NCBI RefSeq assembly: GCF_009733845.1
Contig: NZ_WNXZ01000004.1
Span: 62,001-126,000, forward strand
Source: Pseudactinotalea terrae
GTDB taxonomy: Bacteria; Actinomycetota; Actinomycetes; Actinomycetales; Beutenbergiaceae
Direction of reading: 5' to 3'
Length of the DNA stretch: 64,000 nt
The notes beneath the pieces were generated by a model. The model searched no databases, was not told where the DNA came from, and saw only the letters and a list, made by a program, of their open reading frames with translations. Below, piece by piece: positions 1 through 64,000 of the stretch. Each line of letters begins with the position of its first letter. The first letter of the stretch is position 1. The position numbers and the translations under genes were made by a program.

Positions 1-942
1 TTCCTCTCCTACTCCGCGAGCGGATACTGGACCATCTACTACGCGATCGGGTATCTGACATACACCGGTGGCGATCCGATGGACCGCACGAACTGGGTCA
101 AGAACCCCGAGCCGATCATGAGCCTGAACGACGAGGTCACCGGTACCGGTACCGGCCCCAACTTCACCGATCATGAAGGCACGGACTGGTTCGTGTTCCA
201 AGCTCGGCCAGGGCAGAACACCCAGACAGCCCGGCACGCCTTCATCGAGCCCTACACGGCTGACGCCGATGGCTTGAGCATCGGTGATGGGTCGGGGCAC
301 CCGGCGCCGCTGGCGACCGAGTACACCATGAGCGTGAACCCGATCCCACTCAGCGAGAAGATCAGCGGCTTCACGCCTGCGGACACGACGCGTCCGGAGG
401 TGGAGCTGATCTCACCGTCGACGGCCGGCCCGATGTCCGAGATCACGATCGAGGTGCAGGCCAGTGACGACGGCGGGCTGCAGCGCATCGTTGCCAACAT
501 CTACGGTCCGGACGGGCTGGTGCAGAGCACGCAGACCCCCTTCACCGGGCAGACCGGTGGCGCTCACACGGCAACGGTGACACTTCCGGACGGGCAGTAC
601 ACCATCAAGTACAACGCCCACGACCTGGCAGGCAACGTCTCGCGCACCTCGACGCTCGCCGTCGTCGTCGATACCACGGCGCCGACGGTGACGGTGAAGG
701 ACGGGCCTGGGTTCACCATCGCCTCTGGCGCCGCCTACGAGAAGGTGAGCTACAAGCTTCACGACGCGGGGAAGATCGCCAGGGCGGAGCTGAACGGGCA
801 CGTCGTCGACCTGGTCGACAACGCGTGGTCCGATCTCAACTTCATCCGCCCGGGTGTGTTCGGTGCGGTCCAGGGTGAGAACACGCTCGTGGTGTACGAC
901 GTCGCCGGCAACACGCAGACGATCACGTTCACGCTGGTCTGA
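1..942 (+). CDS. Secreted GH43-type glycosidase, C-terminal part (5' end outside window)
   Basis: The reading frame is open from base 1, so the gene starts upstream of the window and 313 residues are visible. The first ~70 residues (FLSYSASGYWTIYYAIGYL, then GGDPMDRTNWVK and GTGPNF..GTDWFVFQARPG) match the last blade of the five-bladed propeller of glycoside hydrolase family 43 (arabinanase/xylosidase group). The next ~130 residues look like a bacterial Ig-like fold (DDGGLQRIVANIYG..YTIKYNAHDLAGNVSR). A C-terminal beta-sandwich-like tail follows. The first ATG in frame (79) is internal. It probably acts outside the cell on arabinose- or xylose-containing polymers and releases sugars for the importer that follows. 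The GH43 call rests on motif resemblance, and the substrate is not determinable. Confidence 0.75.
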   Translation, partial: FLSYSASGYWTIYYAIGYLTYTGGDPMDRTNWVKNPEPIMSLNDEVTGTGTGPNFTDHEGTDWFVFQARPGQNTQTARHAFIEPYTADADGLSIGDGSGHPAPLATEYTMSVNPIPLSEKISGFTPADTTRPEVELISPSTAGPMSEITIEVQASDDGGLQRIVANIYGPDGLVQSTQTPFTGQTGGAHTATVTLPDGQYTIKYNAHDLAGNVSRTSTLAVVVDTTAPTVTVKDGPGFTIASGAAYEKVSYKLHDAGKIARAELNGHVVDLVDNAWSDLNFIRPGVFGAVQGENTLVVYDVAGNTQTITFTLV

Positions 943-949
943 TTCCACC

Positions 950-992
950 ACTGCGGCCTGTGAGTGGCACGATGCCGCTCGCAGGCCGCAGT
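950..992 (+). terminator. Long hairpin terminator after the GH43 gene
   Basis: ACTGCGGCCTG (950-960) pairs perfectly with CAGGCCGCAGT (982-992). The inner arms GAGTGGCA/TGCCGCTC (962-969/973-980) extend the stem to about 20 bp, with G-T wobbles and a 3-nt loop. There is no U-tract, as is common in actinobacterial terminators. It lies 8 bp after the stop codon. Confidence 0.75.
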
Positions 993-1039
993 CATGCTCA
1001 CAATGAGGTAACAGAAGCAAATGTAAGCACCTCCAGACA

Positions 1040-1068
1040 TTGACACAATATGAAGGCGTGGATAGTCT
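1040..1068 (+). promoter_or_regulatory. Promoter of the sugar ABC importer operon
   Basis: TTGACA at 1040-1045 is followed by a 17-bp spacer and TAGTCT (TAnnnT type) at 1063-1068, about 67 bp before the start codon. Just upstream, 1022-1039 reads TGTAAGCACCTCCAGACA. This is a weak relative (TGT-N12-ACA) of the TGTC-N10-GACA palindromes near the GntR gene, so co-regulation is possible but unproven. Confidence 0.6.
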
Positions 1069-1121
1069 GCGGAGAGCAGCACAGACAGACGCTCCCGAGT
1101 GACGGGGTGGGCTGCCCAGAC

Positions 1122-1128
1122 AAGGAGG
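1122..1128 (+). promoter_or_regulatory. Shine-Dalgarno that selects GTG 1136 as start
   Basis: AAGGAGG lies 7 nt before GTG 1136 but only 1 nt before the in-frame TTG at 1130. The GTG is therefore the likely initiator of the binding-protein gene. Confidence 0.7.
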
Positions 1129-1135
1129 TTTGACG

Positions 1136-2515
1136 GTGGTCATCAGGAATCGACAGCTGAGTCGACGAGGGCTTCTCGGAGGCGCATTCGGTCTCGCAGG
1201 AGCAGGCCTGCTCACGGCATGTGGCGACGGCGGCGGTGGTGGCAACGGCACCTCAGGCGGGAACGAGAGCGAGCCGCCTGAGGACCAGGGCTCGCCCGAG
1301 GAAGGCAAGCTCGTCGTCTGGGGCGGTGTCGCGCCCGAGGACGGTCCGCAGGCGCTTGTCGACGCCTTCACCGCGAAGTACCCCAAGATCGAGGTGGAGT
1401 ACGTCCGCTACGTCAACAACGACGAGGGCAACCTCAAGCTGGACACGGCGCTGCAGGGCGGCGTGCCGATCGACATCTTCTTCTCCTACTCGACGCCCCA
1501 CATCGTGCGGCGCTCGGGGGCCGGGCTTGCGCTGGACCTGACCGAGCTCGCGGGTCAGGACGACCTCACGAAGGAACTGGTCCAGGGCGAGCCGGTCAGT
1601 ACCAAGGTCGACGGCAAGCTCTTCTCGATCCCGACGACCTACTTCCCGAACTTCGCCGTCATCAACGAGGACGCGATCAACAAGGCCGGCATCGAGATCC
1701 CCTACGACTGGACCATCGAGGACTACCACCAGGTCGCGCTCGCGCTCAAGGGCGAGGGCTTCCACGTCGGCGCCTACAACGTGCCGCGGCACGCGGCCAC
1801 TGGTCTCGGTGGCGACTACCTGTACAAGGAGGGCGGCCTGGAGTCCAACTTCGACCACCCGCTCTTCCGGAAGCGACTCGAGGACACGCTGGCCTGGGAG
1901 GACGACGGCTCGATCCTGACCCAGGAGCAGATGACTGCCGAGGGGATGAGTGGCTACATGCAGAACCACTTCCTCGGCGGCACCTATGGCATGCAGCTCG
2001 ACGGGACGATCGCGATGCGGTACGTCAAGAACCTCGACGAGTACCCCCACGACTTCCGCACGACCTTCCGGCCGTACCCGATGCTGGGCAACGGCGAGCC
2101 GTACATCAACCCCGGCGTCCGGGGCGACGACGTGCAGATCGCGGCGAAGTCGCAGTACCAGGCGGCCGCCTGGACCTTCGTGAAGTTCTGGATCGACGAG
2201 GGTGCGCCGATCATCTCGGAGTCGGGCAAGGTGTCGCCGGCGCAGTTCGCTGCCGGCCCGGGCAATGCCGACCTGAACGCCGCACTGTTCGGACCCAACG
2301 CTGATGACCTGTTCGACGTCGAGGCCTTCGAGAAGACCTTCTACACGGACACCCCGCCGCTGTCGGTGAAGACCATCACCACCGCCTACAACGAGATCTC
2401 CAGCATCAAGTCTCAGGCCGAGGGCGAGATCCGACTGCGCACGCTGTCGATCGACGACGGCCTGGCACGGATGAAGGAAGAGGCCGACGCGGCGATCGCC
2501 AAGGCGTCGGAGTGA
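1136..2515 (+). CDS. Sugar ABC transporter substrate-binding lipoprotein (CUT1 family)
   Basis: 459 residues, the usual length for an extracellular family-1 sugar-binding protein. The N-terminus has a twin-arginine-like n-region (LSRRGLLGG), a hydrophobic stretch and the lipobox LTAC, then a Gly/Ser/Glu-rich linker. Export through Tat or Sec and anchoring to the membrane by a lipidated Cys is expected. The mature part has the typical LVVWGGVAPEDG start. The gene opens an operon with two permeases 13 bp and more downstream. No ATPase is present, as is usual for actinobacterial CUT1 systems that share an MsiK-type ATPase encoded elsewhere. The substrate is unknown; the GH43 neighbour suggests a plant-derived oligosaccharide. 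Confidence 0.9.
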   Translation: MVIRNRQLSRRGLLGGAFGLAGAGLLTACGDGGGGGNGTSGGNESEPPEDQGSPEEGKLVVWGGVAPEDGPQALVDAFTAKYPKIEVEYVRYVNNDEGNLKLDTALQGGVPIDIFFSYSTPHIVRRSGAGLALDLTELAGQDDLTKELVQGEPVSTKVDGKLFSIPTTYFPNFAVINEDAINKAGIEIPYDWTIEDYHQVALALKGEGFHVGAYNVPRHAATGLGGDYLYKEGGLESNFDHPLFRKRLEDTLAWEDDGSILTQEQMTAEGMSGYMQNHFLGGTYGMQLDGTIAMRYVKNLDEYPHDFRTTFRPYPMLGNGEPYINPGVRGDDVQIAAKSQYQAAAWTFVKFWIDEGAPIISESGKVSPAQFAAGPGNADLNAALFGPNADDLFDVEAFEKTFYTDTPPLSVKTITTAYNEISSIKSQAEGEIRLRTLSIDDGLARMKEEADAAIAKASE

Positions 2516-2528
2516 ACGGGCGCAACTC

Positions 2529-3497
2529 GTGACAGCAGTGCAAACCTCGCCCGGCCGCGCAGGAAAGCTCCTGCGCGGCCGGTCGCCGTCCGATCACCGG
2601 CCTCGGAAGAAGCTGGTCGAGGGCTACAAGTGGTGGATCCCCTGGCTCTTCCTCGTGCCGACGATCGTCTCGGTCGCCGCGTTCCTGATCGTGCCGCTCG
2701 TGGCGGGGCTGGCGATCGCCTTCGCCGGGTGGAACGTGGTCTCAGGCATCGAGGGCATCGAGTGGGTCGGGCTCGCCAACTTCCGTGAGCTCCTCCAGGA
2801 CGACATGTTCTGGGAGTCGGCCTTGCGGACGCTCTTCTACGCCGGTGTCGGGACGCCGCTGACGATCTTCGTCGGCATGCTGCTGGGGCTGGCGCTGAAT
2901 CGGCCGATGCCCTTCCGAGGACTCCTCCGAGCGATCTTCTACCTGCCGTCCCTGGCCAACATCATTGCGGCGGGCACCGTCTGGCTGACGCTGCTCAACC
3001 CGCAGTCGGGCCTCATCAACCAGGCGCTGAGGGCACTGGGGATCGACAACCCGCCGGGGTGGTTCGTCTCGCAGGACTGGGCCCTTCCGGGCATCGTGCT
3101 GATGTCGGTCTGGATCAGCGCCGGCTACGTCTCGCTGCTGGTCATCGCCGCGCTGCAGGACCTCCCGACCGAGCTCTACGAATCGGCGAAGATCGATGGT
3201 GCGGGTGCGTTCCGGCAGTTCACGACGATCACGTTCCCCGGTCTGGTCCCGATCCTCACATTCCTGCTGATCACCTCCTTCATCGGACGCTCGCAGGGCT
3301 TCGGAACCATCCAGTTCATGACGCAGGGTGGCCCGGCGGACTCCACGACCGTGCTCTCCTACTACATGTACGAGGTCGCGTTCCAGCAGTACCGATTCGG
3401 ATACTCAGCCGCGATCGCGATCATGAGCATGATCGCGGTACTCATCCTGTCCATCTTCCTGTTCAGGTTCCAGCGCGGGCGGGGGCTCTACACGTGA
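2529..3497 (+). CDS. Sugar ABC transporter permease, MalF/UgpA-like
   Basis: 322 residues with six predicted membrane segments, the first around residues 37-60 (WIPWLFLVPTIVSVAAFLIV). The cytoplasmic EAA loop is clear: ELYESAKIDGAGAFRQF..ITFPGL around residues 215-240, the contact site for the ATPase. The GTG start at 2529 is 13 bp after the binding-protein stop and has only a weak ribosome site, suggesting translational coupling. It forms the membrane channel with the next gene. Confidence 0.92.
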   Translation: MTAVQTSPGRAGKLLRGRSPSDHRPRKKLVEGYKWWIPWLFLVPTIVSVAAFLIVPLVAGLAIAFAGWNVVSGIEGIEWVGLANFRELLQDDMFWESALRTLFYAGVGTPLTIFVGMLLGLALNRPMPFRGLLRAIFYLPSLANIIAAGTVWLTLLNPQSGLINQALRALGIDNPPGWFVSQDWALPGIVLMSVWISAGYVSLLVIAALQDLPTELYESAKIDGAGAFRQFTTITFPGLVPILTFLLITSFIGRSQGFGTIQFMTQGGPADSTTVLSYYMYEVAFQQYRFGYSAAIAIMSMIAVLILSIFLFRFQRGRGLYT

Positions 3498-3507
3498 GGG
3501 GCGGGCG

Positions 3508-4386
3508 ATGACTGCATCGACCGAGTTGATGGCGCCGCGCGCGGGCTACCTGCGGCGCAAGCGCAAGGAGCGTCTCGTCTGGCTGCTGCGCGGGCTGGTG
3601 ATGTCGCTGCTGGCGATCGTCTTCCTCGTCCCGTTCCTGTGGATGATCTCGTCCTCACTGAAGCAGAACCTCGACATCTTCGAGCTCCCGCTTCGGTGGA
3701 TCCCGGATCCGGTCGAGTGGCGCAACTACATCCAGGTCTGGACCGGCGAGCGGTCGATGCTGAGGTACTTCGGCAACTCGACGATCGTCGTGGTCGCCAC
3801 GATCGTCGGCGAGCTGGCCGTGGTGTCTCTCGCCGGGTACGCGTTCGGGCGGCTGCGGTTCAAGGGGCAGAACGCCTTGTTCCTGGTGTTCCTCGCCACG
3901 TCGATGGTGCCGGCCCAGCTGCTGCTGGTGCCGCGGTTCATGTTCTTCCAGCAGATCGGTCTGTACGACACGCTCTGGGCCCTGATCCTGCCGGGTCTCT
4001 CGTCTGTGTTCGCGACGTTCCTGCTGCGGCAGCACTTCGCCTCGGCGCCACGCGAGCTGGGTGAGGCGGCTCGGATCGACGGCGCGGGGGAGTGGCGCAT
4101 CTTCGCTCGCATCTACCTGCCGCTGGCACGACCGGCGCTGGCGGCGCTCGCGATTCTCATCTTCGACTCGACCTGGAACGACTTCGAGGGCCCGCTGATC
4201 ATGATCAGCTCGGAGGAGAAGTACACGGTCCCGCTCGGGCTGACGCGCTTCATGTCGGATGACGGGACGGTCTCGATGGGTCCCGCGATGGCCGGCTCGG
4301 TCTCCTCCATCATCCCGGTGCTGATCATCTTCATCGTCTTCCAGCGTCATTTCATGTCGTCGATGGCACGGGTCGGACTGAGGTAG
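3508..4386 (+). CDS. Sugar ABC transporter permease, MalG/UgpE-like
   Basis: 292 residues with six membrane segments. The first is around residues 28-50 (GLVMSLLAIVFLVPFLWMIS). The EAA loop is ELGEAARIDGAGEWRIFARI followed by YLPLARPAL. ATG at 3508 is preceded by GAGGGGCGGGCG. It is the second half of the heterodimeric channel. The next gene begins 4 bp after its stop, so epimerase-like and barrel-protein genes belong to the same transcript. Confidence 0.92.
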   Translation: MTASTELMAPRAGYLRRKRKERLVWLLRGLVMSLLAIVFLVPFLWMISSSLKQNLDIFELPLRWIPDPVEWRNYIQVWTGERSMLRYFGNSTIVVVATIVGELAVVSLAGYAFGRLRFKGQNALFLVFLATSMVPAQLLLVPRFMFFQQIGLYDTLWALILPGLSSVFATFLLRQHFASAPRELGEAARIDGAGEWRIFARIYLPLARPALAALAILIFDSTWNDFEGPLIMISSEEKYTVPLGLTRFMSDDGTVSMGPAMAGSVSSIIPVLIIFIVFQRHFMSSMARVGLR

Positions 4387-4390
4387 GTCG

Positions 4391-5371
4391 TTGAACAACG
4401 TCACGCACGAGGACATCACGGTCTCGGGCTGGTCTGCCGTCAGGCTGTCGAACGAGCAGCTCGAGGTGACGGTCGTACCCGGCAAGGGCGCCGACATCAC
4501 CTCGATGATCGACCGGGCCACGGGCACCGAGCTGATGTGGAGAACCCGGTGGGGACTGCGACCACCGGGAGCGATGGCACCGCCGGCCTCGCCCGAGGCG
4601 GAGGCGCTCGACCGCTCGGGCGGTGGCTGGCACACCCTGTTCCCCAACGCGGGCCGTGCCTGCGTGGAGCAGGGTGTCGAGTGGGGGTTCCACGGCGAGG
4701 CCTGGCTCGCGCCGTTCGAGCACGAGCGCACCGATGACGGCCTGCGACTGACCACAACGCTGGCCCGCAGCCCCTTCACTGTCGTGAAAGACATCGTGCT
4801 CGACGGCGACCGGGTGAGCGTCACCGAGACGGTCACCCAGATCGGGGCTCACCCGGTCGATGTGATGTGGTGGCAGCACCCCACCTTCGGGGCGCCGCTC
4901 ATCGGACCGGAGACGACGGTCAGCATCACCGACTGCCTGGTTCATCCGGACATGCCCGATGACGTCCCGGACACGGCACCGCCGCCGCGCTGGCCCGAGC
5001 ACCGGCCGCCCGGCGGTGAACCGGTCGACCTGTCCCGGCTCACCGCGGCAGGCGAGGGTGGCAGCCGGCTGGCGTTCCTCGGAGAGTTCGAGGCCGAGCA
5101 GGTCCGCGCCGAGATCCGCAACCCGGCGCTGGGACTGGGTGTCGACGTCGAGTGGTCGGTCGACGACTTCCCCTATGGCTGCTACTGGTACGAGGCCGGA
5201 GGGCGGCTCGGGTACCCCTGGTACGGGGCTGCGCACGGCTTCTCGATCGAACCGGCCACCGGCTACCCGAGCGGCTTGGCACGCGCGCGTGCTCTGACTG
5301 GCACCGAGCTCACGATCGAGCCCGGCGAGACGAAGAGAAAGACGGTATCGGTACGTGTCCACCACGACTGA
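4391..5371 (+). CDS. Aldose 1-epimerase-like / DUF4432-type protein
   Basis: 326 residues. The pattern VVPGKGADITSMIDRATGTELMW near the N-terminus, the NAGRACVEQGVEWGFHGEA segment around residue 80-95 and WWQHPTFGAP around residue 158 resemble the galactose-mutarotase-like beta-sandwich superfamily. Family members interconvert sugar anomers or bind sugars. The start is TTG 4391, immediately after the permease stop, with AGGTAGG upstream. It probably acts in the cytoplasm on the imported sugar. Exact family and substrate are uncertain. Confidence 0.65.
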   Translation: MNNVTHEDITVSGWSAVRLSNEQLEVTVVPGKGADITSMIDRATGTELMWRTRWGLRPPGAMAPPASPEAEALDRSGGGWHTLFPNAGRACVEQGVEWGFHGEAWLAPFEHERTDDGLRLTTTLARSPFTVVKDIVLDGDRVSVTETVTQIGAHPVDVMWWQHPTFGAPLIGPETTVSITDCLVHPDMPDDVPDTAPPPRWPEHRPPGGEPVDLSRLTAAGEGGSRLAFLGEFEAEQVRAEIRNPALGLGVDVEWSVDDFPYGCYWYEAGGRLGYPWYGAAHGFSIEPATGYPSGLARARALTGTELTIEPGETKRKTVSVRVHHD

Positions 5372-7550
5372 GCAGGCCACACCAGCACGGGTGTCCACGC
5401 GTGTGCTGCGCAACGACGACGGCACCCTCGGGCTGAGCCTGACGTCGCACCACGGTGCGGCGGCCGAGCAGACAACGCCGCTTCGCCTGAGCGTGTGGAA
5501 CGGCGAGGCGGGCACCGATCCCGTCACGGTGACCGGCGGGTACGACTCGCTCCGCGGTACCGGAGGAGAGTGGGTCGGCACCGGCCGGCTCGAGAGCGGC
5601 CGGGGTACGGCGGTGCAGTTCACGGACCGCTGGAGCATCGATCAGGACACGGTGCGGCTGCGCCGCGAGGCGCGCGTGCATGGCGACGCCCCGGGCGGCT
5701 TCACGAGCGTGGCAGCACTGCGGCTCGTGGACGCCCAGCCGTGGCCGCAGATGGAGTGGTTCTCGCCCGGAACCCTCTACGGCGGCTTCGACCACCTGCG
5801 TGACAACTCCTTCGGCGCCGCGAACTACTACGTGCCGGGCGACTACACGATGTGGATCCGTGAGGACCGGTTGGCCGCCCCACTGCTGGCGACGCGGTTG
5901 CCCGACGGCCCGTCGTTCGCCGTTCTGAGCTCGGCACCGGACAGCCGGACGAACGCGGAAGAGGGCCAGAGCTTCTCGCGCGAGCCGATGGTCGGCGAGG
6001 CGTTCACGTTCGGCTCGATCCTCGCTGAGGAGCGGCCGGACGGCACGATGCTCGGCTACGCCGTGCCGGGCTCGGAAGGCACCCTGAGCTACGGCCCGAA
6101 GGGCGGCGGCGAGCACGGCGCCAGCGCGGAGCAGCAGTGGCGGCACCGCTACAACCCGCTCACGGACGGCTTCACCCAGCGCTACGAGGTGACGTTCCGG
6201 TTCGGCCATGCGGAAGGTACGAGCGAGCTGATCACCGACTCGTGGCGCTGGGCCTGGCGCACCCTGGACCCTCGCCCGAACCCCCAGGACATCGAGACGA
6301 TGCGTTCGAGCATCGTCGATGTGCTGGCGGAGAACTTCCTCGAGGTCGAGGACCGCGCCGGCGTGCAGTTCGTCCGCGCGGCGGTGCCTGGCGGGCGGCA
6401 GCTGCCCGACTCGAAGGTCATCCTCGGGTTCACCGGCTACGCGCTCGGCTCCGCTGAGATGATGCTGGTCGAGGCCGCTCGCGATCCCGAGTCGGAGCGC
6501 AGCCAGGCGCTGGTGGAGAAGGCCGAGAAGTCGATCGAGGCATTCCTGCGCCGGCCCGTGGACCCACCGCTGGACGAGGGTTTCATGCTGGGCTCCGGTG
6601 CTCCCCAGGTCTCGACGTGGCCGACCGGTCGTGAGGTCACGACGGAGCAGGTGATCTTCCTGCGCAGCTTCACCGACGACATGAAGTCGCTGCTGCGTGC
6701 CTACGAGCGCGAGGAGCGAGCGGGTCGGGAGCGATCCAGCTGGCTCGCCTGGGTGCGCACGTTCGCTGACTGGTTGCTGACCCAGGAGCAGCCCGGTGGT
6801 GGCTTCCCGCGCGCCTGGGAGGCGTTGACGGGCAAGCTGAAGGCAGCTTCGACGACGGGCACGTACAACGCCGTGCCGTTCTATGCCCAGCTCTACCGGA
6901 TCACCGGGGAGGAGACCTACCGGGACGCCGCGCTTCGTTCAGGTGAGTTCGGCTGGGAGTCCGGCGGACATGGCCGCGGCCGGTTCACCGGTGGCACGAT
7001 CGACAACCCCGACGTGCTGGACAAGGAAGCCGCCACGATCGCGCTCGAGGGTTACCTCGCGCTGCACGCGATGACGCAGGATGGGGTGTGGCTCGAGCGA
7101 GCTCGCCTCGCCGCGGACGTGGCCGAGACCTGGATGTACATCTGGGACGTCCCGATGCCCGACGACGCCGACGACGAGCAGCTGCACTGGAAGCACGGTG
7201 CCTCGACCGTCGGGATCCAGCTGATCGCCACGGGGCACTCGCTGAACGATGCGTACATGGCGTGGGATGTCGAGAGCTACGCCAGGCTGGCGCGTGAGAC
7301 CGGTGACGACCACTACCTCGAGGTGGCGCGGATCCTGCTGCACAACACCAAGGCGATGGTTGGCACGCCCGATGATCACCGTGGCACGCGCGGGCCCGGC
7401 TGGCAGCAGGAGCACTACTGCTTCACCCTTCCCCGTGGGATCGGGCGGCACCGCGAATGGCTGCCGTGGGTCCCGGTCAGCCACTTGCGCGGCATCAACG
7501 ACCTGATCGACCTCGACCCGGAGCTCTACGCGGACCTCGCCGGGCTCTGA
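5355..7550 (+). CDS. 731-aa putative (alpha/alpha)6-barrel carbohydrate-active protein
   Basis: The GTG start at 5355 overlaps the previous gene by 17 bp. There is no signal peptide, so it is probably cytoplasmic. Residues ~1-320 look like a beta-rich domain. Residues ~330-731 are helical with repeated hairpin patterns (WLAWVRTFADWLLTQEQPGG; TYNAVPFYAQLYRITGEETY; AYMAWDVESYARLARETGDD) like six-hairpin glycosidases and unsaturated glycuronyl hydrolases. I do not recognise the exact family. Position in the importer operon suggests hydrolysis or other processing of the imported oligosaccharide. Length is about twice that of simple six-hairpin hydrolases because of the N-terminal domain. Confidence 0.6.
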   Translation: MSTTTEQATPARVSTRVLRNDDGTLGLSLTSHHGAAAEQTTPLRLSVWNGEAGTDPVTVTGGYDSLRGTGGEWVGTGRLESGRGTAVQFTDRWSIDQDTVRLRREARVHGDAPGGFTSVAALRLVDAQPWPQMEWFSPGTLYGGFDHLRDNSFGAANYYVPGDYTMWIREDRLAAPLLATRLPDGPSFAVLSSAPDSRTNAEEGQSFSREPMVGEAFTFGSILAEERPDGTMLGYAVPGSEGTLSYGPKGGGEHGASAEQQWRHRYNPLTDGFTQRYEVTFRFGHAEGTSELITDSWRWAWRTLDPRPNPQDIETMRSSIVDVLAENFLEVEDRAGVQFVRAAVPGGRQLPDSKVILGFTGYALGSAEMMLVEAARDPESERSQALVEKAEKSIEAFLRRPVDPPLDEGFMLGSGAPQVSTWPTGREVTTEQVIFLRSFTDDMKSLLRAYEREERAGRERSSWLAWVRTFADWLLTQEQPGGGFPRAWEALTGKLKAASTTGTYNAVPFYAQLYRITGEETYRDAALRSGEFGWESGGHGRGRFTGGTIDNPDVLDKEAATIALEGYLALHAMTQDGVWLERARLAADVAETWMYIWDVPMPDDADDEQLHWKHGASTVGIQLIATGHSLNDAYMAWDVESYARLARETGDDHYLEVARILLHNTKAMVGTPDDHRGTRGPGWQQEHYCFTLPRGIGRHREWLPWVPVSHLRGINDLIDLDPELYADLAGL

Positions 7551-7560
7551 CGGCCCGAGC

Positions 7561-7633
7561 GGCCGAGGTAGTACCACGCGGCCGAGGTAGGACCGCACGC
7601 GGTGCTACCTCGGCCGGCAGGTACTACCTCGGC
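7561..7633. terminator. Nested double hairpin between convergent operons
   Basis: The inner hairpin pairs CGGCCGAGGTAG (7579-7590) with CTACCTCGGCCG (7605-7616). After a G/G mismatch it continues with ACCGC/GCGGT around a 2-nt loop. An outer hairpin pairs GCCGAGGTAGTACC (7562-7575) with GGTACTACCTCGGC (7620-7633). GCCGAGGTAG thus occurs twice in each orientation, allowing alternative foldings. It is symmetric and sits between two converging genes, so it should act in both directions. Confidence 0.8.
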
Positions 7634-7649
7634 GGCCGTGGTGTGGCGA

Positions 7650-8438
7650 TCAGAACTCGTCGTCGAGCATCGCGTCGATCGATCCGTCGATCGACTGGCC
7701 GCCGTCGACGGTGATCGTCTGACCGACGATGAAGCGGCTCTTGGCCTTGTCGGCCAAGAACACGGCGAGCTCGGCGATGTCGGCAGGGGTACCGCCGCCC
7801 CCGAACGGGATCTTGCGGTTGAAGCCGTTCAGATCGCGCTCGGAGTAGCGGTCGAGCGCCTTGGTGTGGATCAGGCCCGGCGCGATGCAGTTGACGTTGA
7901 TGCCGTGCTTGATCAGCTCGACGCCGATCGCCTTCGTGAACATGTTCAGACCGCCCTTGGCGGCCGAGTAGGGGAGCGCCTTGCGACGCACCCAGGTGAC
8001 GTCACCGTGGATGGAGGAGATGTTGATGATCGCGCCCTGCACGTCGGTGGCGATCATGCTCCGGGCAGCGGCCTGCGCGCAGTAGGAGGCGGCGCTCAGG
8101 TTCAGGGCGATCTGGTTGTCCCAGTACTCGATCGGCATGTCCACGAAGCCGCCCGGTGGCATCCTCAGGGCGCCGCCGGCGTTGTTGACGAGCGCGTCGA
8201 TACGTCCGAACCGCTCGACGAACGCCTCGACCATTCCCTGCGCCTGGCCGGCGTCGGCGACGTCAGCGGCGAACACCTCGGCCTCGACGCCCAGCTCCCG
8301 GCACTGCTGCGCGATCTTCTCGGCATCCTCGGCGGAGGACCGGTGGTTGATCCCGACGGCATAGCCCTCGCGCGCGAACGCCAGCGCGCAGCCGGCCCCG
8401 ATCCCGCGCGACGCTCCGGTGATGAGTGCTGCCTTCAT
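7650..8438 (-). CDS. Short-chain dehydrogenase/reductase (SDR)
   Basis: 262 residues, classical SDR length. The nucleotide-binding motif is TGASRGIG at residues ~7-14, the NNAGG motif follows, and the catalytic Ser and YSAAK (Tyr-x3-Lys) lie in ISSIHGDVTW..PYSAAKGG. The C-terminus carries the family motif GQTITVDGG. Probably an NAD(P)-dependent sugar or polyol dehydrogenase. It is the last gene of a leftward operon and its start overlaps the MBL gene by 4 bp (ATGA). Substrate unknown. Confidence 0.88.
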   Translation of the reverse strand: MKAALITGASRGIGAGCALAFAREGYAVGINHRSSAEDAEKIAQQCRELGVEAEVFAADVADAGQAQGMVEAFVERFGRIDALVNNAGGALRMPPGGFVDMPIEYWDNQIALNLSAASYCAQAAARSMIATDVQGAIINISSIHGDVTWVRRKALPYSAAKGGLNMFTKAIGVELIKHGINVNCIAPGLIHTKALDRYSERDLNGFNRKIPFGGGGTPADIAELAVFLADKAKSRFIVGQTITVDGGQSIDGSIDAMLDDEF

Positions 8439-9325
8439 CGATCGTCTCTCTCGTCTCGCGCAGCCTTCAGGTAGGCGGCAACGGTGTGCATGGGGAGGAA
8501 CAGCTTCTGTGGCTCGACGCCGCCGACACTCGCCACCAGTGCCTGCGCGATGGCCAGCACGTCATCGGTGCCGGCCGCTGCCATCCCGGTGACGAAGCCC
8601 CTGTCGTGCTCGTAGCAGCCGATCGCGGCTGCGAGGAGCTGGCGGGCAGCGTGCTCACCGATCGCGACCTCGCCGTGCGGCAGGTACGGATGGCCGCAGA
8701 TGATGTTCTGGATCGGCATCGCCAGCAGCCGCTGCAGCGATCCCAGGTAACGCTGCGGGTCGAACAGCAGCGCGCATCCCTGCGAGATCGTCCCGTTGAG
8801 CTGCAGCGAGTCACCGGTGATGAGCGTGCCTGAACGAGTGTCGAAGAAGCAGCATGCGTCGGTGTCATGGCCAGGGGTGTGGATCACGCGCAACGGACCC
8901 ACCATGGCGCCGTCATCCAGCAGCAGGTCGGGAGCCACGCCGTCGAGCACGGGCGGCGGAGCCGCACTGTGCTCGGGGAACTTGGCGCGGATCTCGCGGC
9001 TGTAGGCCAGCGGGTCACGCATCCGCCCATCCGACTCGCGCAGCACGCCGACCTTGATCGACGGCGCGAGCTCGCGCATCCGCGCGATACCGCCGACATG
9101 ATCGCCGTGGATGTGCGTGGCGAGCACCCAGCCGATGTCGGCCAGGCTCAATCCCATCTCGGCGAGCGCCGGCACGATCGTGGAGTCGACGGTCTCGGAC
9201 ATGCCGCCGCTGTCGACGAGGATCGGTGCATCGTCGCTGAGCACCAGCGTCACGCCGGTCCACACGCCGGTGAAGGGGACCTTCAGCAGGTGCACGTCGC
9301 CGGCGATGTGGGTGAAGCGCTCCAT
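8435..9325 (-). CDS. MBL-fold metallo-hydrolase
   Basis: 296 residues. The metal motif is THIHGDHVGG (HxHxDH) around residues 72-81, and later ligands occur in HTPGHDTDACCFF and ITGDSL. The fold covers lactonases, glyoxalase II and other hydrolases. Lying between two sugar dehydrogenases, a lactonase that opens the lactone made by sugar oxidation is the most economical guess, but this is inference. It is separated from the Gfo gene by only 4 bp. Confidence 0.85.
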   Translation of the reverse strand: MERFTHIAGDVHLLKVPFTGVWTGVTLVLSDDAPILVDSGGMSETVDSTIVPALAEMGLSLADIGWVLATHIHGDHVGGIARMRELAPSIKVGVLRESDGRMRDPLAYSREIRAKFPEHSAAPPPVLDGVAPDLLLDDGAMVGPLRVIHTPGHDTDACCFFDTRSGTLITGDSLQLNGTISQGCALLFDPQRYLGSLQRLLAMPIQNIICGHPYLPHGEVAIGEHAARQLLAAAIGCYEHDRGFVTGMAAAGTDDVLAIAQALVASVGGVEPQKLFLPMHTVAAYLKAARDERDDR

Positions 9326-9329
9326 CGCT

Positions 9330-10610
9330 CTAGGCCTCGGTACCGAGCACCGCGTCGATGCTGGCCTGATAGGCGCTGACCGAACCGTTGAGCACGTCCT
9401 CGACCGACACGATCGTGCCGCCGGCCGCCCCGGACTCCATCATCGCGTAGCAGAGCGCGATGGCCCGCATGCCCTCCTCGAGGCCGACCTCGGGCTTGCT
9501 CCGCGTGTTGATCGCGCTGCCGAACTCGGCGTACTCGACGGCCAGGAGCAGCCGGTCGACGGTCTCGAAGTCGAGCCCGTACGCGGCCGCTCGCGGGCCA
9601 CCGAACAGGGCGGCGGTCGCGTCGTCGAGCTCGTAGTCGGGCACGAGCGGAAGAATCTCGGTTCCCGTGTAGGTCCGTGTGCGGTCGAGCGTCAGCACGA
9701 GCGCCTGGCCGCTGCGGTCCTTGGGGATCTCGACGGCGCCCGCTGAGCCGTGCACGCTGCGCGCCCAGCTGTCTCGGCCGTGCTCGGCGCGGTTCTCCGC
9801 GTACTGGCCGATCGCCCCCGAGGCGAAGTTCACCATGGCGTAGAGGGCGTCCTCGGCGGTGGCCTCGAACTCCGCAGGCATCCCGGCCTGCGACTGCCCG
9901 TAGACACCGCTCGGGTTCGATGCCGGTGCGCCGCCTGTGGCCGCGGGGTTGTAGCGGATCTTCTCGAACAGCCGCATCTGCGCGTAGACGCTCTCGACCG
10001 GTCCGAGGTAGTACTCCATCATGTCGGTGTAGTGCGTTCCTGCGTCGAACAGGATGCCGCTCTCGTTCTTCATGTGGCGCCACACCGAGATCGCCATCAG
10101 GTTGCCACCGCCACCTGAGCTCTGGTGGAAGTAGCGCGGCTCACCGAGCACACCGCCGTCGATCAGAGCCTTCACGAGCCGGTTCATCGGGTCCCGGCGG
10201 AAGTTCTCGGCCACGCTCAGGATGCGGTCGGAGCCGTCGATCGCCTGGGCGAGCTGCTGGCCGGCAGCGATCGTGAGCCCGACCGGCTTCTCGACCATCA
10301 CGTCGAGCCCGAGGCCGATCGCCTCGGCTGCGAGGCTGTGGTGGAACTGCGGCACCGTGGTGATGTCGACGGCGGCGGCGCCGAGCCGCTGCGCCTCGGC
10401 GAGGTCCGTGCCGGGCGTGGGTCGGCGGCCGAGGCGGCGCTCCGCCTCATCGGCCAGGCGCTCGGCACGCTCGGGGTCGACATCGCAGACGGCCACCAGG
10501 TCGAACGGGTTCAGCCCCGCTCGCTCGAGCTCGGCAAGACCGAACAGATGGCGGGTCCCCATTCCTCCGCAACCGATGATCGCGACAGGAATCCGCTGCA
10601 TGCTCTGCAC
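9330..10610 (-). CDS. Gfo/Idh/MocA-family oxidoreductase
   Basis: 426 residues. The N-terminal Rossmann domain starts PVAIIGCGGMGTRHLFGLAE, and the EKP motif (MVEKPVGLT) that holds the nicotinamide is near residue 110. The C-terminal alpha/beta substrate domain contains DAGTHYTDMMEYYLG. The family oxidises or reduces sugars and cyclitols, and some members are NAD-dependent glycosidases. It is the first gene of a three-gene leftward operon whose promoter carries a palindrome at 10735-10752. Confidence 0.88.
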   Translation of the reverse strand: MQSMQRIPVAIIGCGGMGTRHLFGLAELERAGLNPFDLVAVCDVDPERAERLADEAERRLGRRPTPGTDLAEAQRLGAAAVDITTVPQFHHSLAAEAIGLGLDVMVEKPVGLTIAAGQQLAQAIDGSDRILSVAENFRRDPMNRLVKALIDGGVLGEPRYFHQSSGGGGNLMAISVWRHMKNESGILFDAGTHYTDMMEYYLGPVESVYAQMRLFEKIRYNPAATGGAPASNPSGVYGQSQAGMPAEFEATAEDALYAMVNFASGAIGQYAENRAEHGRDSWARSVHGSAGAVEIPKDRSGQALVLTLDRTRTYTGTEILPLVPDYELDDATAALFGGPRAAAYGLDFETVDRLLLAVEYAEFGSAINTRSKPEVGLEEGMRAIALCYAMMESGAAGGTIVSVEDVLNGSVSAYQASIDAVLGTEA

Positions 10611-10715
10611 CCTTCAGACGTGGTTCGGCTCCGCGGCCGATGGCATGCCGTACGCGACCTCGCGAGACGCCGACGTCAGGAGGCGGCGTCTCGCCCGGGT
10701 GCGCCGACGACGTCG

Positions 10716-10745
10716 AGCCTAGATGGCCACAGGTAAATATGTCAA
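10716..10745 (-). promoter_or_regulatory. Promoter of the Gfo-MBL-SDR operon
   Basis: On the minus strand TTGACA (10745-10740) is followed by an 18-bp spacer and TAGGCT (10721-10716), about 105 bp upstream of the Gfo start codon. The -35 box lies inside the palindrome 10735-10752, which fits repression by the adjacent GntR regulator. Confidence 0.6.
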
Positions 10746-10752
10746 CACATTT
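10735..10752. promoter_or_regulatory. Palindromic operator candidate (GntR)
   Basis: AAATATGTCAACACATTT is an 18-bp dyad (AAAT-R-TGT-YR-ACA-Y-ATTT) that includes a TGTCA half-site shared with 11550-11567. It covers the -35 box of the leftward operon. Confidence 0.55.
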
Positions 10753-10774
10753 GCACCCCGGCCACAGGCGGGTC

Positions 10775-11521
10775 TCAGCTCTCCTCGAGCACGAGGTCGA
10801 TCGTGTACCCGTCCGAGCGGTAGGCGTGCTCGGCATGCTCGACCGGTGCCCCGCTGGGATCGAAGGCGGTCCGCGTCACGGCGATGACCGGGAGTCGACT
10901 CGAGATCTCGAGCAGCTTCTGCTCCTCTCCGGTCGGCAGTCGGGCGGCCACGGACTGGTGGGCGACCACCGAACCGACGCCTTGGTCGCGCAGCATGGAG
11001 TAGAGCCCCCGCTTCTCGAGCTGCTCCTGCGAGATTCGGCTGTGTCGCGGCGGAAGCCAGTTCTGCATGAGGGCGAGCGGCTCGCCGTCGGCACGGCGAA
11101 GGCGCTTGATCGCCAGCAGCTCTGTGTCGGGATCGAGGTCGAGCGCGGTCGCCGCCCGGGCGTTGATCTCGATCTCGTGCCGCAGCACCGAGGTGCTCGG
11201 GTGGCGGCCCTGGACCTCGAGATCCTCGTACAGGCTGCCCTTGCTCACGCGGCGGTGGACTCGGCGACTGGCCACGAACGTCCCGAGGCCACGCCTGCGC
11301 ACGAGGAGCCCCTGGTCGACGAGGTGATGGATGGCGCGCCGCACAGTGGGGCGTGAGAGCCCCAGTCGCTCGCTCATCGCGACCTCGTTCTCGAACGGGT
11401 CGCCAGGCTGCGCACTCCCGTCGGAGATCGCCGTCGTCAGCTGTTCGGCAAGCTGGAAGTACAAGGGCACCGGGGAGGCGCGGTCGAGCGCCACCGGAAC
11501 CACTGCTTCAGGTGCGGCCAT
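10775..11521 (-). CDS. GntR-family regulator with UTRA domain
   Basis: 248 residues. A winged helix-turn-helix sits at residues ~25-90 (MSERLGLSRPTVRRAIHHLV, then RRRGLGTFVA), followed by a UTRA ligand-binding domain of HutC/FarR type. Such proteins repress sugar catabolic operons until a phosphorylated or free sugar binds. The gene lies between a leftward and a rightward catabolic operon. It has a palindrome in its own upstream region and is separated from the Gfo gene by 164 bp, so it probably controls both operons and itself. Confidence 0.9.
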   Translation of the reverse strand: MAAPEAVVPVALDRASPVPLYFQLAEQLTTAISDGSAQPGDPFENEVAMSERLGLSRPTVRRAIHHLVDQGLLVRRRGLGTFVASRRVHRRVSKGSLYEDLEVQGRHPSTSVLRHEIEINARAATALDLDPDTELLAIKRLRRADGEPLALMQNWLPPRHSRISQEQLEKRGLYSMLRDQGVGSVVAHQSVAARLPTGEEQKLLEISSRLPVIAVTRTAFDPSGAPVEHAEHAYRSDGYTIDLVLEES

Positions 11522-11549
11522 GTGGTGCCCCCTCCTCGCCGCGGCAACA

Positions 11550-11567
11550 TGTCATATCAACGTGACA
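11550..11567. promoter_or_regulatory. GntR operator candidate, autoregulatory side
   Basis: TGTCATATCAACGTGACA is an 18-bp dyad with perfect 5-bp arms (TGTCA/TGACA), 28 bp upstream of the GntR start codon. Confidence 0.6.
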
Positions 11568-11669
11568 ATAGCCCGCACACCCCCGTCTCGTCACGAGGTC
11601 GGCGTCCATGCGAGTGGATCTGGTGCGTCCGGACGCCTGTAGCATGGCTATCTGGAGTTAATGGGCTGC

Positions 11670-11710
11670 TGTCTATACATAGTGACATATTGGCAAAGAA
11701 GCGCTACTGT
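11670..11710 (+). promoter_or_regulatory. Operator and promoter of the rightward catabolic operon
   Basis: TGTCTATACATAGTGACA (11670-11687) has the same length and TGTC-N10-GACA architecture as 11550-11567. Its right arm includes a -35-like GTGACA (11682-11687). A 17-bp spacer leads to TACTGT (11705-11710), a TAnnnT -10 box. A repressor bound here would cover the -35 box. Confidence 0.6.
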
Positions 11711-11742
11711 CGGGATGTGAACTACTTCAGCAAGGGGGGATC

Positions 11743-12606
11743 GTGACGGCGCGACCATTGGCCTTCTTGGCGTTCGACCACCGGGAGCGAGCCTTCGGCT
11801 CGGTGCGGCCCGGCGGCATGAACCACGAGCAGATCCAGGACTCCAAGAGGCTGATCTACGAGGCGTTCGGCCGCGCCGTCGACCTCGGGCTCGGCGACGT
11901 CCGACCGGGAATCCTCGTCGACGAGCAGTTCGGCGCGGGGATCGCGCAGCGGGCCATCGCTGACGGCGTGCTCGTCGCGATGCCGGTCGAGCGCGCCAAC
12001 GAGCAGGTGTTCACCTTCGAGTACGGCGCGGACTACCAGGAGCACCTGCTGCAGTTCCGGCCGAGCTGCGCGAAAGTCCTCATCCAGCACCGCACGACCG
12101 ACCCGGCCGATGACAAGCTGACCCAGCTCACCCGGTTGCGCGAGCTCTCGGAGTTCCTGGCCGCTCAGTCGATCGACTTCATGTGCGAGCTGATCGTGGG
12201 GATGGGCGAGGAGAGCCTCGACGGCGTCCCCAGCGTCGATGTCGATGCGCTCTGCGCCTCCATGGCTGAGATCCAAGCCGCTGGCGTGCTCGTGACGATG
12301 TGGAAGGTCGAGGGGGTCGCCTCCCGCGAGGGTGCCGAGCGCATCGCAGCCCAGGCGGCGGCGAGCGACCACCCGGCGACCTGCATGGTGCTCGGTGCCG
12401 GCGCAGCGCCCAGCACGGTGGAGCACTGGTTGGCTGTCGCTGCCGGCACGCCTGGCTACATCGGGTTCGCCGTCGGCCGAAGCTTCTGGGGCGAGGCCGT
12501 CTCCGCCTGGCTCGATGGCAGACTCTCCCGCGAGGATGCGATCGAGTCGATCGCCTCGATCTACCGAGCCTGCACACTGCGGTACATGGGAGCCGATGTC
12601 CGGTGA
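11743..12606 (+). CDS. DUF2090/IolC-C-terminal-like aldolase
   Basis: 287 residues. The opening LAFLAFDHRE is the active-site strand of LacD/FbaB-like class I aldolases and of the C-terminal half of IolC, which cleaves 2-deoxy-5-keto-gluconate 6-phosphate. PGILVDEQFGAGIA, KVLIQHRTTDPADD and MCELIVG fit TIM-barrel strands. The GTG start 11743 follows AAGGGGGG. It is the first gene of a five-gene operon with overlapping ends. It probably performs the final C-C cleavage of the pathway. No dedicated sugar kinase is seen in the cluster, so the phosphorylation step is unexplained. Confidence 0.72.
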   Translation: MTARPLAFLAFDHRERAFGSVRPGGMNHEQIQDSKRLIYEAFGRAVDLGLGDVRPGILVDEQFGAGIAQRAIADGVLVAMPVERANEQVFTFEYGADYQEHLLQFRPSCAKVLIQHRTTDPADDKLTQLTRLRELSEFLAAQSIDFMCELIVGMGEESLDGVPSVDVDALCASMAEIQAAGVLVTMWKVEGVASREGAERIAAQAAASDHPATCMVLGAGAAPSTVEHWLAVAAGTPGYIGFAVGRSFWGEAVSAWLDGRLSREDAIESIASIYRACTLRYMGADVR

Positions 12607-13610
12607 TGGACGCTGTTCGCAAGACTGGACCTCATCCTGACGACCTTGCGCTGCAGCAGGTGCCACGGCCGAGCGCTGAGGCCGGCCAGGTCCTCGTCGC
12701 CGTCGCGGCCTCGGGCATCTGCGGCACCGACCTGCACATCATCGACGGCAGCTACGGCTCCCGCCCACCCGTGACCCTGGGGCACGAGGTCAGCGGCACG
12801 ATCGCTGCGGTGGGAGAGGGCGTCGACCCGGCCCGCATCGGTGAGCGTGTGGCGCTCGAGACCTTCTACTCGACGTGCGGTCAGTGCCGCGGCTGCCGGG
12901 GTGGATCGCCCAACCGCTGCCAGCAGCGGATCTCGATCGGATCCGGTGTCGACGGCGGATTCGCCGCCGAGGTTGTGGTGCCGAGCCGCAACGCCCGTGT
13001 GCTGCCCGAGGGCGTCTCGCTGGTGGCCGGCGCGCTCAGCGAGCCGCTGGCGTGCGTGTGCCGCTCGCTGTTCCAGCCCTTCCCCGCGGTCACGCCCGGG
13101 GACCACGTGCTCGTCATCGGACCCGGCGCGATCGGGCTGCTCGCCGCGCAGGTCGCCCGCACGGCCGGGGGCGTCGTCACCGTGCTCGGTACGCCCGCCG
13201 ACAGCGAGCGACTCGCCGTCGCCCATCAGCTCGGCCTGACGGCGACCGACGACGCGGCGGCCGTGCCGTCAGAGGTCGACGTCGTGCTCGAGTGCTCAGG
13301 CTCAGGCCCGGGCATGGCGCTCGGCATCGAACGGGTTCGCCGCGGCGGCCGCTACGTGCAGATCGGTCAGCGCGGTGACGCCGTCCCGGTCAACCTCGCG
13401 CTCGTCTCGTTCCACGAGCTGGTCATCACCGGTGGCTTCGCCAGCACCCCGGACTCCTGGGACCGAGCGATGCAGCTGCTTCACGACGGCGTCATCGAGC
13501 TCGAGCCCCTCGTCAGCCATCGGTTCCCGCTGGCCGAGTGGGAGGCCGCGTTCGACGCCGTCCGCAGCAGCGCCGGTGTCAAGCAGATGCTGGTCCCGGA
13601 GGAGATCTGA
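12606..13610 (+). CDS. Zinc-dependent alcohol/sugar dehydrogenase (MDR family)
   Basis: 334 residues from ATG 12606, which overlaps the aldolase stop (TGATG). GTG 12603 in the same frame is an alternative. Motifs are GICGTDLH (catalytic-zinc Cys), GHEVSG, and CGQCRGCRGGSPNRC, the four-Cys structural zinc lobe. VLVIGPGAIG is the Rossmann turn. It resembles threonine/sorbitol dehydrogenases, which oxidise a secondary hydroxyl with NAD(P). Operon position suggests oxidation of a sugar or sugar acid intermediate. Confidence 0.88.
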   Translation: MDAVRKTGPHPDDLALQQVPRPSAEAGQVLVAVAASGICGTDLHIIDGSYGSRPPVTLGHEVSGTIAAVGEGVDPARIGERVALETFYSTCGQCRGCRGGSPNRCQQRISIGSGVDGGFAAEVVVPSRNARVLPEGVSLVAGALSEPLACVCRSLFQPFPAVTPGDHVLVIGPGAIGLLAAQVARTAGGVVTVLGTPADSERLAVAHQLGLTATDDAAAVPSEVDVVLECSGSGPGMALGIERVRRGGRYVQIGQRGDAVPVNLALVSFHELVITGGFASTPDSWDRAMQLLHDGVIELEPLVSHRFPLAEWEAAFDAVRSSAGVKQMLVPEEI

Positions 13611-14506
13611 TGCGACTCGGCTACAACACCTGGTCGACGCCGAACCTCTCGTTCGCCGATGCCACCGCACACCTGGCGCGGATCGGCTATGACAGCATCG
13701 AGGTGACGGTCTGCGAGGACTGGCCCACCGATGCCATGCTCGCCTCGGACGAGGAAGCCCGCAGATGGCGACAGGACGCCGTCGAGAACGGCCTGGAGAT
13801 CTCCAGCGTCACCGCGAACGCGCCGCTCGTCTGTGACGACGACATCTGGGCGACCAGCCGTCGCCGCCTCGCGCGCTCCTTCGAGGTCGCCGGGATCCTC
13901 GGGAACGGCAGCGCCCTCCCGGTGAGCCTGGGCGCCCACAAGCCGAAGGGCAAGCTGCTCGGCGGCAGCCCGCCGCCGATCACCGCCCAGACCAGCTGGG
14001 AAGCCGACCGGCAGCAGATCATCGACCGTTTCGGTGAGCTGGTCGAGCTCGCCACGGCGGCCGGCTGCTCGGTGGCCCTCGAGCCGCATGCCGGAGCCGT
14101 CGTCTCGATGCCGGAGCAGGCGCTCGCGGTGCTCGACGCCGTCGGTTCGCCCGCCCTCGGCATCAACCTCGACATCTCCCACTTCGCGGTGCGCGACTTC
14201 GACCTCGCGGAGGTGGTGGCGGCGCTGCTGCCCCGCTCCGTCGTCGTCGAGGTGAAGGACCATCGCCGCACCGAGAGCGGGTTCGACTTCCTGACCCCGG
14301 GCGAGGGCGAGTTCGACTACCCAGCCTTCCTCGGCCTGCTCGCGGCAGGTGGCTACACGGGCACCGTGTCGGTCGAGATCAGCGTCCGCCGTCAGGCGCT
14401 CCCGGACTTCGACGAGGTCGAGGCGGCCGAGCTGTCCTACCGCACCCTCGCGGCGGCCTGCGAGCAGGCCGGCGTGGTCCGCCCCGTGCGTCAGGTGCAG
14501 GCATGA
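13610..14506 (+). CDS. Sugar phosphate isomerase/epimerase-type TIM-barrel protein
   Basis: 298 residues from ATG 13610, which shares one base with the preceding stop. This is the AP-endonuclease-2 / xylose-isomerase-like barrel. Metal ligands are visible in VALEPHAG (Glu), GINLDISHF (Asp, His), VVVEVKDHR and TVSVEIS (Glu). Members isomerise or epimerise ketoses. Some act on 3-keto-sugars in elimination/hydration steps alongside Gfo/Idh/MocA partners, such as the next gene. Substrate unknown. Confidence 0.85.
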   Translation: MRLGYNTWSTPNLSFADATAHLARIGYDSIEVTVCEDWPTDAMLASDEEARRWRQDAVENGLEISSVTANAPLVCDDDIWATSRRRLARSFEVAGILGNGSALPVSLGAHKPKGKLLGGSPPPITAQTSWEADRQQIIDRFGELVELATAAGCSVALEPHAGAVVSMPEQALAVLDAVGSPALGINLDISHFAVRDFDLAEVVAALLPRSVVVEVKDHRRTESGFDFLTPGEGEFDYPAFLGLLAAGGYTGTVSVEISVRRQALPDFDEVEAAELSYRTLAAACEQAGVVRPVRQVQA

Positions 14507-15636
14507 CGGCGGATCTGCGGGTCGGGGTGATCGGGCTCGGGAAGTTCGGCACCTTCCACGCCGAGGCCGCCGCGGCGCTGCCCGGCGTGCAGGTCGCGGC
14601 CCTCTGCTCGCGCACGCTCGATCGTGCGCAGGCGCTCGCCGACCGCTTCCCCGGGGCGGTGGCCTACGACAACGTCGCCACGATGCTCGCCCAGGCGAAC
14701 CTGGACGCCGTGCTGATCGCCACACCCCACAAGCAGCACTTCGAGCCGGCCATGCAGGCGATCCGCGCCGGCGTCGCCGCGCTCGTGGAGAAGCCGCTGA
14801 CCACCTCGCTCGCCGAGGCGAACGAGCTCGTCGTGGCAGCCGAGGAGGCAGGAGTCGCGCTCGGCACGGTCTTCCAGCGGCGCTACTTCCCCGCCGCGAT
14901 CCGCATGCGCGAGGCGATCGAGCGGGGCCGGCTCGGGCGCGTGGCGGCCGCCGAGCTCGTCGCGCTCCTCGGCCGTGACCGCGCCTATTACGAGCAGGAC
15001 GACTGGCGTGGGTCCTGGGCCGGTGAGGGCGGCGGTGTGCTGCTCACGATGGCGGTTCACTACATCGACATGCTCAACTGGCTGCTCGGCACGCCCACCT
15101 CCGTGTACGGCCGCTGGGACACGCTGAAGCACGGCGACTACATCGACGTCGAGGACGTGGCAGGCGCCGTCGTCACCTATTCCAGCGGCGCGATCGCCAC
15201 CATCCAGGCGATGACGACGTTCGAGAACGGGTTCGCCTCGCAGCCGAGCACCACCACGCAGCACCGGGCCCCCGGGTTCCGGCTGGCGGTGCACGGCACC
15301 GCCGGGCACAGCGTCGGTCTCGACGAGAGCCCTGAGCTCGCGCAGGCGGTCACCGACCTGTGGACGTTCGACGGCGAGGAAGACCGCCTCGCGCAGTGGC
15401 GCGAGGCCGAGTCCGGGCGCCCGAGCGTGCCCGAGTTCCATGGCCGCCAGATCGCGGAGTTCCTCGACGCCGTCCGCGAAGGGCGGCAGCCCGCGATCAC
15501 CGGTCGCGACGGGCTCAACGCCATCGAGGTGATCAAGGGCGTCTACCTGTCGCAGGAGCGCAAGCAGCCGATCGCACTGCCGATGTCGGATGCCGACCGG
15601 CGGGCCGCCGACGAGCTGACGGAACGTGGAGCATGA
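14503..15636 (+). CDS. Gfo/Idh/MocA-family oxidoreductase
   Basis: 377 residues. The Rossmann motif is VGVIGLGKFGTFHAEAAA and the EKP motif is VEKPLTTS at residues ~90-97. The substrate domain contains GGGVLLTMAVHYIDMLNWLL, where His-x2-Asp is the usual catalytic pair. The start overlaps the isomerase by 4 bp (ATGA). It is distinct in sequence from the Gfo protein at 9330-10610, so the two operons contribute two different redox steps or a coupled oxidation/reduction pair. Confidence 0.88.
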   Translation: MTADLRVGVIGLGKFGTFHAEAAAALPGVQVAALCSRTLDRAQALADRFPGAVAYDNVATMLAQANLDAVLIATPHKQHFEPAMQAIRAGVAALVEKPLTTSLAEANELVVAAEEAGVALGTVFQRRYFPAAIRMREAIERGRLGRVAAAELVALLGRDRAYYEQDDWRGSWAGEGGGVLLTMAVHYIDMLNWLLGTPTSVYGRWDTLKHGDYIDVEDVAGAVVTYSSGAIATIQAMTTFENGFASQPSTTTQHRAPGFRLAVHGTAGHSVGLDESPELAQAVTDLWTFDGEEDRLAQWREAESGRPSVPEFHGRQIAEFLDAVREGRQPAITGRDGLNAIEVIKGVYLSQERKQPIALPMSDADRRAADELTERGA

Positions 15637-16391
15637 GCACGGTCGCCGTCGTCACGGGCGGAGCCACCGGCATCGGGCGTGCCACCTGCCTGCAGCTCGC
15701 ACGCCGCGGCGTGCAGCAGATTCACGTCGGCTACTCACGCTCAGCCGCTGCGGCCGAGGAGCTGTGCCGCGAGCTGGAGGCACTCGGTGCCCAGGGCCAC
15801 CCGCTTCAGATCGAGGTCTCGGACCGTGACGCCGTGCAGCGCGCAGCCGCACAGGTGGTCGAGGCGAGCGGTGGCGTGGACGTGCTGGTCAACAGCGCCG
15901 GCACCACGCAGAAGATCGACTTCACGGATCTCGACGCCCTCACACCGCAGGTCTGGGAGGAGATCCTCGGCGTCAACCTCCTCGGCGCGTTCTGGGTCTG
16001 CCAGGCGTTCGCTGCCTCGCTCAAGGAGCGCGGCGGCGCCATCGTCAACGTCACCTCGATCTCGGGCACGCGCGTGGTGGGCAGCTCGATCCCGTACACC
16101 GTGTCCAAGGCCGGGCTGGCGCAGCTGACGCGCGCTCTCGCGGTCTCGCTCGCACCCGAGGTGCGGGTGAACGCCGTCGCGCCCGGGACCGTGATCTCCG
16201 GTTGGCACGAGCGGCTGATCGGGGCCGAGGCTGCCCGCAGCAACTTCGACGCCGAGGCCGACCTCGTCCCCCTCGGTCGGCTTGCCGGGGCCGAGGAGAT
16301 CGGCGAGGCGATCGCCACCTTGGCCCTCGACCTCCCCTTCGTCACGGGCCAGGAAGTGATCGTCGACGGCGGGAAGTCGCTGCGCTATTGA
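15633..16391 (+). CDS. Short-chain dehydrogenase/reductase (SDR)
   Basis: 252 residues from ATG 15633, overlapping the previous gene by 4 bp. Motifs are VVTGGATGIGRATC at the N-terminus, LVNSAGTT, VTSISG with catalytic Ser, PYTVSKAG (Tyr-x3-Lys) and GQEVIVDGGKSL at the C-terminus. It is the last gene of the aldolase operon and is followed by a clear hairpin terminator. Probably an NAD(P)-dependent sugar or sugar-acid dehydrogenase. Confidence 0.88.
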   Translation: MSTVAVVTGGATGIGRATCLQLARRGVQQIHVGYSRSAAAAEELCRELEALGAQGHPLQIEVSDRDAVQRAAAQVVEASGGVDVLVNSAGTTQKIDFTDLDALTPQVWEEILGVNLLGAFWVCQAFAASLKERGGAIVNVTSISGTRVVGSSIPYTVSKAGLAQLTRALAVSLAPEVRVNAVAPGTVISGWHERLIGAEAARSNFDAEADLVPLGRLAGAEEIGEAIATLALDLPFVTGQEVIVDGGKSLRY

Positions 16392-16396
16392 CCTCG

Positions 16397-16417
16397 CCAG
16401 GCGCTGAACGCGCCTGG
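16397..16417 (+). terminator. Hairpin terminator of the aldolase-SDR operon
   Basis: CCAGGCGC (16397-16404), loop TGAAC, GCGCCTGG (16410-16417): a perfect 8-bp GC stem 5 bp after the stop codon. Confidence 0.75.
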
Positions 16418-16514
16418 ACAGGGGACCCGTGCCGCCGCCGGCCCGGAGCTGCTCGTGACGCGCGGGCGTCGGCAGCCCCGGGAGGCGATGCCCTTCAGGT
16501 GAGCGGCGCTCCGA

Positions 16515-17138
16515 TCAGGCGGCTTCCCAGGCGTAGCCGTCCGGGTCGGTGAAGTCGCCTGCTCCGCTGGCCACTGCGATCCGGTGCGACCCGCTGCCCT
16601 CGGGCGTCACGCCGACCTGCTTGCCGATCGCCCTGCGGCCGTAGAGCGCCAGCTTGACCGTGCCTTCAGGTGCTGCGAACTCGACATACTTGCCGCCGAA
16701 CGCCTTGCCGACCTCGAGGCCGCGATCCACGTAGAACTGCTTGGTGGCCTTCACGTCATCGACGCCGAGCAGCAGCACCACGTCGGTGACCTTCTTGCTC
16801 GCCGGGCCAGTGTTCTTCTTGGACTCGGACGCGACCTGCCACACGGTGCCGTCCGGTGCCGTGAAGGCGGCGCCGTAGCCCCAGAAGGACTTGGTCGGCG
16901 CCTTCAAGATCGTCGCGCCGGCGTCGGTCGCCGCCTGCACGAGCGCATCCACGTCGGCGGGCTGTGCGGTGATGAGCGAGAGTGCGAAGCCGCGGAAGCC
17001 GGACGTGGGGGTGTCCGAGGTGCGCACCGTGACGCCGCTCGTCTCAGGGTCGAGCCCGAGGGCGTCGACGTAGAAGCGGGTGGCGGCCGCGCTGTCGGCC
17101 ACCTCGAGAGTGATGTGATCGATGGAGTACATGTCCAT
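16515..17138 (-). CDS. Two-domain VOC (glyoxalase/bleomycin-resistance fold) protein
   Basis: 207 residues from ATG 17138 (an in-frame GTG lies one codon upstream). It has two tandem VOC modules. The first begins SIDHITLEVADSAAATRFYV, and the second, after residue ~105, begins KKVTDVVLLLGVDDVKATKQ. Each ends in a FxxPDGxxW-like strand (FTAPDGTVWQVA, FTDPDGYAWEAA). The fold covers glyoxalases, dioxygenases and binding proteins, so no reaction can be assigned. It is monocistronic, between two hairpins. Confidence 0.8.
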   Translation of the reverse strand: MDMYSIDHITLEVADSAAATRFYVDALGLDPETSGVTVRTSDTPTSGFRGFALSLITAQPADVDALVQAATDAGATILKAPTKSFWGYGAAFTAPDGTVWQVASESKKNTGPASKKVTDVVLLLGVDDVKATKQFYVDRGLEVGKAFGGKYVEFAAPEGTVKLALYGRRAIGKQVGVTPEGSGSHRIAVASGAGDFTDPDGYAWEAA

Positions 17139-17153
17139 CACGTTAGGGACGCC

Positions 17154-17193
17154 GGCCGCAGCGGTGCTTCTCGATTCCTGACCGCTTGCGGCC
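17154..17193 (-). terminator. Hairpin downstream of the PPOX-like gene
   Basis: GGCCGCAGCGGT (17154-17165) pairs with ACCGCTTGCGGCC (17181-17193) with a single bulged base. It lies 4 bp after the stop of the leftward PPOX-like gene. Confidence 0.6.
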
Positions 17194-17197
17194 AGGC

Positions 17198-17686
17198 TCA
17201 GATCGCCGCGTCCTCCGCAGCGTAGGAGAGCACGCGCGAGGCGTCCACACGGATCCAGGCGGTGACCCAGTCACCGCCGTAGGAGCCCAGGATGTGCGTC
17301 GGTGTCTCGTCGAGTCCCAGCGTGGTGGCCGGGCCTTCGACGAGCACCGCGATGTGCTGCTCGTCCTCGGCCTCGGGCACCACGAGCGTGAGCCACGGCT
17401 GGTGCGCCACGTTCCGTGCCCGGACCGTCTTGGTCATCGTCGGAAGCCAGAACGTGGTCCCGTGGCGGACGAATGCCGACATCGACGCGTGCGGCCGCCC
17501 GTCGGGCCGGGCCGATCCGATGACGGCGTAGCTGCGCCGGTCGAGGTACGCCTCGAGCTGCTCGGGGGTGAGTCGGCGCTCGGGCGGGTAGGACGTGTGC
17601 GTCGTCGGCCGCGCGCCGGCGAACGAGAGGTCCTGCAGCTCGCCGATCGTCATCGCCGGAGTGTCGACGTGCGTCGTGGAGTCCAT
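17198..17686 (-). CDS. Pyridoxamine-5'-phosphate-oxidase-like (split-barrel FMN) protein
   Basis: 162 residues from ATG 17686 (GTG 17695 is an alternative). LTPEQLEAYLDRRSYAVIGSARPDGRPHAS is the typical entry to the split beta-barrel, followed by the FWLPTMTKTVRARNV strand and TLVVPEAEDEQHIAVLVEGPA. Family members bind FMN or F420, or heme. The real substrate cannot be read. It is divergent from the metal importer. Confidence 0.8.
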   Translation of the reverse strand: MDSTTHVDTPAMTIGELQDLSFAGARPTTHTSYPPERRLTPEQLEAYLDRRSYAVIGSARPDGRPHASMSAFVRHGTTFWLPTMTKTVRARNVAHQPWLTLVVPEAEDEQHIAVLVEGPATTLGLDETPTHILGSYGGDWVTAWIRVDASRVLSYAAEDAAI

Positions 17687-17764
17687 GGGCCACACGTTAC
17701 GGGTCGCGAGTGCGACGGCACGGAGCGCTCCTTGTGCCGGCCGTGCTCACCAACTACGGTAGGC

Positions 17765-17780
17765 CGAACTTTATAGTTCG
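17765..17780. promoter_or_regulatory. DtxR/MntR-type operator before the metal importer
   Basis: CGAACTTTATAGTTCG has perfect 6-bp arms (CGAACT/AGTTCG) around TTAT. It contains a -10-like TATAGT (17772-17777) and lies 16 bp before the importer's start codon. The half-site ATAGTTyG recurs before the DtxR-family gene (GATAGTTTGCGG on the minus strand near 20980-20992). Confidence 0.7.
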
Positions 17781-17796
17781 ATCAATCGGAGGGCAG

Positions 17797-18702
17797 ATGC
17801 GTCGGACGTGCGCGGTAGCCGTGGCGCTGGTGCTGCTCGCGCTCGCGGGGTGCTCGAACCTGCCCGACGGCGATGATCCCCGCCCCGTGGTGCTCACCAC
17901 CTTCACCGTGCTCGCGGACGTCGCACGCAATGTCGCCGGGGACCGGCTGCGGGTGGAGTCGATCACCAAGGTCGGTGCCGAGATCCACGGCTACGAGCCG
18001 ACGCCGCGCGACGTGGGCAACGCCTCCGACGCCGACCTCATCCTCGACAACGGGCTCGGCCTCGAGGCCTGGTTCGAACGGTTCGTGGCGGAGACCGATG
18101 TGCCGCACGTGGTCCTTACCGAGGACGTCGAGGTCATCGACATCACCGGCGACGCCTACGCCGGCCACCCCAACCCGCACGCGTGGATGAGCCCGCTCAA
18201 CGTCATCCTCTACGTCGACGCCATGGTCGATGCCTTCAGCGACCTCGACCCCGAGGGAGCGGACACGTACGCGGCGAACGGAGCGGCGTACCAGGACGAG
18301 CTCCGCGCGATCCACGACGATCTGATCGCCGCACTCGGCGCGGTCCCGCAGGACCAGCGCGTGCTCGTCACCTGTGAGGGCGCCTTCTCCTACCTGGCGC
18401 GTGACGCCGGCCTGACCGAGGCCTACATCTGGCCCGTCAACGCCGAGCAGCAGGCCACGCCGCAGCAGATCACCGCCACGATCGAGACCGTCAGCAGCCG
18501 CGACGTGCCCGCCGTCTTCTGCGAGTCGACCGTCAACGACGGCCCGATGCAGCAGGTCGTCGAGGCGACCGGCACGGACTTCGGCGGCATCCTCTACGTC
18601 GACTCCCTCTCCGAGCCCGACGGCCCGGTGCCCACCTACCTCGACCTGCTCCGGTACGACGTCGACCTGATCGTCGCCGGGCTCACCGGGGGCGCGCCGT
18701 GA
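17797..18702 (+). CDS. Metal (Mn/Zn/Fe-type) ABC transporter substrate-binding lipoprotein
   Basis: 301 residues from ATG 17797 after GGAGGGCAG. Upstream in-frame codons would push the signal peptide inward. The signal MRRTCAVAVALVLLALAGC ends in a lipobox. This is cluster A-I (ZnuA/PsaA/TroA) fold. Metal-binding residues are visible in EIHGYEPTPRD (His), HPNPHAWMSP (His), CEGAFSYLARD (Glu) and ESTVNDGP (Asp). The His-rich loop typical of ZnuA is absent, which favours Mn or Fe over Zn. It heads a three-gene operon with 4-bp overlaps. Confidence 0.9.
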   Translation: MRRTCAVAVALVLLALAGCSNLPDGDDPRPVVLTTFTVLADVARNVAGDRLRVESITKVGAEIHGYEPTPRDVGNASDADLILDNGLGLEAWFERFVAETDVPHVVLTEDVEVIDITGDAYAGHPNPHAWMSPLNVILYVDAMVDAFSDLDPEGADTYAANGAAYQDELRAIHDDLIAALGAVPQDQRVLVTCEGAFSYLARDAGLTEAYIWPVNAEQQATPQQITATIETVSSRDVPAVFCESTVNDGPMQQVVEATGTDFGGILYVDSLSEPDGPVPTYLDLLRYDVDLIVAGLTGGAP

Positions 18703-19436
18703 GCGCCTCGGTCGAGGTCAGCGGCGTCACCGTGCACCACGGCGAGGTGCTCGCCCTCGATCGCGTGGACCTCACCCTGCACGCCGGCCGCGTGACCGGC
18801 CTCATCGGCATGAACGGCTCCGGCAAGTCCACGCTCGTCAAGACGATCACGGGGCTGCTGCGACCCGATTCCGGGTCGGTGATGGTCGACGGCGGGTCCC
18901 CGGCTCGTGCGCGCAGCCGTGGCCTGATCGGGTACGTCCCTCAGAGCGAGGACGTCGACAGGAACTTCCCGCTCTCGGTGCGCGACGTCGTCATGACCGG
19001 CCGGTACGGCCACATGGGACCAACCCGACGGGCCCGCCCGGCCGACAGGGCCGCCGTCGACCATGCCCTGGAGCGAACCGAGCTGACCGAGCTGGTGAAC
19101 CGCCCGATCGGGCAGCTCTCGGGTGGCCAGCGCAAGCGGGCGTTCGTGGCGCGCGGGATCGCGCAGGAGGCCACGATCCTGCTGCTGGACGAGCCGTTCG
19201 CCGGCGTCGACAAGCGGTCGGAGGCCACGATCACGCGGCTGCTGCGCCAGCTCGCCGCCGATGGCGCCACTGTGCTGGTGTGCACGCACGACCTGCACGC
19301 GCTGCCCTCGCTCGCCGACGATGCCGCGCTGCTGATGCGCCGCGTGCTCGTGCGCGGCGAGCCGGCCGAGGTGCTGCGCCCGGAGAACCTCGCGCTCGCG
19401 TTCGGGCTCGACTCGTGGCAGGAGCAGGACCGATGA
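18699..19436 (+). CDS. Metal ABC transporter ATP-binding protein
   Basis: 245 residues from GTG 18699. Walker A is GMNGSGKSTLVK at residues ~40-51, the Q-loop is YVPQSED, the signature is LSGGQRKRAFVARG, Walker B is ILLLDEPFAGVD and the switch His is in VCTHDLH. It powers the metal importer. The start overlaps the binding-protein gene by 4 bp and the end overlaps the permease start by 4 bp. Confidence 0.93.
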   Translation: MSASVEVSGVTVHHGEVLALDRVDLTLHAGRVTGLIGMNGSGKSTLVKTITGLLRPDSGSVMVDGGSPARARSRGLIGYVPQSEDVDRNFPLSVRDVVMTGRYGHMGPTRRARPADRAAVDHALERTELTELVNRPIGQLSGGQRKRAFVARGIAQEATILLLDEPFAGVDKRSEATITRLLRQLAADGATVLVCTHDLHALPSLADDAALLMRRVLVRGEPAEVLRPENLALAFGLDSWQEQDR

Positions 19437-20311
19437 ACCTGCTCGAGCTGCTGACCGAACCGCTCAGCTACGAGTTCATGCTGCGGGCGCTCGCGACGAC
19501 GGCGATCGCCTCGGTCGTGTGCGGCGTCCTCTCGTGCTGGCTGGTGCTGATCGGGTGGTCGCTGATGGGGGACGCGGTGTCCCACTCGGTGCTCCCCGGG
19601 ATCGTGATCGCGCACATCCTCGGGCTGCCGCTGGCGATCGGTGCGGCCGTGTTCGGCTTCCTCGCGGTCGGTCTGATCGGTCTCGTCCGAAGCACCAGCC
19701 GCGTGAAGGAGGACGCCGCGATCGGCACCGTCTTCACCACCTTGTTCGCGCTCGGGCTGGTGCTGGTGTCGGTCACGCCCAGTCAGACCGATCTCAACCA
19801 CGTGCTGTTCGGGAACCTGCTCGGGGTCTCGCGCAGCGACCTGGTCGGCGTGCTGGTGCTCGGCGTCGCGGTGCTGGCCGTGCTGGTCCTCAAGCGGCGT
19901 GACCTCACGCTCTACGCGTTCGACCCCGGCCACGCGCACACGATCGGGCTCAGCCCCGCGTTCCTCGGCGGGCTGCTGCTGGGGCTGCTGGCCCTCACCG
20001 CCGTGGTCGCGCTGCAGGCCGTGGGGGTCGTGCTGGTGGTCGCGATGCTGGTGATCCCGGGCGCGACCGCCTACCTGCTGACCGACCGGTTCTCCTCGAT
20101 GCTCGTGATCGCCCCGGCGCTCGCGCTGCTGTGCGGCGTGCTCGGTGTGTACGGCAGCTACTACCTCGACACCTCGACGGGTCCGATGGTGGTGCTCGCG
20201 CAGGGTGCGCTGTTCGCGCTCGTGTACCTGTTCAGCCCGCGCCGGGGCCTGATCGGGACGCGGCTCAGCGCTCGCCGTCGGAGGCGCCGCCTGGCCGCCC
20301 GACCGGCGTGA
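19433..20311 (+). CDS. Metal ABC transporter permease (ABC-3 family)
   Basis: 292 residues from ATG 19433. About eight membrane segments are visible (VVCGVLSCWLVLIGWSLMGD, then the characteristic DAVSHSVLPGIVIAHILG and KEDAAIGTVFTTLFALGLVL). The family imports Mn, Zn or Fe. The last 47 bp overlap, on the opposite strand, the end of the DtxR-family gene. The C-terminal tail is very basic (SARRRRRRLAARPA). Confidence 0.9.
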   Translation: MNLLELLTEPLSYEFMLRALATTAIASVVCGVLSCWLVLIGWSLMGDAVSHSVLPGIVIAHILGLPLAIGAAVFGFLAVGLIGLVRSTSRVKEDAAIGTVFTTLFALGLVLVSVTPSQTDLNHVLFGNLLGVSRSDLVGVLVLGVAVLAVLVLKRRDLTLYAFDPGHAHTIGLSPAFLGGLLLGLLALTAVVALQAVGVVLVVAMLVIPGATAYLLTDRFSSMLVIAPALALLCGVLGVYGSYYLDTSTGPMVVLAQGALFALVYLFSPRRGLIGTRLSARRRRRRLAARPA

Positions 20312-20972
20312 CCCACACGGCGTCCGTGGCACTCTGTCCGAGCGCCACCGGCTCCGCCCCGCCGTCGACCACGACCTCGACCGACCCCGAGAACGGGGCA
20401 CCCGCCCGGACCGCGAGGCCCACGCCCACGCCGATGCCACGGTCGGCGAAGAACCGCAGCAGGTCGGGGTCGTCGTCGGAGATCCGCTCGGCCGTCACCG
20501 AGGTGCCCGGCTCGATCGCGGTGAGCTGCACGGCGTCGGGTCGGGCCACGGTGCCGTCGGCGTGCGGGATGGGGTCGCCGTGCGGGTCCCGGGTGGGGTG
20601 CCCGAGGTGCTCGTCGATGCGGTCGATCATGAGGTCGGAGACCGCGTGCTCGAGGGTTTCGGCCTCGTCGTGCACCTGGTCCCAGCGGTAGTTGAGCACC
20701 TGCACGAGGAACGTCTCGATCAGCCGGTGCCGGCGCACCATCGCGACCGCGTGCGTGCGCCCCGCGGCCGTGAGCGTGACCGAGCCGTACCGGGTGTGCT
20801 CGACCAGCCCCTGCTCGCCGAGCTTGCGGATGGCGTCCGATGCCGTCGAGAGCGCCACGCCGGCCTTCGCGGCCAAGGCCGTGGCGGTGATCGGTTCGTC
20901 CGACCACTCCTGCAGACCCCAGATCGCCTTCAGGTAGTTCTGGGTGCTCACGGAGAGCTCGGAGACCGACAT
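20265..20972 (-). CDS. DtxR/MntR-family metal-dependent repressor
   Basis: 235 residues from ATG 20972; a longer frame to 21071 lacks family similarity. The N-terminal winged helix covers residues ~8-70 (TQNYLKAIWGLQEWSDEPIT, STASDAIRKLGEQGLVEH). A dimerisation and metal-binding domain follows (HRLIETFLVQVLNYRWDQVHDEAETLEH, with the usual Cys/Glu/His ligands region), then a C-terminal SH3/FeoA-like part. It probably binds the palindrome before the metal importer when Mn or Fe is plentiful. Confidence 0.88.
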   Translation of the reverse strand: MSVSELSVSTQNYLKAIWGLQEWSDEPITATALAAKAGVALSTASDAIRKLGEQGLVEHTRYGSVTLTAAGRTHAVAMVRRHRLIETFLVQVLNYRWDQVHDEAETLEHAVSDLMIDRIDEHLGHPTRDPHGDPIPHADGTVARPDAVQLTAIEPGTSVTAERISDDDPDLLRFFADRGIGVGVGLAVRAGAPFSGSVEVVVDGGAEPVALGQSATDAVWVTPVGRPGGASDGER

Positions 20973-21061
20973 GTCCCGCAAACTATCAACGCTCGACGGC
21001 GCGACTCGCCCGGGTTGTTCTCCCCTGGTGTGACGCGCGCTCGTTGGGCAGGGTGGGGGCC

Positions 21062-21379
21062 ATGAAGTCACGCCTCCTCGCCGTTCCTGCCCTGGCGCTC
21101 GCCGCCGTCTCGCTGACCGCCTGCGGCGGCGCCACCTCGTACTCCTCGCAGTGCGCGAACAACGTCTGCACCGTCTCGCTCAGCGGTGCGGGCGCCGAGG
21201 CCGAGATCCTTAACGACAGCATCACCGTCGAGCTGATCAGCTCCGCCGAGGGCACGGCCGAGTTCGCCGTCGACGGCACCTCCGCGACCTGCGCCGAGGG
21301 CGACGAGCAAGAGGTCGCCGGCTACCACGTCGTCTGCACCGAGGTCCCCGAGGACAAGCTGACCGTCGAGATCAGCTGA
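21062..21379 (+). CDS. Small hypothetical lipoprotein
   Basis: 105 residues from ATG 21062. The signal MKSRLLAVPALALAAVSLTAC ends in the lipobox LTAC. The mature part (CGGATSYSSQCANNVCTVSLSG..) has four further cysteines, of which Cys-x4-Cys (QCANNVC) and one in SATCAEG could form disulfides. No family recognised; it looks like a small beta-rich cell-surface protein. It is monocistronic and ends 20 bp before a very long hairpin. Confidence 0.7.
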   Translation: MKSRLLAVPALALAAVSLTACGGATSYSSQCANNVCTVSLSGAGAEAEILNDSITVELISSAEGTAEFAVDGTSATCAEGDEQEVAGYHVVCTEVPEDKLTVEIS

Positions 21380-21399
21380 CCTGGTCGGGCCGATCGTCA

Positions 21400-21446
21400 C
21401 TAGCGTGTCCTCCGCACGTGGCTGGCACGTGCGGAGGACACGCTAG
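21400..21446. terminator. 21-bp perfect hairpin between convergent genes
   Basis: CTAGCGTGTCCTCCGCACGT plus G (21400-21420) pairs perfectly with 21426-21446 around the loop GCTGG. It serves the rightward lipoprotein gene. The stop codon of the leftward esterase gene (21443-21445) lies inside its right arm. Confidence 0.85.
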
Positions 21447-23848
21447 CGACCAGCTGCGTGCGTTCGAGCGGATCGCATCGCGAGTCCCGCGATGACGAGG
21501 CCGAAGGCCACGAGCAGCGCCGTGATCGGGAGCGCAGCGCCGAGGGCGGGGAGCGCACCGGTGCCGCCTCCGGTCCCTGTCCCGGTACCGCCGCCCGATC
21601 CTGCGGGCGGCACCACGGCGCCGGGGGTGTCCGTGCCCGGACCATCCGTCCCGGGTGTACCTGTGCCGGGATCCGTGGATCCGTCGTCCGGGCCGGGGAC
21701 CTCGAACGGCAGCACGCTGATGAACACGTCGCCGCTGCCTGCGTTCGTGGTACCCGTCGGGGCGCCGTAGGTCAGCCCGGTGACCCACAACGAGCCGGGC
21801 GCGGCGAACAGGTTCGGGTCGTCCCACTCGTCGGCACCGTCGCGCTCGAGGGAGCCGAGCTGGGTGGCGGCGCCGACGGAGCCGTCCGGTCCGACCGGCA
21901 ACGCGAACACGTCGACGCCGCCGATCTGGGTGCCGATCGCCCCGTAGCTGGTGCCGACCACCATGACCGAGCCGTCCGCACCGAGCACACCCGCGAACCC
22001 GCGGTCGTCGGTGGAGGTGCCGGTCTGGGTGGTCCACAGCGTCTCGCCGTCGGGCGACATCGCCAGCACGAGCACGTCGTGATCGCCGAGCGCCGCGGCG
22101 CCCAGCGCGGCCCGGGTGTGCCCGATCGCGACCACGGATCCGTCGGTGCGGGTCACCAGACCCCAGACCTGGTCGGTCTCCGCGGTGCCGATCTGCTGCA
22201 GCCACACGAGCGACCCGTCGGCGGCCAGCCGTGCGACGTAGGCGTCGAGCCCGCCCGCAGCGGTCGCGCCCGGCATCGCGGCGCCGGCAGCGCCGCCCAG
22301 GTAGACGCCACCGTCGGGTGCGAGCGAGACCGCCTGCCCCTTGTCCTCGCCGGTGCCGCCGAGCTGGGTGGACGAGGCCACCGCGCCGTCGGCTGCGACG
22401 TGCACGAGCAGCGCGTCCTTGTCGCCGGCGCTCGGAGCGGCCACCGAGCCGCTCGTGTACCCGGCCGCCCACGCGCCGCCGGCGCCGTCGGAGGTCACCG
22501 CGTAGAACCGGTCGGCGGCCGCGCCGTCGCCCAGCTGGGTGGTCCAGCTCAGCGAGCCGTCGGCAGCGATCGCCGCGACGAACGCGTCGTCGGAGGCCCC
22601 GCTCGGGTGGGCGCCGTCGAGATCGCCGCGCGTGTACCCGGCGACCAGCACGCCGCCGTCGGCACCCGCGACCACGCCGTAGGCGCGGTCGTTCGCCGCG
22701 GTCGCCAGCGAGGTCGACCACAGCACGGTGCCGCCGGCGTCCCGCCGCTGCACGACCACGTCCAGCCCCCCGAGGTGCGGGATCTCTCCGAACGCATCGG
22801 CGACGTTGAGGGCCACGACGCTGCCGCCGTCGGCCATCGGCAGCACGCCGCCGGCGCGGTCGTCGCCGGCGCTGCCGAGCAGCTCGCCCTCCCACTCGGG
22901 CACGGGCGAGGTGCGCAGTCGCGCAGCGATGTCGACGATGCCCTCGGCGAAGCCCGCATCCCAGACGTCCCAGTCATGACCGCCGTCGAGCACCCGCAGC
23001 TCTGCGGTCACGCCCGCGGCGCGGCGCGCGGCGGTGTAGAGCATGTGCGCCTCCATGTCGAGGTCGTGGAGTGCGTCCGCGGGGTCGGGGTTGGGCCACT
23101 CGTCGTCGCCCACGGCGATGAACATGTGCACCGGCAGCGTCGGGTCGAGGTCGGCGAGCGCCGTCGGGTAGGCGAGCTCGGTGTAGCGGGCCTCGTCGAA
23201 CAGGGCGTCGCCCACCCCGTAGGCACCGTAGTCGCGCGTGGAGGAGTCGGCCGGCGGCTGCGGCACGTACACGGCAGGGCTCAGGATCAGCCCGGCAGAG
23301 AACAGGTCCTGGTGGCCGAGCAGCATCTGGACCGCTCCCGCGCCGCCCATCGAGTAGCCGCCCACGGCACGCGCCTCGCGCGTCGAGACGGTGCGGTACG
23401 TGGCGTCGACGTGGTCGACCAGATCCTGCGTCAGCGCGGTCTCCACCTGCTCCCCGGGGCCGCTGGCGGCGCTGCCCGTGTAGCTGGAGTCGGTGTACCA
23501 GCTGCCGCGGTCGTTCCACGGCGCGTCGGGCATCACCACGATCATCGGCGGGATGTCGCCGTCGCTGATGAGGGTGTCCAGCGTGGCGGAGACGTGCTGC
23601 CAGGCGGCCATCGTGTCGCCGCGCCCGTGCAGCAGGTAGAGCGAGGGGTAGTCCACCTCGGAGTCCTCGTACCCGGGCGGGAGGTAGATCGCGTAGTCGA
23701 TCTGCCCGACGGCGTCCGAGGGCGCCTGCGCGGTGCTCACCTCTCCCGTCGCTGCCTGGGCGGGGGCGGCGGCCACGAGCGCGAGCCCGAGGATGCCGAT
23801 CGCGGCGGCGGCGGTCGCCCGCAGCAGGCCGTGTGCGTGCCGAATCAT
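21443..23848 (-). CDS. Secreted esterase fused to beta-propeller-type repeats, membrane-anchored C-terminus
   Basis: 801 residues from ATG 23848. A Sec signal peptide (MIRHAHGLLRATAAAAIGIL..) ends at APAQA-AT. Residues ~45-310 are an esterase-D-like alpha/beta hydrolase: YPSLYLLHGRGD (oxyanion region), nucleophile elbow GGYSMGGAG, catalytic His in LDGGHDWDVWD. Residues ~320-730 are ~60-residue repeats with AGYTRGDLDG- and YAVTSDGAGGAWAAGYTSG-like units (SBBP/delta-60 type). A Gly/Thr-rich linker and LPALGAALPITALLVAFGLV plus a basic tail end the protein, resembling a wall/membrane anchor with LPxxG rather than a clean LPxTG. A palindrome lies upstream. Extension to 24490 crosses repeats and is not coding. 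Confidence 0.78.
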   Translation of the reverse strand: MIRHAHGLLRATAAAAIGILGLALVAAAPAQAATGEVSTAQAPSDAVGQIDYAIYLPPGYEDSEVDYPSLYLLHGRGDTMAAWQHVSATLDTLISDGDIPPMIVVMPDAPWNDRGSWYTDSSYTGSAASGPGEQVETALTQDLVDHVDATYRTVSTREARAVGGYSMGGAGAVQMLLGHQDLFSAGLILSPAVYVPQPPADSSTRDYGAYGVGDALFDEARYTELAYPTALADLDPTLPVHMFIAVGDDEWPNPDPADALHDLDMEAHMLYTAARRAAGVTAELRVLDGGHDWDVWDAGFAEGIVDIAARLRTSPVPEWEGELLGSAGDDRAGGVLPMADGGSVVALNVADAFGEIPHLGGLDVVVQRRDAGGTVLWSTSLATAANDRAYGVVAGADGGVLVAGYTRGDLDGAHPSGASDDAFVAAIAADGSLSWTTQLGDGAAADRFYAVTSDGAGGAWAAGYTSGSVAAPSAGDKDALLVHVAADGAVASSTQLGGTGEDKGQAVSLAPDGGVYLGGAAGAAMPGATAAGGLDAYVARLAADGSLVWLQQIGTAETDQVWGLVTRTDGSVVAIGHTRAALGAAALGDHDVLVLAMSPDGETLWTTQTGTSTDDRGFAGVLGADGSVMVVGTSYGAIGTQIGGVDVFALPVGPDGSVGAATQLGSLERDGADEWDDPNLFAAPGSLWVTGLTYGAPTGTTNAGSGDVFISVLPFEVPGPDDGSTDPGTGTPGTDGPGTDTPGAVVPPAGSGGGTGTGTGGGTGALPALGAALPITALLVAFGLVIAGLAMRSARTHAAGR

Positions 23849-23868
23849 GTCGCTCCTCGTCGAACGAA

Positions 23869-23884
23869 TTGGAAACGTTTCCAA
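23869..23884. promoter_or_regulatory. LacI-type operator before the esterase
   Basis: TTGGAAACGTTTCCAA is a perfect 16-bp palindrome with the central CG typical of LacI-family sites, 20 bp upstream of the esterase start codon. The LacI-family gene at 27553 is a candidate binder; this is inference. Confidence 0.65.
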
Positions 23885-23958
23885 CCTGAGTCTGTCGGCG
23901 AGTCTAGCCCCTCGGGAGCGCGAGCGCGCCGCACTGGCCCAGTCCGCCCGCCCGCCCG

Positions 23959-24048
23959 CCGTTCCGCAGGTCCGCCCGCCGAGTTCGTCGCAGACCGCCG
24001 AGGTCGCTGGGAGCACCCACCGAACTCGACGGTCAGGAACGAACTCGG
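23959..24048. repeat. 90-bp direct repeat, copy 1
   Basis: Identical over 90 bp to 24254-24343, as checked by eye. It begins CCGTTCCGCAGGTCCG. From its internal CCGAGTTCGT onward it ends in the reverse complement ACGAACTCGG, so each copy can fold as a ~70-nt element with 10-bp perfect terminal arms. It lies in the 506-bp gap between the esterase and the small leader ORF. Confidence 0.9.
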
Positions 24049-24253
24049 CGCGCTGGCTCGCCCGACGAGCAGCCGCGGCTCGGCCTGCAGCGAGGTGTGT
24101 ACCCGCGGCGGGATCGACGCTCGCGGCGCTGGCGTTGCGGAAGTGACATCCGGGCGGGTTCGGCCACGTGTGTGCCCGGTAGGTGTTGCGGACGTGACTG
24201 CACGGGCGGTCGTGCAACGGGGAGCTGGGCGTGAGCCGACGCGATGTCTCGGA

Positions 24254-24343
24254 CCGTTCCGCAGGTCCGCCCGCCGAGTTCGTCGCAGACCGCCGAGGTC
24301 GCTGGGAGCACCCACCGAACTCGACGGTCAGGAACGAACTCGG
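24254..24343. repeat. 90-bp direct repeat, copy 2
   Basis: Exact copy of 23959-24048. The 205-bp spacer between copies holds no gene. It contains two imperfect GTTGCGGAmGTGAC units about 55 bp apart (near 24133 and 24185) and nothing else that I recognise. Copy 2 ends 11 bp from the stop codon of the 46-residue leader ORF. Confidence 0.9.
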
Positions 24344-24354
24344 TGGGGAGCGCG

Positions 24355-24495
24355 TCAGTCGGTCGTGAGGCTCTGCTCGGAGACGAGGCCGGTGGAGTCC
24401 TGAGCGGGGGCGACGACGAAGGCGACCGCGAGGCCGACGACGGCGAGGGCGGTGGCGACGGTCAGCCTGAGGAGGCCGCGTGCGTACCAAACCAT
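24355..24495 (-). CDS. 46-aa leader-like membrane peptide, apparent remnant of a duplicated signal peptide
   Basis: ATG 24495 has AGGAG 7 nt upstream on the minus strand. The product starts MVWYARGLLRLTVATALAVV, continues GLAVAFVVAPAQDSTGLVSE and ends QSLTTD. It aligns with the esterase N-terminus (MIRHAHGLLRATAAAA..APAQAATGEVS) at most positions, including GLLR, APAQ and TG-VS. A stop follows 46 codons in, and no mature domain remains. It could be a truncated paralogue left by a local duplication or a real small membrane peptide. It was found by reading the strand directly. Confidence 0.6.
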   Translation of the reverse strand: MVWYARGLLRLTVATALAVVGLAVAFVVAPAQDSTGLVSEQSLTTD

Positions 24496-24613
24496 GCTGC
24501 TGCTCCTGGCGTGGCCGTGGAAGAAGCGGCCGTCGATGAACGAGGGATGACGAGTTTACGGCTCCTGGTCACGTTCTGTTCATCTCTCGGACACCTGCGT
24601 GATCCACCCCACT

Positions 24614-24629
24614 ATTCTAACGCTAGAAT
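24614..24629 (+). promoter_or_regulatory. LacI-type operator before the sulfatase
   Basis: ATTCTAACGCTAGAAT has perfect 6-bp arms around ACGC with a central CG step, and sits 19 bp before the sulfatase start codon. TATTCT (24613-24618) could be the -10 box. The downstream LacI-family gene is the natural candidate regulator. Confidence 0.6.
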
Positions 24630-24648
24630 TTCTGGCACACTGGGGCCC

Positions 24649-26154
24649 GTGCCTTCACCGAAGAAGCCCAACGTCCTGCTGGTGATGACCGATCAGCAGC
24701 GCGCCGACATGACCCGGGCCACCGGGTTCAGCCTCGACACGATGCCTTGCGTCGACGCGCTCGGGCGCGCGGGAACGGTCTTCCGCTCGGGCTACACCGC
24801 AGCGCCGCTGTGCGTGCCCGCGCGGGTGAGCATGCTGACTGGCCGGTTCCCCACCGCGCACCGCGTGCGCCAGAACAGCACCGGGGAGCACGCCGTCTTC
24901 GACCGCGACATGATCGACGTGCTGCGCGAGCACGGGTACCGCCTCGGGTTCGCCGGCAAGCCCCACATCCACCGGCCGCTGGAGGACTTCGACGCCGCGC
25001 GCGGACCGTACTGGCACGAACGCGGCCCGGAGCGCAGCGCCGCCGACGAGTCGTTCGACTCCTGGCTGGCCGACCTCGACCACGGCGTCGCCACCGAGCC
25101 CACGCCGTTCGGCCTCGAGCAGCAGCTCCCGCACCGGATCGTTACCGGCGCGATCGAGGTGATCGACGAGCTGACCGCGACCCAGCCCGACGACCCGTTC
25201 TTCTGCTGGGTCTCCTTCCCGGAGCCTCACAACCCGTACCAGGTGCCCTCGCCCTATTTCGAGATGTTCGGCGAGGACGAGGTGCCCGAGCGCACCGCGG
25301 GCCCGGAGGCCCGGGACGCCAAGGGTCCGATGTTCCGCTGGCTGGGTGACCTCTTCGAGAGCAAGCGGCCCGGCTTCGATGACCAGTGGCGCCGCTACCG
25401 CTCCAACTACTTCGGCATGCTCCGACTGATCGACGACCAGATCGAGCGCCTCCTCGCTCACCTCGGCGATCGCGCCGAGGACACGCTCATCGTCTTCGTC
25501 GCCGATCACGGCGACTTCGTGGGCGAGTACGGGTTGCAGCGCAAGGGGGCCGGGATGCCCGAGGTGCTGATGCGCATCCCGATGCAGATCAGCGGTCCGG
25601 GCGTGCAGGCGGGCCAGGCCCTGGATGCGCCCGTGTCGCTGGTCGACGTGCTGCCCACGATCTGCGAGCTGGTCGGTGCCCCGATCCCCGACGGCGTGCA
25701 GGGGCGCAGCCTCGCACCCCTGCTGCGAGGGGAACCTGCGCCCGCCGTCGAGTTCGACTCGATCTACGCCGAGCTCGGCTACGGCGGCGTGCCCTACCGC
25801 GAGGACGAGCACCCGGACCTGCACTTCTCGTACGAGGGTCCCACCCTCGACGAGCTCAACACCGTGACGATGAGCGGCGGCACCCGGATGGTGCGTGCCG
25901 GCCGTCACAAGCTGACGCTCGATGTCGAGGGCACGGTCGAGCTGTTCGACCTCGAGTCCGACCCGGTCGAGCTCACCGATCTGTCCGGGCAGCCCGAGCT
26001 GGCCGGTGTGCGCGCCGAGCTGATGGAGCTGCTCGGCCGCTGGATGATCCGCGTGGCCGACGACCTGCCGCGCGGCGTGTACGTCCCCAAGACCGTTCCG
26101 CACAACTGGCGCTGGGCGCCGACCGAGCAACTCTCGATGGAGGAAACACCATGA
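24649..26154 (+). CDS. Type I sulfatase (formylglycine-dependent)
   Basis: 501 residues from GTG 24649; earlier in-frame codons run through repeats and have no family similarity. The start KKPNVLLVMTDQQRADM carries the Asp metal ligands. The modification motif is C-V-P-A-R in APLCVPARVSMLTGR (residues ~60-70), where Cys is converted to formylglycine. FVADHGDFVGEYGLQRKG gives further metal and sulfate ligands. No signal peptide, so it acts in the cytoplasm on an imported sulfated substrate. It overlaps the following binding-protein gene by 4 bp. Needs a formylglycine-generating enzyme encoded elsewhere. Confidence 0.9.
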   Translation: MPSPKKPNVLLVMTDQQRADMTRATGFSLDTMPCVDALGRAGTVFRSGYTAAPLCVPARVSMLTGRFPTAHRVRQNSTGEHAVFDRDMIDVLREHGYRLGFAGKPHIHRPLEDFDAARGPYWHERGPERSAADESFDSWLADLDHGVATEPTPFGLEQQLPHRIVTGAIEVIDELTATQPDDPFFCWVSFPEPHNPYQVPSPYFEMFGEDEVPERTAGPEARDAKGPMFRWLGDLFESKRPGFDDQWRRYRSNYFGMLRLIDDQIERLLAHLGDRAEDTLIVFVADHGDFVGEYGLQRKGAGMPEVLMRIPMQISGPGVQAGQALDAPVSLVDVLPTICELVGAPIPDGVQGRSLAPLLRGEPAPAVEFDSIYAELGYGGVPYREDEHPDLHFSYEGPTLDELNTVTMSGGTRMVRAGRHKLTLDVEGTVELFDLESDPVELTDLSGQPELAGVRAELMELLGRWMIRVADDLPRGVYVPKTVPHNWRWAPTEQLSMEETP

Positions 26155-27485
26155 AGGATCTGCAGCGACGCACCTTCCTGACCGCAGGCTTCGGCCTGGT
26201 GACCGCCGGGGCGCTCGCCTCGTGCAGCCGCGGTGGTGGCGACGACGACGGCGGTAGCACCGGCGGGGGCGACGCCTCCGGCTCGGGCGACGCCGGCAGT
26301 GCCTCGCTCCGGGTCTCCTGGTACGGCGGCCAGCCCGTGCACGACGGCATGGCCATCGCGCTGGAGGCGTTCGGCACGGACAACGCCGACGTCGAGGTCG
26401 CCACCGAGTTCGCGCCGTTCGGCGACTTCTGGGACCGCCTCGCCACCCAGACGGCGGCGGGGGACTCTCCCGACGTGTTCCGGATGTCGATGACCTACTT
26501 CGACGAGTACGCCTCCCGCGGCGCGCTGCTCGACGTCGGCGACGCCCTCGCGAACGGCGACATCGACGCGAGCGGGCTCGACGAGGACGTGGCGGCCAGC
26601 GGCACGGTGGCCGGCGGGACGTTCGGCGTCGGCCAGAGCTCGATCGTCTTCGCGGTGTTCGTCGACCCCGACCAGCTCGCGGCAGCCGGCCTCGAGCCGC
26701 CCGCCAACGGCTGGACCTGGGAGGAGTTCGAGGCGCTCGCCACCGCGTACGCCGAGGCCACCCCCGACGGCACCTACGGCTGCAACGACAACGGCGGCAA
26801 CTTCCAGGCCTTCGAGGTGTACGCGCGCCAGGAGTCCGGCGACCTGTTCTCGACCGACGGCGAGCTCACCTTCGACGCCGCCGTCGTGGAGTCCTGGCTC
26901 GCCTACTGGCACCGGCTGCGGGAGGCCGGCGTCGCACCGCCGGCCGATGTCACGGCCGAGACGCAGGGCTTCGAGAACGCCCTGTTCGTCAAGAACCAGT
27001 GCGCGATGCAGTGGGGCTGGGTGCAGCAGGTCGTCTTCTACCAGGACGTCACCGACGCGTCGCTGCAAGTCGTGAGCGTGCCCGCGAAGACGGCCGGCGA
27101 CCTGTCCGGTGCCTTCATCAAGGCTCTCGACTTCTGGTGCATCTCGGCGACCACGGAGGTCCCCGAGCAGGCCGCGGCCACCGTCGACTTCCTGCTCAAC
27201 GACCCGCGCGCGATCGAGGCGATCGGGCTCACGCTCGGCGTCCCGCCGTCGAAGGCTGCCCGCGACCAGCTCGCCGCGGACCCCGAGTCGGCGCCCGGTC
27301 GGGCCATCGCGTACGTGGAGGAGCTGACCGACCAGGTCGGCCCGCCGCCGCCCGCGTGGCCCACCGGATACAGCGAGATCCTCAGCGCATTCGCACGCGC
27401 CAACGAGCAGGTGGCGTTCGGCGAGGCCGACCCAGCCACCGCCGCGGCCGGTGTGATGACCGCCGCGGAGTCTGCGCTGGCCTGA
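26151..27485 (+). CDS. Sugar ABC transporter substrate-binding lipoprotein, orphan
   Basis: 444 residues from ATG 26151 (ATGA overlap with the sulfatase). The n-region is LQRRTFLTAGFG (Tat-like) with lipobox LASC, then an Asp/Gly-rich linker and SLRVSWYGGQPVHDG typical of CUT1 sugar-binding proteins. No permease or ATPase gene follows: a hairpin terminator comes 10 bp after the stop. It must work with permeases encoded elsewhere or serve in sensing. Coupling to the sulfatase suggests a sulfated saccharide ligand (inference). Confidence 0.88.
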   Translation: MKDLQRRTFLTAGFGLVTAGALASCSRGGGDDDGGSTGGGDASGSGDAGSASLRVSWYGGQPVHDGMAIALEAFGTDNADVEVATEFAPFGDFWDRLATQTAAGDSPDVFRMSMTYFDEYASRGALLDVGDALANGDIDASGLDEDVAASGTVAGGTFGVGQSSIVFAVFVDPDQLAAAGLEPPANGWTWEEFEALATAYAEATPDGTYGCNDNGGNFQAFEVYARQESGDLFSTDGELTFDAAVVESWLAYWHRLREAGVAPPADVTAETQGFENALFVKNQCAMQWGWVQQVVFYQDVTDASLQVVSVPAKTAGDLSGAFIKALDFWCISATTEVPEQAAATVDFLLNDPRAIEAIGLTLGVPPSKAARDQLAADPESAPGRAIAYVEELTDQVGPPPPAWPTGYSEILSAFARANEQVAFGEADPATAAAGVMTAAESALA

Positions 27486-27495
27486 GCCTGGATCA

Positions 27496-27536
27496 CGACG
27501 GCGGTCGGTACGGTTCACCTGTGCCGACCGCCGTCG
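27496..27536 (+). terminator. Hairpin terminator after the sulfatase-SBP operon
   Basis: CGACGGCGGTCGG (27496-27508) pairs perfectly with CCGACCGCCGTCG (27524-27536), and three more pairs extend the stem to 16 bp. It separates the binding-protein gene from the LacI gene. Confidence 0.75.
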
Positions 27537-27552
27537 CTTCGCCCGTGCCGCC

Positions 27553-28578
27553 ATGGTGAGGGCGACGCTGCGCGAGGTCGCCGAGCGTGCCGGCGTCTCG
27601 CTCAAGACCGTCACGAACGTCATGCATGGCCGCAGCAACGTGCGCGAGTCCACCCGTGCACGCGTGCAGGCCGCGATCGACGACCTCGGCTACCACCCGA
27701 ACCTGTCGGCCCGGAACCTCGCGCTCGGGCGCGCGGGCACGATCGCGCTGGTGGTGCCGCAGCTCGACATGCCCTACTTCGCCTCGCTCGCGATGCACGT
27801 TCTCGACGCCGCCGACCGACGCGGCTGGTTCGTGCTGATCGTGCAGACACGCGGCGATGTCGCTGCCGAGCGCCGCATCCTCTCCGGTGCCTTCCCGCAG
27901 CGGCTCGACGGCGTGATCTTCGACCCCCTGCACGTCACCGCCGACGAGATCCGCGACCGCCCGGACCCCACCCCGCTGGTGCTGATTGGTGAGAGGCCCC
28001 ACCGCGGTGTCGCCGAGCACGTGGGCATCGACAACGCGGCGGCGAGCCGGACCGCTGTCGACCATCTCGCCGAGACCGGTCGCACCCGGCTCGCGATGAT
28101 CGGCGCCACCTTCGGCGATCCCGGCAACGACCGCGGCGCGGCATTCCTCGACCGCGTCGCCGCCCGCGGCCTGACCACGGCACCCGACTGGATGCGACCG
28201 GTCGCGGCCAACACCGGCGAGCAGGGCGCCTCCGCCATGGCGGCGCTCCTGGACGGCCTCGGTGCTGGCGACCCCCCGGACGCGCTGTTCTGCGCGACCG
28301 ACTGGCTCGCGCTCGGGGCGATCCGCGAGCTGACGACGCGCGGCATCAGGGTCCCCGACGACGTCGCCGTCGTCGGGTTCGACGACATCCCCTACGGGCG
28401 GGTCTCCACCCCGACCCTGACCACGATCGCCTCCGCGCGCGACGAGATCGCGCGTGCCGCCGTCGAGAGCCTGGAACGGCAGCAGACCGAACCGGGCGAG
28501 ATCCGCGAGATCACCGCCGGCTTCCAGCTCGTGATCCGCGAGAGCACCGTCCGAGACATCACCACCAAGGAGATCTGA
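27553..28578 (+). CDS. LacI-family transcriptional regulator
   Basis: 341 residues from ATG 27553. The helix-turn-helix and hinge are LREVAERAGVSLKTVTNVMH and YHPNLSARNLALGR (residues ~4-60), followed by a periplasmic-binding-protein-like sensor domain ending in VVGFDDIPYGRVSTPTLTT. Probably represses the sulfatase/SBP operon and perhaps the esterase; both have central-CG palindromes upstream. The following Gfo gene starts directly at its stop codon. Confidence 0.9.
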   Translation: MVRATLREVAERAGVSLKTVTNVMHGRSNVRESTRARVQAAIDDLGYHPNLSARNLALGRAGTIALVVPQLDMPYFASLAMHVLDAADRRGWFVLIVQTRGDVAAERRILSGAFPQRLDGVIFDPLHVTADEIRDRPDPTPLVLIGERPHRGVAEHVGIDNAAASRTAVDHLAETGRTRLAMIGATFGDPGNDRGAAFLDRVAARGLTTAPDWMRPVAANTGEQGASAMAALLDGLGAGDPPDALFCATDWLALGAIRELTTRGIRVPDDVAVVGFDDIPYGRVSTPTLTTIASARDEIARAAVESLERQQTEPGEIREITAGFQLVIRESTVRDITTKEI

Positions 28579-29652
28579 GTGTCGCGTCCCGTGAGGTTCG
28601 CCGTCATCGGAAGCGGTTGGCGCTCCGAGTTCTTCCTGCGGCTGGCGGCGGCCGCACCCGAGCGGCTGGAACCGGTCGGCGTGCTGGCCCGCCGCGCCGA
28701 GGCGCGGGAGCAGCTCGGCCGCCGGTGGGGCGTGCGCACGGTCGAGACGATCGCGGAGCTGCTGGCGCTGCAGCCGGAGTACGTGATCGCCGCGGTCTCG
28801 TGGGAGGCGATGCCCGAGGTCACGCGCGAGCTGGTCGCTGCGGGGGTGAAGGTGCTCGCCGAGACGCCGCCGGCACCGGACCTGGACGGGCTGCGATCGC
28901 TGTGGAGCGACGTCGGTGCCTCCGGGCTGGTGCAGGTCGCCGAGCAGTACACGCTCATGCCCGGCCACGCGGCGCGGCTGGCGGTCGCCCGGCGCGGCGT
29001 GATCGGGGCCCCGAGCGCCGTGCAGATCTCCTCGACGCACCTCTACCACGCGGTCTCGCTGATGCGGGCGTTCCTCGGCGCCAGCACCGAGGAGGTCGTG
29101 GTCAACGCCCGGCACTTCGAGGCGCCCCTGGCCGACCCGCTCACCCCCGCCGGCTGGGTGGAGCACCCTGAGCCGATCCAGCGCGGCACCACGATCGCGA
29201 CCATCGACTTCGGCGGGGGCCGCATGGGCCTGTACGACTTCGTCGACAACCAGTGGTGGAACCCGCTGCTCTCCCGGCGCATCGTGGTGCGCGGATCACT
29301 GGGCGAGATCCACGACGACGCCGTCACCCGCCTCACCGCGGACGGCCCGGTGACCTCCACCATCACCTACCGCCGCACCGGCATCGACCTCAACCTCGAG
29401 GGCAACGACGTCGTCAACGCCACCTTCGACGGCGAGGTCGTGTACCGGAACCCGTGGGTGGGGACCCGGCTCTCGGAGGACGACATCGCCGTCGCAAGCC
29501 TCCTCGAGGACACCGGGTCGTGGGCACGCGACGAGGGCCCGGCCCCCTATCCGCTCGCCGACGGCTGCCAGGATCACGCCGTCGGGATCGCGATCGGGGA
29601 GTCCGCGCGGACCGGCGCGGATGTGCGCGTCGCCGCCGACCTCTGGCGCTGA
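28579..29652 (+). CDS. Gfo/Idh/MocA-family oxidoreductase
   Basis: 357 residues from GTG 28579, adjacent to the LacI stop. The Rossmann motif is VRFAVIGSGWRSEFFLRLAA. The usual EKP motif is replaced by AETPPAP at residues ~95-100, so the Lys that normally contacts the nicotinamide is absent. This is unusual and could mean altered chemistry or a non-catalytic role. The C-terminal domain has DFVDNQWWNPL. Likely acts on the substrate of the sulfatase locus; role unproven. Confidence 0.8.
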   Translation: MSRPVRFAVIGSGWRSEFFLRLAAAAPERLEPVGVLARRAEAREQLGRRWGVRTVETIAELLALQPEYVIAAVSWEAMPEVTRELVAAGVKVLAETPPAPDLDGLRSLWSDVGASGLVQVAEQYTLMPGHAARLAVARRGVIGAPSAVQISSTHLYHAVSLMRAFLGASTEEVVVNARHFEAPLADPLTPAGWVEHPEPIQRGTTIATIDFGGGRMGLYDFVDNQWWNPLLSRRIVVRGSLGEIHDDAVTRLTADGPVTSTITYRRTGIDLNLEGNDVVNATFDGEVVYRNPWVGTRLSEDDIAVASLLEDTGSWARDEGPAPYPLADGCQDHAVGIAIGESARTGADVRVAADLWR

Positions 29653-29703
29653 CCGGATCCCAAACACCCCCGGCGCCCACCGGCTGTTCGTAGGGTGGGG
29701 CGC

Positions 29704-30828
29704 GTGAGCACCGTCGTCGCCCTCCGTGAGCCGCACGGGGAGACGAGGGCCGCGCTGACCCCGGACGCTGCGCGGACGATCGCGCGGCTCGGTCATCGGG
29801 TCGTGGTGCAGACCGGTATCGGTGCGCACGCGGGGCATCCCGACGACGAGTACACCGACGCCGGCGCGGAGGTGCTAGAAGGCGCTCCGCTCGCCGAGGC
29901 GCTGCGTGTCGCCGACCTGCTCGCGCACGTCACGCCGCTGCCCGCGGAGCGGATCTCCGTGCTCCGGCCCGGGGCGCTGACCCTGGGCCTTGCGGGGGTC
30001 GACGACGGCGATCGCCGGGCTGCGCTGGCAGCCGCGGGTGTGGTCCCGCTCGCCTTCGAGCAGCTGCCGCGGACGTCGCGCGCGCAGACGATGGACGTGC
30101 TCTCGAGCCAGGCGCTGGCCGCGGGCTACCGGGCGGTGCTCGAGGCGGCGATCCGGCTGCCGCGATTCTTCCCGCTCGCGATGACAGCGGCCGGAACGGT
30201 GCCGCCGGCGAAGGTGGTGGTGCTCGGGGTCGGCGTCGCGGGGCTGCAGGCGATCGCGACCGCGCGGCGTCTCGGTGCCACGGTCGCGGCCAACGACATC
30301 CGCCCCGACTCCGCCGAGGAGGTCCGGTCGGTCGGCGCGACCTTCATCGACGCGGGCGTGGGCAGCGCCGAGGCCGCGGGCGGCTACGCGCGCTCGCTGG
30401 CGGCCACCGCTGCCGAGGCGCAGCAGCAGGCGATCGCCCCCCACATCGCTGACGCCGACGTCCTCATCACCACTGCTGCGGTCCCCGGGCGGCCCGCGCC
30501 GCGGCTGGTGAGCGCCGCGATGGTGCGCGCCATGCGGGCGGGATCGGTCGCCGTCGACCTCGCGGCGAGCACGGGAGGCAACATCGAGGGCACCGTGCCG
30601 GGCGCCGAGGTGCGGGTGCCATCGGCGCGGGGCGGCGGCGAGGTGACGATCGTCGGGCTCGCCAACGCGGCGGGCGACCTGCCCACCGACGCCTCCCGGC
30701 TGTATGCCACCAACGTGACCCACGTCGTCGAGCTCCTCACGGTCACCGGCCCCGACGGCGCCCAGCTCGTGCTCGACGAGAGCGACGACATCCTCACGGG
30801 CCTGCGCGTGGCGGGAGCGGGGAGCTGA
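29704..30828 (+). CDS. pntAA: NAD(P) transhydrogenase alpha subunit, part 1
   Basis: 374 residues from GTG 29704 after GGGTGGGG (GTG 29695 is an alternative). N-terminal ALREPHGETRAALTPDAARTI is the alanine-dehydrogenase/PNT domain, and VVVLGVGVAGLQAIATARRL is the NAD-binding turn. This soluble subunit binds NAD(H) and transfers hydride to NADP in the PntB part, driven by the proton gradient. The split alpha arrangement (two genes) is usual in actinobacteria. It overlaps the next gene by one base. Confidence 0.92.
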   Translation: MSTVVALREPHGETRAALTPDAARTIARLGHRVVVQTGIGAHAGHPDDEYTDAGAEVLEGAPLAEALRVADLLAHVTPLPAERISVLRPGALTLGLAGVDDGDRRAALAAAGVVPLAFEQLPRTSRAQTMDVLSSQALAAGYRAVLEAAIRLPRFFPLAMTAAGTVPPAKVVVLGVGVAGLQAIATARRLGATVAANDIRPDSAEEVRSVGATFIDAGVGSAEAAGGYARSLAATAAEAQQQAIAPHIADADVLITTAAVPGRPAPRLVSAAMVRAMRAGSVAVDLAASTGGNIEGTVPGAEVRVPSARGGGEVTIVGLANAAGDLPTDASRLYATNVTHVVELLTVTGPDGAQLVLDESDDILTGLRVAGAGS

Positions 30829-31115
30829 TGGACGGCATCGCGACCCTGACCGTGCTCGTGCTGGCGGTGTTCGTGGGCATCGAGGTGGTCTCGAAGGTGG
30901 CGTCGCGGCTGCACACGCCGTTGATGTCCGGTGCGAATGCCATCCACGGGATCGTGCTCGTGGGGGCCATCGTGATCACCGCGCGCGCCCAGGAGCCGTT
31001 GCTGATCGCCGTCGGAGCGCTCGCGGTCCTGCTGGCCACGATCAACCTGGTCGGCGGGTTCGTGGTGACCGACAGGATGCTGGAGATGTTCAGCGCCAAG
31101 CGGGGCGGAGAGTGA
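30828..31115 (+). CDS. pntAB: NAD(P) transhydrogenase alpha subunit, part 2 (membrane)
   Basis: 95 residues with three membrane segments (TLTVLVLAVFVGIEVVSKV; HGIVLVGAIVITA; PLLIAVGALAVLLATINLVG). Family signature NLVGGFVVTDRMLEMF near the C-terminus. It forms part of the proton channel between PntAA and PntB. Start TGATG overlap with pntAA and 4-bp overlap with pntB imply tight coupling. Confidence 0.92.
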   Translation: MDGIATLTVLVLAVFVGIEVVSKVASRLHTPLMSGANAIHGIVLVGAIVITARAQEPLLIAVGALAVLLATINLVGGFVVTDRMLEMFSAKRGGE

Positions 31116-32578
31116 AGCTCCTCGCCGCGCCGGTGGCGGCCCTCGGCTACCTCCTGGCAGCCGCACTCTTCATCCTGGCCCTCAAGGGCTTGTCGGCGCC
31201 GGCCAGCGCCCGCCGCGGCAATGCGCTCGGGGCGCTGGGCGCGCTGGTCGCGGTCGCCGTCGTGATGCTCTCGACCGACTTCGCCGGATCGAACCTGGTG
31301 ATCGTGCTCGTGATGATCGCGGCCGGTCTGGTGCTGGCCGTGCCCGCGGCTCGCCGGGTGAAGATGACGGCGATGCCCCAGCTCGTGGCGCTGCTGAACG
31401 GCGTCGGTGGCGGAGCGGCCGCGCTGATCGGCGTCATCGAGCTCGCGCTGCCCCCGATGATCCCTGAGGGCACCTATGGGTGGACTGCGTACGTTCCGGA
31501 CGACGTGGCCGTGGCGACCGCGCTCGAGTCGTCCGTGCCCAGCGCTCTGCCGGCACTGGTGGCCACCGCCTTCGGTATCGCTGTCGGCTCGATCTCGTTC
31601 TCGGGCTCGGTGGTGACGTTCCTCAAGCTGCAGGGATGGCTGACCGCACGACCGCTGGTGCTGCCGGCTGCGCCGGTGATCATGGGCCTCACGCTGATGA
31701 CGACCGTGGCGCTCGGCTGGGCGGTCGTCGCCAGCAGCAGCGTCCCGATCGCGATCTGGCTGCTCGTGGTCGCCGGCTTCCTCGGGGTGCTGCTGGTGCT
31801 CCCGGTCGGTGGCGCTGACGTGCCGATCGTGATCTCGCTGCTCAACGCCTTCACCGGGTTGGCGGTGGCCGCGACCGGCTGGGCGCTCGACAACGTGCTG
31901 CTGCTGGTGGCCGGCACGCTCGTGGGTGCGTCGGGCACGATCCTCACGCTCGCGATGGCCACGGGCATGGGCCGCCCGGTCGCGGGCATCCTGTTCGGCG
32001 CCCTCAGGGGCGGCTCGACGGCGGGGTCCACCGAGGCTTCGGAGCGCCCGGTCCGGCGCGCGACCGCCGAGGACGTGGCCGTGACCCTCGCCTACGCGCG
32101 CCGGGTCGTGGTGGTCCCGGGGTACGGGCTGGCGGTGGCGCAGGCGCAGCACACGGTGGCCGAGCTGGTCGACGCGCTCCGCGGCCGGGGCGTCGACGCG
32201 GTCTACGGCATCCACCCGGTCGCGGGCCGGATGCCCGGGCACATGAACGTGCTGCTCGCCGAGGCGAACGTCGGATACGACCTGCTGGTCGAGGCCGCTG
32301 ACATCAACCCGACGATGCCCTCGACCGATGTGGTGCTGGTGGTCGGTGCGAACGACGTCGTGAACCCCGCGGCACGCACCGACCCGTCGGCCCCCATCTA
32401 CGGCATGCCGATCATCGACGCCGATGCGGCCGCGCAGGTGATCTTCCTCAAGCGCTCGATGCGCCCCGGGTTCGCGGGCATCGAGAACGAGCTGCTGTTC
32501 GCACCGAGGACCCAGGTGCTCTTCGGTGACGCCAAGACCTCGCTCGCGGCGGTGCTCGCCGCGGTCAAGACGGTCTGA
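31112..32578 (+). CDS. pntB: NAD(P) transhydrogenase beta subunit
   Basis: 488 residues from GTG 31112. The first ~270 residues hold eight or nine membrane segments. The C-terminal ~190 residues are the NADP-binding domain: VVVVPGYGLAVAQAQHTVAEL, IHPVAGRMPGHMNVLLAEA and VVLVVGANDVVNPAA. Completes the pntAA-AB-B operon, a source of NADPH that could balance the many NAD-linked sugar dehydrogenases of this region. Confidence 0.94.
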   Translation: MKLLAAPVAALGYLLAAALFILALKGLSAPASARRGNALGALGALVAVAVVMLSTDFAGSNLVIVLVMIAAGLVLAVPAARRVKMTAMPQLVALLNGVGGGAAALIGVIELALPPMIPEGTYGWTAYVPDDVAVATALESSVPSALPALVATAFGIAVGSISFSGSVVTFLKLQGWLTARPLVLPAAPVIMGLTLMTTVALGWAVVASSSVPIAIWLLVVAGFLGVLLVLPVGGADVPIVISLLNAFTGLAVAATGWALDNVLLLVAGTLVGASGTILTLAMATGMGRPVAGILFGALRGGSTAGSTEASERPVRRATAEDVAVTLAYARRVVVVPGYGLAVAQAQHTVAELVDALRGRGVDAVYGIHPVAGRMPGHMNVLLAEANVGYDLLVEAADINPTMPSTDVVLVVGANDVVNPAARTDPSAPIYGMPIIDADAAAQVIFLKRSMRPGFAGIENELLFAPRTQVLFGDAKTSLAAVLAAVKTV

Positions 32579-32601
32579 CGGGTCAGCGGGCTGGGATGGG
32601 C

Positions 32602-33177
32602 TCAGGCCGCAGGGGACCAGGCCGGGTCCCGGCCGATAAAAGCGATCAGCCGGGTCTGCGGATCGGCATCCGCGGGCACCGGGACAGCCGGACCGTACTG
32701 GCCGGAGCTGCGCAGCACGTCCTCGATCTCCGCCATGCCGTCGACCAGCCGGGCGCAGAGCTCGGGGTCCAGCGCAACCTCCACCCCTGCCGCGCGGGCC
32801 AGGTCCCAGGTGTGCATGAAGACGTCGGCGGTGTAGAACGTGTCGATCGCCTGGCCCAGCGGCTGCGCAGGCACGTACGGCCGCTCGAAGGTGCGCTCCC
32901 CCGTCGTCGGGTCGTCGAGGAGGGCCTGCACGGCGGTGGCGTGCGCTGCCCACGCTGCGGTCGGGTCGCCGTCGGCCGAGGGCACGGCCGGGAGCGAGAC
33001 CCCACCGCCCTCGAGGAAGCCGGGCAACCACCCCACGAGGTGCCCGACGACGTCCCTGGCCCGCCACTGCGCCACCGGCGTCGGCGTGTCCCAGTCCGGC
33101 ACCTGCGCGGCCGCGGCGGTGAAGTCCGCCGCGACCGCCCGGTGCCGCTCGCTCGGCGCGAGCTCGGCGAGACCCAT
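32602..33177 (-). CDS. DinB/TIGR03086-like metal-binding protein
   Basis: 191 residues from ATG 33177. WRARDVVGHLVGWLPGFLEG around residues 37-56 and FYTADVFMHTWDLARAAG around residue 120-137 are the His-bearing helices of the DinB/mycothiol-dependent maleylpyruvate isomerase superfamily. Family members often use mycothiol or other thiols; the reaction is unknown here. Last gene of the ArsR-SRPBCC-DinB operon, with one-base overlap (TGATG) with the SRPBCC gene. Confidence 0.8.
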   Translation of the reverse strand: MGLAELAPSERHRAVAADFTAAAAQVPDWDTPTPVAQWRARDVVGHLVGWLPGFLEGGGVSLPAVPSADGDPTAAWAAHATAVQALLDDPTTGERTFERPYVPAQPLGQAIDTFYTADVFMHTWDLARAAGVEVALDPELCARLVDGMAEIEDVLRSSGQYGPAVPVPADADPQTRLIAFIGRDPAWSPAA

Positions 33178-33668
33178 CAGGCAGCGCCCTCCGCGAGGAC
33201 GTCGTCGAGCTTCGCGTAGCCCTCGTGCACGCCGACGTCCATGCCCGAGCTCAGCATGCCGTCGCGAGCCTCGAACGAGTCGCACAGCGACTGCGCGTGC
33301 ATCCGGGTGTACCCGTTGCCGAGATCCTCGAACGTCATCGTCTCCAGCGCCACGCCGTCCGGGAAGCCCTCGTACGTGAAGGTCTGCACGATCTTGGTCT
33401 CGCTGACCTCGTGGAAGCAGCCGCGGAAGCTGTACTGCTCCTCGCCCCGGTGCTGCACGTAGCGCCACTCGCCTCCGGTCCGCGGCTCCCAGACCGTGAT
33501 CTCGTTGCGCATGTCCTTGGGCCCGATCCACCGGCTGAACAGCGCCGGGTCGGTGTGCGCCTTCAGGAGCTGGGCCGGGCTGGCCTTGAAGTCCCGGACG
33601 ATGCGGATCGCCGGGACCTGCTCGTCGGCCTCGATGGTGGCCTCGGCGATGATGCTGGTGGTGGTCAT
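33177..33668 (-). CDS. SRPBCC/AHSA1-domain protein
   Basis: 163 residues from ATG 33668 (ATGA overlap with the ArsR gene). The motif IRIVRDFKASPAQLLKAHTD, then FSRWIGP and GGEWRYVQH, is typical of activator-of-Hsp90-ATPase-1-like START folds that commonly follow ArsR genes. Binds an unknown hydrophobic ligand. Role unassigned. Confidence 0.88.
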   Translation of the reverse strand: MTTTSIIAEATIEADEQVPAIRIVRDFKASPAQLLKAHTDPALFSRWIGPKDMRNEITVWEPRTGGEWRYVQHRGEEQYSFRGCFHEVSETKIVQTFTYEGFPDGVALETMTFEDLGNGYTRMHAQSLCDSFEARDGMLSSGMDVGVHEGYAKLDDVLAEGAA

Positions 33669-34012
33669 GATGCTTGTCCCTTTCCCTCGTTCTCCTCGGT
33701 GAGCTCCGCCAGGACGGCGTCCAGGCGCTGGTAGCGCTGCTCGGCCTGCTGCCGATAGCGCTCGATCCACTTGGTCATGAGGTCGAACACCTCCGCTTCC
33801 AGGTGCACGGGGCGGCGCTGGGCCTCCTTGGTCTTGGTGACCAGACCTGCGTCCTCGAGCACCCGGAGGTGCTTCGAGATCGCCTGCACGCTGACCTCGT
33901 AGGGCGCCGCGAGCTGGGTGACCGTTGCGTCACCCGATGCCAGCCGCGCCACGATGTCGCGCCTCGTCGGATCGGCCAGGGCCGCGAAGACCTTGGACAG
34001 CTCGTCCGCCAC
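33665..34012 (-). CDS. ArsR-family winged-helix regulator
   Basis: 115 residues. LADPTRRDIVARLASGDATV and SVQAISKHLRVLEDAGLVTK cover the winged helix at residues ~12-65. No metal-binding CxC in the recognition helix, so a metal sensor role is unlikely. This is the SRPBCC-linked ArsR subgroup. Two palindromes flank its promoter, indicating autoregulation. Confidence 0.9.
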   Translation of the reverse strand: MADELSKVFAALADPTRRDIVARLASGDATVTQLAAPYEVSVQAISKHLRVLEDAGLVTKTKEAQRRPVHLEAEVFDLMTKWIERYRQQAEQRYQRLDAVLAELTEENEGKGQAS

Positions 34013-34022
34013 GTGCTCCTCC

Positions 34023-34038
34023 TCAACCAGTTGGTTGA
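34023..34038. promoter_or_regulatory. ArsR operator 1
   Basis: TCAACCAGTTGGTTGA has perfect 7-bp arms around GT, 11 bp before the ArsR start codon and just downstream of the -10 box. Confidence 0.75.
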
Positions 34039-34043
34039 CAAGA

Positions 34044-34073
34044 AACCTACGCCCGACCCGTCACGCTTGTCAA
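34044..34073 (-). promoter_or_regulatory. Promoter of the ArsR-SRPBCC-DinB operon
   Basis: On the minus strand TTGACA (34073-34068), an 18-bp spacer and TAGGTT (34049-34044). Operator 2 overlaps the -35 box and operator 1 follows the -10 box. Confidence 0.65.
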
Positions 34074-34085
34074 CCTCTTGGTTGA
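34070..34085. promoter_or_regulatory. ArsR operator 2
   Basis: TCAACCTCTTGGTTGA has perfect 6-bp arms around TCTT. Its start is 47 bp from operator 1, about 4.5 helical turns. The rightward gene at 34136 could also be affected. Confidence 0.7.
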
Positions 34086-34135
34086 GTACGAACTGCCCTC
34101 GTCCTTCCCGGCCGCTGGGTGGCAGGCTGGCGCGC

Positions 34136-35077
34136 ATGGGGTGGATGGACAAGTTCCGCAAGAAGGCCGACGACGGCGCAGCCCGGCAAGGTGGTCAGGG
34201 CTCGCTCCCTGGGGAGCTCACCGAGGCGGACCGCGCGGCGATCCTGCACCTGACGCAGCAGGCGTTCGCCGAGCGTGGGCGCGAGGTCGTCCCCGACGGC
34301 CGCGGCGGCCTGCACGGGGCCGACGGCCGCTCGTTCGGCACCGCGAACCTCGAGGCCACCCTGCGGCAGGCGCCGCGCGAGCACTGGCGGGCGATCGTGG
34401 CCAACCACGTGCGGATCATGGACGGGACGATCGACCAGGAGGCACGCTCGCTCGACGAGGTCCGCACCCAGGTGTACCTGCGGCTGCGTGAGCAGGCGGC
34501 GCTGCCGCGGAGTCCCGACTACGACTCCCGCGTGCTGCCCGGCATCGTGGGCATGGTCGCGATCGACTTCCCCGAGCACACCGAGGAGCTCGGCAACATC
34601 GACGCTCTCGGCAGCTGGGAGGAGATCAGGGCGCTCGCGATGGAGAACATCCGCCGGCTCCCCGCGATGACGCACCGCACAGTGCTGGCCGACCAGCAGC
34701 GGCCCGACTCGGCGATCCACGTGTTCACGACCGACGACTTCTTCGGCCCGTCGCGCTACTTCGCGCTCGACCAGCTGCTGGCGCAGGCCGGCAGCAAGGG
34801 CCTTTCGCCCGGGCTGCTGCTGGCGATCCCGAACCGGCACATGATCGCGCTGCACGAGATCGGTGGGCCGGGCACGGTCTTCGCGATGAACGGGATGGTC
34901 AACCTCGCGCTGGACCAGCACCAGAACCAGCCGGGTGCACTCTCGTCGCACGTGTTCTTCGTCGGCCGTGACGGCACCACCCAGCAGGCCACCGCGCACG
35001 CCGACGGTCGGGTCGCCGTCGAGGTCAAGGGTGCGCTGGCCGAGGCGTTCGAGCAGGGCGGCGTCGTCGGCAGCTGA
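34136..35077 (+). CDS. Conserved-looking hypothetical cytoplasmic protein
   Basis: 313 residues from ATG 34136 (ATG 34145 possible). No signal peptide or membrane segment. N-terminal FRKKADDGAARQGGQGS is charged; the rest is mixed alpha/beta (ELTEADRAAILHLTQQAFAE; YDSRVLPGIVGMVAIDFPEH; VFFVGRDGTTQQATAHADGR). I do not recognise a family. It is divergent from the ArsR operon, so ArsR might influence it. Monocistronic as far as I can see. Confidence 0.7.
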   Translation: MGWMDKFRKKADDGAARQGGQGSLPGELTEADRAAILHLTQQAFAERGREVVPDGRGGLHGADGRSFGTANLEATLRQAPREHWRAIVANHVRIMDGTIDQEARSLDEVRTQVYLRLREQAALPRSPDYDSRVLPGIVGMVAIDFPEHTEELGNIDALGSWEEIRALAMENIRRLPAMTHRTVLADQQRPDSAIHVFTTDDFFGPSRYFALDQLLAQAGSKGLSPGLLLAIPNRHMIALHEIGGPGTVFAMNGMVNLALDQHQNQPGALSSHVFFVGRDGTTQQATAHADGRVAVEVKGALAEAFEQGGVVGS

Positions 35078-35200
35078 GGCCGTATCACCACCGAACCCGC
35101 CGACTCCTGAGGTGTGGAGGTGGCGATGATGATTCCTCGATCAGGCAGAGCGGCGAGCCTTCACCGGTGGGTGGAGATCATGTCCGGTGCGCCGCCACGC

Positions 35201-35431
35201 TCAGCGGTGCGGTCGCCGTTCGTTCCCGCGCCGGTAGTTGCCGGTCGCGCGTGCGAGCAGGTGCTGCACCTGGTCGGGGTCGGCGCTCGCGAGCCGGGCG
35301 GCGAGACGCTCCGCGTCTCGACCGCCGACCACGACGACCTCGCGACCGCCGCGGCTGACCCGCACCTGACCTGACCGGGTGACCTGGTAGTCGAACGGGT
35401 CCTCGGCCAGGCCGGGCGGCAGCTCGCTCAT
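35201..35431 (-). CDS. Small hypothetical protein
   Basis: 76 residues from ATG 35431, overlapping the M20 amidohydrolase gene by 4 bp (ATGA), so it is co-translated. MSELPPGLAEDPFDYQVTRS then GQVRVSRGGREVVVVGGRDA suggests a small beta-rich DNA- or RNA-binding-like fold with a basic tail (NYRRGNERRPHR). Codon periodicity and coupling support it as real. No function assigned. Confidence 0.65.
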   Translation of the reverse strand: MSELPPGLAEDPFDYQVTRSGQVRVSRGGREVVVVGGRDAERLAARLASADPDQVQHLLARATGNYRRGNERRPHR

Positions 35432-36696
35432 GACGCGGCCGCACCCAGGTGGGCCAGCGAGCTGACGACGGCGGAGCGCACCCCGGTCTCGAGCGTCGGG
35501 TGCATCACCGGTCCGAAGAAGGGGGAGTGGTTGCTCGGGATCTCGAGCAGTCGGCCCGCGGCCTCGAGAGAGTCGAAGGCTGCCTGGTCCCAGCCGCCCA
35601 CGAACCAGTAGGCATACGGGATCCCCCACGCGTGCGGCAGCCAGGAGAAGTCCTCGCTGCCGGTGATCTTCTCGCCGTCGACCACGTGCTCGCCCGCAGC
35701 CTCGAGCGCCGCTCGCACGCGTGCGATCACCTCGGGGTCGTTGTCGGTCAGGGGCACCTGGTCGTAGGCGGAGATCTCGGGCTCGCGAGGGCACCCGGCC
35801 GCCGCGGCCTGTCCGTTGACGATCCGAGTGATCGCCGCGACGATCCGGTCGTGCACGGCGTCGTCGTAGGAGCGGATGTTCAGGTGCAGCTCGGCGCTCG
35901 CGGGGATGATGTTCGCCTTCGTGCCGGCGTGCAGCAACCCGACCGTGACCACGCCGAACTCCGTGGCCGCCAGCGTCCGGGACACCACGGTCTGCAGGTT
36001 CATCACGATGGCGGAGGCCACCACCACCGGGTCGATGGTGTACTGCGGCATCGAGCCGTGCCCGCCCAAGCCGTGCACGACGACCTTGAGGTTCTCGGAG
36101 CGCGACATCGTCGGTCCCGGCCGCAGGTGAAGGCTGCCGGCACGTGCGCCTCCCACGTGCTGCCCCAGGGCGACGTCCGGGCGGGGGAGCCGCTCGACGA
36201 GGCCGTCCTCGATCATGGCGATCGCGCCGTCGCCGGTCTCCTCGGCGGGCTGGAACAGCGCGATGAACGTGCCAGACCAGTGCTCCCGACCGGCCGCGAG
36301 CAGCGCCGCCGCGCCGAGCAGCCAGGTCATGTGGAAGTCGTGACCGCACGCGTGCATCGTGGGGTGCTCGATGCCCTCGCGGTCCGTGTCGGTCGCGGTG
36401 GAGGCGTAGTCCAGCCCCGTGTCCTCCCGGACCGGGAGACCGTCCATGTCCGCGCGGAACAGCACGGTGGGCCCCTCGCCGTTCCTGAGCACGCCGACGA
36501 CGCCGGTTCCGCCGATCTGCTCGCTCACCTCGTACCCGAGCTCGCGGAGCCTGGCCGCGCAGATGCCTGCGCTCCGGACCTCGCCGTGCGAGAGCTCGGG
36601 ATGGCGGTGGAGGTCCCGATAGGTGTCCTCGAGCCAGGTGAGGGCGTCCAGTCCGGCGAGAACGGCGTCGGTGCGCGCCGGGGGAGGTGGGGTCAT
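35428..36696 (-). CDS. M20-family amidohydrolase (HipO/AbgB-like)
   Basis: 422 residues from ATG 36696. Metal-binding motifs are MHACGHDFHMTW (Cys/His ligands) around residues 112-123 and FQPAEETGDG (catalytic Glu) around 150-160. The dimerisation domain begins SENLKVVVHGLGGHGSMP. GSEDFSWLP carries the last ligand. Hydrolyses N-acyl or N-aminoacyl bonds in the cytoplasm; the exact substrate is open. It is divergent from the beta-galactosidase gene. Confidence 0.92.
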   Translation of the reverse strand: MTPPPPARTDAVLAGLDALTWLEDTYRDLHRHPELSHGEVRSAGICAARLRELGYEVSEQIGGTGVVGVLRNGEGPTVLFRADMDGLPVREDTGLDYASTATDTDREGIEHPTMHACGHDFHMTWLLGAAALLAAGREHWSGTFIALFQPAEETGDGAIAMIEDGLVERLPRPDVALGQHVGGARAGSLHLRPGPTMSRSENLKVVVHGLGGHGSMPQYTIDPVVVASAIVMNLQTVVSRTLAATEFGVVTVGLLHAGTKANIIPASAELHLNIRSYDDAVHDRIVAAITRIVNGQAAAAGCPREPEISAYDQVPLTDNDPEVIARVRAALEAAGEHVVDGEKITGSEDFSWLPHAWGIPYAYWFVGGWDQAAFDSLEAAGRLLEIPSNHSPFFGPVMHPTLETGVRSAVVSSLAHLGAAAS

Positions 36697-36729
36697 GCTC
36701 GAACGGTAGCCCGCGTGGCTGCTGGGACT

Positions 36730-36744
36730 CTCGCGATCCGCGAG
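36730..36744. promoter_or_regulatory. Small palindrome between M20 and beta-galactosidase genes
   Basis: CTCGCGATCCGCGAG has perfect 6-bp arms around ATC. A -10-like TAGGCT lies at 36768-36773. It could be an operator in the 114-bp divergent region; evidence is weak. Confidence 0.35.
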
Positions 36745-36789
36745 ATCGGACGCCGCCGTTCGCCCACTAGGCTCCTGCGGACGGATTAG

Positions 36790-39813
<3,024 letters not shown>

Positions 39814-39842
39814 CGGACAGGCACGGCGACGCCTGACCCCGC

Positions 39843-39910
39843 TGAGTGCGCACATCCACGGTGAAAGCGCACCGTGCACAGTGCGCACCCACCGTGGATG
39901 TGCGCACTCA
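39843..39910. repeat. Dispersed palindromic repeat, copy 1 (also acts as terminator)
   Basis: 21-bp perfect arms: TGAGTGCGCACATCCACGGT plus G (39843-39863) pair with 39890-39910. The loop holds an inner hairpin GCGCAC-N8-GTGCGC (39867-39886). The same architecture and much of the sequence recur at 54205-54270. Both copies lie between convergent genes. Confidence 0.85.
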
Positions 39911-39927
39911 AGGAGGGTTCGGCGTGC

Positions 39928-40581
39928 TCAGTCCACCAGGCCGGACTGGTAGGCGAAGACCACGAGCTGGGCACGGTCCCGCGCGCCGAGCTTGATCATC
40001 GCGCGGCTCACGTGCGTGCGGGCGGTCGCGGGGCTGAGCACCAGCTCCTCGGCGATCTCGGCGTTCGAGTGCCCGCGGCCGACCAGCCCGACGACCTCGC
40101 GCTCGCGTGCGGTCAGGTCACCCAGGCGAGGGTGCGGCGTGTGCACGCGCGCTCGGGCGGCGATCAGCTCGCGCACCACGCGCCGGGTGACCGACGGCGC
40201 GAGCAGCGCCTCGCCGGCGTGCACCAGGCGGAGGGCGTGCAGGATCTCGTCCGGCCCGGCGTCCTTGAGGAGGAACCCGCTGGCGCCGTTGCGGAGCGCC
40301 TCGAGGATGTAGGCATCGGTCTCGAAGGTCGTCAGCACGACGACCCGGGTGCCGGCGAGATCGGGGTCGGCGCCGATGCGGCGGGTGGCCTCGAGACCGT
40401 CGACACCGGGCATCCGGATGTCCATGAGCACGACGTCGGGCCGCTCACGCTTGGCGAGTGCGACGGCGTCGAGCCCGTCGGCGGCCTCGCCCACGACCAT
40501 CATGTCCTCCTCGTCCTCGAGCAACGACCGCAGGCCGCGGCGCACGAGGTCCTGGTCGTCGACGATCAGCACGGAGATCAT
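39928..40581 (-). CDS. NarL/LuxR-type response regulator
   Basis: 217 residues. Receiver domain: acidic pocket VLIVDDQDLVRRG, phosphoacceptor Asp in VVLMDIRMPGVDG (residue ~54), Thr in VVVLTTFETD and Lys in LLKDAGPDE. C-terminal LuxR helix-turn-helix: LTAREREVVGLVGRGHSNAE (residues ~150-170). DNA-binding output of the two-component pair with the kinase that overlaps it by 4 bp. Target genes unknown. Confidence 0.93.
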   Translation of the reverse strand: MISVLIVDDQDLVRRGLRSLLEDEEDMMVVGEAADGLDAVALAKRERPDVVLMDIRMPGVDGLEATRRIGADPDLAGTRVVVLTTFETDAYILEALRNGASGFLLKDAGPDEILHALRLVHAGEALLAPSVTRRVVRELIAARARVHTPHPRLGDLTAREREVVGLVGRGHSNAEIAEELVLSPATARTHVSRAMIKLGARDRAQLVVFAYQSGLVD

Positions 40582-41705
40582 CGGCTCTCCTCTCGGGGGA
40601 TGTGGGCACGAAGCCGGAACCGGCCGCCGTCGTCGCTGGTCGTCAGCGAACCGCCGACGGCGGCCAGCCGGTCCTGCATGCCGGGGAGCCCCATGCCGGG
40701 GCTCGCCCCGCGTGGAGGATCGCTCGGCGCGAGGTTCTCGACCGCGAGGGTGACTGCGTCGGGTGCGTGCGTGATCACGACCGTGATCGGGCCACCGGTG
40801 CCGTGCCGCACGGCGTTGGTCAGGGCCTCCTGCGCCACCCGATAGGCGGCGAGGTCGGGTGCGCCGGTCAGGGGCGCCGTCGCACCTTCGATGCGCAACG
40901 TGACGGGCGACCCGGGCGCGCTCATGCGCTCGACGAGAGCCGGCAGGCCGGACAGGCCGGGAGCCGGCTGGTGTGGCGCGGCCTCGCCCGGGAGCCCGGC
41001 GAGAACCGACCGGAGCTCGTCGAGCGAGGCCGCGCTCGCGGACTCGATCGCGGCGAGGGCGTCCCGGGTGCGCTCGCGAGCGCGCGGGTCGTCGCGGTCG
41101 GCGGAGCGCAACGCGACCGAGGCCTGCAGGTTGATCGCGGCCAGACCGTGACCGACCACGTCGTGCACGTCACGCGAGAGGCGGAGCCGCTCGGCGTCGA
41201 CGCGACGCTGCAGCTGCGCCTCGCGGTCGCGGGCGGTCGCGTGCCCGCGCTGCCGGATCGCGAACCCGATCGCGAACGGCACCACGGCCCAGGCCACGGC
41301 GACCGGCACGCCCGCCAGGCTCGGCTCTGCGCCGTCGCGGACATAGACGTGGCTGAGCAGCACCAGGATCGCGATGCCGGTGGCGAGCGCAGCGGGTCGG
41401 AACGGGCGGTGGTGGGCGACCGAGTAGACAGCCAGCACGAAGGTGATGAGCACGGGCCCGTAGGGGTAGCCGAGCGAGAGGTACGTCATCACGCTCGCTG
41501 TCACGACGGCGAGCGTGAGGACGGGTCGGCGCCTGCGCAGCAGCAGGATCGCGGCGGCGATCGCGATGAGGGTCACGCCGGGCAGGTCGAGTGGATCGCC
41601 GGCCATGCCTCGGCCCCAGCGCTGCGACCCCTGCGTGATGACGGGGATGGCGACGGCGCCGACGGCTGCCGGCACCACCTCTCGCCAACTCCAACGCTCC
41701 CGCAC
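40578..41705 (-). CDS. Two-component sensor histidine kinase (HisKA_3, DesK/NarX-like)
   Basis: 375 residues. About five membrane helices occupy residues ~10-155. The phospho-acceptor helix is RLSRDVHDVVGHGLAAINLQ around residue 190-205, and the ATPase domain has EALTNAVRHG and GMGLPGMQDRLAAVGG. No extracellular sensor domain, so it probably senses a membrane or envelope signal. Translationally coupled to the response regulator. Confidence 0.92.
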   Translation of the reverse strand: MRERWSWREVVPAAVGAVAIPVITQGSQRWGRGMAGDPLDLPGVTLIAIAAAILLLRRRRPVLTLAVVTASVMTYLSLGYPYGPVLITFVLAVYSVAHHRPFRPAALATGIAILVLLSHVYVRDGAEPSLAGVPVAVAWAVVPFAIGFAIRQRGHATARDREAQLQRRVDAERLRLSRDVHDVVGHGLAAINLQASVALRSADRDDPRARERTRDALAAIESASAASLDELRSVLAGLPGEAAPHQPAPGLSGLPALVERMSAPGSPVTLRIEGATAPLTGAPDLAAYRVAQEALTNAVRHGTGGPITVVITHAPDAVTLAVENLAPSDPPRGASPGMGLPGMQDRLAAVGGSLTTSDDGGRFRLRAHIPREESR

Positions 41706-41781
41706 CGCTCCATCCTGACCGGGTGCGGGCGAATCTGCGTCCGTTACGGGTCGGCGCTCCGGCTACGTCCGCGGACGTACC

Positions 41782-42309
41782 TCACCGTGTCGTGACCGGC
41801 GCGCCGCGCCGCACGGCGTGCCTGCTGAGCGCCGTCAGCCACACCATGGTGAACGGGATCACCGTGACGTTCTTGATCGCGAGCTCCCACGACAGGTAGG
41901 TGGCGCGCTCGCTCTCGGGAAGCGTGGCCGCGACCGCGTCGGGGATCACCTTGGCGACGATCGTGAGCCCGACGAGCATGACGGCGGTGGCCAGCACGGC
42001 CCCGGTGCGGGTCCGGCCGAACCGGCCGAGGCGGTGGCCGACCTGCGACCAGCCGATGTCGTCGCCCGCGAACATACGTCTGACGAGCCACACCAGGAAC
42101 AGGACCCGGACAGCGGCGGTGACGAGCTCACCCGCGAGGCCGCCGGCGAACGCGAACCGGTCGTCGCCACCCACCGCCAGGAACCGCTGCAGCGAAGCCA
42201 CAGCCCCGAACACGAGCACGATCGGGTAGTGCCGGACGAAGAACCTCGTGGCGGTGGCGAGCACGCCGGCCGCTTCCACCCAGTGCTGGCGGCTGATCCG
42301 CAGAGACAT
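41782..42309 (-). CDS. Hypothetical membrane protein, divergent from a MarR regulator
   Basis: 175 residues from ATG 42309 with GAAGGG upstream. Three to four hydrophobic segments (PIVLVFGAVASLQRFLAV; LVTAAVRVLFLVWLVRRMF; GAVLATAVMLVGLTIVAKVI; VTVIPFTMVWLTALSR). No family recognised. The shared intergenic palindrome suggests control by the MarR neighbour, so a transport or envelope-stress role is possible. Confidence 0.72.
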   Translation of the reverse strand: MSLRISRQHWVEAAGVLATATRFFVRHYPIVLVFGAVASLQRFLAVGGDDRFAFAGGLAGELVTAAVRVLFLVWLVRRMFAGDDIGWSQVGHRLGRFGRTRTGAVLATAVMLVGLTIVAKVIPDAVAATLPESERATYLSWELAIKNVTVIPFTMVWLTALSRHAVRRGAPVTTR

Positions 42310-42331
42310 AGCAATCCCTTCGCTCTACTAA

Positions 42332-42353
42332 ATAGTTCAGTGTTCTAAACTAT
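42332..42353. promoter_or_regulatory. MarR operator candidate
   Basis: ATAGTT (42332-42337) and AACTAT (42348-42353) form 6-bp perfect arms with a 10-bp spacer in an AT-rich island between the divergent genes. This is the spacing common in MarR sites. TAAACT (42346-42351) could be the -10 box of a leaderless MarR transcript starting near ATG 42359. Confidence 0.6.
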
Positions 42354-42358
42354 AAGCT

Positions 42359-42832
42359 ATGGTGGATCATGTGGCCATGGCCGATCACTTTCCTGACCGC
42401 GGAACTGCACTCGGGAGCGAGCTGAGCGACGCCGTCGTCGCGTTCCACGAGGCGATCGGTGGGCTGCTCGGGTTGTCTGCTGCCGATCACAAGGCGCTCG
42501 GCATCCTGCAGCGCGAGGGTGCGATGTCGGCGGGCGAGCTCGCGGCGCGCACGTCGTTGACGGCGGGTGCCGTGACCGGGCTTGTCGACCGCCTCGAGGC
42601 GGCCGGCCTCGCGCGGCGGGACCGCGATCACGACGACCGACGGCGGCTCGTGGTGACTGCGAGCCGCCCCACGGACCCCCGGGTGGCTGCCGCGTTCGCC
42701 GCGCTCGGCTCGGCGATGGCCGAGGTCACGGCTGGCTTCACGCTCGAGCAGCAGCAGGTCATCGCGCGGTGGGCCGAGATGACCACGGCGGTGCTGCGGG
42801 AGCAGGCAGCGGCGCTACGTCGGTCGGCTTAG
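42359..42832 (+). CDS. MarR-family transcriptional regulator
   Basis: 157 residues from ATG 42359 (ATG 42377 is an alternative). The winged helix covers residues ~35-100 ([53 protein letters not shown]), the classic MarR recognition helix and wing. There is no ribosome site before ATG 42359. Probably represses itself and the divergent membrane protein gene. Confidence 0.9.
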   Translation: MVDHVAMADHFPDRGTALGSELSDAVVAFHEAIGGLLGLSAADHKALGILQREGAMSAGELAARTSLTAGAVTGLVDRLEAAGLARRDRDHDDRRRLVVTASRPTDPRVAAAFAALGSAMAEVTAGFTLEQQQVIARWAEMTTAVLREQAAALRRSA

Positions 42833-42915
42833 TCGAGGTCACGCGCCGCGACGGATGCCGCAGCGGCCTCCCGTGATGAGGCTGGAGATGTCCCATCACA
42901 CGAAGGAGGCTCCCC

Positions 42916-43176
42916 ATGGAGATCATCGGACACGTCCTCGCCGACGGCGGCTGGCACGGCGGCTACGGCCCGCCGTTCCCGTTCTTCTTGTTCCCGCTGA
43001 TCTGGCTGCTCATCATCGGCGTAGCGATCACCGCCGTGGTGCTCGGTCGCCGGCACCGGGAGCGCACGGCCGGCCCCCGCGCCGGTGAGTGCGTGCTCGC
43101 CGAGCGGTTTGCGCAGGGCGACATCACGGCGGAGGACTACCGCACGCGGCTCGCCGCGCTGCGCGCCAAGCCGTAG
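42916..43176 (+). CDS. Small SHOCT-domain membrane protein
   Basis: 86 residues from ATG 42916 after AAGGAGG. One membrane helix (FFLFPLIWLLIIGVAITAVV, residues ~23-43), then a linker and a C-terminal SHOCT-like helix pair (LAERFAQGDITAEDYRTRLA). The SHOCT motif mediates oligomerisation in many small bacterial membrane proteins. Function unknown. Confidence 0.8.
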   Translation: MEIIGHVLADGGWHGGYGPPFPFFLFPLIWLLIIGVAITAVVLGRRHRERTAGPRAGECVLAERFAQGDITAEDYRTRLAALRAKP

Positions 43177-43188
43177 CCCGTACGGCCC

Positions 43189-43231
43189 GACGGCGGCCGG
43201 TCGGTTCCTCGTGAACCGGCCGGCCGTCGTC
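43189..43231 (+). terminator. Long hairpin terminator after the SHOCT gene
   Basis: A 19-bp stem (43189-43207 with 43213-43231, two G-T pairs) around a 5-nt loop: core CGGTTC/GAACCG and GGCCGG/CCGGCC. It starts 12 bp after the stop codon. The following 208 bp up to the DoxX gene contain a GGGGG-AGA-CCCCC hairpin (43250-43262) and no gene that I can support. Confidence 0.75.
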
Positions 43232-43439
43232 ATGCCTGGCGGCGGCGCGGGGGGAGACCCCCAGTGCTTGCGGTGGGGATCCGCGCTCCGCGCGTGACGC
43301 GTGGTCGACCCGCGACGTAGCCCGCGCGGCGCGCCTGAGCGCCCGGGCGTACCGCAGGTGACGTCGCCTGACAGATGTCGGCGCGGGCGATCCCCGGGAG
43401 CGTGGACGCATCGGATCACCCCCTACGAAGGAGCACCTC

Positions 43440-43916
43440 ATGTCCACCATCCGCACCACCGCGCTGCGCACCCCGGGCGGCCTGAACGACCGGGTCCGGG
43501 ACTGGCTCGCGGCCCACAGTCTCAGCATCCTGCGCATCAGTCTCGGCCTCGTGTTCCTGGCGTTCGCCATCCCCAAGTACGTGCCCGGGCTGAGCCCGGC
43601 CGAAGGGCTGGCCGCCGCGACGATCGAGGTCCTCACGTTCGGCATCGTCGGAGGCCAGGCGGCCGTGCTGCTGACGGCGGTCGTCGAGACCGTCATCGGG
43701 CTCACCCTGCTGACCGGTCGACTCGTCAGGCTTGGGCTCGTGGTGCTCGCCGTGGCGCTCGTCGGGATCATGTCGCCGCTGGTGCTGTTCCCCGAGCTGA
43801 TGTACGCCGGCGGGCCCAGCCTCGAGGCTCAGTACGTGTTCAAGGACATCGTGCTGGCCGCCGCCGGTCTGGTGGTCGGGGCGCAGAGCCTGGGCGCACG
43901 GTTGCGTGCCGCGTGA
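43440..43916 (+). CDS. DoxX-like membrane protein
   Basis: 158 residues from ATG 43440 after GAAGGAG. Four membrane helices: LSILRISLGLVFLAFAIPKY, GGQAAVLLTAVVETVIGLTL, LVRLGLVVLAVALVGIMSPL and FKDIVLAAAGLVVGAQ. The first helix and GLVFLAFAIPKYVPGLSP are DoxX/DoxD-type. Function of this family is largely redox- or stress-related and unproven here. Confidence 0.78.
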   Translation: MSTIRTTALRTPGGLNDRVRDWLAAHSLSILRISLGLVFLAFAIPKYVPGLSPAEGLAAATIEVLTFGIVGGQAAVLLTAVVETVIGLTLLTGRLVRLGLVVLAVALVGIMSPLVLFPELMYAGGPSLEAQYVFKDIVLAAAGLVVGAQSLGARLRAA

Positions 43917-44021
43917 GGTTCTCGCCGCCGCCGTGCCACGCCACCGGTGCGTGGCACGTGTGACCACTGTTGCCTGGGAGCCCACCGGGGCTGGCGAGGA
44001 CGATGGCGCAAGGAGCTGTCC

Positions 44022-44157
44022 TGTGGACAGCCTGTGCAGCGAGGGTTGAACTCTCCGACCCCCGACCGAGGCTGGATCAGCGGGTTTGCTGGGGACCCGC
44101 AGGAGCCCTTCCGAGATGCCCACAGGGCTGTCCACAGATGTGGCCGGACTACCCACA
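44022..44157. promoter_or_regulatory. Cluster of DnaA-box-like motifs
   Basis: TGTGGACAG (44022-44030, reverse of CTGTCCACA), CTGTCCACA (44128-44136, 8 of 9 to actinobacterial TTGTCCACA), CTACCCACA (44149-44157) and ATGCCCACA (44116-44124). DnaA controls nrd genes in some bacteria. No dnaA or dnaN is nearby, so this is not an obvious oriC. Confidence 0.45.
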
Positions 44158-44227
44158 GAAAGGGGTCCGCCTTGCACATCGACACGCCGCGAAGCTGTGG
44201 AGGACGCGCCCACGAGCAACACGCCGG

Positions 44228-44275
44228 ACACAACATCTGTGGGTCTCGCGCTTTGTCGGCCACTAGGTGTAGTGT
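44228..44275. promoter_or_regulatory. Two NrdR-box-like palindromes
   Basis: CCACTAGGTGTAGTGT (44260-44275) fits the acaCwAtATaTwgtgt NrdR box well, and ACACAACATCTGTGGG (44228-44243) fits less well. Starts are 32 bp apart, three helical turns, as in known paired NrdR sites. NrdR is an ATP/dATP-sensing repressor of ribonucleotide reductase genes. The sites lie about 180-225 bp before nrdH. Confidence 0.65.
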
Positions 44276-44453
44276 CGAAGACGTGGGGCGGAGCACAAGC
44301 GCCCACGAATGACATGGATGTAGTTACAACGCCGTGGTTCCGCCGGTGTCGTCGGCCTCACGAAGGCAGACAGCATCGCACCAGGGACCGACGGCGGGTG
44401 TGAGCACCGGGTACGTCAGGCGCTGCGCGAGCCGCAGCCAGGGAGGGGAAATC

Positions 44454-44705
44454 ATGACCATCACCGTCTTCAGCAAGCCGGCGTGCGTGCAGTGCGACGC
44501 CACCTACCGCGCTCTCAACAAGCACGGGCTCGAGTACACGATCGTGGACATCAGCACCGACGCTGAGGCCCTCGAGTCGGTCAAGGCGCTGGGCTACCAG
44601 CAGGCACCCGTGGTGTTCGCCGACGGCGACCACTGGTCGGGCTTCCGCCCCGATCGCATCAAGGCCCTCGTGCAGTCGGCGCAGAGCGCCGCGGCGATCG
44701 CCTGA
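44454..44705 (+). CDS. nrdH: Glutaredoxin-like NrdH
   Basis: 83 residues from ATG 44454 after GGGAGGGG. The redox motif is C-V-Q-C ([10 protein letters not shown], residues ~10-13), the NrdH-type active site, and [10 protein letters not shown] is the NrdH C-terminal signature WSGFRPD. It reduces the C-terminal cysteines of NrdE using thioredoxin reductase. First gene of the class Ib operon. Confidence 0.95.
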
Positions 44706-44780
44706 CCCAGCGAGCACTCGCGGTCGGGTCACCGACCCGGGCGAGCTCCGCCGTCGAGCGATCGACGACAACTCCAGACC

Positions 44781-44824
44781 CTGCGAACCGGGGCCCGAGA
44801 CACGATCCGGGCTCCGGTTCGCAG
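44781..44824 (+). terminator. Inter-cistronic hairpin between nrdH and nrdI
   Basis: CTGCGAACCGG (44781-44791) pairs with CCGGTTCGCAG (44814-44824), and GCCCG/CGGGC extends the stem to ~17 bp with one wobble. It lies in the 149-bp nrdH-nrdI gap and could attenuate transcription or stabilise the nrdH message. Confidence 0.6.
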
Positions 44825-44854
44825 CACCACCACCGAGACAGCAAGGAGAAGCAC

Positions 44855-45268
44855 ATGAGCGGCACGCGCCTGTCGGTCGTGTACTTCTCCTCGGTCTCGG
44901 AGAACACGAAGCGATTCGTGGACAGGCTCGGGGTGCCCGCGCAGCGGATCCCGCTGCGACCCACCGAGCCGCACCTGCTGGTGACCAAGCCCTACGTGCT
45001 GTTCGTCCCCACCTACGGCGGTGGCAACGGTCAGGGCGCGGTGCCCAAGCAGGTCATCAAGTTCCTCAACGACGAACGCAACCGCTCACAGCTGCGCGGC
45101 GTGGTCTCGGCCGGGAACACCAACTTCGGGAGCGCGTACTGCATCGCTGGCGACATCATCGCCCGCAAGTGCGGCGTTCCCCACCTGTACAAGTTCGAGC
45201 TACTAGGAACAACCGAGGACGTACGAAGCGTCCGAGAGGGGATTGAACGACTGTGGCAGCAACCCTGA
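44855..45268 (+). CDS. nrdI: Flavodoxin-like NrdI
   Basis: 137 residues from ATG 44855 after [25 protein letters not shown] is the flavodoxin FMN phosphate loop, and [20 protein letters not shown] and [16 protein letters not shown] are NrdI-specific. NrdI supplies the oxidant that assembles the Mn(III)2-tyrosyl radical in NrdF. The gene overlaps nrdE by 16 bp. Confidence 0.95.
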
Positions 45269-47427
45269 CCGAGGCCGAGACGATCGAGACGGCTGGCGGC
45301 AACCCCGCGTCGAAGGGGGAGATGGACTACCACGCGCTCAACGCCCTCCTGAACCTCTACGGCCCCAACGGCGAGATCCAGTTCGAGAGGGACCGGGAGG
45401 CGGCGCGGGCGTACTTCCTCCAGCACGTCAACCAGAACACGGTCTTCTTCCACAACCTGCGCGAGAAGCTCGACTACCTGGTCGAGGAGGGCTACTACGA
45501 GGCCGAGGTCCTCGACAAGTACTCCTTCGAGTTCCTCACGGCGATCTTCGACCACGCGTACAACAAGAAGTTCCGCTTCCAGACCTTCCTGGGCGCCTTC
45601 AAGTACTACACCTCGTACACGCTGAAGACCTTCGACGGCAAGCGATACCTCGAGCGCTTCGAGGACCGGGTCGTGATGGTCGCGCTCACGCTCGCCGACG
45701 GCGACGAGCAGTTCGCGCTCACGATGGTCGACGAGATCGTCTCCGGCCGGTTCCAGCCGGCCACGCCCACGTTCCTCAACTCCGGCAAGAAGCAGCGCGG
45801 CGAACCCGTCTCCTGCTTCCTGCTGCGGATCGAGGACAACATGGAGTCGATCGCCCGCGCGATCAACTCCGCACTGCAGCTCTCCAAGCGCGGCGGTGGG
45901 GTGGCGCTGCTGCTGTCCAACATCCGTGAGCACGGCGCTCCGATCAAGAAGATCGAGAACCAGAGCTCCGGCGTCATCCCGGTGATGAAGCTGCTCGAGG
46001 ACTCCTTCTCCTATGCGAACCAGCTCGGTGCGCGCCAGGGCGCGGGCGCGGTCTACCTGCACGCGCACCACCCCGACATCATGCGGTTCCTCGACACCAA
46101 GCGTGAGAACGCCGACGAGAAGATCCGGATCAAGACGCTCTCCCTCGGCGTGGTCATCCCCGACATCACCTTCGAGCTCGCCAAGAACAACGAGGACATG
46201 TACCTGTTCTCGCCGTACGACGTCGAGCGCGTCTACGGGGTGCCGTTCGCCGAGATCAACGTCAGCGACAAGTACCGCGAGATGGTCGACGACGGCCGCA
46301 TCAAGAAGAAGAAGATCAAGGCCCGCGAGTTCTTCACCACGCTCGCCGAGATCCAGTTCGAGTCCGGCTACCCGTACATCATGTTCGAGGACACGGTGAA
46401 CCGGGCCAACCCTGTCGACGGCAAGATCACGCACTCGAACCTGTGCAGCGAGATCCTGCAGGTCTCGACGGCGTCCACGTACAACGAGGACCTGTCGTAC
46501 AACCACGTGGGCAAGGACATCTCCTGCAACCTGGGGTCGATGAACATCGCGTTGTCGATGGACTCGCCCGACCTCGGCAAGACGGTCGGCACCGCGATCC
46601 GTGCGCTCACCGCCGTCTCCGACCAGACGCACATCTGGTCCGTGCCGAGCATCGAGCAGGGCAACAACGACAGCCACGCGATCGGGCTGGGCCAGATGAA
46701 CCTGCACGGCTACCTCGCCCGCGAGCGGATCCACTACGGGTCCGAGGAGGGCATCGACTTCACCAACATCTACTTCTACACGGTGCTGTTCCACGCCCTG
46801 GTCGAGTCGAACAAGCTGGCGATGGAGCGCGGCCGTGCCTTCGGCGGGTTCGAGCGCAGCAAGTATGCGAGCGGCGAGTACTTCGACAAGTACACCGAGC
46901 AGCAGTGGCTGCCGGCCACCGAGCGGGTCGCCCGGCTGTTCGAGGACGCCGGCGTGCACATCCCCACGCAGGACGACTGGCGTGCGCTCAAGGCCTCGGT
47001 GATGGAGCACGGCATCTACAACCAGAACCTGCAGGCCGTGCCGCCGACCGGTTCGATCAGCTACATCAACAACTCGACCTCCTCGATCCACCCGGTGGCG
47101 AGCAAGATCGAGATCCGCAAGGAAGGCAAGATCGGCCGCGTCTACTACCCCGCGCCCTTCATGACCAACGACAACCTGGAGTACTTCCAGGACGCGTACG
47201 AGATCGGCTACGAGAAGATCATCGACACGTACGCCGCGGCCACGCAGCACGTGGACCAGGGGCTGAGCCTGACGCTGTTCTTCAAGGACACGGTCACCAC
47301 CCGCGACCTCAACCGGGCGCAGATCTACGCGTGGCGCAAGGGCATCAAGACGCTGTACTACATCCGCCTGCGGCAGCTCGCCCTCGAGGGTACGGAGGTG
47401 GAGGGTTGCGTCAGCTGCATGCTCTAG
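45253..47427 (+). CDS. nrdE: Class Ib ribonucleotide reductase alpha subunit NrdE
   Basis: 724 residues from GTG 45253. [20 protein letters not shown] contains one active-site Cys, SNLCSEIL holds the transient radical Cys, and [18 protein letters not shown] is a conserved substrate loop. VEGCVSCML at the C-terminus is the CxxC pair re-reduced by NrdH. It reduces ribonucleoside diphosphates. No ATP-cone is visible, as is usual for class Ib. Confidence 0.96.
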
Positions 47428-49709
<2,282 letters not shown>

Positions 49710-49770
49710 GCCGAGACGGACGGCGCCCGGAGAACTGCTGCCGTGCGGACACGGATGGCAGAGTGTTCCC

Positions 49771-50466
49771 GTGCGCGCAAGCCCCAGCGTCCGATCTGCC
49801 GTGCGGCAGGGGATCTCCGTCGGACTCGCGACCGGCGCGTACGGGATCTCCTTCGGCGCGCTCTCGGTGGCCGCGGGCCTCGACGTGTGGCAGACCTGCG
49901 TGCTCTCGCTGCTGATGTTCACCGGTGGCAGCCAGTTCGCGTTCATCGGGATCATCGGCGCGGGCGGCGGCGGTGCGGCCGCGACGGCGACCGCCGCGCT
50001 GCTCGGGGTCCGGAACTCCCTGTACGGGCTGCAGATGGCGTCGCTGCTGAAGCCGCGCAGGCTTGTGCGGCTGGGAGCTGCGCAGATCACGATCGACGAG
50101 TCGACGGCGGTCGCGCTCGCCCAGCCCGACGAGCCCGCCGCGCGCGCAGGGTTCTGGTCCGCCGGGCTGGGGGTGTTCGTGTTCTGGAACCTCGCGACCC
50201 TCGGCGGCGCGCTGCTCGGTGACGTGCTCGGAGACCCGGCCAGGTGGGGGCTCGACGGCGCTGCGGCCGCCGCTTTTCTCGCGCTGCTGTGGCCACGGCT
50301 GAAGCAGCGACAGGCCCAGACGATCGGCGTGGTCGCGGCTGTGGTCGCAGCGATCATGATCCCGATCGCCCCTGCCGGTGTCCCGGTGCTCGCAGCGGCC
50401 GCGGTCACCGCCGGTATCGCGTGGTGGCAGTACCGCGAGCCGCCGCACGTCCGGAGCGCCGCATGA
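49771..50466 (+). CDS. azlC: AzlC-family branched-chain amino acid exporter subunit
   Basis: 231 residues from GTG 49771. SVRSAVRQGISVGLATGAYGIS and LSLLMFTGGSQFAFIGIIGA are the AzlC signature helices, and RNSLYGLQMASLLK is typical. AzlC with AzlD forms a branched-chain amino acid (or azaleucine) export system. Overlaps azlD by 4 bp. The Arg/Lys tail before azlD is not unusual. Confidence 0.9.
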   Translation: MRASPSVRSAVRQGISVGLATGAYGISFGALSVAAGLDVWQTCVLSLLMFTGGSQFAFIGIIGAGGGGAAATATAALLGVRNSLYGLQMASLLKPRRLVRLGAAQITIDESTAVALAQPDEPAARAGFWSAGLGVFVFWNLATLGGALLGDVLGDPARWGLDGAAAAAFLALLWPRLKQRQAQTIGVVAAVVAAIMIPIAPAGVPVLAAAAVTAGIAWWQYREPPHVRSAA

Positions 50467-50774
50467 GCCTGTGGCTGTGGGTGCTGATCGCCGCGCTCGT
50501 GTGCGTGGCACTCAAGCTGGTCGGCTACCTCGTGCCGACCGAGGTGCTCGAGAACCGCCGGATGGCTCACACCGCGGCGATGGTCACGTGCGCGCTGCTC
50601 GCGGCGCTCGTGGTCACGCAGACCTTCGCCGAGGGCACGGCATTGGTCATCGATGCGCGGCTGGTGGCGGTGGCTGTCGCCGCCGGGGCGCTGTGGTTGC
50701 GGGCCCCGTTCATCGTCGTCGTGATCCTCGGGGCCGCGGCAGCGGCAGCGGTGCGTGCCCTGGGCTGGGGCTGA
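50463..50774 (+). CDS. azlD: AzlD-family subunit
   Basis: 103 residues from ATG 50463, three to four membrane segments (LWVLIAALVCVALKLVGYLV; AAMVTCALLAALVVTQTFA; FIVVVILGAAAAAAVRAL). Short partner of AzlC, found almost only next to it. Same transcript. Confidence 0.88.
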   Translation: MSLWLWVLIAALVCVALKLVGYLVPTEVLENRRMAHTAAMVTCALLAALVVTQTFAEGTALVIDARLVAVAVAAGALWLRAPFIVVVILGAAAAAAVRALGWG

Positions 50775-50834
50775 GAGCGCGCCGCTGAGCCGTGGCCGCG
50801 TGGCAGACTCGAGCGACTCGGTGAGGAGCTGATC

Positions 50835-52076
50835 GTGACCACGACCCCGTACGGTGTCCACTCAGAGGTGGGCACGCTGCGCAAGGTGCTGGTGTGCAGC
50901 CCGGGCATGGCGCACGACCGCCTGACACCCACGAACTGCGACGACCTGCTCTTCGACGACGTCCTGTGGGTCCAGAACGCCAAGCGGGACCACGCCGACT
51001 TCGTGCAGCGGATGATCGAGCGCGGCACCGAGGTGGTCGAGCTCCACGACCTGCTCGCGGAGACGATGGCGATCCCCGAGGCCAAGCAGTGGCTGCTGGA
51101 CCGCAAGATCGTGGCGGCGAACGTCGGGGTCGGCGTCGTCGCCGACGTCCGCGCGTACCTGGAGTCACTCTCCGACCGCGAGCTCGCGGTCCACCTGATC
51201 GGCGGGCTGTCCACGCGAGAGCTGCCCGCCGACTTCCGCTCCTCCTACCTCGCCCTCGCTCGCGAGTCCGAGGGCGTGGCCGACTACGTGATGCCGCCCC
51301 TGCCGAACACCCTCTACACGCGCGACACCACGTGCTGGATCTACGACGGCGTCACGCAGAACCCCTTGTACTGGCCCGCTCGCCACGACGAGACGCTGCT
51401 GATGACCGCCGTCTACACCTTCCACCCGGACTTCGCCGGGCAGGTGAAGGTGTGGTGGGGCGACCCCGAGCAGGACTGGGGTCAGGCCACGGTCGAGGGC
51501 GGCGACGTGATGCCGCTGGGCAACGGCGTGGTGCTCGTCGGGATGAGCGAGCGCACCTCTCGACAAGGGCTGACCAGCCTCGCGACGGCGCTCTTCGAGC
51601 AGGAAGCCGCCGAACGGGTCGTGGTCGCGAGCCTGCCGCGGATGCGTGCCGCGATGCACCTGGACACCGTGCTCACGTTCGCCGACCGCGACGTGGTCAC
51701 GGTGTTCCCCACGATCGTCTACGACCTCAAACCGTTCTCGTTGTACCCCGGGAGCGGCGGCCGCCTCGACGTCGTGGAGGAGCGCGCGCCCTTCCTCGAC
51801 GTGCTGGCCGGCGCGCTGCGGCTGTCCTCGCTCAACGTCATCGAGACCGGTGGCGACACCTATGCCACCGAGCGGCAGCAGTGGGACAGCGGCAACAACG
51901 TGGTGGCGGCCGAGCCGGGCGTCGTCTACGCCTACGACCGCAACACCCACACCAACGCGATGCTGAGCAAGGCGGGCATCGAGGTGATCGAGATCGTCGG
52001 TGCCGAGCTGGGCCGGGGCCGCGGCGGCGGGCACTGCATGACCTGCCCGCTGATCCGGGACGCCGTCGACTACTGA
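50835..52076 (+). CDS. arcA: Arginine deiminase
   Basis: 413 residues from GTG 50835 after [23 protein letters not shown] at the start, [50 protein letters not shown] and the catalytic Cys in [12 protein letters not shown] at the C-terminus define the family. It converts arginine to citrulline and ammonia. No arcB, arcC or arcD is present, so it is either a stand-alone arginine/ADI pathway entry or partners lie elsewhere. Confidence 0.93.
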
Positions 52077-52101
52077 CCTCCCGCTCCAGGCCGCAACCGG
52101 C

Positions 52102-52117
52102 CCGCAAGCGGTTGCGG
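52102..52117. promoter_or_regulatory. LacI operator upstream of nagB
   Basis: CCGCAAGCGGTTGCGG (52102-52117) is the exact reverse complement of the site at 56757-56772. Arms CCGCAA/TTGCGG are perfect. A related half-site CCGCAACCGG lies at 52091-52100. It is 63 bp upstream of nagB. Confidence 0.75.
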
Positions 52118-52180
52118 TACGGTTGCATCAGGTGCGCGAGTCGCACCCAGCCACGCAATCGATGCACAGGAGGATGTCCG

Positions 52181-52960
52181 ATGCCGGAGCCCACCACCAC
52201 GTTCACCGCGGGAGAGCTCCCCGTCGAGGTGTACGCCACGGAGCGCGAGATGGGGATCGCCGCCGCCGAGCGTGCGGGCGCCTCCATCCGTGACGCGGTC
52301 GCACGCCACGGCCAGGCGCGGGTCGTGATAGCGACCGGCAACTCGCAGTTCGCGTTCGTCGAGGCGCTTCGCGACCAGGACGTGCCGTGGTCGCAGGTGA
52401 CCGTGTTCCACATGGACGAGTACGTGGGTATCGCGGCCGATCACAGCGCCGCCTTCCGCCGCTGGATCCGGGAGCGCATCGAGGAGCCCTTCCGCCCCGC
52501 AGCCGTGCACTACATCGAGGGCGACGCCCCCGACGCGCAGGCTGAGGCCGATCGCTACGAGGCGTTGCTGCGCGAGGCGCCGCTCGACCTGGTCTGCATG
52601 GGGATCGGCGAGAACGGCCACCTCGCGTTCAACGAGCCGTACGAGGCCGATTTCGACGACGAGCGCTGGGCGCGCATCATCACGCTCACCGACGAGTCGG
52701 TGAAGCAGCAGGTGGGCGAGGGGCACTTCCCCGACGAGGCCTCGACGCCCCGAACGGCGATCTCGCTGACGATCCCGGCGCTGCTGAGCGGCGCGTCGGT
52801 GCAGGTGTGCGCCCCGGAGAGCCGCAAGGCAGCAGCCGTGGCGGCGACCGTGACGCAGGACATCAGCCCCGCCGTCCCGTCGACCAAGCTCCGTGAGGCA
52901 CCGCACGCCACACTGTTCCTGGAGCCGTCCTCGGCCGGGCTGCTGCCCGCCACCAGCTGA
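52181..52960 (+). CDS. nagB: Glucosamine-6-phosphate deaminase
   Basis: 259 residues from ATG 52181 after CAGGAGG. VIATGNSQFAFVEALRDQDV is the phosphosugar-binding loop, FHMDEYVGIAADHSAAFRRW carries the catalytic Asp, and GIGENGHLAFNEP is the NagB signature. It makes fructose 6-phosphate and ammonia from glucosamine 6-phosphate. It is 20 bp upstream of nagA, forming nagBA, controlled by a LacI operator. Confidence 0.93.
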   Translation: MPEPTTTFTAGELPVEVYATEREMGIAAAERAGASIRDAVARHGQARVVIATGNSQFAFVEALRDQDVPWSQVTVFHMDEYVGIAADHSAAFRRWIRERIEEPFRPAAVHYIEGDAPDAQAEADRYEALLREAPLDLVCMGIGENGHLAFNEPYEADFDDERWARIITLTDESVKQQVGEGHFPDEASTPRTAISLTIPALLSGASVQVCAPESRKAAAVAATVTQDISPAVPSTKLREAPHATLFLEPSSAGLLPATS

Positions 52961-52980
52961 CCGGCCCGGAACGGAGCACG

Positions 52981-54189
52981 GTGACACATCCCGACAGCGG
53001 CCGCCCGACGGTCATCACGGGCGCCGCGGTGCTCATGGCCGACGGCCGCGTGCAGCCCGGCTCGGTCGTGATCGACGGCAGCTCGATCGCCGAGGTCACG
53101 ACCCGGCCGGTGCGCGGCCGCGGCGCGAACGTGATCGACGCCGAGGGTCGGCTGGTCGTGCCCGGTCTGGTCGACCTGCACCTGCACGGTGCGGGAGGTG
53201 CGTCGTGGGAGTCGGTCGTCGACCCCGGTACGGACGCGGCGCGTGAGTCCGCGGTGCCACGTGTGCTGCGGCACCTCGCCCGCGCGGGGGTCACGGCGAC
53301 GTTCGCCTCCGTGGCGAGCGACGCCGTCGAGACCATGGCCGGACGCGCCCGTGCGCTGACAGGCTGGCGGGACCACCCGCTGCCGGACGGCGCCGAGCTC
53401 CTCGGCACCCATCTCGAGGGCCCGTTCCTCGCCTCTGCCCAGGGCGGCGCGCACGACCCGGCCCTGCTCGTGGAGCCGGCGCCCGACGCCGTCGCGCGCC
53501 TCGTCGAGACCCGCCCCGCCATGATCACGCTCGCGCCCGAGCTGCCCGGCGGGATCGACGCCGTGCGTGCGTTCGCGGCCGCGGGCACGATCGTGGCGAT
53601 CGGCCACAGCGAGGCCGGCCCCGCCGAGGTGAGCGCCGCCGTCGAGGCCGGCGCCTCGCACCTGACGCACCTGTGGAGCGGGCAGTCGACCACGACCCGC
53701 TCCGGTCCCTGGCGCATGCCTGGGCTGCTCGAGGCGTCGCTCTCGAGCACGGGTCTGACCGCTGAGGTGATCGCCGACGGCAAGCACCTGCCGCCGGAGC
53801 TGCTCGAGATCGCCAGGCGCTGCCTGGGTGAGTCGCTGATCGCGGTCTCGGACGCGACCGAGGGTGCCGGGATGCCCGACGGGTTCACCTACGGGCTGGC
53901 GACCGTGCGCTGCGAGGTGCGCAACGGCGTCGGGATGGTGATCGGGCAGCCGGCGTTCGGCGGCAGCACCACCACGCTCGACGGCATGCTCGCCCACCTG
54001 TGCCTGGAGCTGGGCTGGCCGGTGCCGGAGGCGTTGCAGATGCTCAGCGCACGCCCGGCGATGATCGCGGGCGTCGGGGACCGCAAGGGCCGCCTTGCCG
54101 CGGGCTACGACGCCGACGTGCTGGTGCTCGACGAGCACCTCCGGCCGTGGCGTACCTGGGTGCGCGGCACCCCTGCCCTGCAGCCCTAG
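52981..54189 (+). CDS. nagA: N-acetylglucosamine-6-phosphate deacetylase
   Basis: 402 residues from GTG 52981. GLVDLHLHGAGGASWE, THLEGPFLASAQGGAHDP (metal ligands), AIGHSEA and HLTHLWSGQSTTTRSG define the amidohydrolase family. SDATEGAGMPDGFTYGL holds the catalytic Asp. It removes acetate from GlcNAc-6-P for NagB. The transcript ends at a long palindromic repeat. Confidence 0.93.
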   Translation: MTHPDSGRPTVITGAAVLMADGRVQPGSVVIDGSSIAEVTTRPVRGRGANVIDAEGRLVVPGLVDLHLHGAGGASWESVVDPGTDAARESAVPRVLRHLARAGVTATFASVASDAVETMAGRARALTGWRDHPLPDGAELLGTHLEGPFLASAQGGAHDPALLVEPAPDAVARLVETRPAMITLAPELPGGIDAVRAFAAAGTIVAIGHSEAGPAEVSAAVEAGASHLTHLWSGQSTTTRSGPWRMPGLLEASLSSTGLTAEVIADGKHLPPELLEIARRCLGESLIAVSDATEGAGMPDGFTYGLATVRCEVRNGVGMVIGQPAFGGSTTTLDGMLAHLCLELGWPVPEALQMLSARPAMIAGVGDRKGRLAAGYDADVLVLDEHLRPWRTWVRGTPALQP

Positions 54190-54204
54190 CCGGCCTTCGC
54201 CGTC

Positions 54205-54270
54205 GAGTGCGCACATTCCCGGTGAGAGCGCACTGCACACTGTGCGCACTCACCGGCCATGTGCGCATTC
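54205..54270. repeat. Dispersed palindromic repeat, copy 2 (also acts as terminator)
   Basis: GAGTGCGCACAT (54205-54216) with ATGTGCGCATTC (54259-54270), CCGGTGAG (54219-54226) with CTCACCGG (54249-54256), and the inner hairpin GCGCAC-N8-GTGCGC (54228-54247). Same plan as 39843-39910, and again between convergent genes. Confidence 0.85.
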
Positions 54271-54348
54271 AGGAGCTGGGAACCCGGCTGCGTACCGGCT
54301 GCGTACCGTCTCGGGCCGGGCGGTGAGGGCAGCTGCGGAGCAGATCCG

Positions 54349-55341
54349 CTAGGACGTAGGAGCGGGTGCGGTGCTGCCGCGAATGATGAGGCGCGTCTCG
54401 AGCTGCACGACCTGGGGCGTGATCTCTTCGCCCGGGTGGTCGGCCATGTCCAGGACCAGGTCGACGGCGGTCATGCCGCTCCGGCTGCCCGGCACGTGGA
54501 TCGAGGTCAGCGTGGGGTACGCCATGCCGGACATCGGGCTGTCGTCGATGCCGATCACGGAGATGTCCGGCCCGACCTTGACGCCGCGCTCGGTCATCCG
54601 CGCCATGAGGCCGAGCGCGATCAGGTCGTCGTAGGCGATGACGGCCGTCAGCGCCTTGCTGTGCACGAGATCGGCCGCGCGCACACCAGCCTGGATCTGG
54701 GGCTCGAACGGGCCGAGCTCGACCAGCTCGATGCCCAGCTCGGTGCACGCCGCGCGGACGGCGGTGCGTCGCTGCTCGTTCGACCAGGACCGGCGCGGGC
54801 CGTTGAGGTAGCCGATGCGGCCGTGGCCGAGCGAGGCGAGGTGCTCGACGGCCTCCTGCACGCCCTCGGAGGCATCGACCAGCACGCTGGTGGCACCCGG
54901 GACCTCGCGGTTGACGAACACGATCGGCGCCAGCTCGACCAGCTGCGACATCGACTCCGCCGGCGTGCGCGGCGACACGACGATGAGGCCGTCCACGCGC
55001 TTGCGCATGATCCTGGCGCGCTTGATCTCGTCGGCGGGGTGCTCGTCGACATCGGCGATCAGCACGGTCTTGCCCCGGCTCGCGGCGCGCGCCTGCACGG
55101 CCTTGATGATCGGCGGGAAGAACGGGTTCGCGATGTCAGGGACGATCAGCCCGAGGATGTCGCTGCGCCCCGAGGTGAGCGAGCGCGCCACCTGGTTGGG
55201 CTCGTAGCCCATCTCGCGCGCGACCTTGTGGATGCGCGCTCGAGTGGCCTCGTTGACCTTCTCGGTCCCGGACAGGGCCCGCGAGACCGTGGATGCGGAC
55301 ATGCCGACAGCGCGCGCGACGTCGGCGAGGGTGACCGCCAT
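54349..55341 (-). CDS. LacI-family repressor of the HexNAc locus
   Basis: 330 residues. HTH TLADVARAVGMSASTVSRAL (residues ~4-23), hinge YEPNQVARSLTSGRSDILGL, then the sensor domain. Three operators with the same GCAA-SCGS-TTGC core lie at 52102, 55480 and 56757, each before a gene cluster of this locus. It therefore very probably controls nagBA, the Gfo enzyme and the importer. The inducer is likely a HexNAc phosphate or oligosaccharide. Confidence 0.9.
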   Translation of the reverse strand: MAVTLADVARAVGMSASTVSRALSGTEKVNEATRARIHKVAREMGYEPNQVARSLTSGRSDILGLIVPDIANPFFPPIIKAVQARAASRGKTVLIADVDEHPADEIKRARIMRKRVDGLIVVSPRTPAESMSQLVELAPIVFVNREVPGATSVLVDASEGVQEAVEHLASLGHGRIGYLNGPRRSWSNEQRRTAVRAACTELGIELVELGPFEPQIQAGVRAADLVHSKALTAVIAYDDLIALGLMARMTERGVKVGPDISVIGIDDSPMSGMAYPTLTSIHVPGSRSGMTAVDLVLDMADHPGEEITPQVVQLETRLIIRGSTAPAPTS

Positions 55342-55474
55342 CGAACCCCCTTACTGAGGCGACTGCACGAGCCCGACGGCCGTGCCTTTCGTGCAGCAAC
55401 GTGCGCATGAGGCTATCGCAGCCCCGCGGACATCTGCGGACTTCCGACGGTGTGGGAGCAAGCGGAGGAAAGCC

Positions 55475-55503
55475 TTGCCGCAAGCGCTTGCATTCCGTAG
55501 CGT
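55475..55503 (+). promoter_or_regulatory. Promoter of the Gfo gene with overlapping LacI operator
   Basis: TTGCCG (55475-55480), 17-bp spacer, TAGCGT (55498-55503). The perfect 12-bp palindrome GCAAGCGCTTGC (55480-55491) lies inside the spacer. The divergent LacI gene starts at 55341, so one operator could serve both directions. Confidence 0.7.
55480..55491. promoter_or_regulatory. LacI operator, perfect palindrome
   Basis: GCAAGCGCTTGC, the most symmetric of the three sites, 20 bp upstream of the Gfo start codon. Confidence 0.8.
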
Positions 55504-55511
55504 AGCCAACC

Positions 55512-56738
55512 ATGGCGACGAACGTGAGTCCTGACCCTGCCGGCACCAGTCCCGCGGAGGTGCGGCCGTTACGGCTCGGACTCGTGGGCAACGGCAACCG
55601 CGGGGTCATCGCACGCACCGCCGTCGCGGGCGATCCCGCCGCCGCCGTGGTGGCCGTGGCAGACCCGCATCCTCGCGCGCAGGCGCGCGCCGTGGAGCGG
55701 TTCGGGCCGGAGGTCGCGGTGCACGACGACGTGACCGGGCTCCTCGAGCACGGGCTGGACGCCGCGTTCGTCACCTCGCTCGACCACCAGCACGCCGACC
55801 ACGTGGTCACGCTGCTGCAAGCGGGTGTGGACGTGTTCGTGGACAAGCCGATGGCCACCACCGTCGAGGACGCGGACCGCATGCTGCGCACCGCGTACGA
55901 GACGCGCAGTCGGCTCTACGTGGGCCACAACATGCGGCACATGCCGGTGATCTCGCTGATGCAGCAGCTGGTGGCGCAGGGGCGGATCGGGCGGGTCAAG
56001 GCGGTCTGGTGCCGCTACTTCGTGGGCGACGGCGGGGACCGGTTCTTCAAGGACTGGCACGCCGAGCGGGCCAACGTGAACTCGCTGCTGCTGCAGAAGG
56101 GCGCCCACGACATCGATGTCATCCACTGGATCGCGGGCGGCTACAGCACCCGCGTCAGCGCGATGGGCGGTCTCACGGTCTATGGCGAAGTGACCGATCG
56201 CGAGGATCGCAGCGGCCAGATGGTCAGCGAGTGGCTCGACCGCGAGAGGAACTGGCCACCGCTCGCGCAGCGAGGGCTCAACCCGGTCGTGGACGTCGAG
56301 GACCTCTCGATGATGACGATGCAGCTCGACAACGGCGTGTATGCGACGTACTCGGAGTGCCACTACACCCCTGACTACTGGCGCAACTACACGGTGATCG
56401 GGACCGAGGGCAGGATCGAGAACTTCGGTCTCGGCGCAGAGGGTGTCGTCAGGCTGTGGAACCGGCGCTCCGGCGAGTACCTGGAGCACGGCCACGAGGA
56501 GTTCCCGATCCCGGACGCGCCGGGCGGTCATCACGGGGCAGATCCCTCGCTGCTGCGCGAGTTCTTGGCGTTCGTGCGCACCGGCGCGCCGACCCGCACC
56601 TCGGTGGTCGCGGCACGGGAGGCGGTGGCGACCGCAGCGACCGCCACGACGTCGATGCGCACCGATTCCGCGGCCCTCGACGTGCCGCCGCTCGATCCCG
56701 CCCTCCGACGCTACTTCGACGCCGGGCAACCACGCTGA
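55512..56738 (+). CDS. Gfo/Idh/MocA-family protein, possibly NAD-dependent glycosidase-like
   Basis: 408 residues from ATG 55512. Rossmann LRLGLVGNGNRG, DKPMATTVEDADRMLRTAYE with a DKP variant of the EKP motif (residues ~115-118), and DIDVIHWIAGGYSTRVSAMG as active-site helix. The later part CHYTPDYWRNYTVIGTEGRI and PGGHHGADPSLLREFLAF has the ordering seen in Gfo-type NAD-dependent glycosidases (GH109-like); that analogy is my inference. It lies between nagBA/LacI and an importer with the same LacI sites, which suggests action on an amino-sugar oligosaccharide. Confidence 0.75.
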   Translation: MATNVSPDPAGTSPAEVRPLRLGLVGNGNRGVIARTAVAGDPAAAVVAVADPHPRAQARAVERFGPEVAVHDDVTGLLEHGLDAAFVTSLDHQHADHVVTLLQAGVDVFVDKPMATTVEDADRMLRTAYETRSRLYVGHNMRHMPVISLMQQLVAQGRIGRVKAVWCRYFVGDGGDRFFKDWHAERANVNSLLLQKGAHDIDVIHWIAGGYSTRVSAMGGLTVYGEVTDREDRSGQMVSEWLDRERNWPPLAQRGLNPVVDVEDLSMMTMQLDNGVYATYSECHYTPDYWRNYTVIGTEGRIENFGLGAEGVVRLWNRRSGEYLEHGHEEFPIPDAPGGHHGADPSLLREFLAFVRTGAPTRTSVVAAREAVATAATATTSMRTDSAALDVPPLDPALRRYFDAGQPR

Positions 56739-56747
56739 CACAAACAT

Positions 56748-56778
56748 TTGACATTGCCGCAACCGCTTGCGGTGCTAT
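56748..56778 (+). promoter_or_regulatory. Importer promoter with LacI operator in the spacer
   Basis: TTGACA (56748-56753), spacer, TGCTAT (56773-56778). CCGCAACCGCTTGCGG (56757-56772) fills the spacer, so a bound repressor would exclude RNA polymerase. Confidence 0.75.
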
Positions 56779-56833
56779 GGTCGACGCCGAGCGAGGGAAC
56801 GTAGCACCGACGCCGTGACCTGAAGGAGAGCCG

Positions 56834-58774
56834 ATGTCCCAGTCCCCGATGATGACCCGACGCACGCTGCTGGTGATGGGCGGTGGCGCAGCCGCAGCGA
56901 TCCTGACGGCCTGCTCGAGCGAGGAGCCGCCCAATCCGTTCGACGGTGCCGAGGGCGCACTCGAGTCGCCCATGCTGGCCCAGAAGGTCGAGGCCGGCGA
57001 GCTGCCCGAGCTGGCCGAGCGGCTACCCGCGGAGCCCAAGGTGGTCGAGGTCCACGAGGGTCCGGGCACCTTCGGCGGCACCCTGCAGCGTGCCCAGCTC
57101 GATGTCGGTGACGCCGGCGCGCTGACGGCGTTCGCCGCCGTCGGCCTGCTCGAGTGGACCTGGGAGGCCGACGGCGCCGAGCCGAGCCTGGCCGCCGAGT
57201 TCAGCAAGAACGACACCAACACGGAGTTCACCTTCGTGCTGCGTGAGGGCCTGAAGTGGTCCGACGGCGAGCCGTTCACCTCCGCCGACCTGGCCTTCAC
57301 GGTCAACGACGTGCTCCGCAACACGACGACCATCCCGTCGGCGCCGTTCTGGTTCAGCGACGGCGAGGACCGCCCCACGATCGAGACGCCCGACGAGCTG
57401 ACGATCATCTTCCGCTACAACAACCCGTTCGCGCTTTTCGAGAAGTACATGTGCCACCCTGCGGTGAGCCACCAGTTCCTCAAGCCGGCGCACTACCTGA
57501 AGCAGTTCCACCCGGATCACACCGATCCGGCCGAGGTCGATGCCGCCACCGCCGCGGCAGGCTTCGACTCCTGGGACCAGTACTTCGCCGACCGCGACAA
57601 CTGGTGGACCAACCCCGAGCGGCCCGTCCTCGGAGCCTTCATGGTGACCAGCCCCGCGAACGCGCAGAGCGGCACGGCCTCGCTGGAGCGCAACCCCTAC
57701 TACTGGAAGGTCGACGGCGAGGGCCGCCAGCTGCCCTACCTGGACGGTATCCAGGTGCAGGTCCTCACCCAGGACGCGATCGACCTGCGGGCCGCCAACG
57801 GCGACCTCAACTTCCAGGGACACAACCTCGGTTACGGCTCGGCCCAGGTGTTCCTGCAGAACGAGGAGACCAACGCGTTCCGGATGCTGCGCTGGCGCAA
57901 CGACGCCACGCTGCTGTCGATCTGCCCGAACCTCTCGCACCAGGACGAGGTGCTGCGCACCCTCTTCCTCGAGCCCGACTTCCGTGCCGCGCTCTCGCTC
58001 GGCATCGACCGCGACGACATGAACACCACGATGCTCGGCGGTCTCGGTGAGATCCGGCAGCCCGTTCCCACCGACGCCTCGGAGTACTACCTCGAGGGCA
58101 CCGGGCAGCGCAATCTCGAGCACGACGTGGACCAGGCCAACGCCCTGCTGGACGGGCTCGGGCTCGCCCTCGGCTCCGACGGCAAGCGCCAGCGCCCCGA
58201 CGGTCAGCCGCTCGAGCTCGTGCTCGCCTACGTGGACAGCACCGCCGGCGTGCCCACCGGTGACGCGTTCACGATGGTGCAGCGGTACTGGCAGGAGATC
58301 GGCATCGGGCTGAGCCTGCGCCCGGTCGACCCGACCCTGTACACCGAGCTGCGCAGCGCGAACGACTTCGACCTCGACGGCACCACCATGCCCAGCGATG
58401 ACTTCGACATGGAGCCCGTCTGGCTGATCCCGACCGGGTCGAACAGCCACAGCGCGCCCGGCTACGGCCAGTGGTACGCCACCGGCGGCGCCGAGGGCAT
58501 GGAGCCGCCAGCAGAGATCAAGGAGCTCATCGGCAGCTGGGACGCGCTGCGCTCCGCCGAGACCGACGAGGCGCGCCTCGAGGCCGGCCACGCCATCGTG
58601 ACCCAGCACGACGAGAAGATGTACGCGATCGGTCTGCTGGCGCTGCCGTTCCAGCCCGTGGTGGTGACCGACGACATGCGCGGGGTCCGCGACGACGAGC
58701 CCAAGCTGTCGTTCTACTACGGCCGGGAAGGGATCACGAAGCCGGAGCAGATCTCCTTCACCGCAGCATCCTGA
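56834..58774 (+). CDS. Oligosaccharide/peptide-type ABC transporter substrate-binding lipoprotein (SBP_bac_5)
   Basis: 646 residues. N-terminal MTRRTLLVMGGGAAAAILTA with lipobox LTAC (Tat-like RR). Mature protein: TFGGTLQRAQLDVGDAGALT, LREGLKWSDGEPFTSADLAF (family 5 signature), FLEPDFRAALSLGIDRDDMN. Family 5 proteins usually bind oligopeptides, but LacI/nag linkage and length (646 aa) point to oligosaccharides such as chito-oligomers or muropeptide fragments (inference). Start ATG 56834 after GAAGGAGAG. Confidence 0.88.
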   Translation: MSQSPMMTRRTLLVMGGGAAAAILTACSSEEPPNPFDGAEGALESPMLAQKVEAGELPELAERLPAEPKVVEVHEGPGTFGGTLQRAQLDVGDAGALTAFAAVGLLEWTWEADGAEPSLAAEFSKNDTNTEFTFVLREGLKWSDGEPFTSADLAFTVNDVLRNTTTIPSAPFWFSDGEDRPTIETPDELTIIFRYNNPFALFEKYMCHPAVSHQFLKPAHYLKQFHPDHTDPAEVDAATAAAGFDSWDQYFADRDNWWTNPERPVLGAFMVTSPANAQSGTASLERNPYYWKVDGEGRQLPYLDGIQVQVLTQDAIDLRAANGDLNFQGHNLGYGSAQVFLQNEETNAFRMLRWRNDATLLSICPNLSHQDEVLRTLFLEPDFRAALSLGIDRDDMNTTMLGGLGEIRQPVPTDASEYYLEGTGQRNLEHDVDQANALLDGLGLALGSDGKRQRPDGQPLELVLAYVDSTAGVPTGDAFTMVQRYWQEIGIGLSLRPVDPTLYTELRSANDFDLDGTTMPSDDFDMEPVWLIPTGSNSHSAPGYGQWYATGGAEGMEPPAEIKELIGSWDALRSAETDEARLEAGHAIVTQHDEKMYAIGLLALPFQPVVVTDDMRGVRDDEPKLSFYYGREGITKPEQISFTAAS

Positions 58775-58817
58775 CCGTCAACCCCGCGTCGCCACGGCGC
58801 TCACGTGAGGAGGTTGC

Positions 58818-59810
58818 GTGCTCCGGTTCACCCTGTACCGAGTCCTGCACGTCATCCCGACGCTGATCATCATCTCGATCATCTCGTTCTTCATCATCCA
58901 GCTGCCTCCCGGTGACTTCCTCACCACGCAGATCGCCGCGCTGGAGGCGCAGGGCGAGAGTCTCGACCCCGCACAGCTCGAGGCGCTGAGGATCCGGTAC
59001 GGGATCGGGGAGCCGTTCTGGGTGCAGTACTGGAAGTGGATCAGCAACATCGTGCTCCACGGTGACTTCGGGTTGTCGTTCCAGTACCAGCGGCCGGTGG
59101 CCGACCTGATCTCCGAGCGGCTCGGCCTGACCGTGCTGCTGGGGCTGGCGACGCTGATCCTCACCTGGGTGATCGCCCTGCCGGCGGGTGTGATCTCGGC
59201 GATCAGGCAGCACAAGGCGGCGGACTACATCATCTCGGTGCTCGGCTTCGTCGCGCTCGCGGTGCCGAACTTCCTGGCGGCGCTCGCACTGGCCTACATC
59301 GGGTTCCGGTTCTTCGGGCAGAGCGTCGGTGGCTTGTTCTCGGCCGAGTACGTCAACGCGCCCTGGAGCTTCGGGAGGGTGCTCGACCTGCTGGAGCACC
59401 TCTGGATCCCGGTGGTCGTCATCGCGCTCGCCGGCACCGCCGGCATCATCCGCACGACCCGCGCGAACATGCTGGACGAGCTGCACAAGCCCTACGTCAC
59501 CACGGCGCGGGCGAAGGGACTCCCCGAAGGCCGCACCATCCGGAAGTACCCGTTGCGGATCGCGCTGAACCCGTTCGTGTCCACGGCGGGCTGGAACATC
59601 CCCTCGATCTTCGACGGCGAGGTGATCGTCGCGACCGTGCTCGCGCTGGGCACCACCGGTCCGCTGCTGCTGGGTTCGCTGCGGTCCCAAGACATGTATC
59701 TCGCGGGAGGGATCATCCTCATCATCGCCGTCCTCACGGTCATCGGAACCTTCATCTCCGACCTGCTGCTGGCCGCCGTCGACCCTCGCGTGCGATTCGG
59801 AAAGGCCTGA
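58818..59810 (+). CDS. ABC transporter permease, DppB/OppB-like
   Basis: 330 residues from GTG 58818 after GAGGAGG. Six membrane segments, the first LHVIPTLIIISIISFFIIQL. Typical linking region FGLSFQYQRPVADLISERLG and RTTRANMLDELHKPYVTTAR (EAA-type loop). One half of the membrane channel for the substrates of the binding protein. Confidence 0.92.
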   Translation: MLRFTLYRVLHVIPTLIIISIISFFIIQLPPGDFLTTQIAALEAQGESLDPAQLEALRIRYGIGEPFWVQYWKWISNIVLHGDFGLSFQYQRPVADLISERLGLTVLLGLATLILTWVIALPAGVISAIRQHKAADYIISVLGFVALAVPNFLAALALAYIGFRFFGQSVGGLFSAEYVNAPWSFGRVLDLLEHLWIPVVVIALAGTAGIIRTTRANMLDELHKPYVTTARAKGLPEGRTIRKYPLRIALNPFVSTAGWNIPSIFDGEVIVATVLALGTTGPLLLGSLRSQDMYLAGGIILIIAVLTVIGTFISDLLLAAVDPRVRFGKA

Positions 59811-59813
59811 GCG

Positions 59814-60983
59814 ATGAGCCAGCCCCAGCTACCGGTCGCCGACCCCGAGCCCGACGAGACCGGCACCACGGAGGACCTCTCGGCCGAGACGGGCCGCAGC
59901 AGCGGAGCGGTCGCGTCCGCCTCGCAGCGACGGCTGATCTGGTGGCGGTTCCGCAAGCACCGCCTCGCCATGATCGGGATGTGGCTGCTGGTGATCATGT
60001 ACACGGTCGCCGCCTTCGCCGGCTTCTTCGCTCCCTTCAGCACCAGCAGCTACGAGGGCCAGCACGCCTATCACCCACCACAGGTGCCGCAGTTCTCGTT
60101 CGCGGAAGGTCTCTACGTCCACCCGACGACCGGGCACACCGACCTCGAGACCCTCGCCCCCGTGTTCGAGGAGAACACCGAGGAGTTCATCCACCTGCGG
60201 TTCTTCGTGCACGGTGACGAGTACAAGCTGCTCGGCCTGATCGAGACGGACATCCACCTGTTCGGCCCGAGCGAACCGGGTGAGCGCTGGTACGCGCTCG
60301 GCGCCGACCGCACCGGAGCCGACCTGCTCTCGAAGATCATCTACGGGTCGCAGATCTCGCTCTCGATCGGTCTGGTCGGCGTGGCGGTGTCGTTGCTCCT
60401 CGGACTGCTGCTCGGCGGCATCTCCGGCTACTTCGGTGGCACCGTCGACACGATCCTGCAGCGCGTCATCGAGCTCTTCATGTCGATCCCGACGCTGCCG
60501 TTGTGGCTGGGCCTCGCGGCCTCGGTGCCACCGCAGTGGGGGGCGGTGCCGACCTACCTGATGATCACGGTCATCCTGTCGCTGCTGGGATGGACGAGCC
60601 TGGCCCGTGTGATCCGTGGGCGGCTCCTGCAGATCCGCGACGAGGACTACGTCCTTGCGGCGAATCTCGACGGCGTCTCCACCGGCCGCATCATCTTCCG
60701 GCACATGGTGCCCGCCTTCACCTCGCACATCATCGCGACGGTCTCGCTCGCCGTTCCGGCGATGATCCTGTCCGAGACGGCGTTGTCCTTCCTCGGGCTG
60801 GGGCTTCGTGCGCCGGCCGTGTCGTGGGGCGTGCTGCTGCAGGACGCGCAGAGCGTCAACGTGATCGCGACCGCTCCGTGGCTGCTGATCCCCGGTCTTG
60901 CCGTGGTGCTCGCGGTGGTGGCCTTCAACTTCGTCGGTGACGGTCTTCGCGACTCCGCCGACCCCTACGGGAAGAGGTCCTGA
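59814..60983 (+). CDS. ABC transporter permease, DppC/OppC-like
   Basis: 389 residues from ATG 59814. WRFRKHRLAMIGMWLLVIMY starts the first helix. A long extracytoplasmic segment follows (residues ~75-160), longer than in simple DppC, then LGADRTGADLLSKIIYGSQI and five further helices with the EAA-like VIRGRLLQIRDEDYV. The long loop is common in oligosaccharide-type members of this family. It overlaps the ATPase start by one base. Confidence 0.9.
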   Translation: MSQPQLPVADPEPDETGTTEDLSAETGRSSGAVASASQRRLIWWRFRKHRLAMIGMWLLVIMYTVAAFAGFFAPFSTSSYEGQHAYHPPQVPQFSFAEGLYVHPTTGHTDLETLAPVFEENTEEFIHLRFFVHGDEYKLLGLIETDIHLFGPSEPGERWYALGADRTGADLLSKIIYGSQISLSIGLVGVAVSLLLGLLLGGISGYFGGTVDTILQRVIELFMSIPTLPLWLGLAASVPPQWGAVPTYLMITVILSLLGWTSLARVIRGRLLQIRDEDYVLAANLDGVSTGRIIFRHMVPAFTSHIIATVSLAVPAMILSETALSFLGLGLRAPAVSWGVLLQDAQSVNVIATAPWLLIPGLAVVLAVVAFNFVGDGLRDSADPYGKRS

Positions 60984-62854
60984 TGGCTGTCTCGTTCCTG
61001 CGTGCCCGCCGCCGTCGGAAGATGGCACCGGTGAAGGCGCCCCGCGAGCTGGCCGCCGTGGCGGTCGAGCCCGAGGAGATGTCCGACCCGGGAGCGATCC
61101 TGGACATCCAGAACCTGCGCACCACGTTCCGGACCGACGAGGGCGAGGTCAACGCCGTCAACGACATCAGCCTGGTGGTGCAGCGCGGCCGCACTACCTG
61201 CATCGTGGGCGAGTCCGGGTCCGGCAAGTCGGCGACAGCACGGTCGATCATCCAGGTCGTCGACAACCCGGGCATGGTGGAGAGCGGTCGGATCCTGTTC
61301 CGGGCCGAGCCCGAGGGGCCGGTCCACGACATCGCGGCGCTGTCAGAGACGGGCGATGGCATCCGATCGATCCGTGGCAGCCAGATCGGCCTGATCTTCC
61401 AGGAGCCGATGTCATCGCTCAGCCCGGTCCACACGATCGGGAACCAGATCGCCGAGGTCCTCGAGCTCCACACCGACCTCGACGAGACGCAGATCCGGGA
61501 GCGGGTCATCGCCGAGCTCACCGCTGTCGGGATCCCGGATCCCGAGGAGCGGATCGACGCCTACACGTTCCAGCTCTCCGGCGGCATGCGGCAACGCGCC
61601 ATGATCGCGATGGCGCTGATCGCACGGCCCTCCCTGCTGATCGCGGACGAGCCCACGACGGCGCTCGACGTCACCACCCAGGCCCAGATCCTCGACCTGC
61701 TGGCCGACCTGAAGCGTGACCTGTCGATGACGATGATCTTCATCACCCACGACCTCGGGGTCGTCGCGGAGATCGCCGACGACGTCGTCGTGATGCGGCA
61801 CGGCAAGGTGCTGGAGACAGGACCGGTCGAGCAGATCTTTCACGCCCCGCAGCACCCTTACACCAAGGAGCTGCTCGCGAGCCTGCCGCAGCGGGAGAGC
61901 GGCACGGGTGCGACCGAGCCCGTGCGCGAGGTGCCCCCACGGGTCGAGGTGAGCGACGCCGTCGAGATGTCCGTGCGGCACGACGAGCCCGACGTCGAGC
62001 CGCTGCTGCGGATCGAGGGACTGCGGATGGAGTTCGACAGCGTCTCGGGGTCGATGTTCAGCCGGGGGCAGAAGAAGAGGATCGTCGCCGTCAACGATGT
62101 CAGCCTGCAGATCGCGCCGGGCAGCACGCTTGGCCTCGTGGGCGAGTCGGGCTGCGGCAAGACGACGCTCGGGCGGTGCGTCATGCGCGCCTACCGACCC
62201 ACCGCAGGGCAGATCCACTACGACGACGGCGGGCACGCCGTCGATCTCGCCACCCTGAGCAAGAAGGAGCTGCGGCCGTACCGCCGGCTGATCCGGATGG
62301 TGTTCCAGGACCCGTACGGCTCGCTCAACCCGCGCATGACGGTGCGCGAGGTGATCGGGGAGCCGCTGCGGGCAGCCGGGCTGGCGCAGGGGTCGGAGCT
62401 CGACGACCGGGTCGAGGCGATGCTCGAGCGGGTGGGGCTGCGGCGCGCGATGGGGAGCCGCTACCCGCACGCGTTCTCCGGAGGCGAGCGGCAGCGGATC
62501 GGGATCGCCCGCGCGCTGATCACCGACCCGACGCTCGTGGTCGCCGACGAGGCGGTGTCCGCGCTCGACGTGTCCGTGCGCACCCAGATCCTTGAGCTCC
62601 TCGCCGAGCTGCAGCAGGAGCTGGGCCTGACCTACCTGTTCATCTCGCACGACCTGTCGGTGGTGGAGCGAGTCTGCGACCGGGTGGCGGTCATGTACTA
62701 CGGCAACCTGGTCGAGGAAGGACCGGCGCAGTCGGTGTTCGAGAATCCGCAGCACGGGTACACCCAGGCGCTGCTGTCGGCCGTGCCGATCCCCGACCCG
62801 CGCCTGCGGGGCAGCCGCCCCCGGATCGTCTACCGCCCGGAGGAGGCGGCGTAG
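60983..62854 (+). CDS. Dual-domain ABC transporter ATPase (DppD-DppF fusion)
   Basis: 623 residues with two ATPase modules. First: Walker A GESGSGKSATARS (~residue 74), signature LSGGMRQRAMIAMAL, Walker B LLIADEPTTALD. Second after residue ~345: GESGCGKTTLGR, FSGGERQRIGIARAL, LVVADEAVSALD (Glu-Ala instead of Glu-Pro). Oligopeptide/dipeptide C-terminal motifs (HPYTKELLAS; HGYTQALLSAVPIPDPRLRG) end each half. Fusion of DppD and DppF types into one gene is common in actinobacteria. Confidence 0.93.
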   Translation: MAVSFLRARRRRKMAPVKAPRELAAVAVEPEEMSDPGAILDIQNLRTTFRTDEGEVNAVNDISLVVQRGRTTCIVGESGSGKSATARSIIQVVDNPGMVESGRILFRAEPEGPVHDIAALSETGDGIRSIRGSQIGLIFQEPMSSLSPVHTIGNQIAEVLELHTDLDETQIRERVIAELTAVGIPDPEERIDAYTFQLSGGMRQRAMIAMALIARPSLLIADEPTTALDVTTQAQILDLLADLKRDLSMTMIFITHDLGVVAEIADDVVVMRHGKVLETGPVEQIFHAPQHPYTKELLASLPQRESGTGATEPVREVPPRVEVSDAVEMSVRHDEPDVEPLLRIEGLRMEFDSVSGSMFSRGQKKRIVAVNDVSLQIAPGSTLGLVGESGCGKTTLGRCVMRAYRPTAGQIHYDDGGHAVDLATLSKKELRPYRRLIRMVFQDPYGSLNPRMTVREVIGEPLRAAGLAQGSELDDRVEAMLERVGLRRAMGSRYPHAFSGGERQRIGIARALITDPTLVVADEAVSALDVSVRTQILELLAELQQELGLTYLFISHDLSVVERVCDRVAVMYYGNLVEEGPAQSVFENPQHGYTQALLSAVPIPDPRLRGSRPRIVYRPEEAA

Positions 62855-62867
62855 GTAGACCTCGCGA

Positions 62868-64000
62868 TCAGGAGAGTTGGAGCCGGTCGCCCAGGATCTC
62901 GTGCACCACCCGCAGGGGAGCGTGGCGAGCGAGACCGACGATCGTGCTCTGCCACTCGCCACGGCCCTGGTCGTAGAGGCGTTCGGTGAGCATCCGCTCG
63001 GGGTCGACGACGTCGTCGGTCACCGTCAGCGTCGCGATCCTGTCGTCGACCACTGCGGCGAGCTTCGCGACGAACGCGGGCACGCCGTCGGCCTCGATGT
63101 GCACGGGGCTGTCGGTACCCAGCCCGGGCAGCAGGGTCGCGAGGTGCGGGTCGTGGAGGGCCACGTCGATCGCTCGGGTGATGTCGAACGCCTGCCCGGC
63201 GGCGAGGGAGTCGTCGAGCCAGAGCAGGTCGCAGAGAAGCTTGAACACGGCGGACCTGTGATCGCGGGCGTCGTTGCCATCCTTGTCGTGGGGTGCGAGC
63301 GCGCCGCGGCCGCGGACGTCGATGGCCAGAACGGCCTCGGTGCCGCCCCGCGCGGCCGGGTGATCGGTGGTCAGGCCGTCGGTGCCGGAGTCCAGCAGGA
63401 GCAGGCGGAGCGGGCGGGGACCCACCGTCGGGGCCGGGTCGGCAGCCAGCAGCACGCCGGCCCCCCAGACGTCGCGCTCGCTGCGCCACATGCCGTGCAG
63501 CGACTCCTGCGGGCGCGGGAGCCAGCGCGCGAACGGCGCGCGTGGCATGGCGCGGTGCGCGCGCACGCGTTCGGTCAGCCAGGCGCGTGCGGCCTCCGGC
63601 GCCGGCCTCGTGAGCGCATCGGCCTCGGCCCGCACGAGGTCGTGCACGAACTGCGACCCCGGCCGGTCGATCGCGACCTGGCCGCTCGGCATCGCCCGCA
63701 TCCGGTCGGCAGGCGCGGGCTCCTCGGTGGGCGCGAGCGCAGGTGCGGGAAGCCCGAACGCCTGGCAGAAGAACGTGGCTGCGTCGTGCGCGAGCGGCGG
63801 TGGGTAGGCGTGCGTCGAGGCTGCGCTGTGCAGCGAGATCGCCTGCTCGGCGTCGAGAACCGCGTAGGCCCTCCGCGCGCGCTCGAACGACTCGAGCGTG
63901 CCCTCCATCGGGAAGAAGTCGAAGTCCACCGCCAGCACCGCGAGCGGCCGCGGGGCGAACGAGACGAGCAGGTCGGCGTGATCCACGCCGTTCGCCGTGC
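62868..64000 (-). CDS. Acetylxylan-esterase-like alpha/beta hydrolase, C-terminal part (5' end outside window)
   Basis: The frame stays open to the window's right edge, so the N-terminal half is missing. 377 residues are visible, and GTG 63986 is internal. DHADLLVSFAPRPLAVLAVD and DFFPMEGTLESFERARRAYA are the strand carrying the catalytic Asp region, and ASTHAYPPPLAHDAATFFCQ carries the likely catalytic His. It resembles the two-domain acetyl xylan esterase / Abhydrolase_7 group of carbohydrate esterases. It is convergent with the importer operon. Confidence 0.6.
   Translation of the reverse strand, partial: TANGVDHADLLVSFAPRPLAVLAVDFDFFPMEGTLESFERARRAYAVLDAEQAISLHSAASTHAYPPPLAHDAATFFCQAFGLPAPALAPTEEPAPADRMRAMPSGQVAIDRPGSQFVHDLVRAEADALTRPAPEAARAWLTERVRAHRAMPRAPFARWLPRPQESLHGMWRSERDVWGAGVLLAADPAPTVGPRPLRLLLLDSGTDGLTTDHPAARGGTEAVLAIDVRGRGALAPHDKDGNDARDHRSAVFKLLCDLLWLDDSLAAGQAFDITRAIDVALHDPHLATLLPGLGTDSPVHIEADGVPAFVAKLAAVVDDRIATLTVTDDVVDPERMLTERLYDQGRGEWQSTIVGLARHAPLRVVHEILGDRLQLS

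Follow-up and report, generated by a model that had tools for sequence, protein, structure and literature searches.

The inositol route of Thermotoga, reportedly described by Rodionova et al. in 2013, proceeds through IolG, IolM, IolN and IolO: NAD serves two oxidation steps, and a hydrolase and an epimerase of the TIM type take part. In the myo-inositol (iol) pathway the lower half is formed by the kinase IolC, an aldolase for 2-deoxy-5-keto-gluconate (DKG) 6-phosphate (DKG-6-P), which is either IolJ or a DUF2090 protein, and the dehydrogenase IolA. The ycjNOPQRS genes of E. coli lead from D-guloside to D-glucoside, and the L-glucose/L-galactose route of Luteolibacter (lguABCDEF) ends in an altronate dehydratase, a KDG kinase and a KDPG aldolase (PMC12632266). 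DUF2090 has been proposed to be a DKG-6-P aldolase (PMC9007349).

The stretch of DNA analysed here (the window) comprises 64,000 nt of Pseudactinotalea terrae (NZ_WNXZ01000004.1, positions 62,001-126,000), of which positions 1-16391 hold a divergent cluster with importer and enzyme genes in an order conserved across relatives. A profile search of the cluster recovered every gene named in an earlier, sequence-only reading (importer, epimerase-like protein, barrel protein, two Gfo enzymes, two SDRs, Zn-ADH, MBL hydrolase, TIM-barrel protein and IolC-like aldolase) as an open frame with a family match. The features are:

1..942, + strand: GH43-like protein with Ig-like domain, C-terminal part (GH43 25.6 and 22.3 bits on two halves, cut-off 32.2)
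1029..1051, - strand: operator-like site ahead of the SBP gene (24.4 bits when the model was trained solely on relatives; 11.3 with its own promoter class held out)
1130..2515, + strand: extracellular solute-binding protein, SBP_bac_1 (PF01547, 71.5 bits)
2529..3497, + strand: CUT1-type sugar permease 1 (PF00528, 67 bits)
3508..4386, + strand: CUT1-type sugar permease 2 (PF00528, 70.3 bits)
4391..5371, + strand: DUF4432, aldose-epimerase (mutarotase)-like protein (PF14486, 64.5 bits)
5355..7550, + strand: barrel protein, 731 aa, GH127/GH76-like (weak matches, below both Pfam cut-offs)
7650..8438, - strand: SDR1 (PF13561, 192.8 bits)
8435..9325, - strand: hydrolase of the MBL fold, a candidate for a lactonase or a ring hydrolase (PF00753, 76.9 bits; HxHxD)
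9330..10610, - strand: GfoA (best PDB sequence matches 6a3f and 5ya8)
10734..10756, + strand: operator-like site between GntR and GfoA (30.2 bits; 19.5 with its class held out)
10775..11521, - strand: GntR/UTRA regulator (PF07702, 110.2 bits)
11544..11566, + strand: operator-like site upstream of GntR (22.4 bits; outside the top 7 with its class held out)
11671..11693, - strand: operator-like site ahead of the aldolase gene (21.2 bits; kept out of training throughout)
11743..12606, + strand: stand-alone DUF2090 class I aldolase, IolC-like (PF09863, 106.4 bits; Lys111/Glu149)
12603..13610, + strand: Zn-dependent alcohol dehydrogenase (ADH), Tdh/IolM-like (L-threonine dehydrogenase models, 187 and 181 bits)
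13610..14506, + strand: TIM-barrel keto-sugar epimerase/isomerase-type protein (PF01261, 118.5 bits)
14503..15636, + strand: GfoB, IolG-like (PF01408, 102.4 bits; TIGR04380, 142 bits, cut-off 355)
15633..16391, + strand: SDR2, last cluster gene in the window (PF13561, 165 bits)

The motifs expected of these families are kept: HxHxD in the MBL hydrolase, YxxxK in the SDRs, EKP in the Gfo proteins, the cysteines of the ADH and Lys111/Glu149 of the aldolase. The cluster was found in seven distinct genomes including that of the window, and the six relatives, among them Occultella glacieicola (Ruaniaceae), span two actinobacterial families. Recurrence of the gene set in six other genomes speaks against a neighbourhood brought together by chance, and the cluster is one conserved unit. 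The earlier description of an oxidoreductive, sugar-type gene cluster under a GntR regulator of its own is supported, and our literature searches turned up no characterised homologous cluster, the finding of which had been named as a reason to abandon that description. Plasmid searches with the MBL hydrolase (E<=1e-20), the TIM protein (1e-15) and GfoA (1e-40) gave no match.

The sequence-only reading had counted the want of a sugar kinase among the properties of the pathway, a view that the relatives contradict: an IolC-type PfkB kinase lies between the GntR and aldolase genes in all six, and only the cluster of the window is without it, so that the missing kinase is, by comparison of gene sets, a local loss. 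An IolA-type semialdehyde dehydrogenase directly follows SDR2 in the three same-family relatives (3/7 clusters) and is likewise missing from the window. Both enzymes could be supplied in trans by an iol operon on another contig, C11, where IolD, IolB and an IolE-like gene are found; in the profile search of the whole genome IolC, IolD, IolB, IolG and an IolA-type gene pass their cut-offs. IolD over its cut-off is in fact present outside the cluster in all seven genomes, each time with IolC over its cut-off at most 4 kb away. That the window's cluster is instead a decaying remnant, which lost kinase and dehydrogenase and no longer supports growth, appears very improbable: the gap holds no kinase trace at E<=10 and the MBL hydrolase was not matched in the two other same-genus genomes searched, but the remaining genes are open with their expected motifs, and operator-like sites are retained at orthologous places.

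Kinase, DUF2090 aldolase and IolA together make up the second half of myo-inositol breakdown, which argues for a new upper route converging on 2-deoxy-5-keto-gluconate or a stereoisomer. We regard it as somewhat probable that the cluster is one regulon for a glycoside or cyclitol, whose upper enzymes lead to such a product, followed by an inositol-type endgame to which the iol operon contributes in trans. The gene families, the conserved gene set, the kinase and IolA of the relatives and the iol operon are seen in the sequences; each substrate and reaction, the DKG-type intermediate, the supply in trans and the order of the upper steps we infer as follows. The secreted GH43 protein would trim the substrate outside the cell, and the CUT1 importer would take it up. 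Release and mutarotation of the imported substrate may fall to the barrel protein and DUF4432; GfoA and GfoB, the ADH, the two SDRs, the TIM epimerase and the MBL hydrolase would then convert it to DKG or a stereoisomer. After phosphorylation by an IolC-type kinase, the DUF2090 aldolase would split this product into DHAP and malonate semialdehyde; acetyl-CoA would arise through an IolA-type dehydrogenase, with kinase and IolA presumably provided from C11 in the genome of the window. A deoxy-cyclitol, a 2-deoxy-aldose via its lactone and an inositol-type glycoside would all fit as substrates.

By the look of its N-terminus, judged by eye, the GH43-like protein is secreted; its frame is cut by the window edge, the start (L022:16509) lying some 3.5 kb further upstream. 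The GH43 domain of a relative, G075, matches the arabinofuranosidase 3akf in the PDB (2e-18). The GH43 order differs in one genome, G394.

By family membership the window's DUF2090 protein is a candidate DKG-6-P aldolase (106 bits), and the spacing of its Lys111/Glu149 equals that of LacD Lys126/Glu164 (PMC9007349). DUF2090 is also found outside iol contexts, and the window's protein is 35-42% identical to the 12 stand-alone DUF2090 proteins compared, some of them beside pentose-phosphate genes, and 26% identical to the one IolC-fused protein compared. A tree sets its clade near the fused protein with weak support and long branches and does not settle the placement. The kinases of the six clusters score 263-287 bits against TIGR04382 (cut-off 300), i.e. 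all below the IolC cut-off, and their substrate may therefore differ. The aldolase being nearer to non-iol DUF2090 proteins, the sub-cut-off kinases, the confinement of IolA to three of seven clusters and the want of two lower enzymes in the window's copy all speak against the endgame reading, as does the fact that no cluster gene is a proven 2-deoxygenating dehydratase. These kinase scores would also suit an unlikely alternative, in which a normal aldose is oxidized to its lactone by GfoA, hydrolysed by the MBL protein, oxidized at C5 by the ADH or SDR1, phosphorylated and cleaved to DHAP and tartronate semialdehyde, with no 2-deoxy intermediate. Such a route fits the lack of any dehydratase family match among the cluster genes and the score of SDR1 against the gluconate 5-dehydrogenase model (170 bits, cut-off 279), but no cluster gene matches the tartronate-semialdehyde reductase family, and an IolA-type dehydrogenase closes the operon in the three clusters mentioned. 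It also draws on lactonase candidates of two unrelated folds, the MBL hydrolase of the window and an SMP-30 lactonase in another genome, G210, where the latter belongs to a different cluster from the window's type. One contig of G210 carries, besides this lactonase, a kinase of the IolC type (354 bits), DUF2090, an ADH 44% like that of the window and a weak DUF4432 match; its IolA-type gene lies on a second contig, and IolD was not found in G210 at E<=1e-100, a gene content that favours the endgame reading. Of the oxidation-elimination or lactone-based chemistry suggested earlier, the lactone step is plausible in view of these two hydrolases, and elimination has gained no support of its own.

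Among the upper enzymes, GfoA matches 5ya8, a scyllo-inositol/L-glucose dehydrogenase, and 6a3f, a levoglucosan dehydrogenase. The TIM protein scores 29 bits against IolE (cut-off 290), and its predicted model, built on two sequences (mean pLDDT 77), matches 2zds, ketose 3-epimerases, UlaE and YcjR in Foldseek, with IolE at rank 41 and identities of only 14-22%. The barrel protein, whose model (mean pLDDT 39) is unusable, scores 23.9 and 24.2 bits where the Pfam gathering scores for GH127 and GH76 are 24.9 and 25.9. It occurs in four of the seven clusters, all of the window's own family, and among 396 sampled genomes of the phylum in the window's own genome only; the plasmids searched held one match, in Deinococcus aetherius (44.6%), with a DUF4432 gene beside it. 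Could the cluster be a parallel pathway for an inositol isomer or glycoside, with oxidation by Gfo enzymes, the TIM protein as dehydratase, the MBL hydrolase in place of IolD and DUF4432 in place of IolB? A candidate may be assigned to every iol step, GfoA has its inositol dehydrogenase match and the GntR protein is a paralogue of the regulator beside iolC, but all seven genomes already possess IolD, the TIM model prefers epimerases to IolE, and the Deinococcus plasmid pairs DUF4432 and the barrel homologue in a cluster without an annotated DUF2090 or IolC-type gene; we consider this decidedly unlikely. A deoxy-cyclitol (quercitol-like) pathway seems to us rather doubtful as a specific form of the route: two NAD-dependent oxidations would give a ring 1,3-diketone, which the MBL protein would open hydrolytically, and, if the ring carbon adjoining the cut is CH2, a single step would yield 2-deoxy-5-keto-gluconate, making IolE, IolD and IolB unnecessary and leading straight into the inositol endgame. 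It would represent Thermotoga-type chemistry recruited for a deoxy-inositol, a suggestion drawn from gene content and carbon bookkeeping.

At E<=1e-10 the genome holds a single paralogue of the GntR protein, the regulator beside iolC on C11 (43%), a point for the proposed endgame. Co-regulation of the two halves of the cluster has partial support. The site at the GfoA promoter, scored with training confined to other promoters, reaches 19.5 bits versus a maximum of 17.8 in 20 simulations, and the aldolase site scores 23.8, 19.5 and 14.9 bits in three hold-out models and exceeds all simulations in three of four models. Against this, the aldolase site is strong in two of seven genomes only, the window's and Occultella (21.2), and lies at noise level in the other five relatives (8.9-12.3 bits). 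With their own class held out, the SBP and GntR promoters were not recovered by the model, which, like the restricted aldolase site, counts against one regulon.

Our proposal of one regulon with an inositol-type endgame gives testable functions to DUF4432, the stand-alone DUF2090 aldolase, the MBL hydrolase and the orphan barrel protein. If it is true, duplicate lower enzymes can be lost from a genome whose iol operon already provides them. The kinase also shows how a gene absent from one genome may lead to a wrong view of a pathway as long as relatives are left out of the comparison.

No named pathway was recovered among those compared. For levoglucosan, the top NCBIfam model of GfoA is levoglucosan dehydrogenase (NF052479), at 91 bits versus a cut-off of 650. 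The Luteolibacter route resembles the cluster in oxidation to an aldonate and then a 5-keto-aldonate and in an epimerase of IolO type (PMC12632266), and the cluster has no match to the families of altronate dehydratase, KDG kinase or KDPG aldolase. With ycjNOPQRS the cluster shares the order ADH-TIM-Gfo together with an SBP and two permeases; GfoB is 25% identical to YcjS (3e-22) and the TIM protein 23% to YcjR (4e-8). However, ycj has phosphorylases where the cluster type studied here has kinase, aldolase and MBL hydrolase, a BLAST comparison of the ADH with YcjQ was empty at E<=0.1, so that a YcjQ-YcjR-YcjS module was not found, and another Gfo protein outside the cluster (C10, L023) is closer to YcjS (34%). 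The Thermotoga route shares with the cluster the general scheme of a pair of NAD oxidations combined with a hydrolase and a TIM epimerase, and the window's ADH is related to IolM, although far below its cut-off (NF041097, 171 of 450 bits), as it is below those of the L-threonine dehydrogenase models; IolN (NF041098) has no match in the genome, and in the relatives' clusters kinase and aldolase come next. The canonical iol operon is excluded as the identity of the cluster because the genome has one elsewhere: IolD, IolB and an IolE-like gene lie outside the cluster, which has no match to these families apart from the 29 bits of the TIM protein to IolE, the IolC-type kinase is absent from the window's copy, and the aldolase stands alone and is distant from the one IolC-fused protein examined. 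The earlier statement that no inositol pathway matches holds for the canonical operon and is not supported for its lower half, since the relatives' clusters carry the same kinase type and aldolase family and, in the three same-family relatives, an IolA-type dehydrogenase; if the proposed convergence is true, the lower inositol enzymes would be a hub joined by other sugar or cyclitol routes.

Every gene named in the sequence-only reading is present in the first 16.4 kb of the window (bases 62001-126000 of contig C10, in a genome of 4.76 Mb) as an open frame with family hits. The genes fall into three strand groups:

Genes of the cluster (window positions 1-16391) by strand group
First group, + strand: GH43-like protein, solute-binding protein (SBP), two permeases, DUF4432 protein, weakly GH127/GH76-like barrel protein (barrel)
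Second group, - strand: GntR regulator, Gfo-type oxidoreductase GfoA, metallo-beta-lactamase-fold hydrolase (MBL), short-chain dehydrogenase SDR1
Third group, + strand: DUF2090 aldolase, Zn-dependent alcohol dehydrogenase (ADH), TIM-barrel epimerase-type protein (TIM), Gfo-type oxidoreductase GfoB, short-chain dehydrogenase SDR2

The GH43-like frame is truncated by the window edge, its start lying ~3.5 kb beyond; the catalytic motifs expected for the cluster enzymes are retained. Contig C10 carries 13 of the 33 Gfo/Idh/MocA matches of the genome. At 17710-21071, family hits identify a ZnuA-family protein and an ABC ATPase, after which a permease and a DtxR/MntR-like regulator on the opposite strand were recognised by eye.

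The comparison of gene neighbourhoods that the same reading had called for reveals that the cluster recurs as an ordered unit in seven distinct genomes, the window's own included. Aldolase matches at E<=1e-10 were found in 10 of 296 genomes of the class (own genome among them), with orthologues at 63-65% identity in three genomes of a single genus (G075, G154, G174), in which the cluster order is kept around the aldolase and the barrel is missing. Identities in these three are 88-89% for SDR1, 84-85% for GfoA, 79-81% for MBL, 80-81% for GntR, 76-81% for ADH, TIM, GfoB and SDR2, 71-78% for the importer and 67-68% for DUF4432. Among 396 genomes of the order, MBL matched at E<=1e-20 in four, namely the own genome and three members of its family (G302, G394, G492); the distribution is patchy, because neither of two other genomes of the same genus has an MBL match in this search. 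The family of G154 yielded MBL matches in 3 of 22 genomes, all three already known. In a scan of named genomes the aldolase of Occultella glacieicola (L032) is 63% identical, and the other aldolase matches listed (best 80 of 500) reach 35-42%. Occultella is assigned to Ruaniaceae, to which the window's genome, related to it at family level, would probably belong as well; O. glacieicola and G302 were counted as one genome, given their identical match places.

The order from SBP to SDR2 is identical in all seven, apart from the barrel, added genes (kinase, IolA-type) and an exception in G394, where a GH43-like stretch sits between barrel and SDR1. GH43 precedes SBP on the same strand in six of the seven; G394 has one GH43 gene oriented away from SBP. 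The barrel occurs in four of the seven clusters and is limited to the own family. In G174, whose genus otherwise has clusters without a barrel, a stretch 30% identical to its C-terminal part lies upstream of GH43 (L136:518-1168).

All six relatives possess a PfkB-type gene between GntR and aldolase (TIGR04382, the IolC model, gives it 263-287 bits at a cut-off of 300), so the reported lack of a sugar kinase is local to the window's copy, in which the 221 bp GntR-aldolase gap gave no kinase match at E<=10. In the three same-family relatives, the gene next to SDR2, co-oriented and separated from its end by roughly 50-130 bp, encodes a CoA-acylating semialdehyde dehydrogenase of IolA type (665-693 bits, cut-off 448.5); none was found after SDR2 in the three other relatives or in the window. 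The lower half of the iol pathway is made up of kinase, aldolase and IolA-type dehydrogenase, and the earlier statement that the cluster matches no inositol pathway has to be revised for this half, which resembles iol in the relatives. Price et al. proposed that DUF2090 is the 2-deoxy-5-keto-gluconate-6-phosphate aldolase, in which the LacD residues Lys126 and Glu164 are conserved (PMC9007349); in the window aldolase Lys111 and Glu149 are invariant and likewise 38 residues apart.

All seven genomes also carry, outside the cluster, an IolD over cut-off with an over-cut-off IolC within 4 kb. Contig C11 of the window's genome encodes IolC (373 bits), IolB (245), IolD (869), an IolA-type protein (685) and IolG (366), all above cut-offs, and an IolE-like protein (168, cut-off 290). 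Directly after this IolC lies a Cgl0159-family protein (L030:12064-12942, 387 bits), perhaps the aldolase of the own iol operon; no second DUF2090 was found in the genome. The cluster GntR has a single paralogue at E<=1e-10 (41 candidates scored), which is the GntR adjoining iolC on C11 (43% identity).

Judged by its endgame, the cluster suggests a new variant of inositol-type catabolism; it is a genuine, conserved catabolic unit and probably one regulon. By carbon bookkeeping, hydrolytic opening of a deoxy-inositol 1,3-diketone would yield 2-deoxy-5-keto-gluconate (DKG) with no dehydratase needed, as would C5 oxidation of a 2-deoxy-aldonate, and the gene set fits either route. A differing region in G210, a class member with a 1.5 Mb genome (L020, L126), combines a DUF2090 (29%), an IolC-type kinase (354 bits), an ADH (44% to the window ADH), a weak DUF4432 match (19 bits, cut-off 32.5), an SMP-30 lactonase, SDRs and a CUT1-type importer. 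An IolA-type gene lies next to an SDR at the end of another contig, and IolD has no match at E<=1e-100 in this genome; these loci may encode another way of entering the inositol endgame.

Against an inositol endgame stands the fact that the DUF2090 family extends beyond inositol contexts. Stand-alone DUF2090 genes adjoin genes for transaldolase, transketolase and 6-phosphogluconate dehydrogenase (by annotation on a Polaromonas plasmid, L122; by eye in Tistlia, L101), and this pentose-phosphate neighbourhood likely reflects a non-inositol role. The window aldolase is 35-42% identical to the 12 stand-alone DUF2090 proteins compared and 26% to the one IolC-fused protein compared (Halomonas). In a tree of 28 sequences the seven cluster aldolases form one group (support 94/97) whose placement is not firm. 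Because all six cluster kinases score below the IolC cut-off, their substrate may be a DKG stereoisomer or a different 5-keto-aldonate. Further actinobacterial sugar clusters with DUF2090, ADHs and importers were seen (L015-L019, L021), some with an FGGY-type kinase or aldehyde dehydrogenase.

Conserved intergenic blocks of the relatives mostly share a TGTCAA core. An operator model trained on 16 of their sites, chosen by eye and excluding the window's genome, finds four sites in the 64 kb window (30.2, 24.4, 22.4 and 21.2 bits), all inside the cluster, against a maximum of 18.4 in 20 simulated windows; over the 60 kb left of the window the best score is 14.0, just upstream of the GH43 start. 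Since orthologous training sites boost their own score, each promoter class was held out. The GfoA site is still recovered (19.5, simulation maximum 17.8), the SBP site drops to 11.3 bits and the GntR site is no longer one of the seven best. For the aldolase site, which no training set included, the hold-out models give 23.8, 19.5 and 14.9 (simulation maxima 14.3, 19.3 and 17.8); among the relatives' aldolase promoters only that of Occultella has a site (21.2), the other five scoring 8.9-12.3. SBP sites outside the training set reach 23.7 in G394 and 16.5 in G492, and the GntR-IolC gap on C11 scores within noise (two models give 11.2 and 7.6 bits). The supposed co-regulation of the two halves thus has partial support as a prediction, through the GfoA and aldolase sites of the window, but not from five of the relatives' aldolase promoters or from the held-out SBP and GntR sites; for the importer, the case for co-regulation is based on synteny and a conserved block.

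As to the upper pathway, GfoA has its best PDB matches in 6a3f, a levoglucosan dehydrogenase, and in a scyllo-inositol/L-glucose dehydrogenase. The relatives of MBL are generic hydrolases only; because G210 has a lactonase-type enzyme of unrelated fold, hydrolysis of a cyclic intermediate, lactone or ring diketone, is likely. A predicted TIM model built on two sequences (pLDDT 77) matches 2zds, ketose 3-epimerases, UlaE and YcjR and, lower, keto-glucal hydratase and IolE, at 14-22% identity. On a Deinococcus aetherius plasmid (L121, 18805-33041) a barrel homologue (44.6%) again lies beside DUF4432 and an importer, so these three look like a detachable front-end module. This plasmid cluster, which to our knowledge corresponds to no named sugar route, also holds an FGGY kinase, SDR, FAD oxidoreductase, phosphotriesterase-family protein, KDPG aldolase and SIS isomerase. 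In comparison with E. coli, the cluster ADH and YcjQ show no similarity at E<=0.1, TIM is weakly similar to YcjR and GfoB to YcjS, the latter being better matched by a Gfo outside the cluster (L023); the gene order of ycjQRS, whose products carry the annotations D-guloside 3-dehydrogenase, 4-epimerase and D-glucoside 3-dehydrogenase (see also PMC11543891), matches the ADH-TIM-GfoB order of the cluster.
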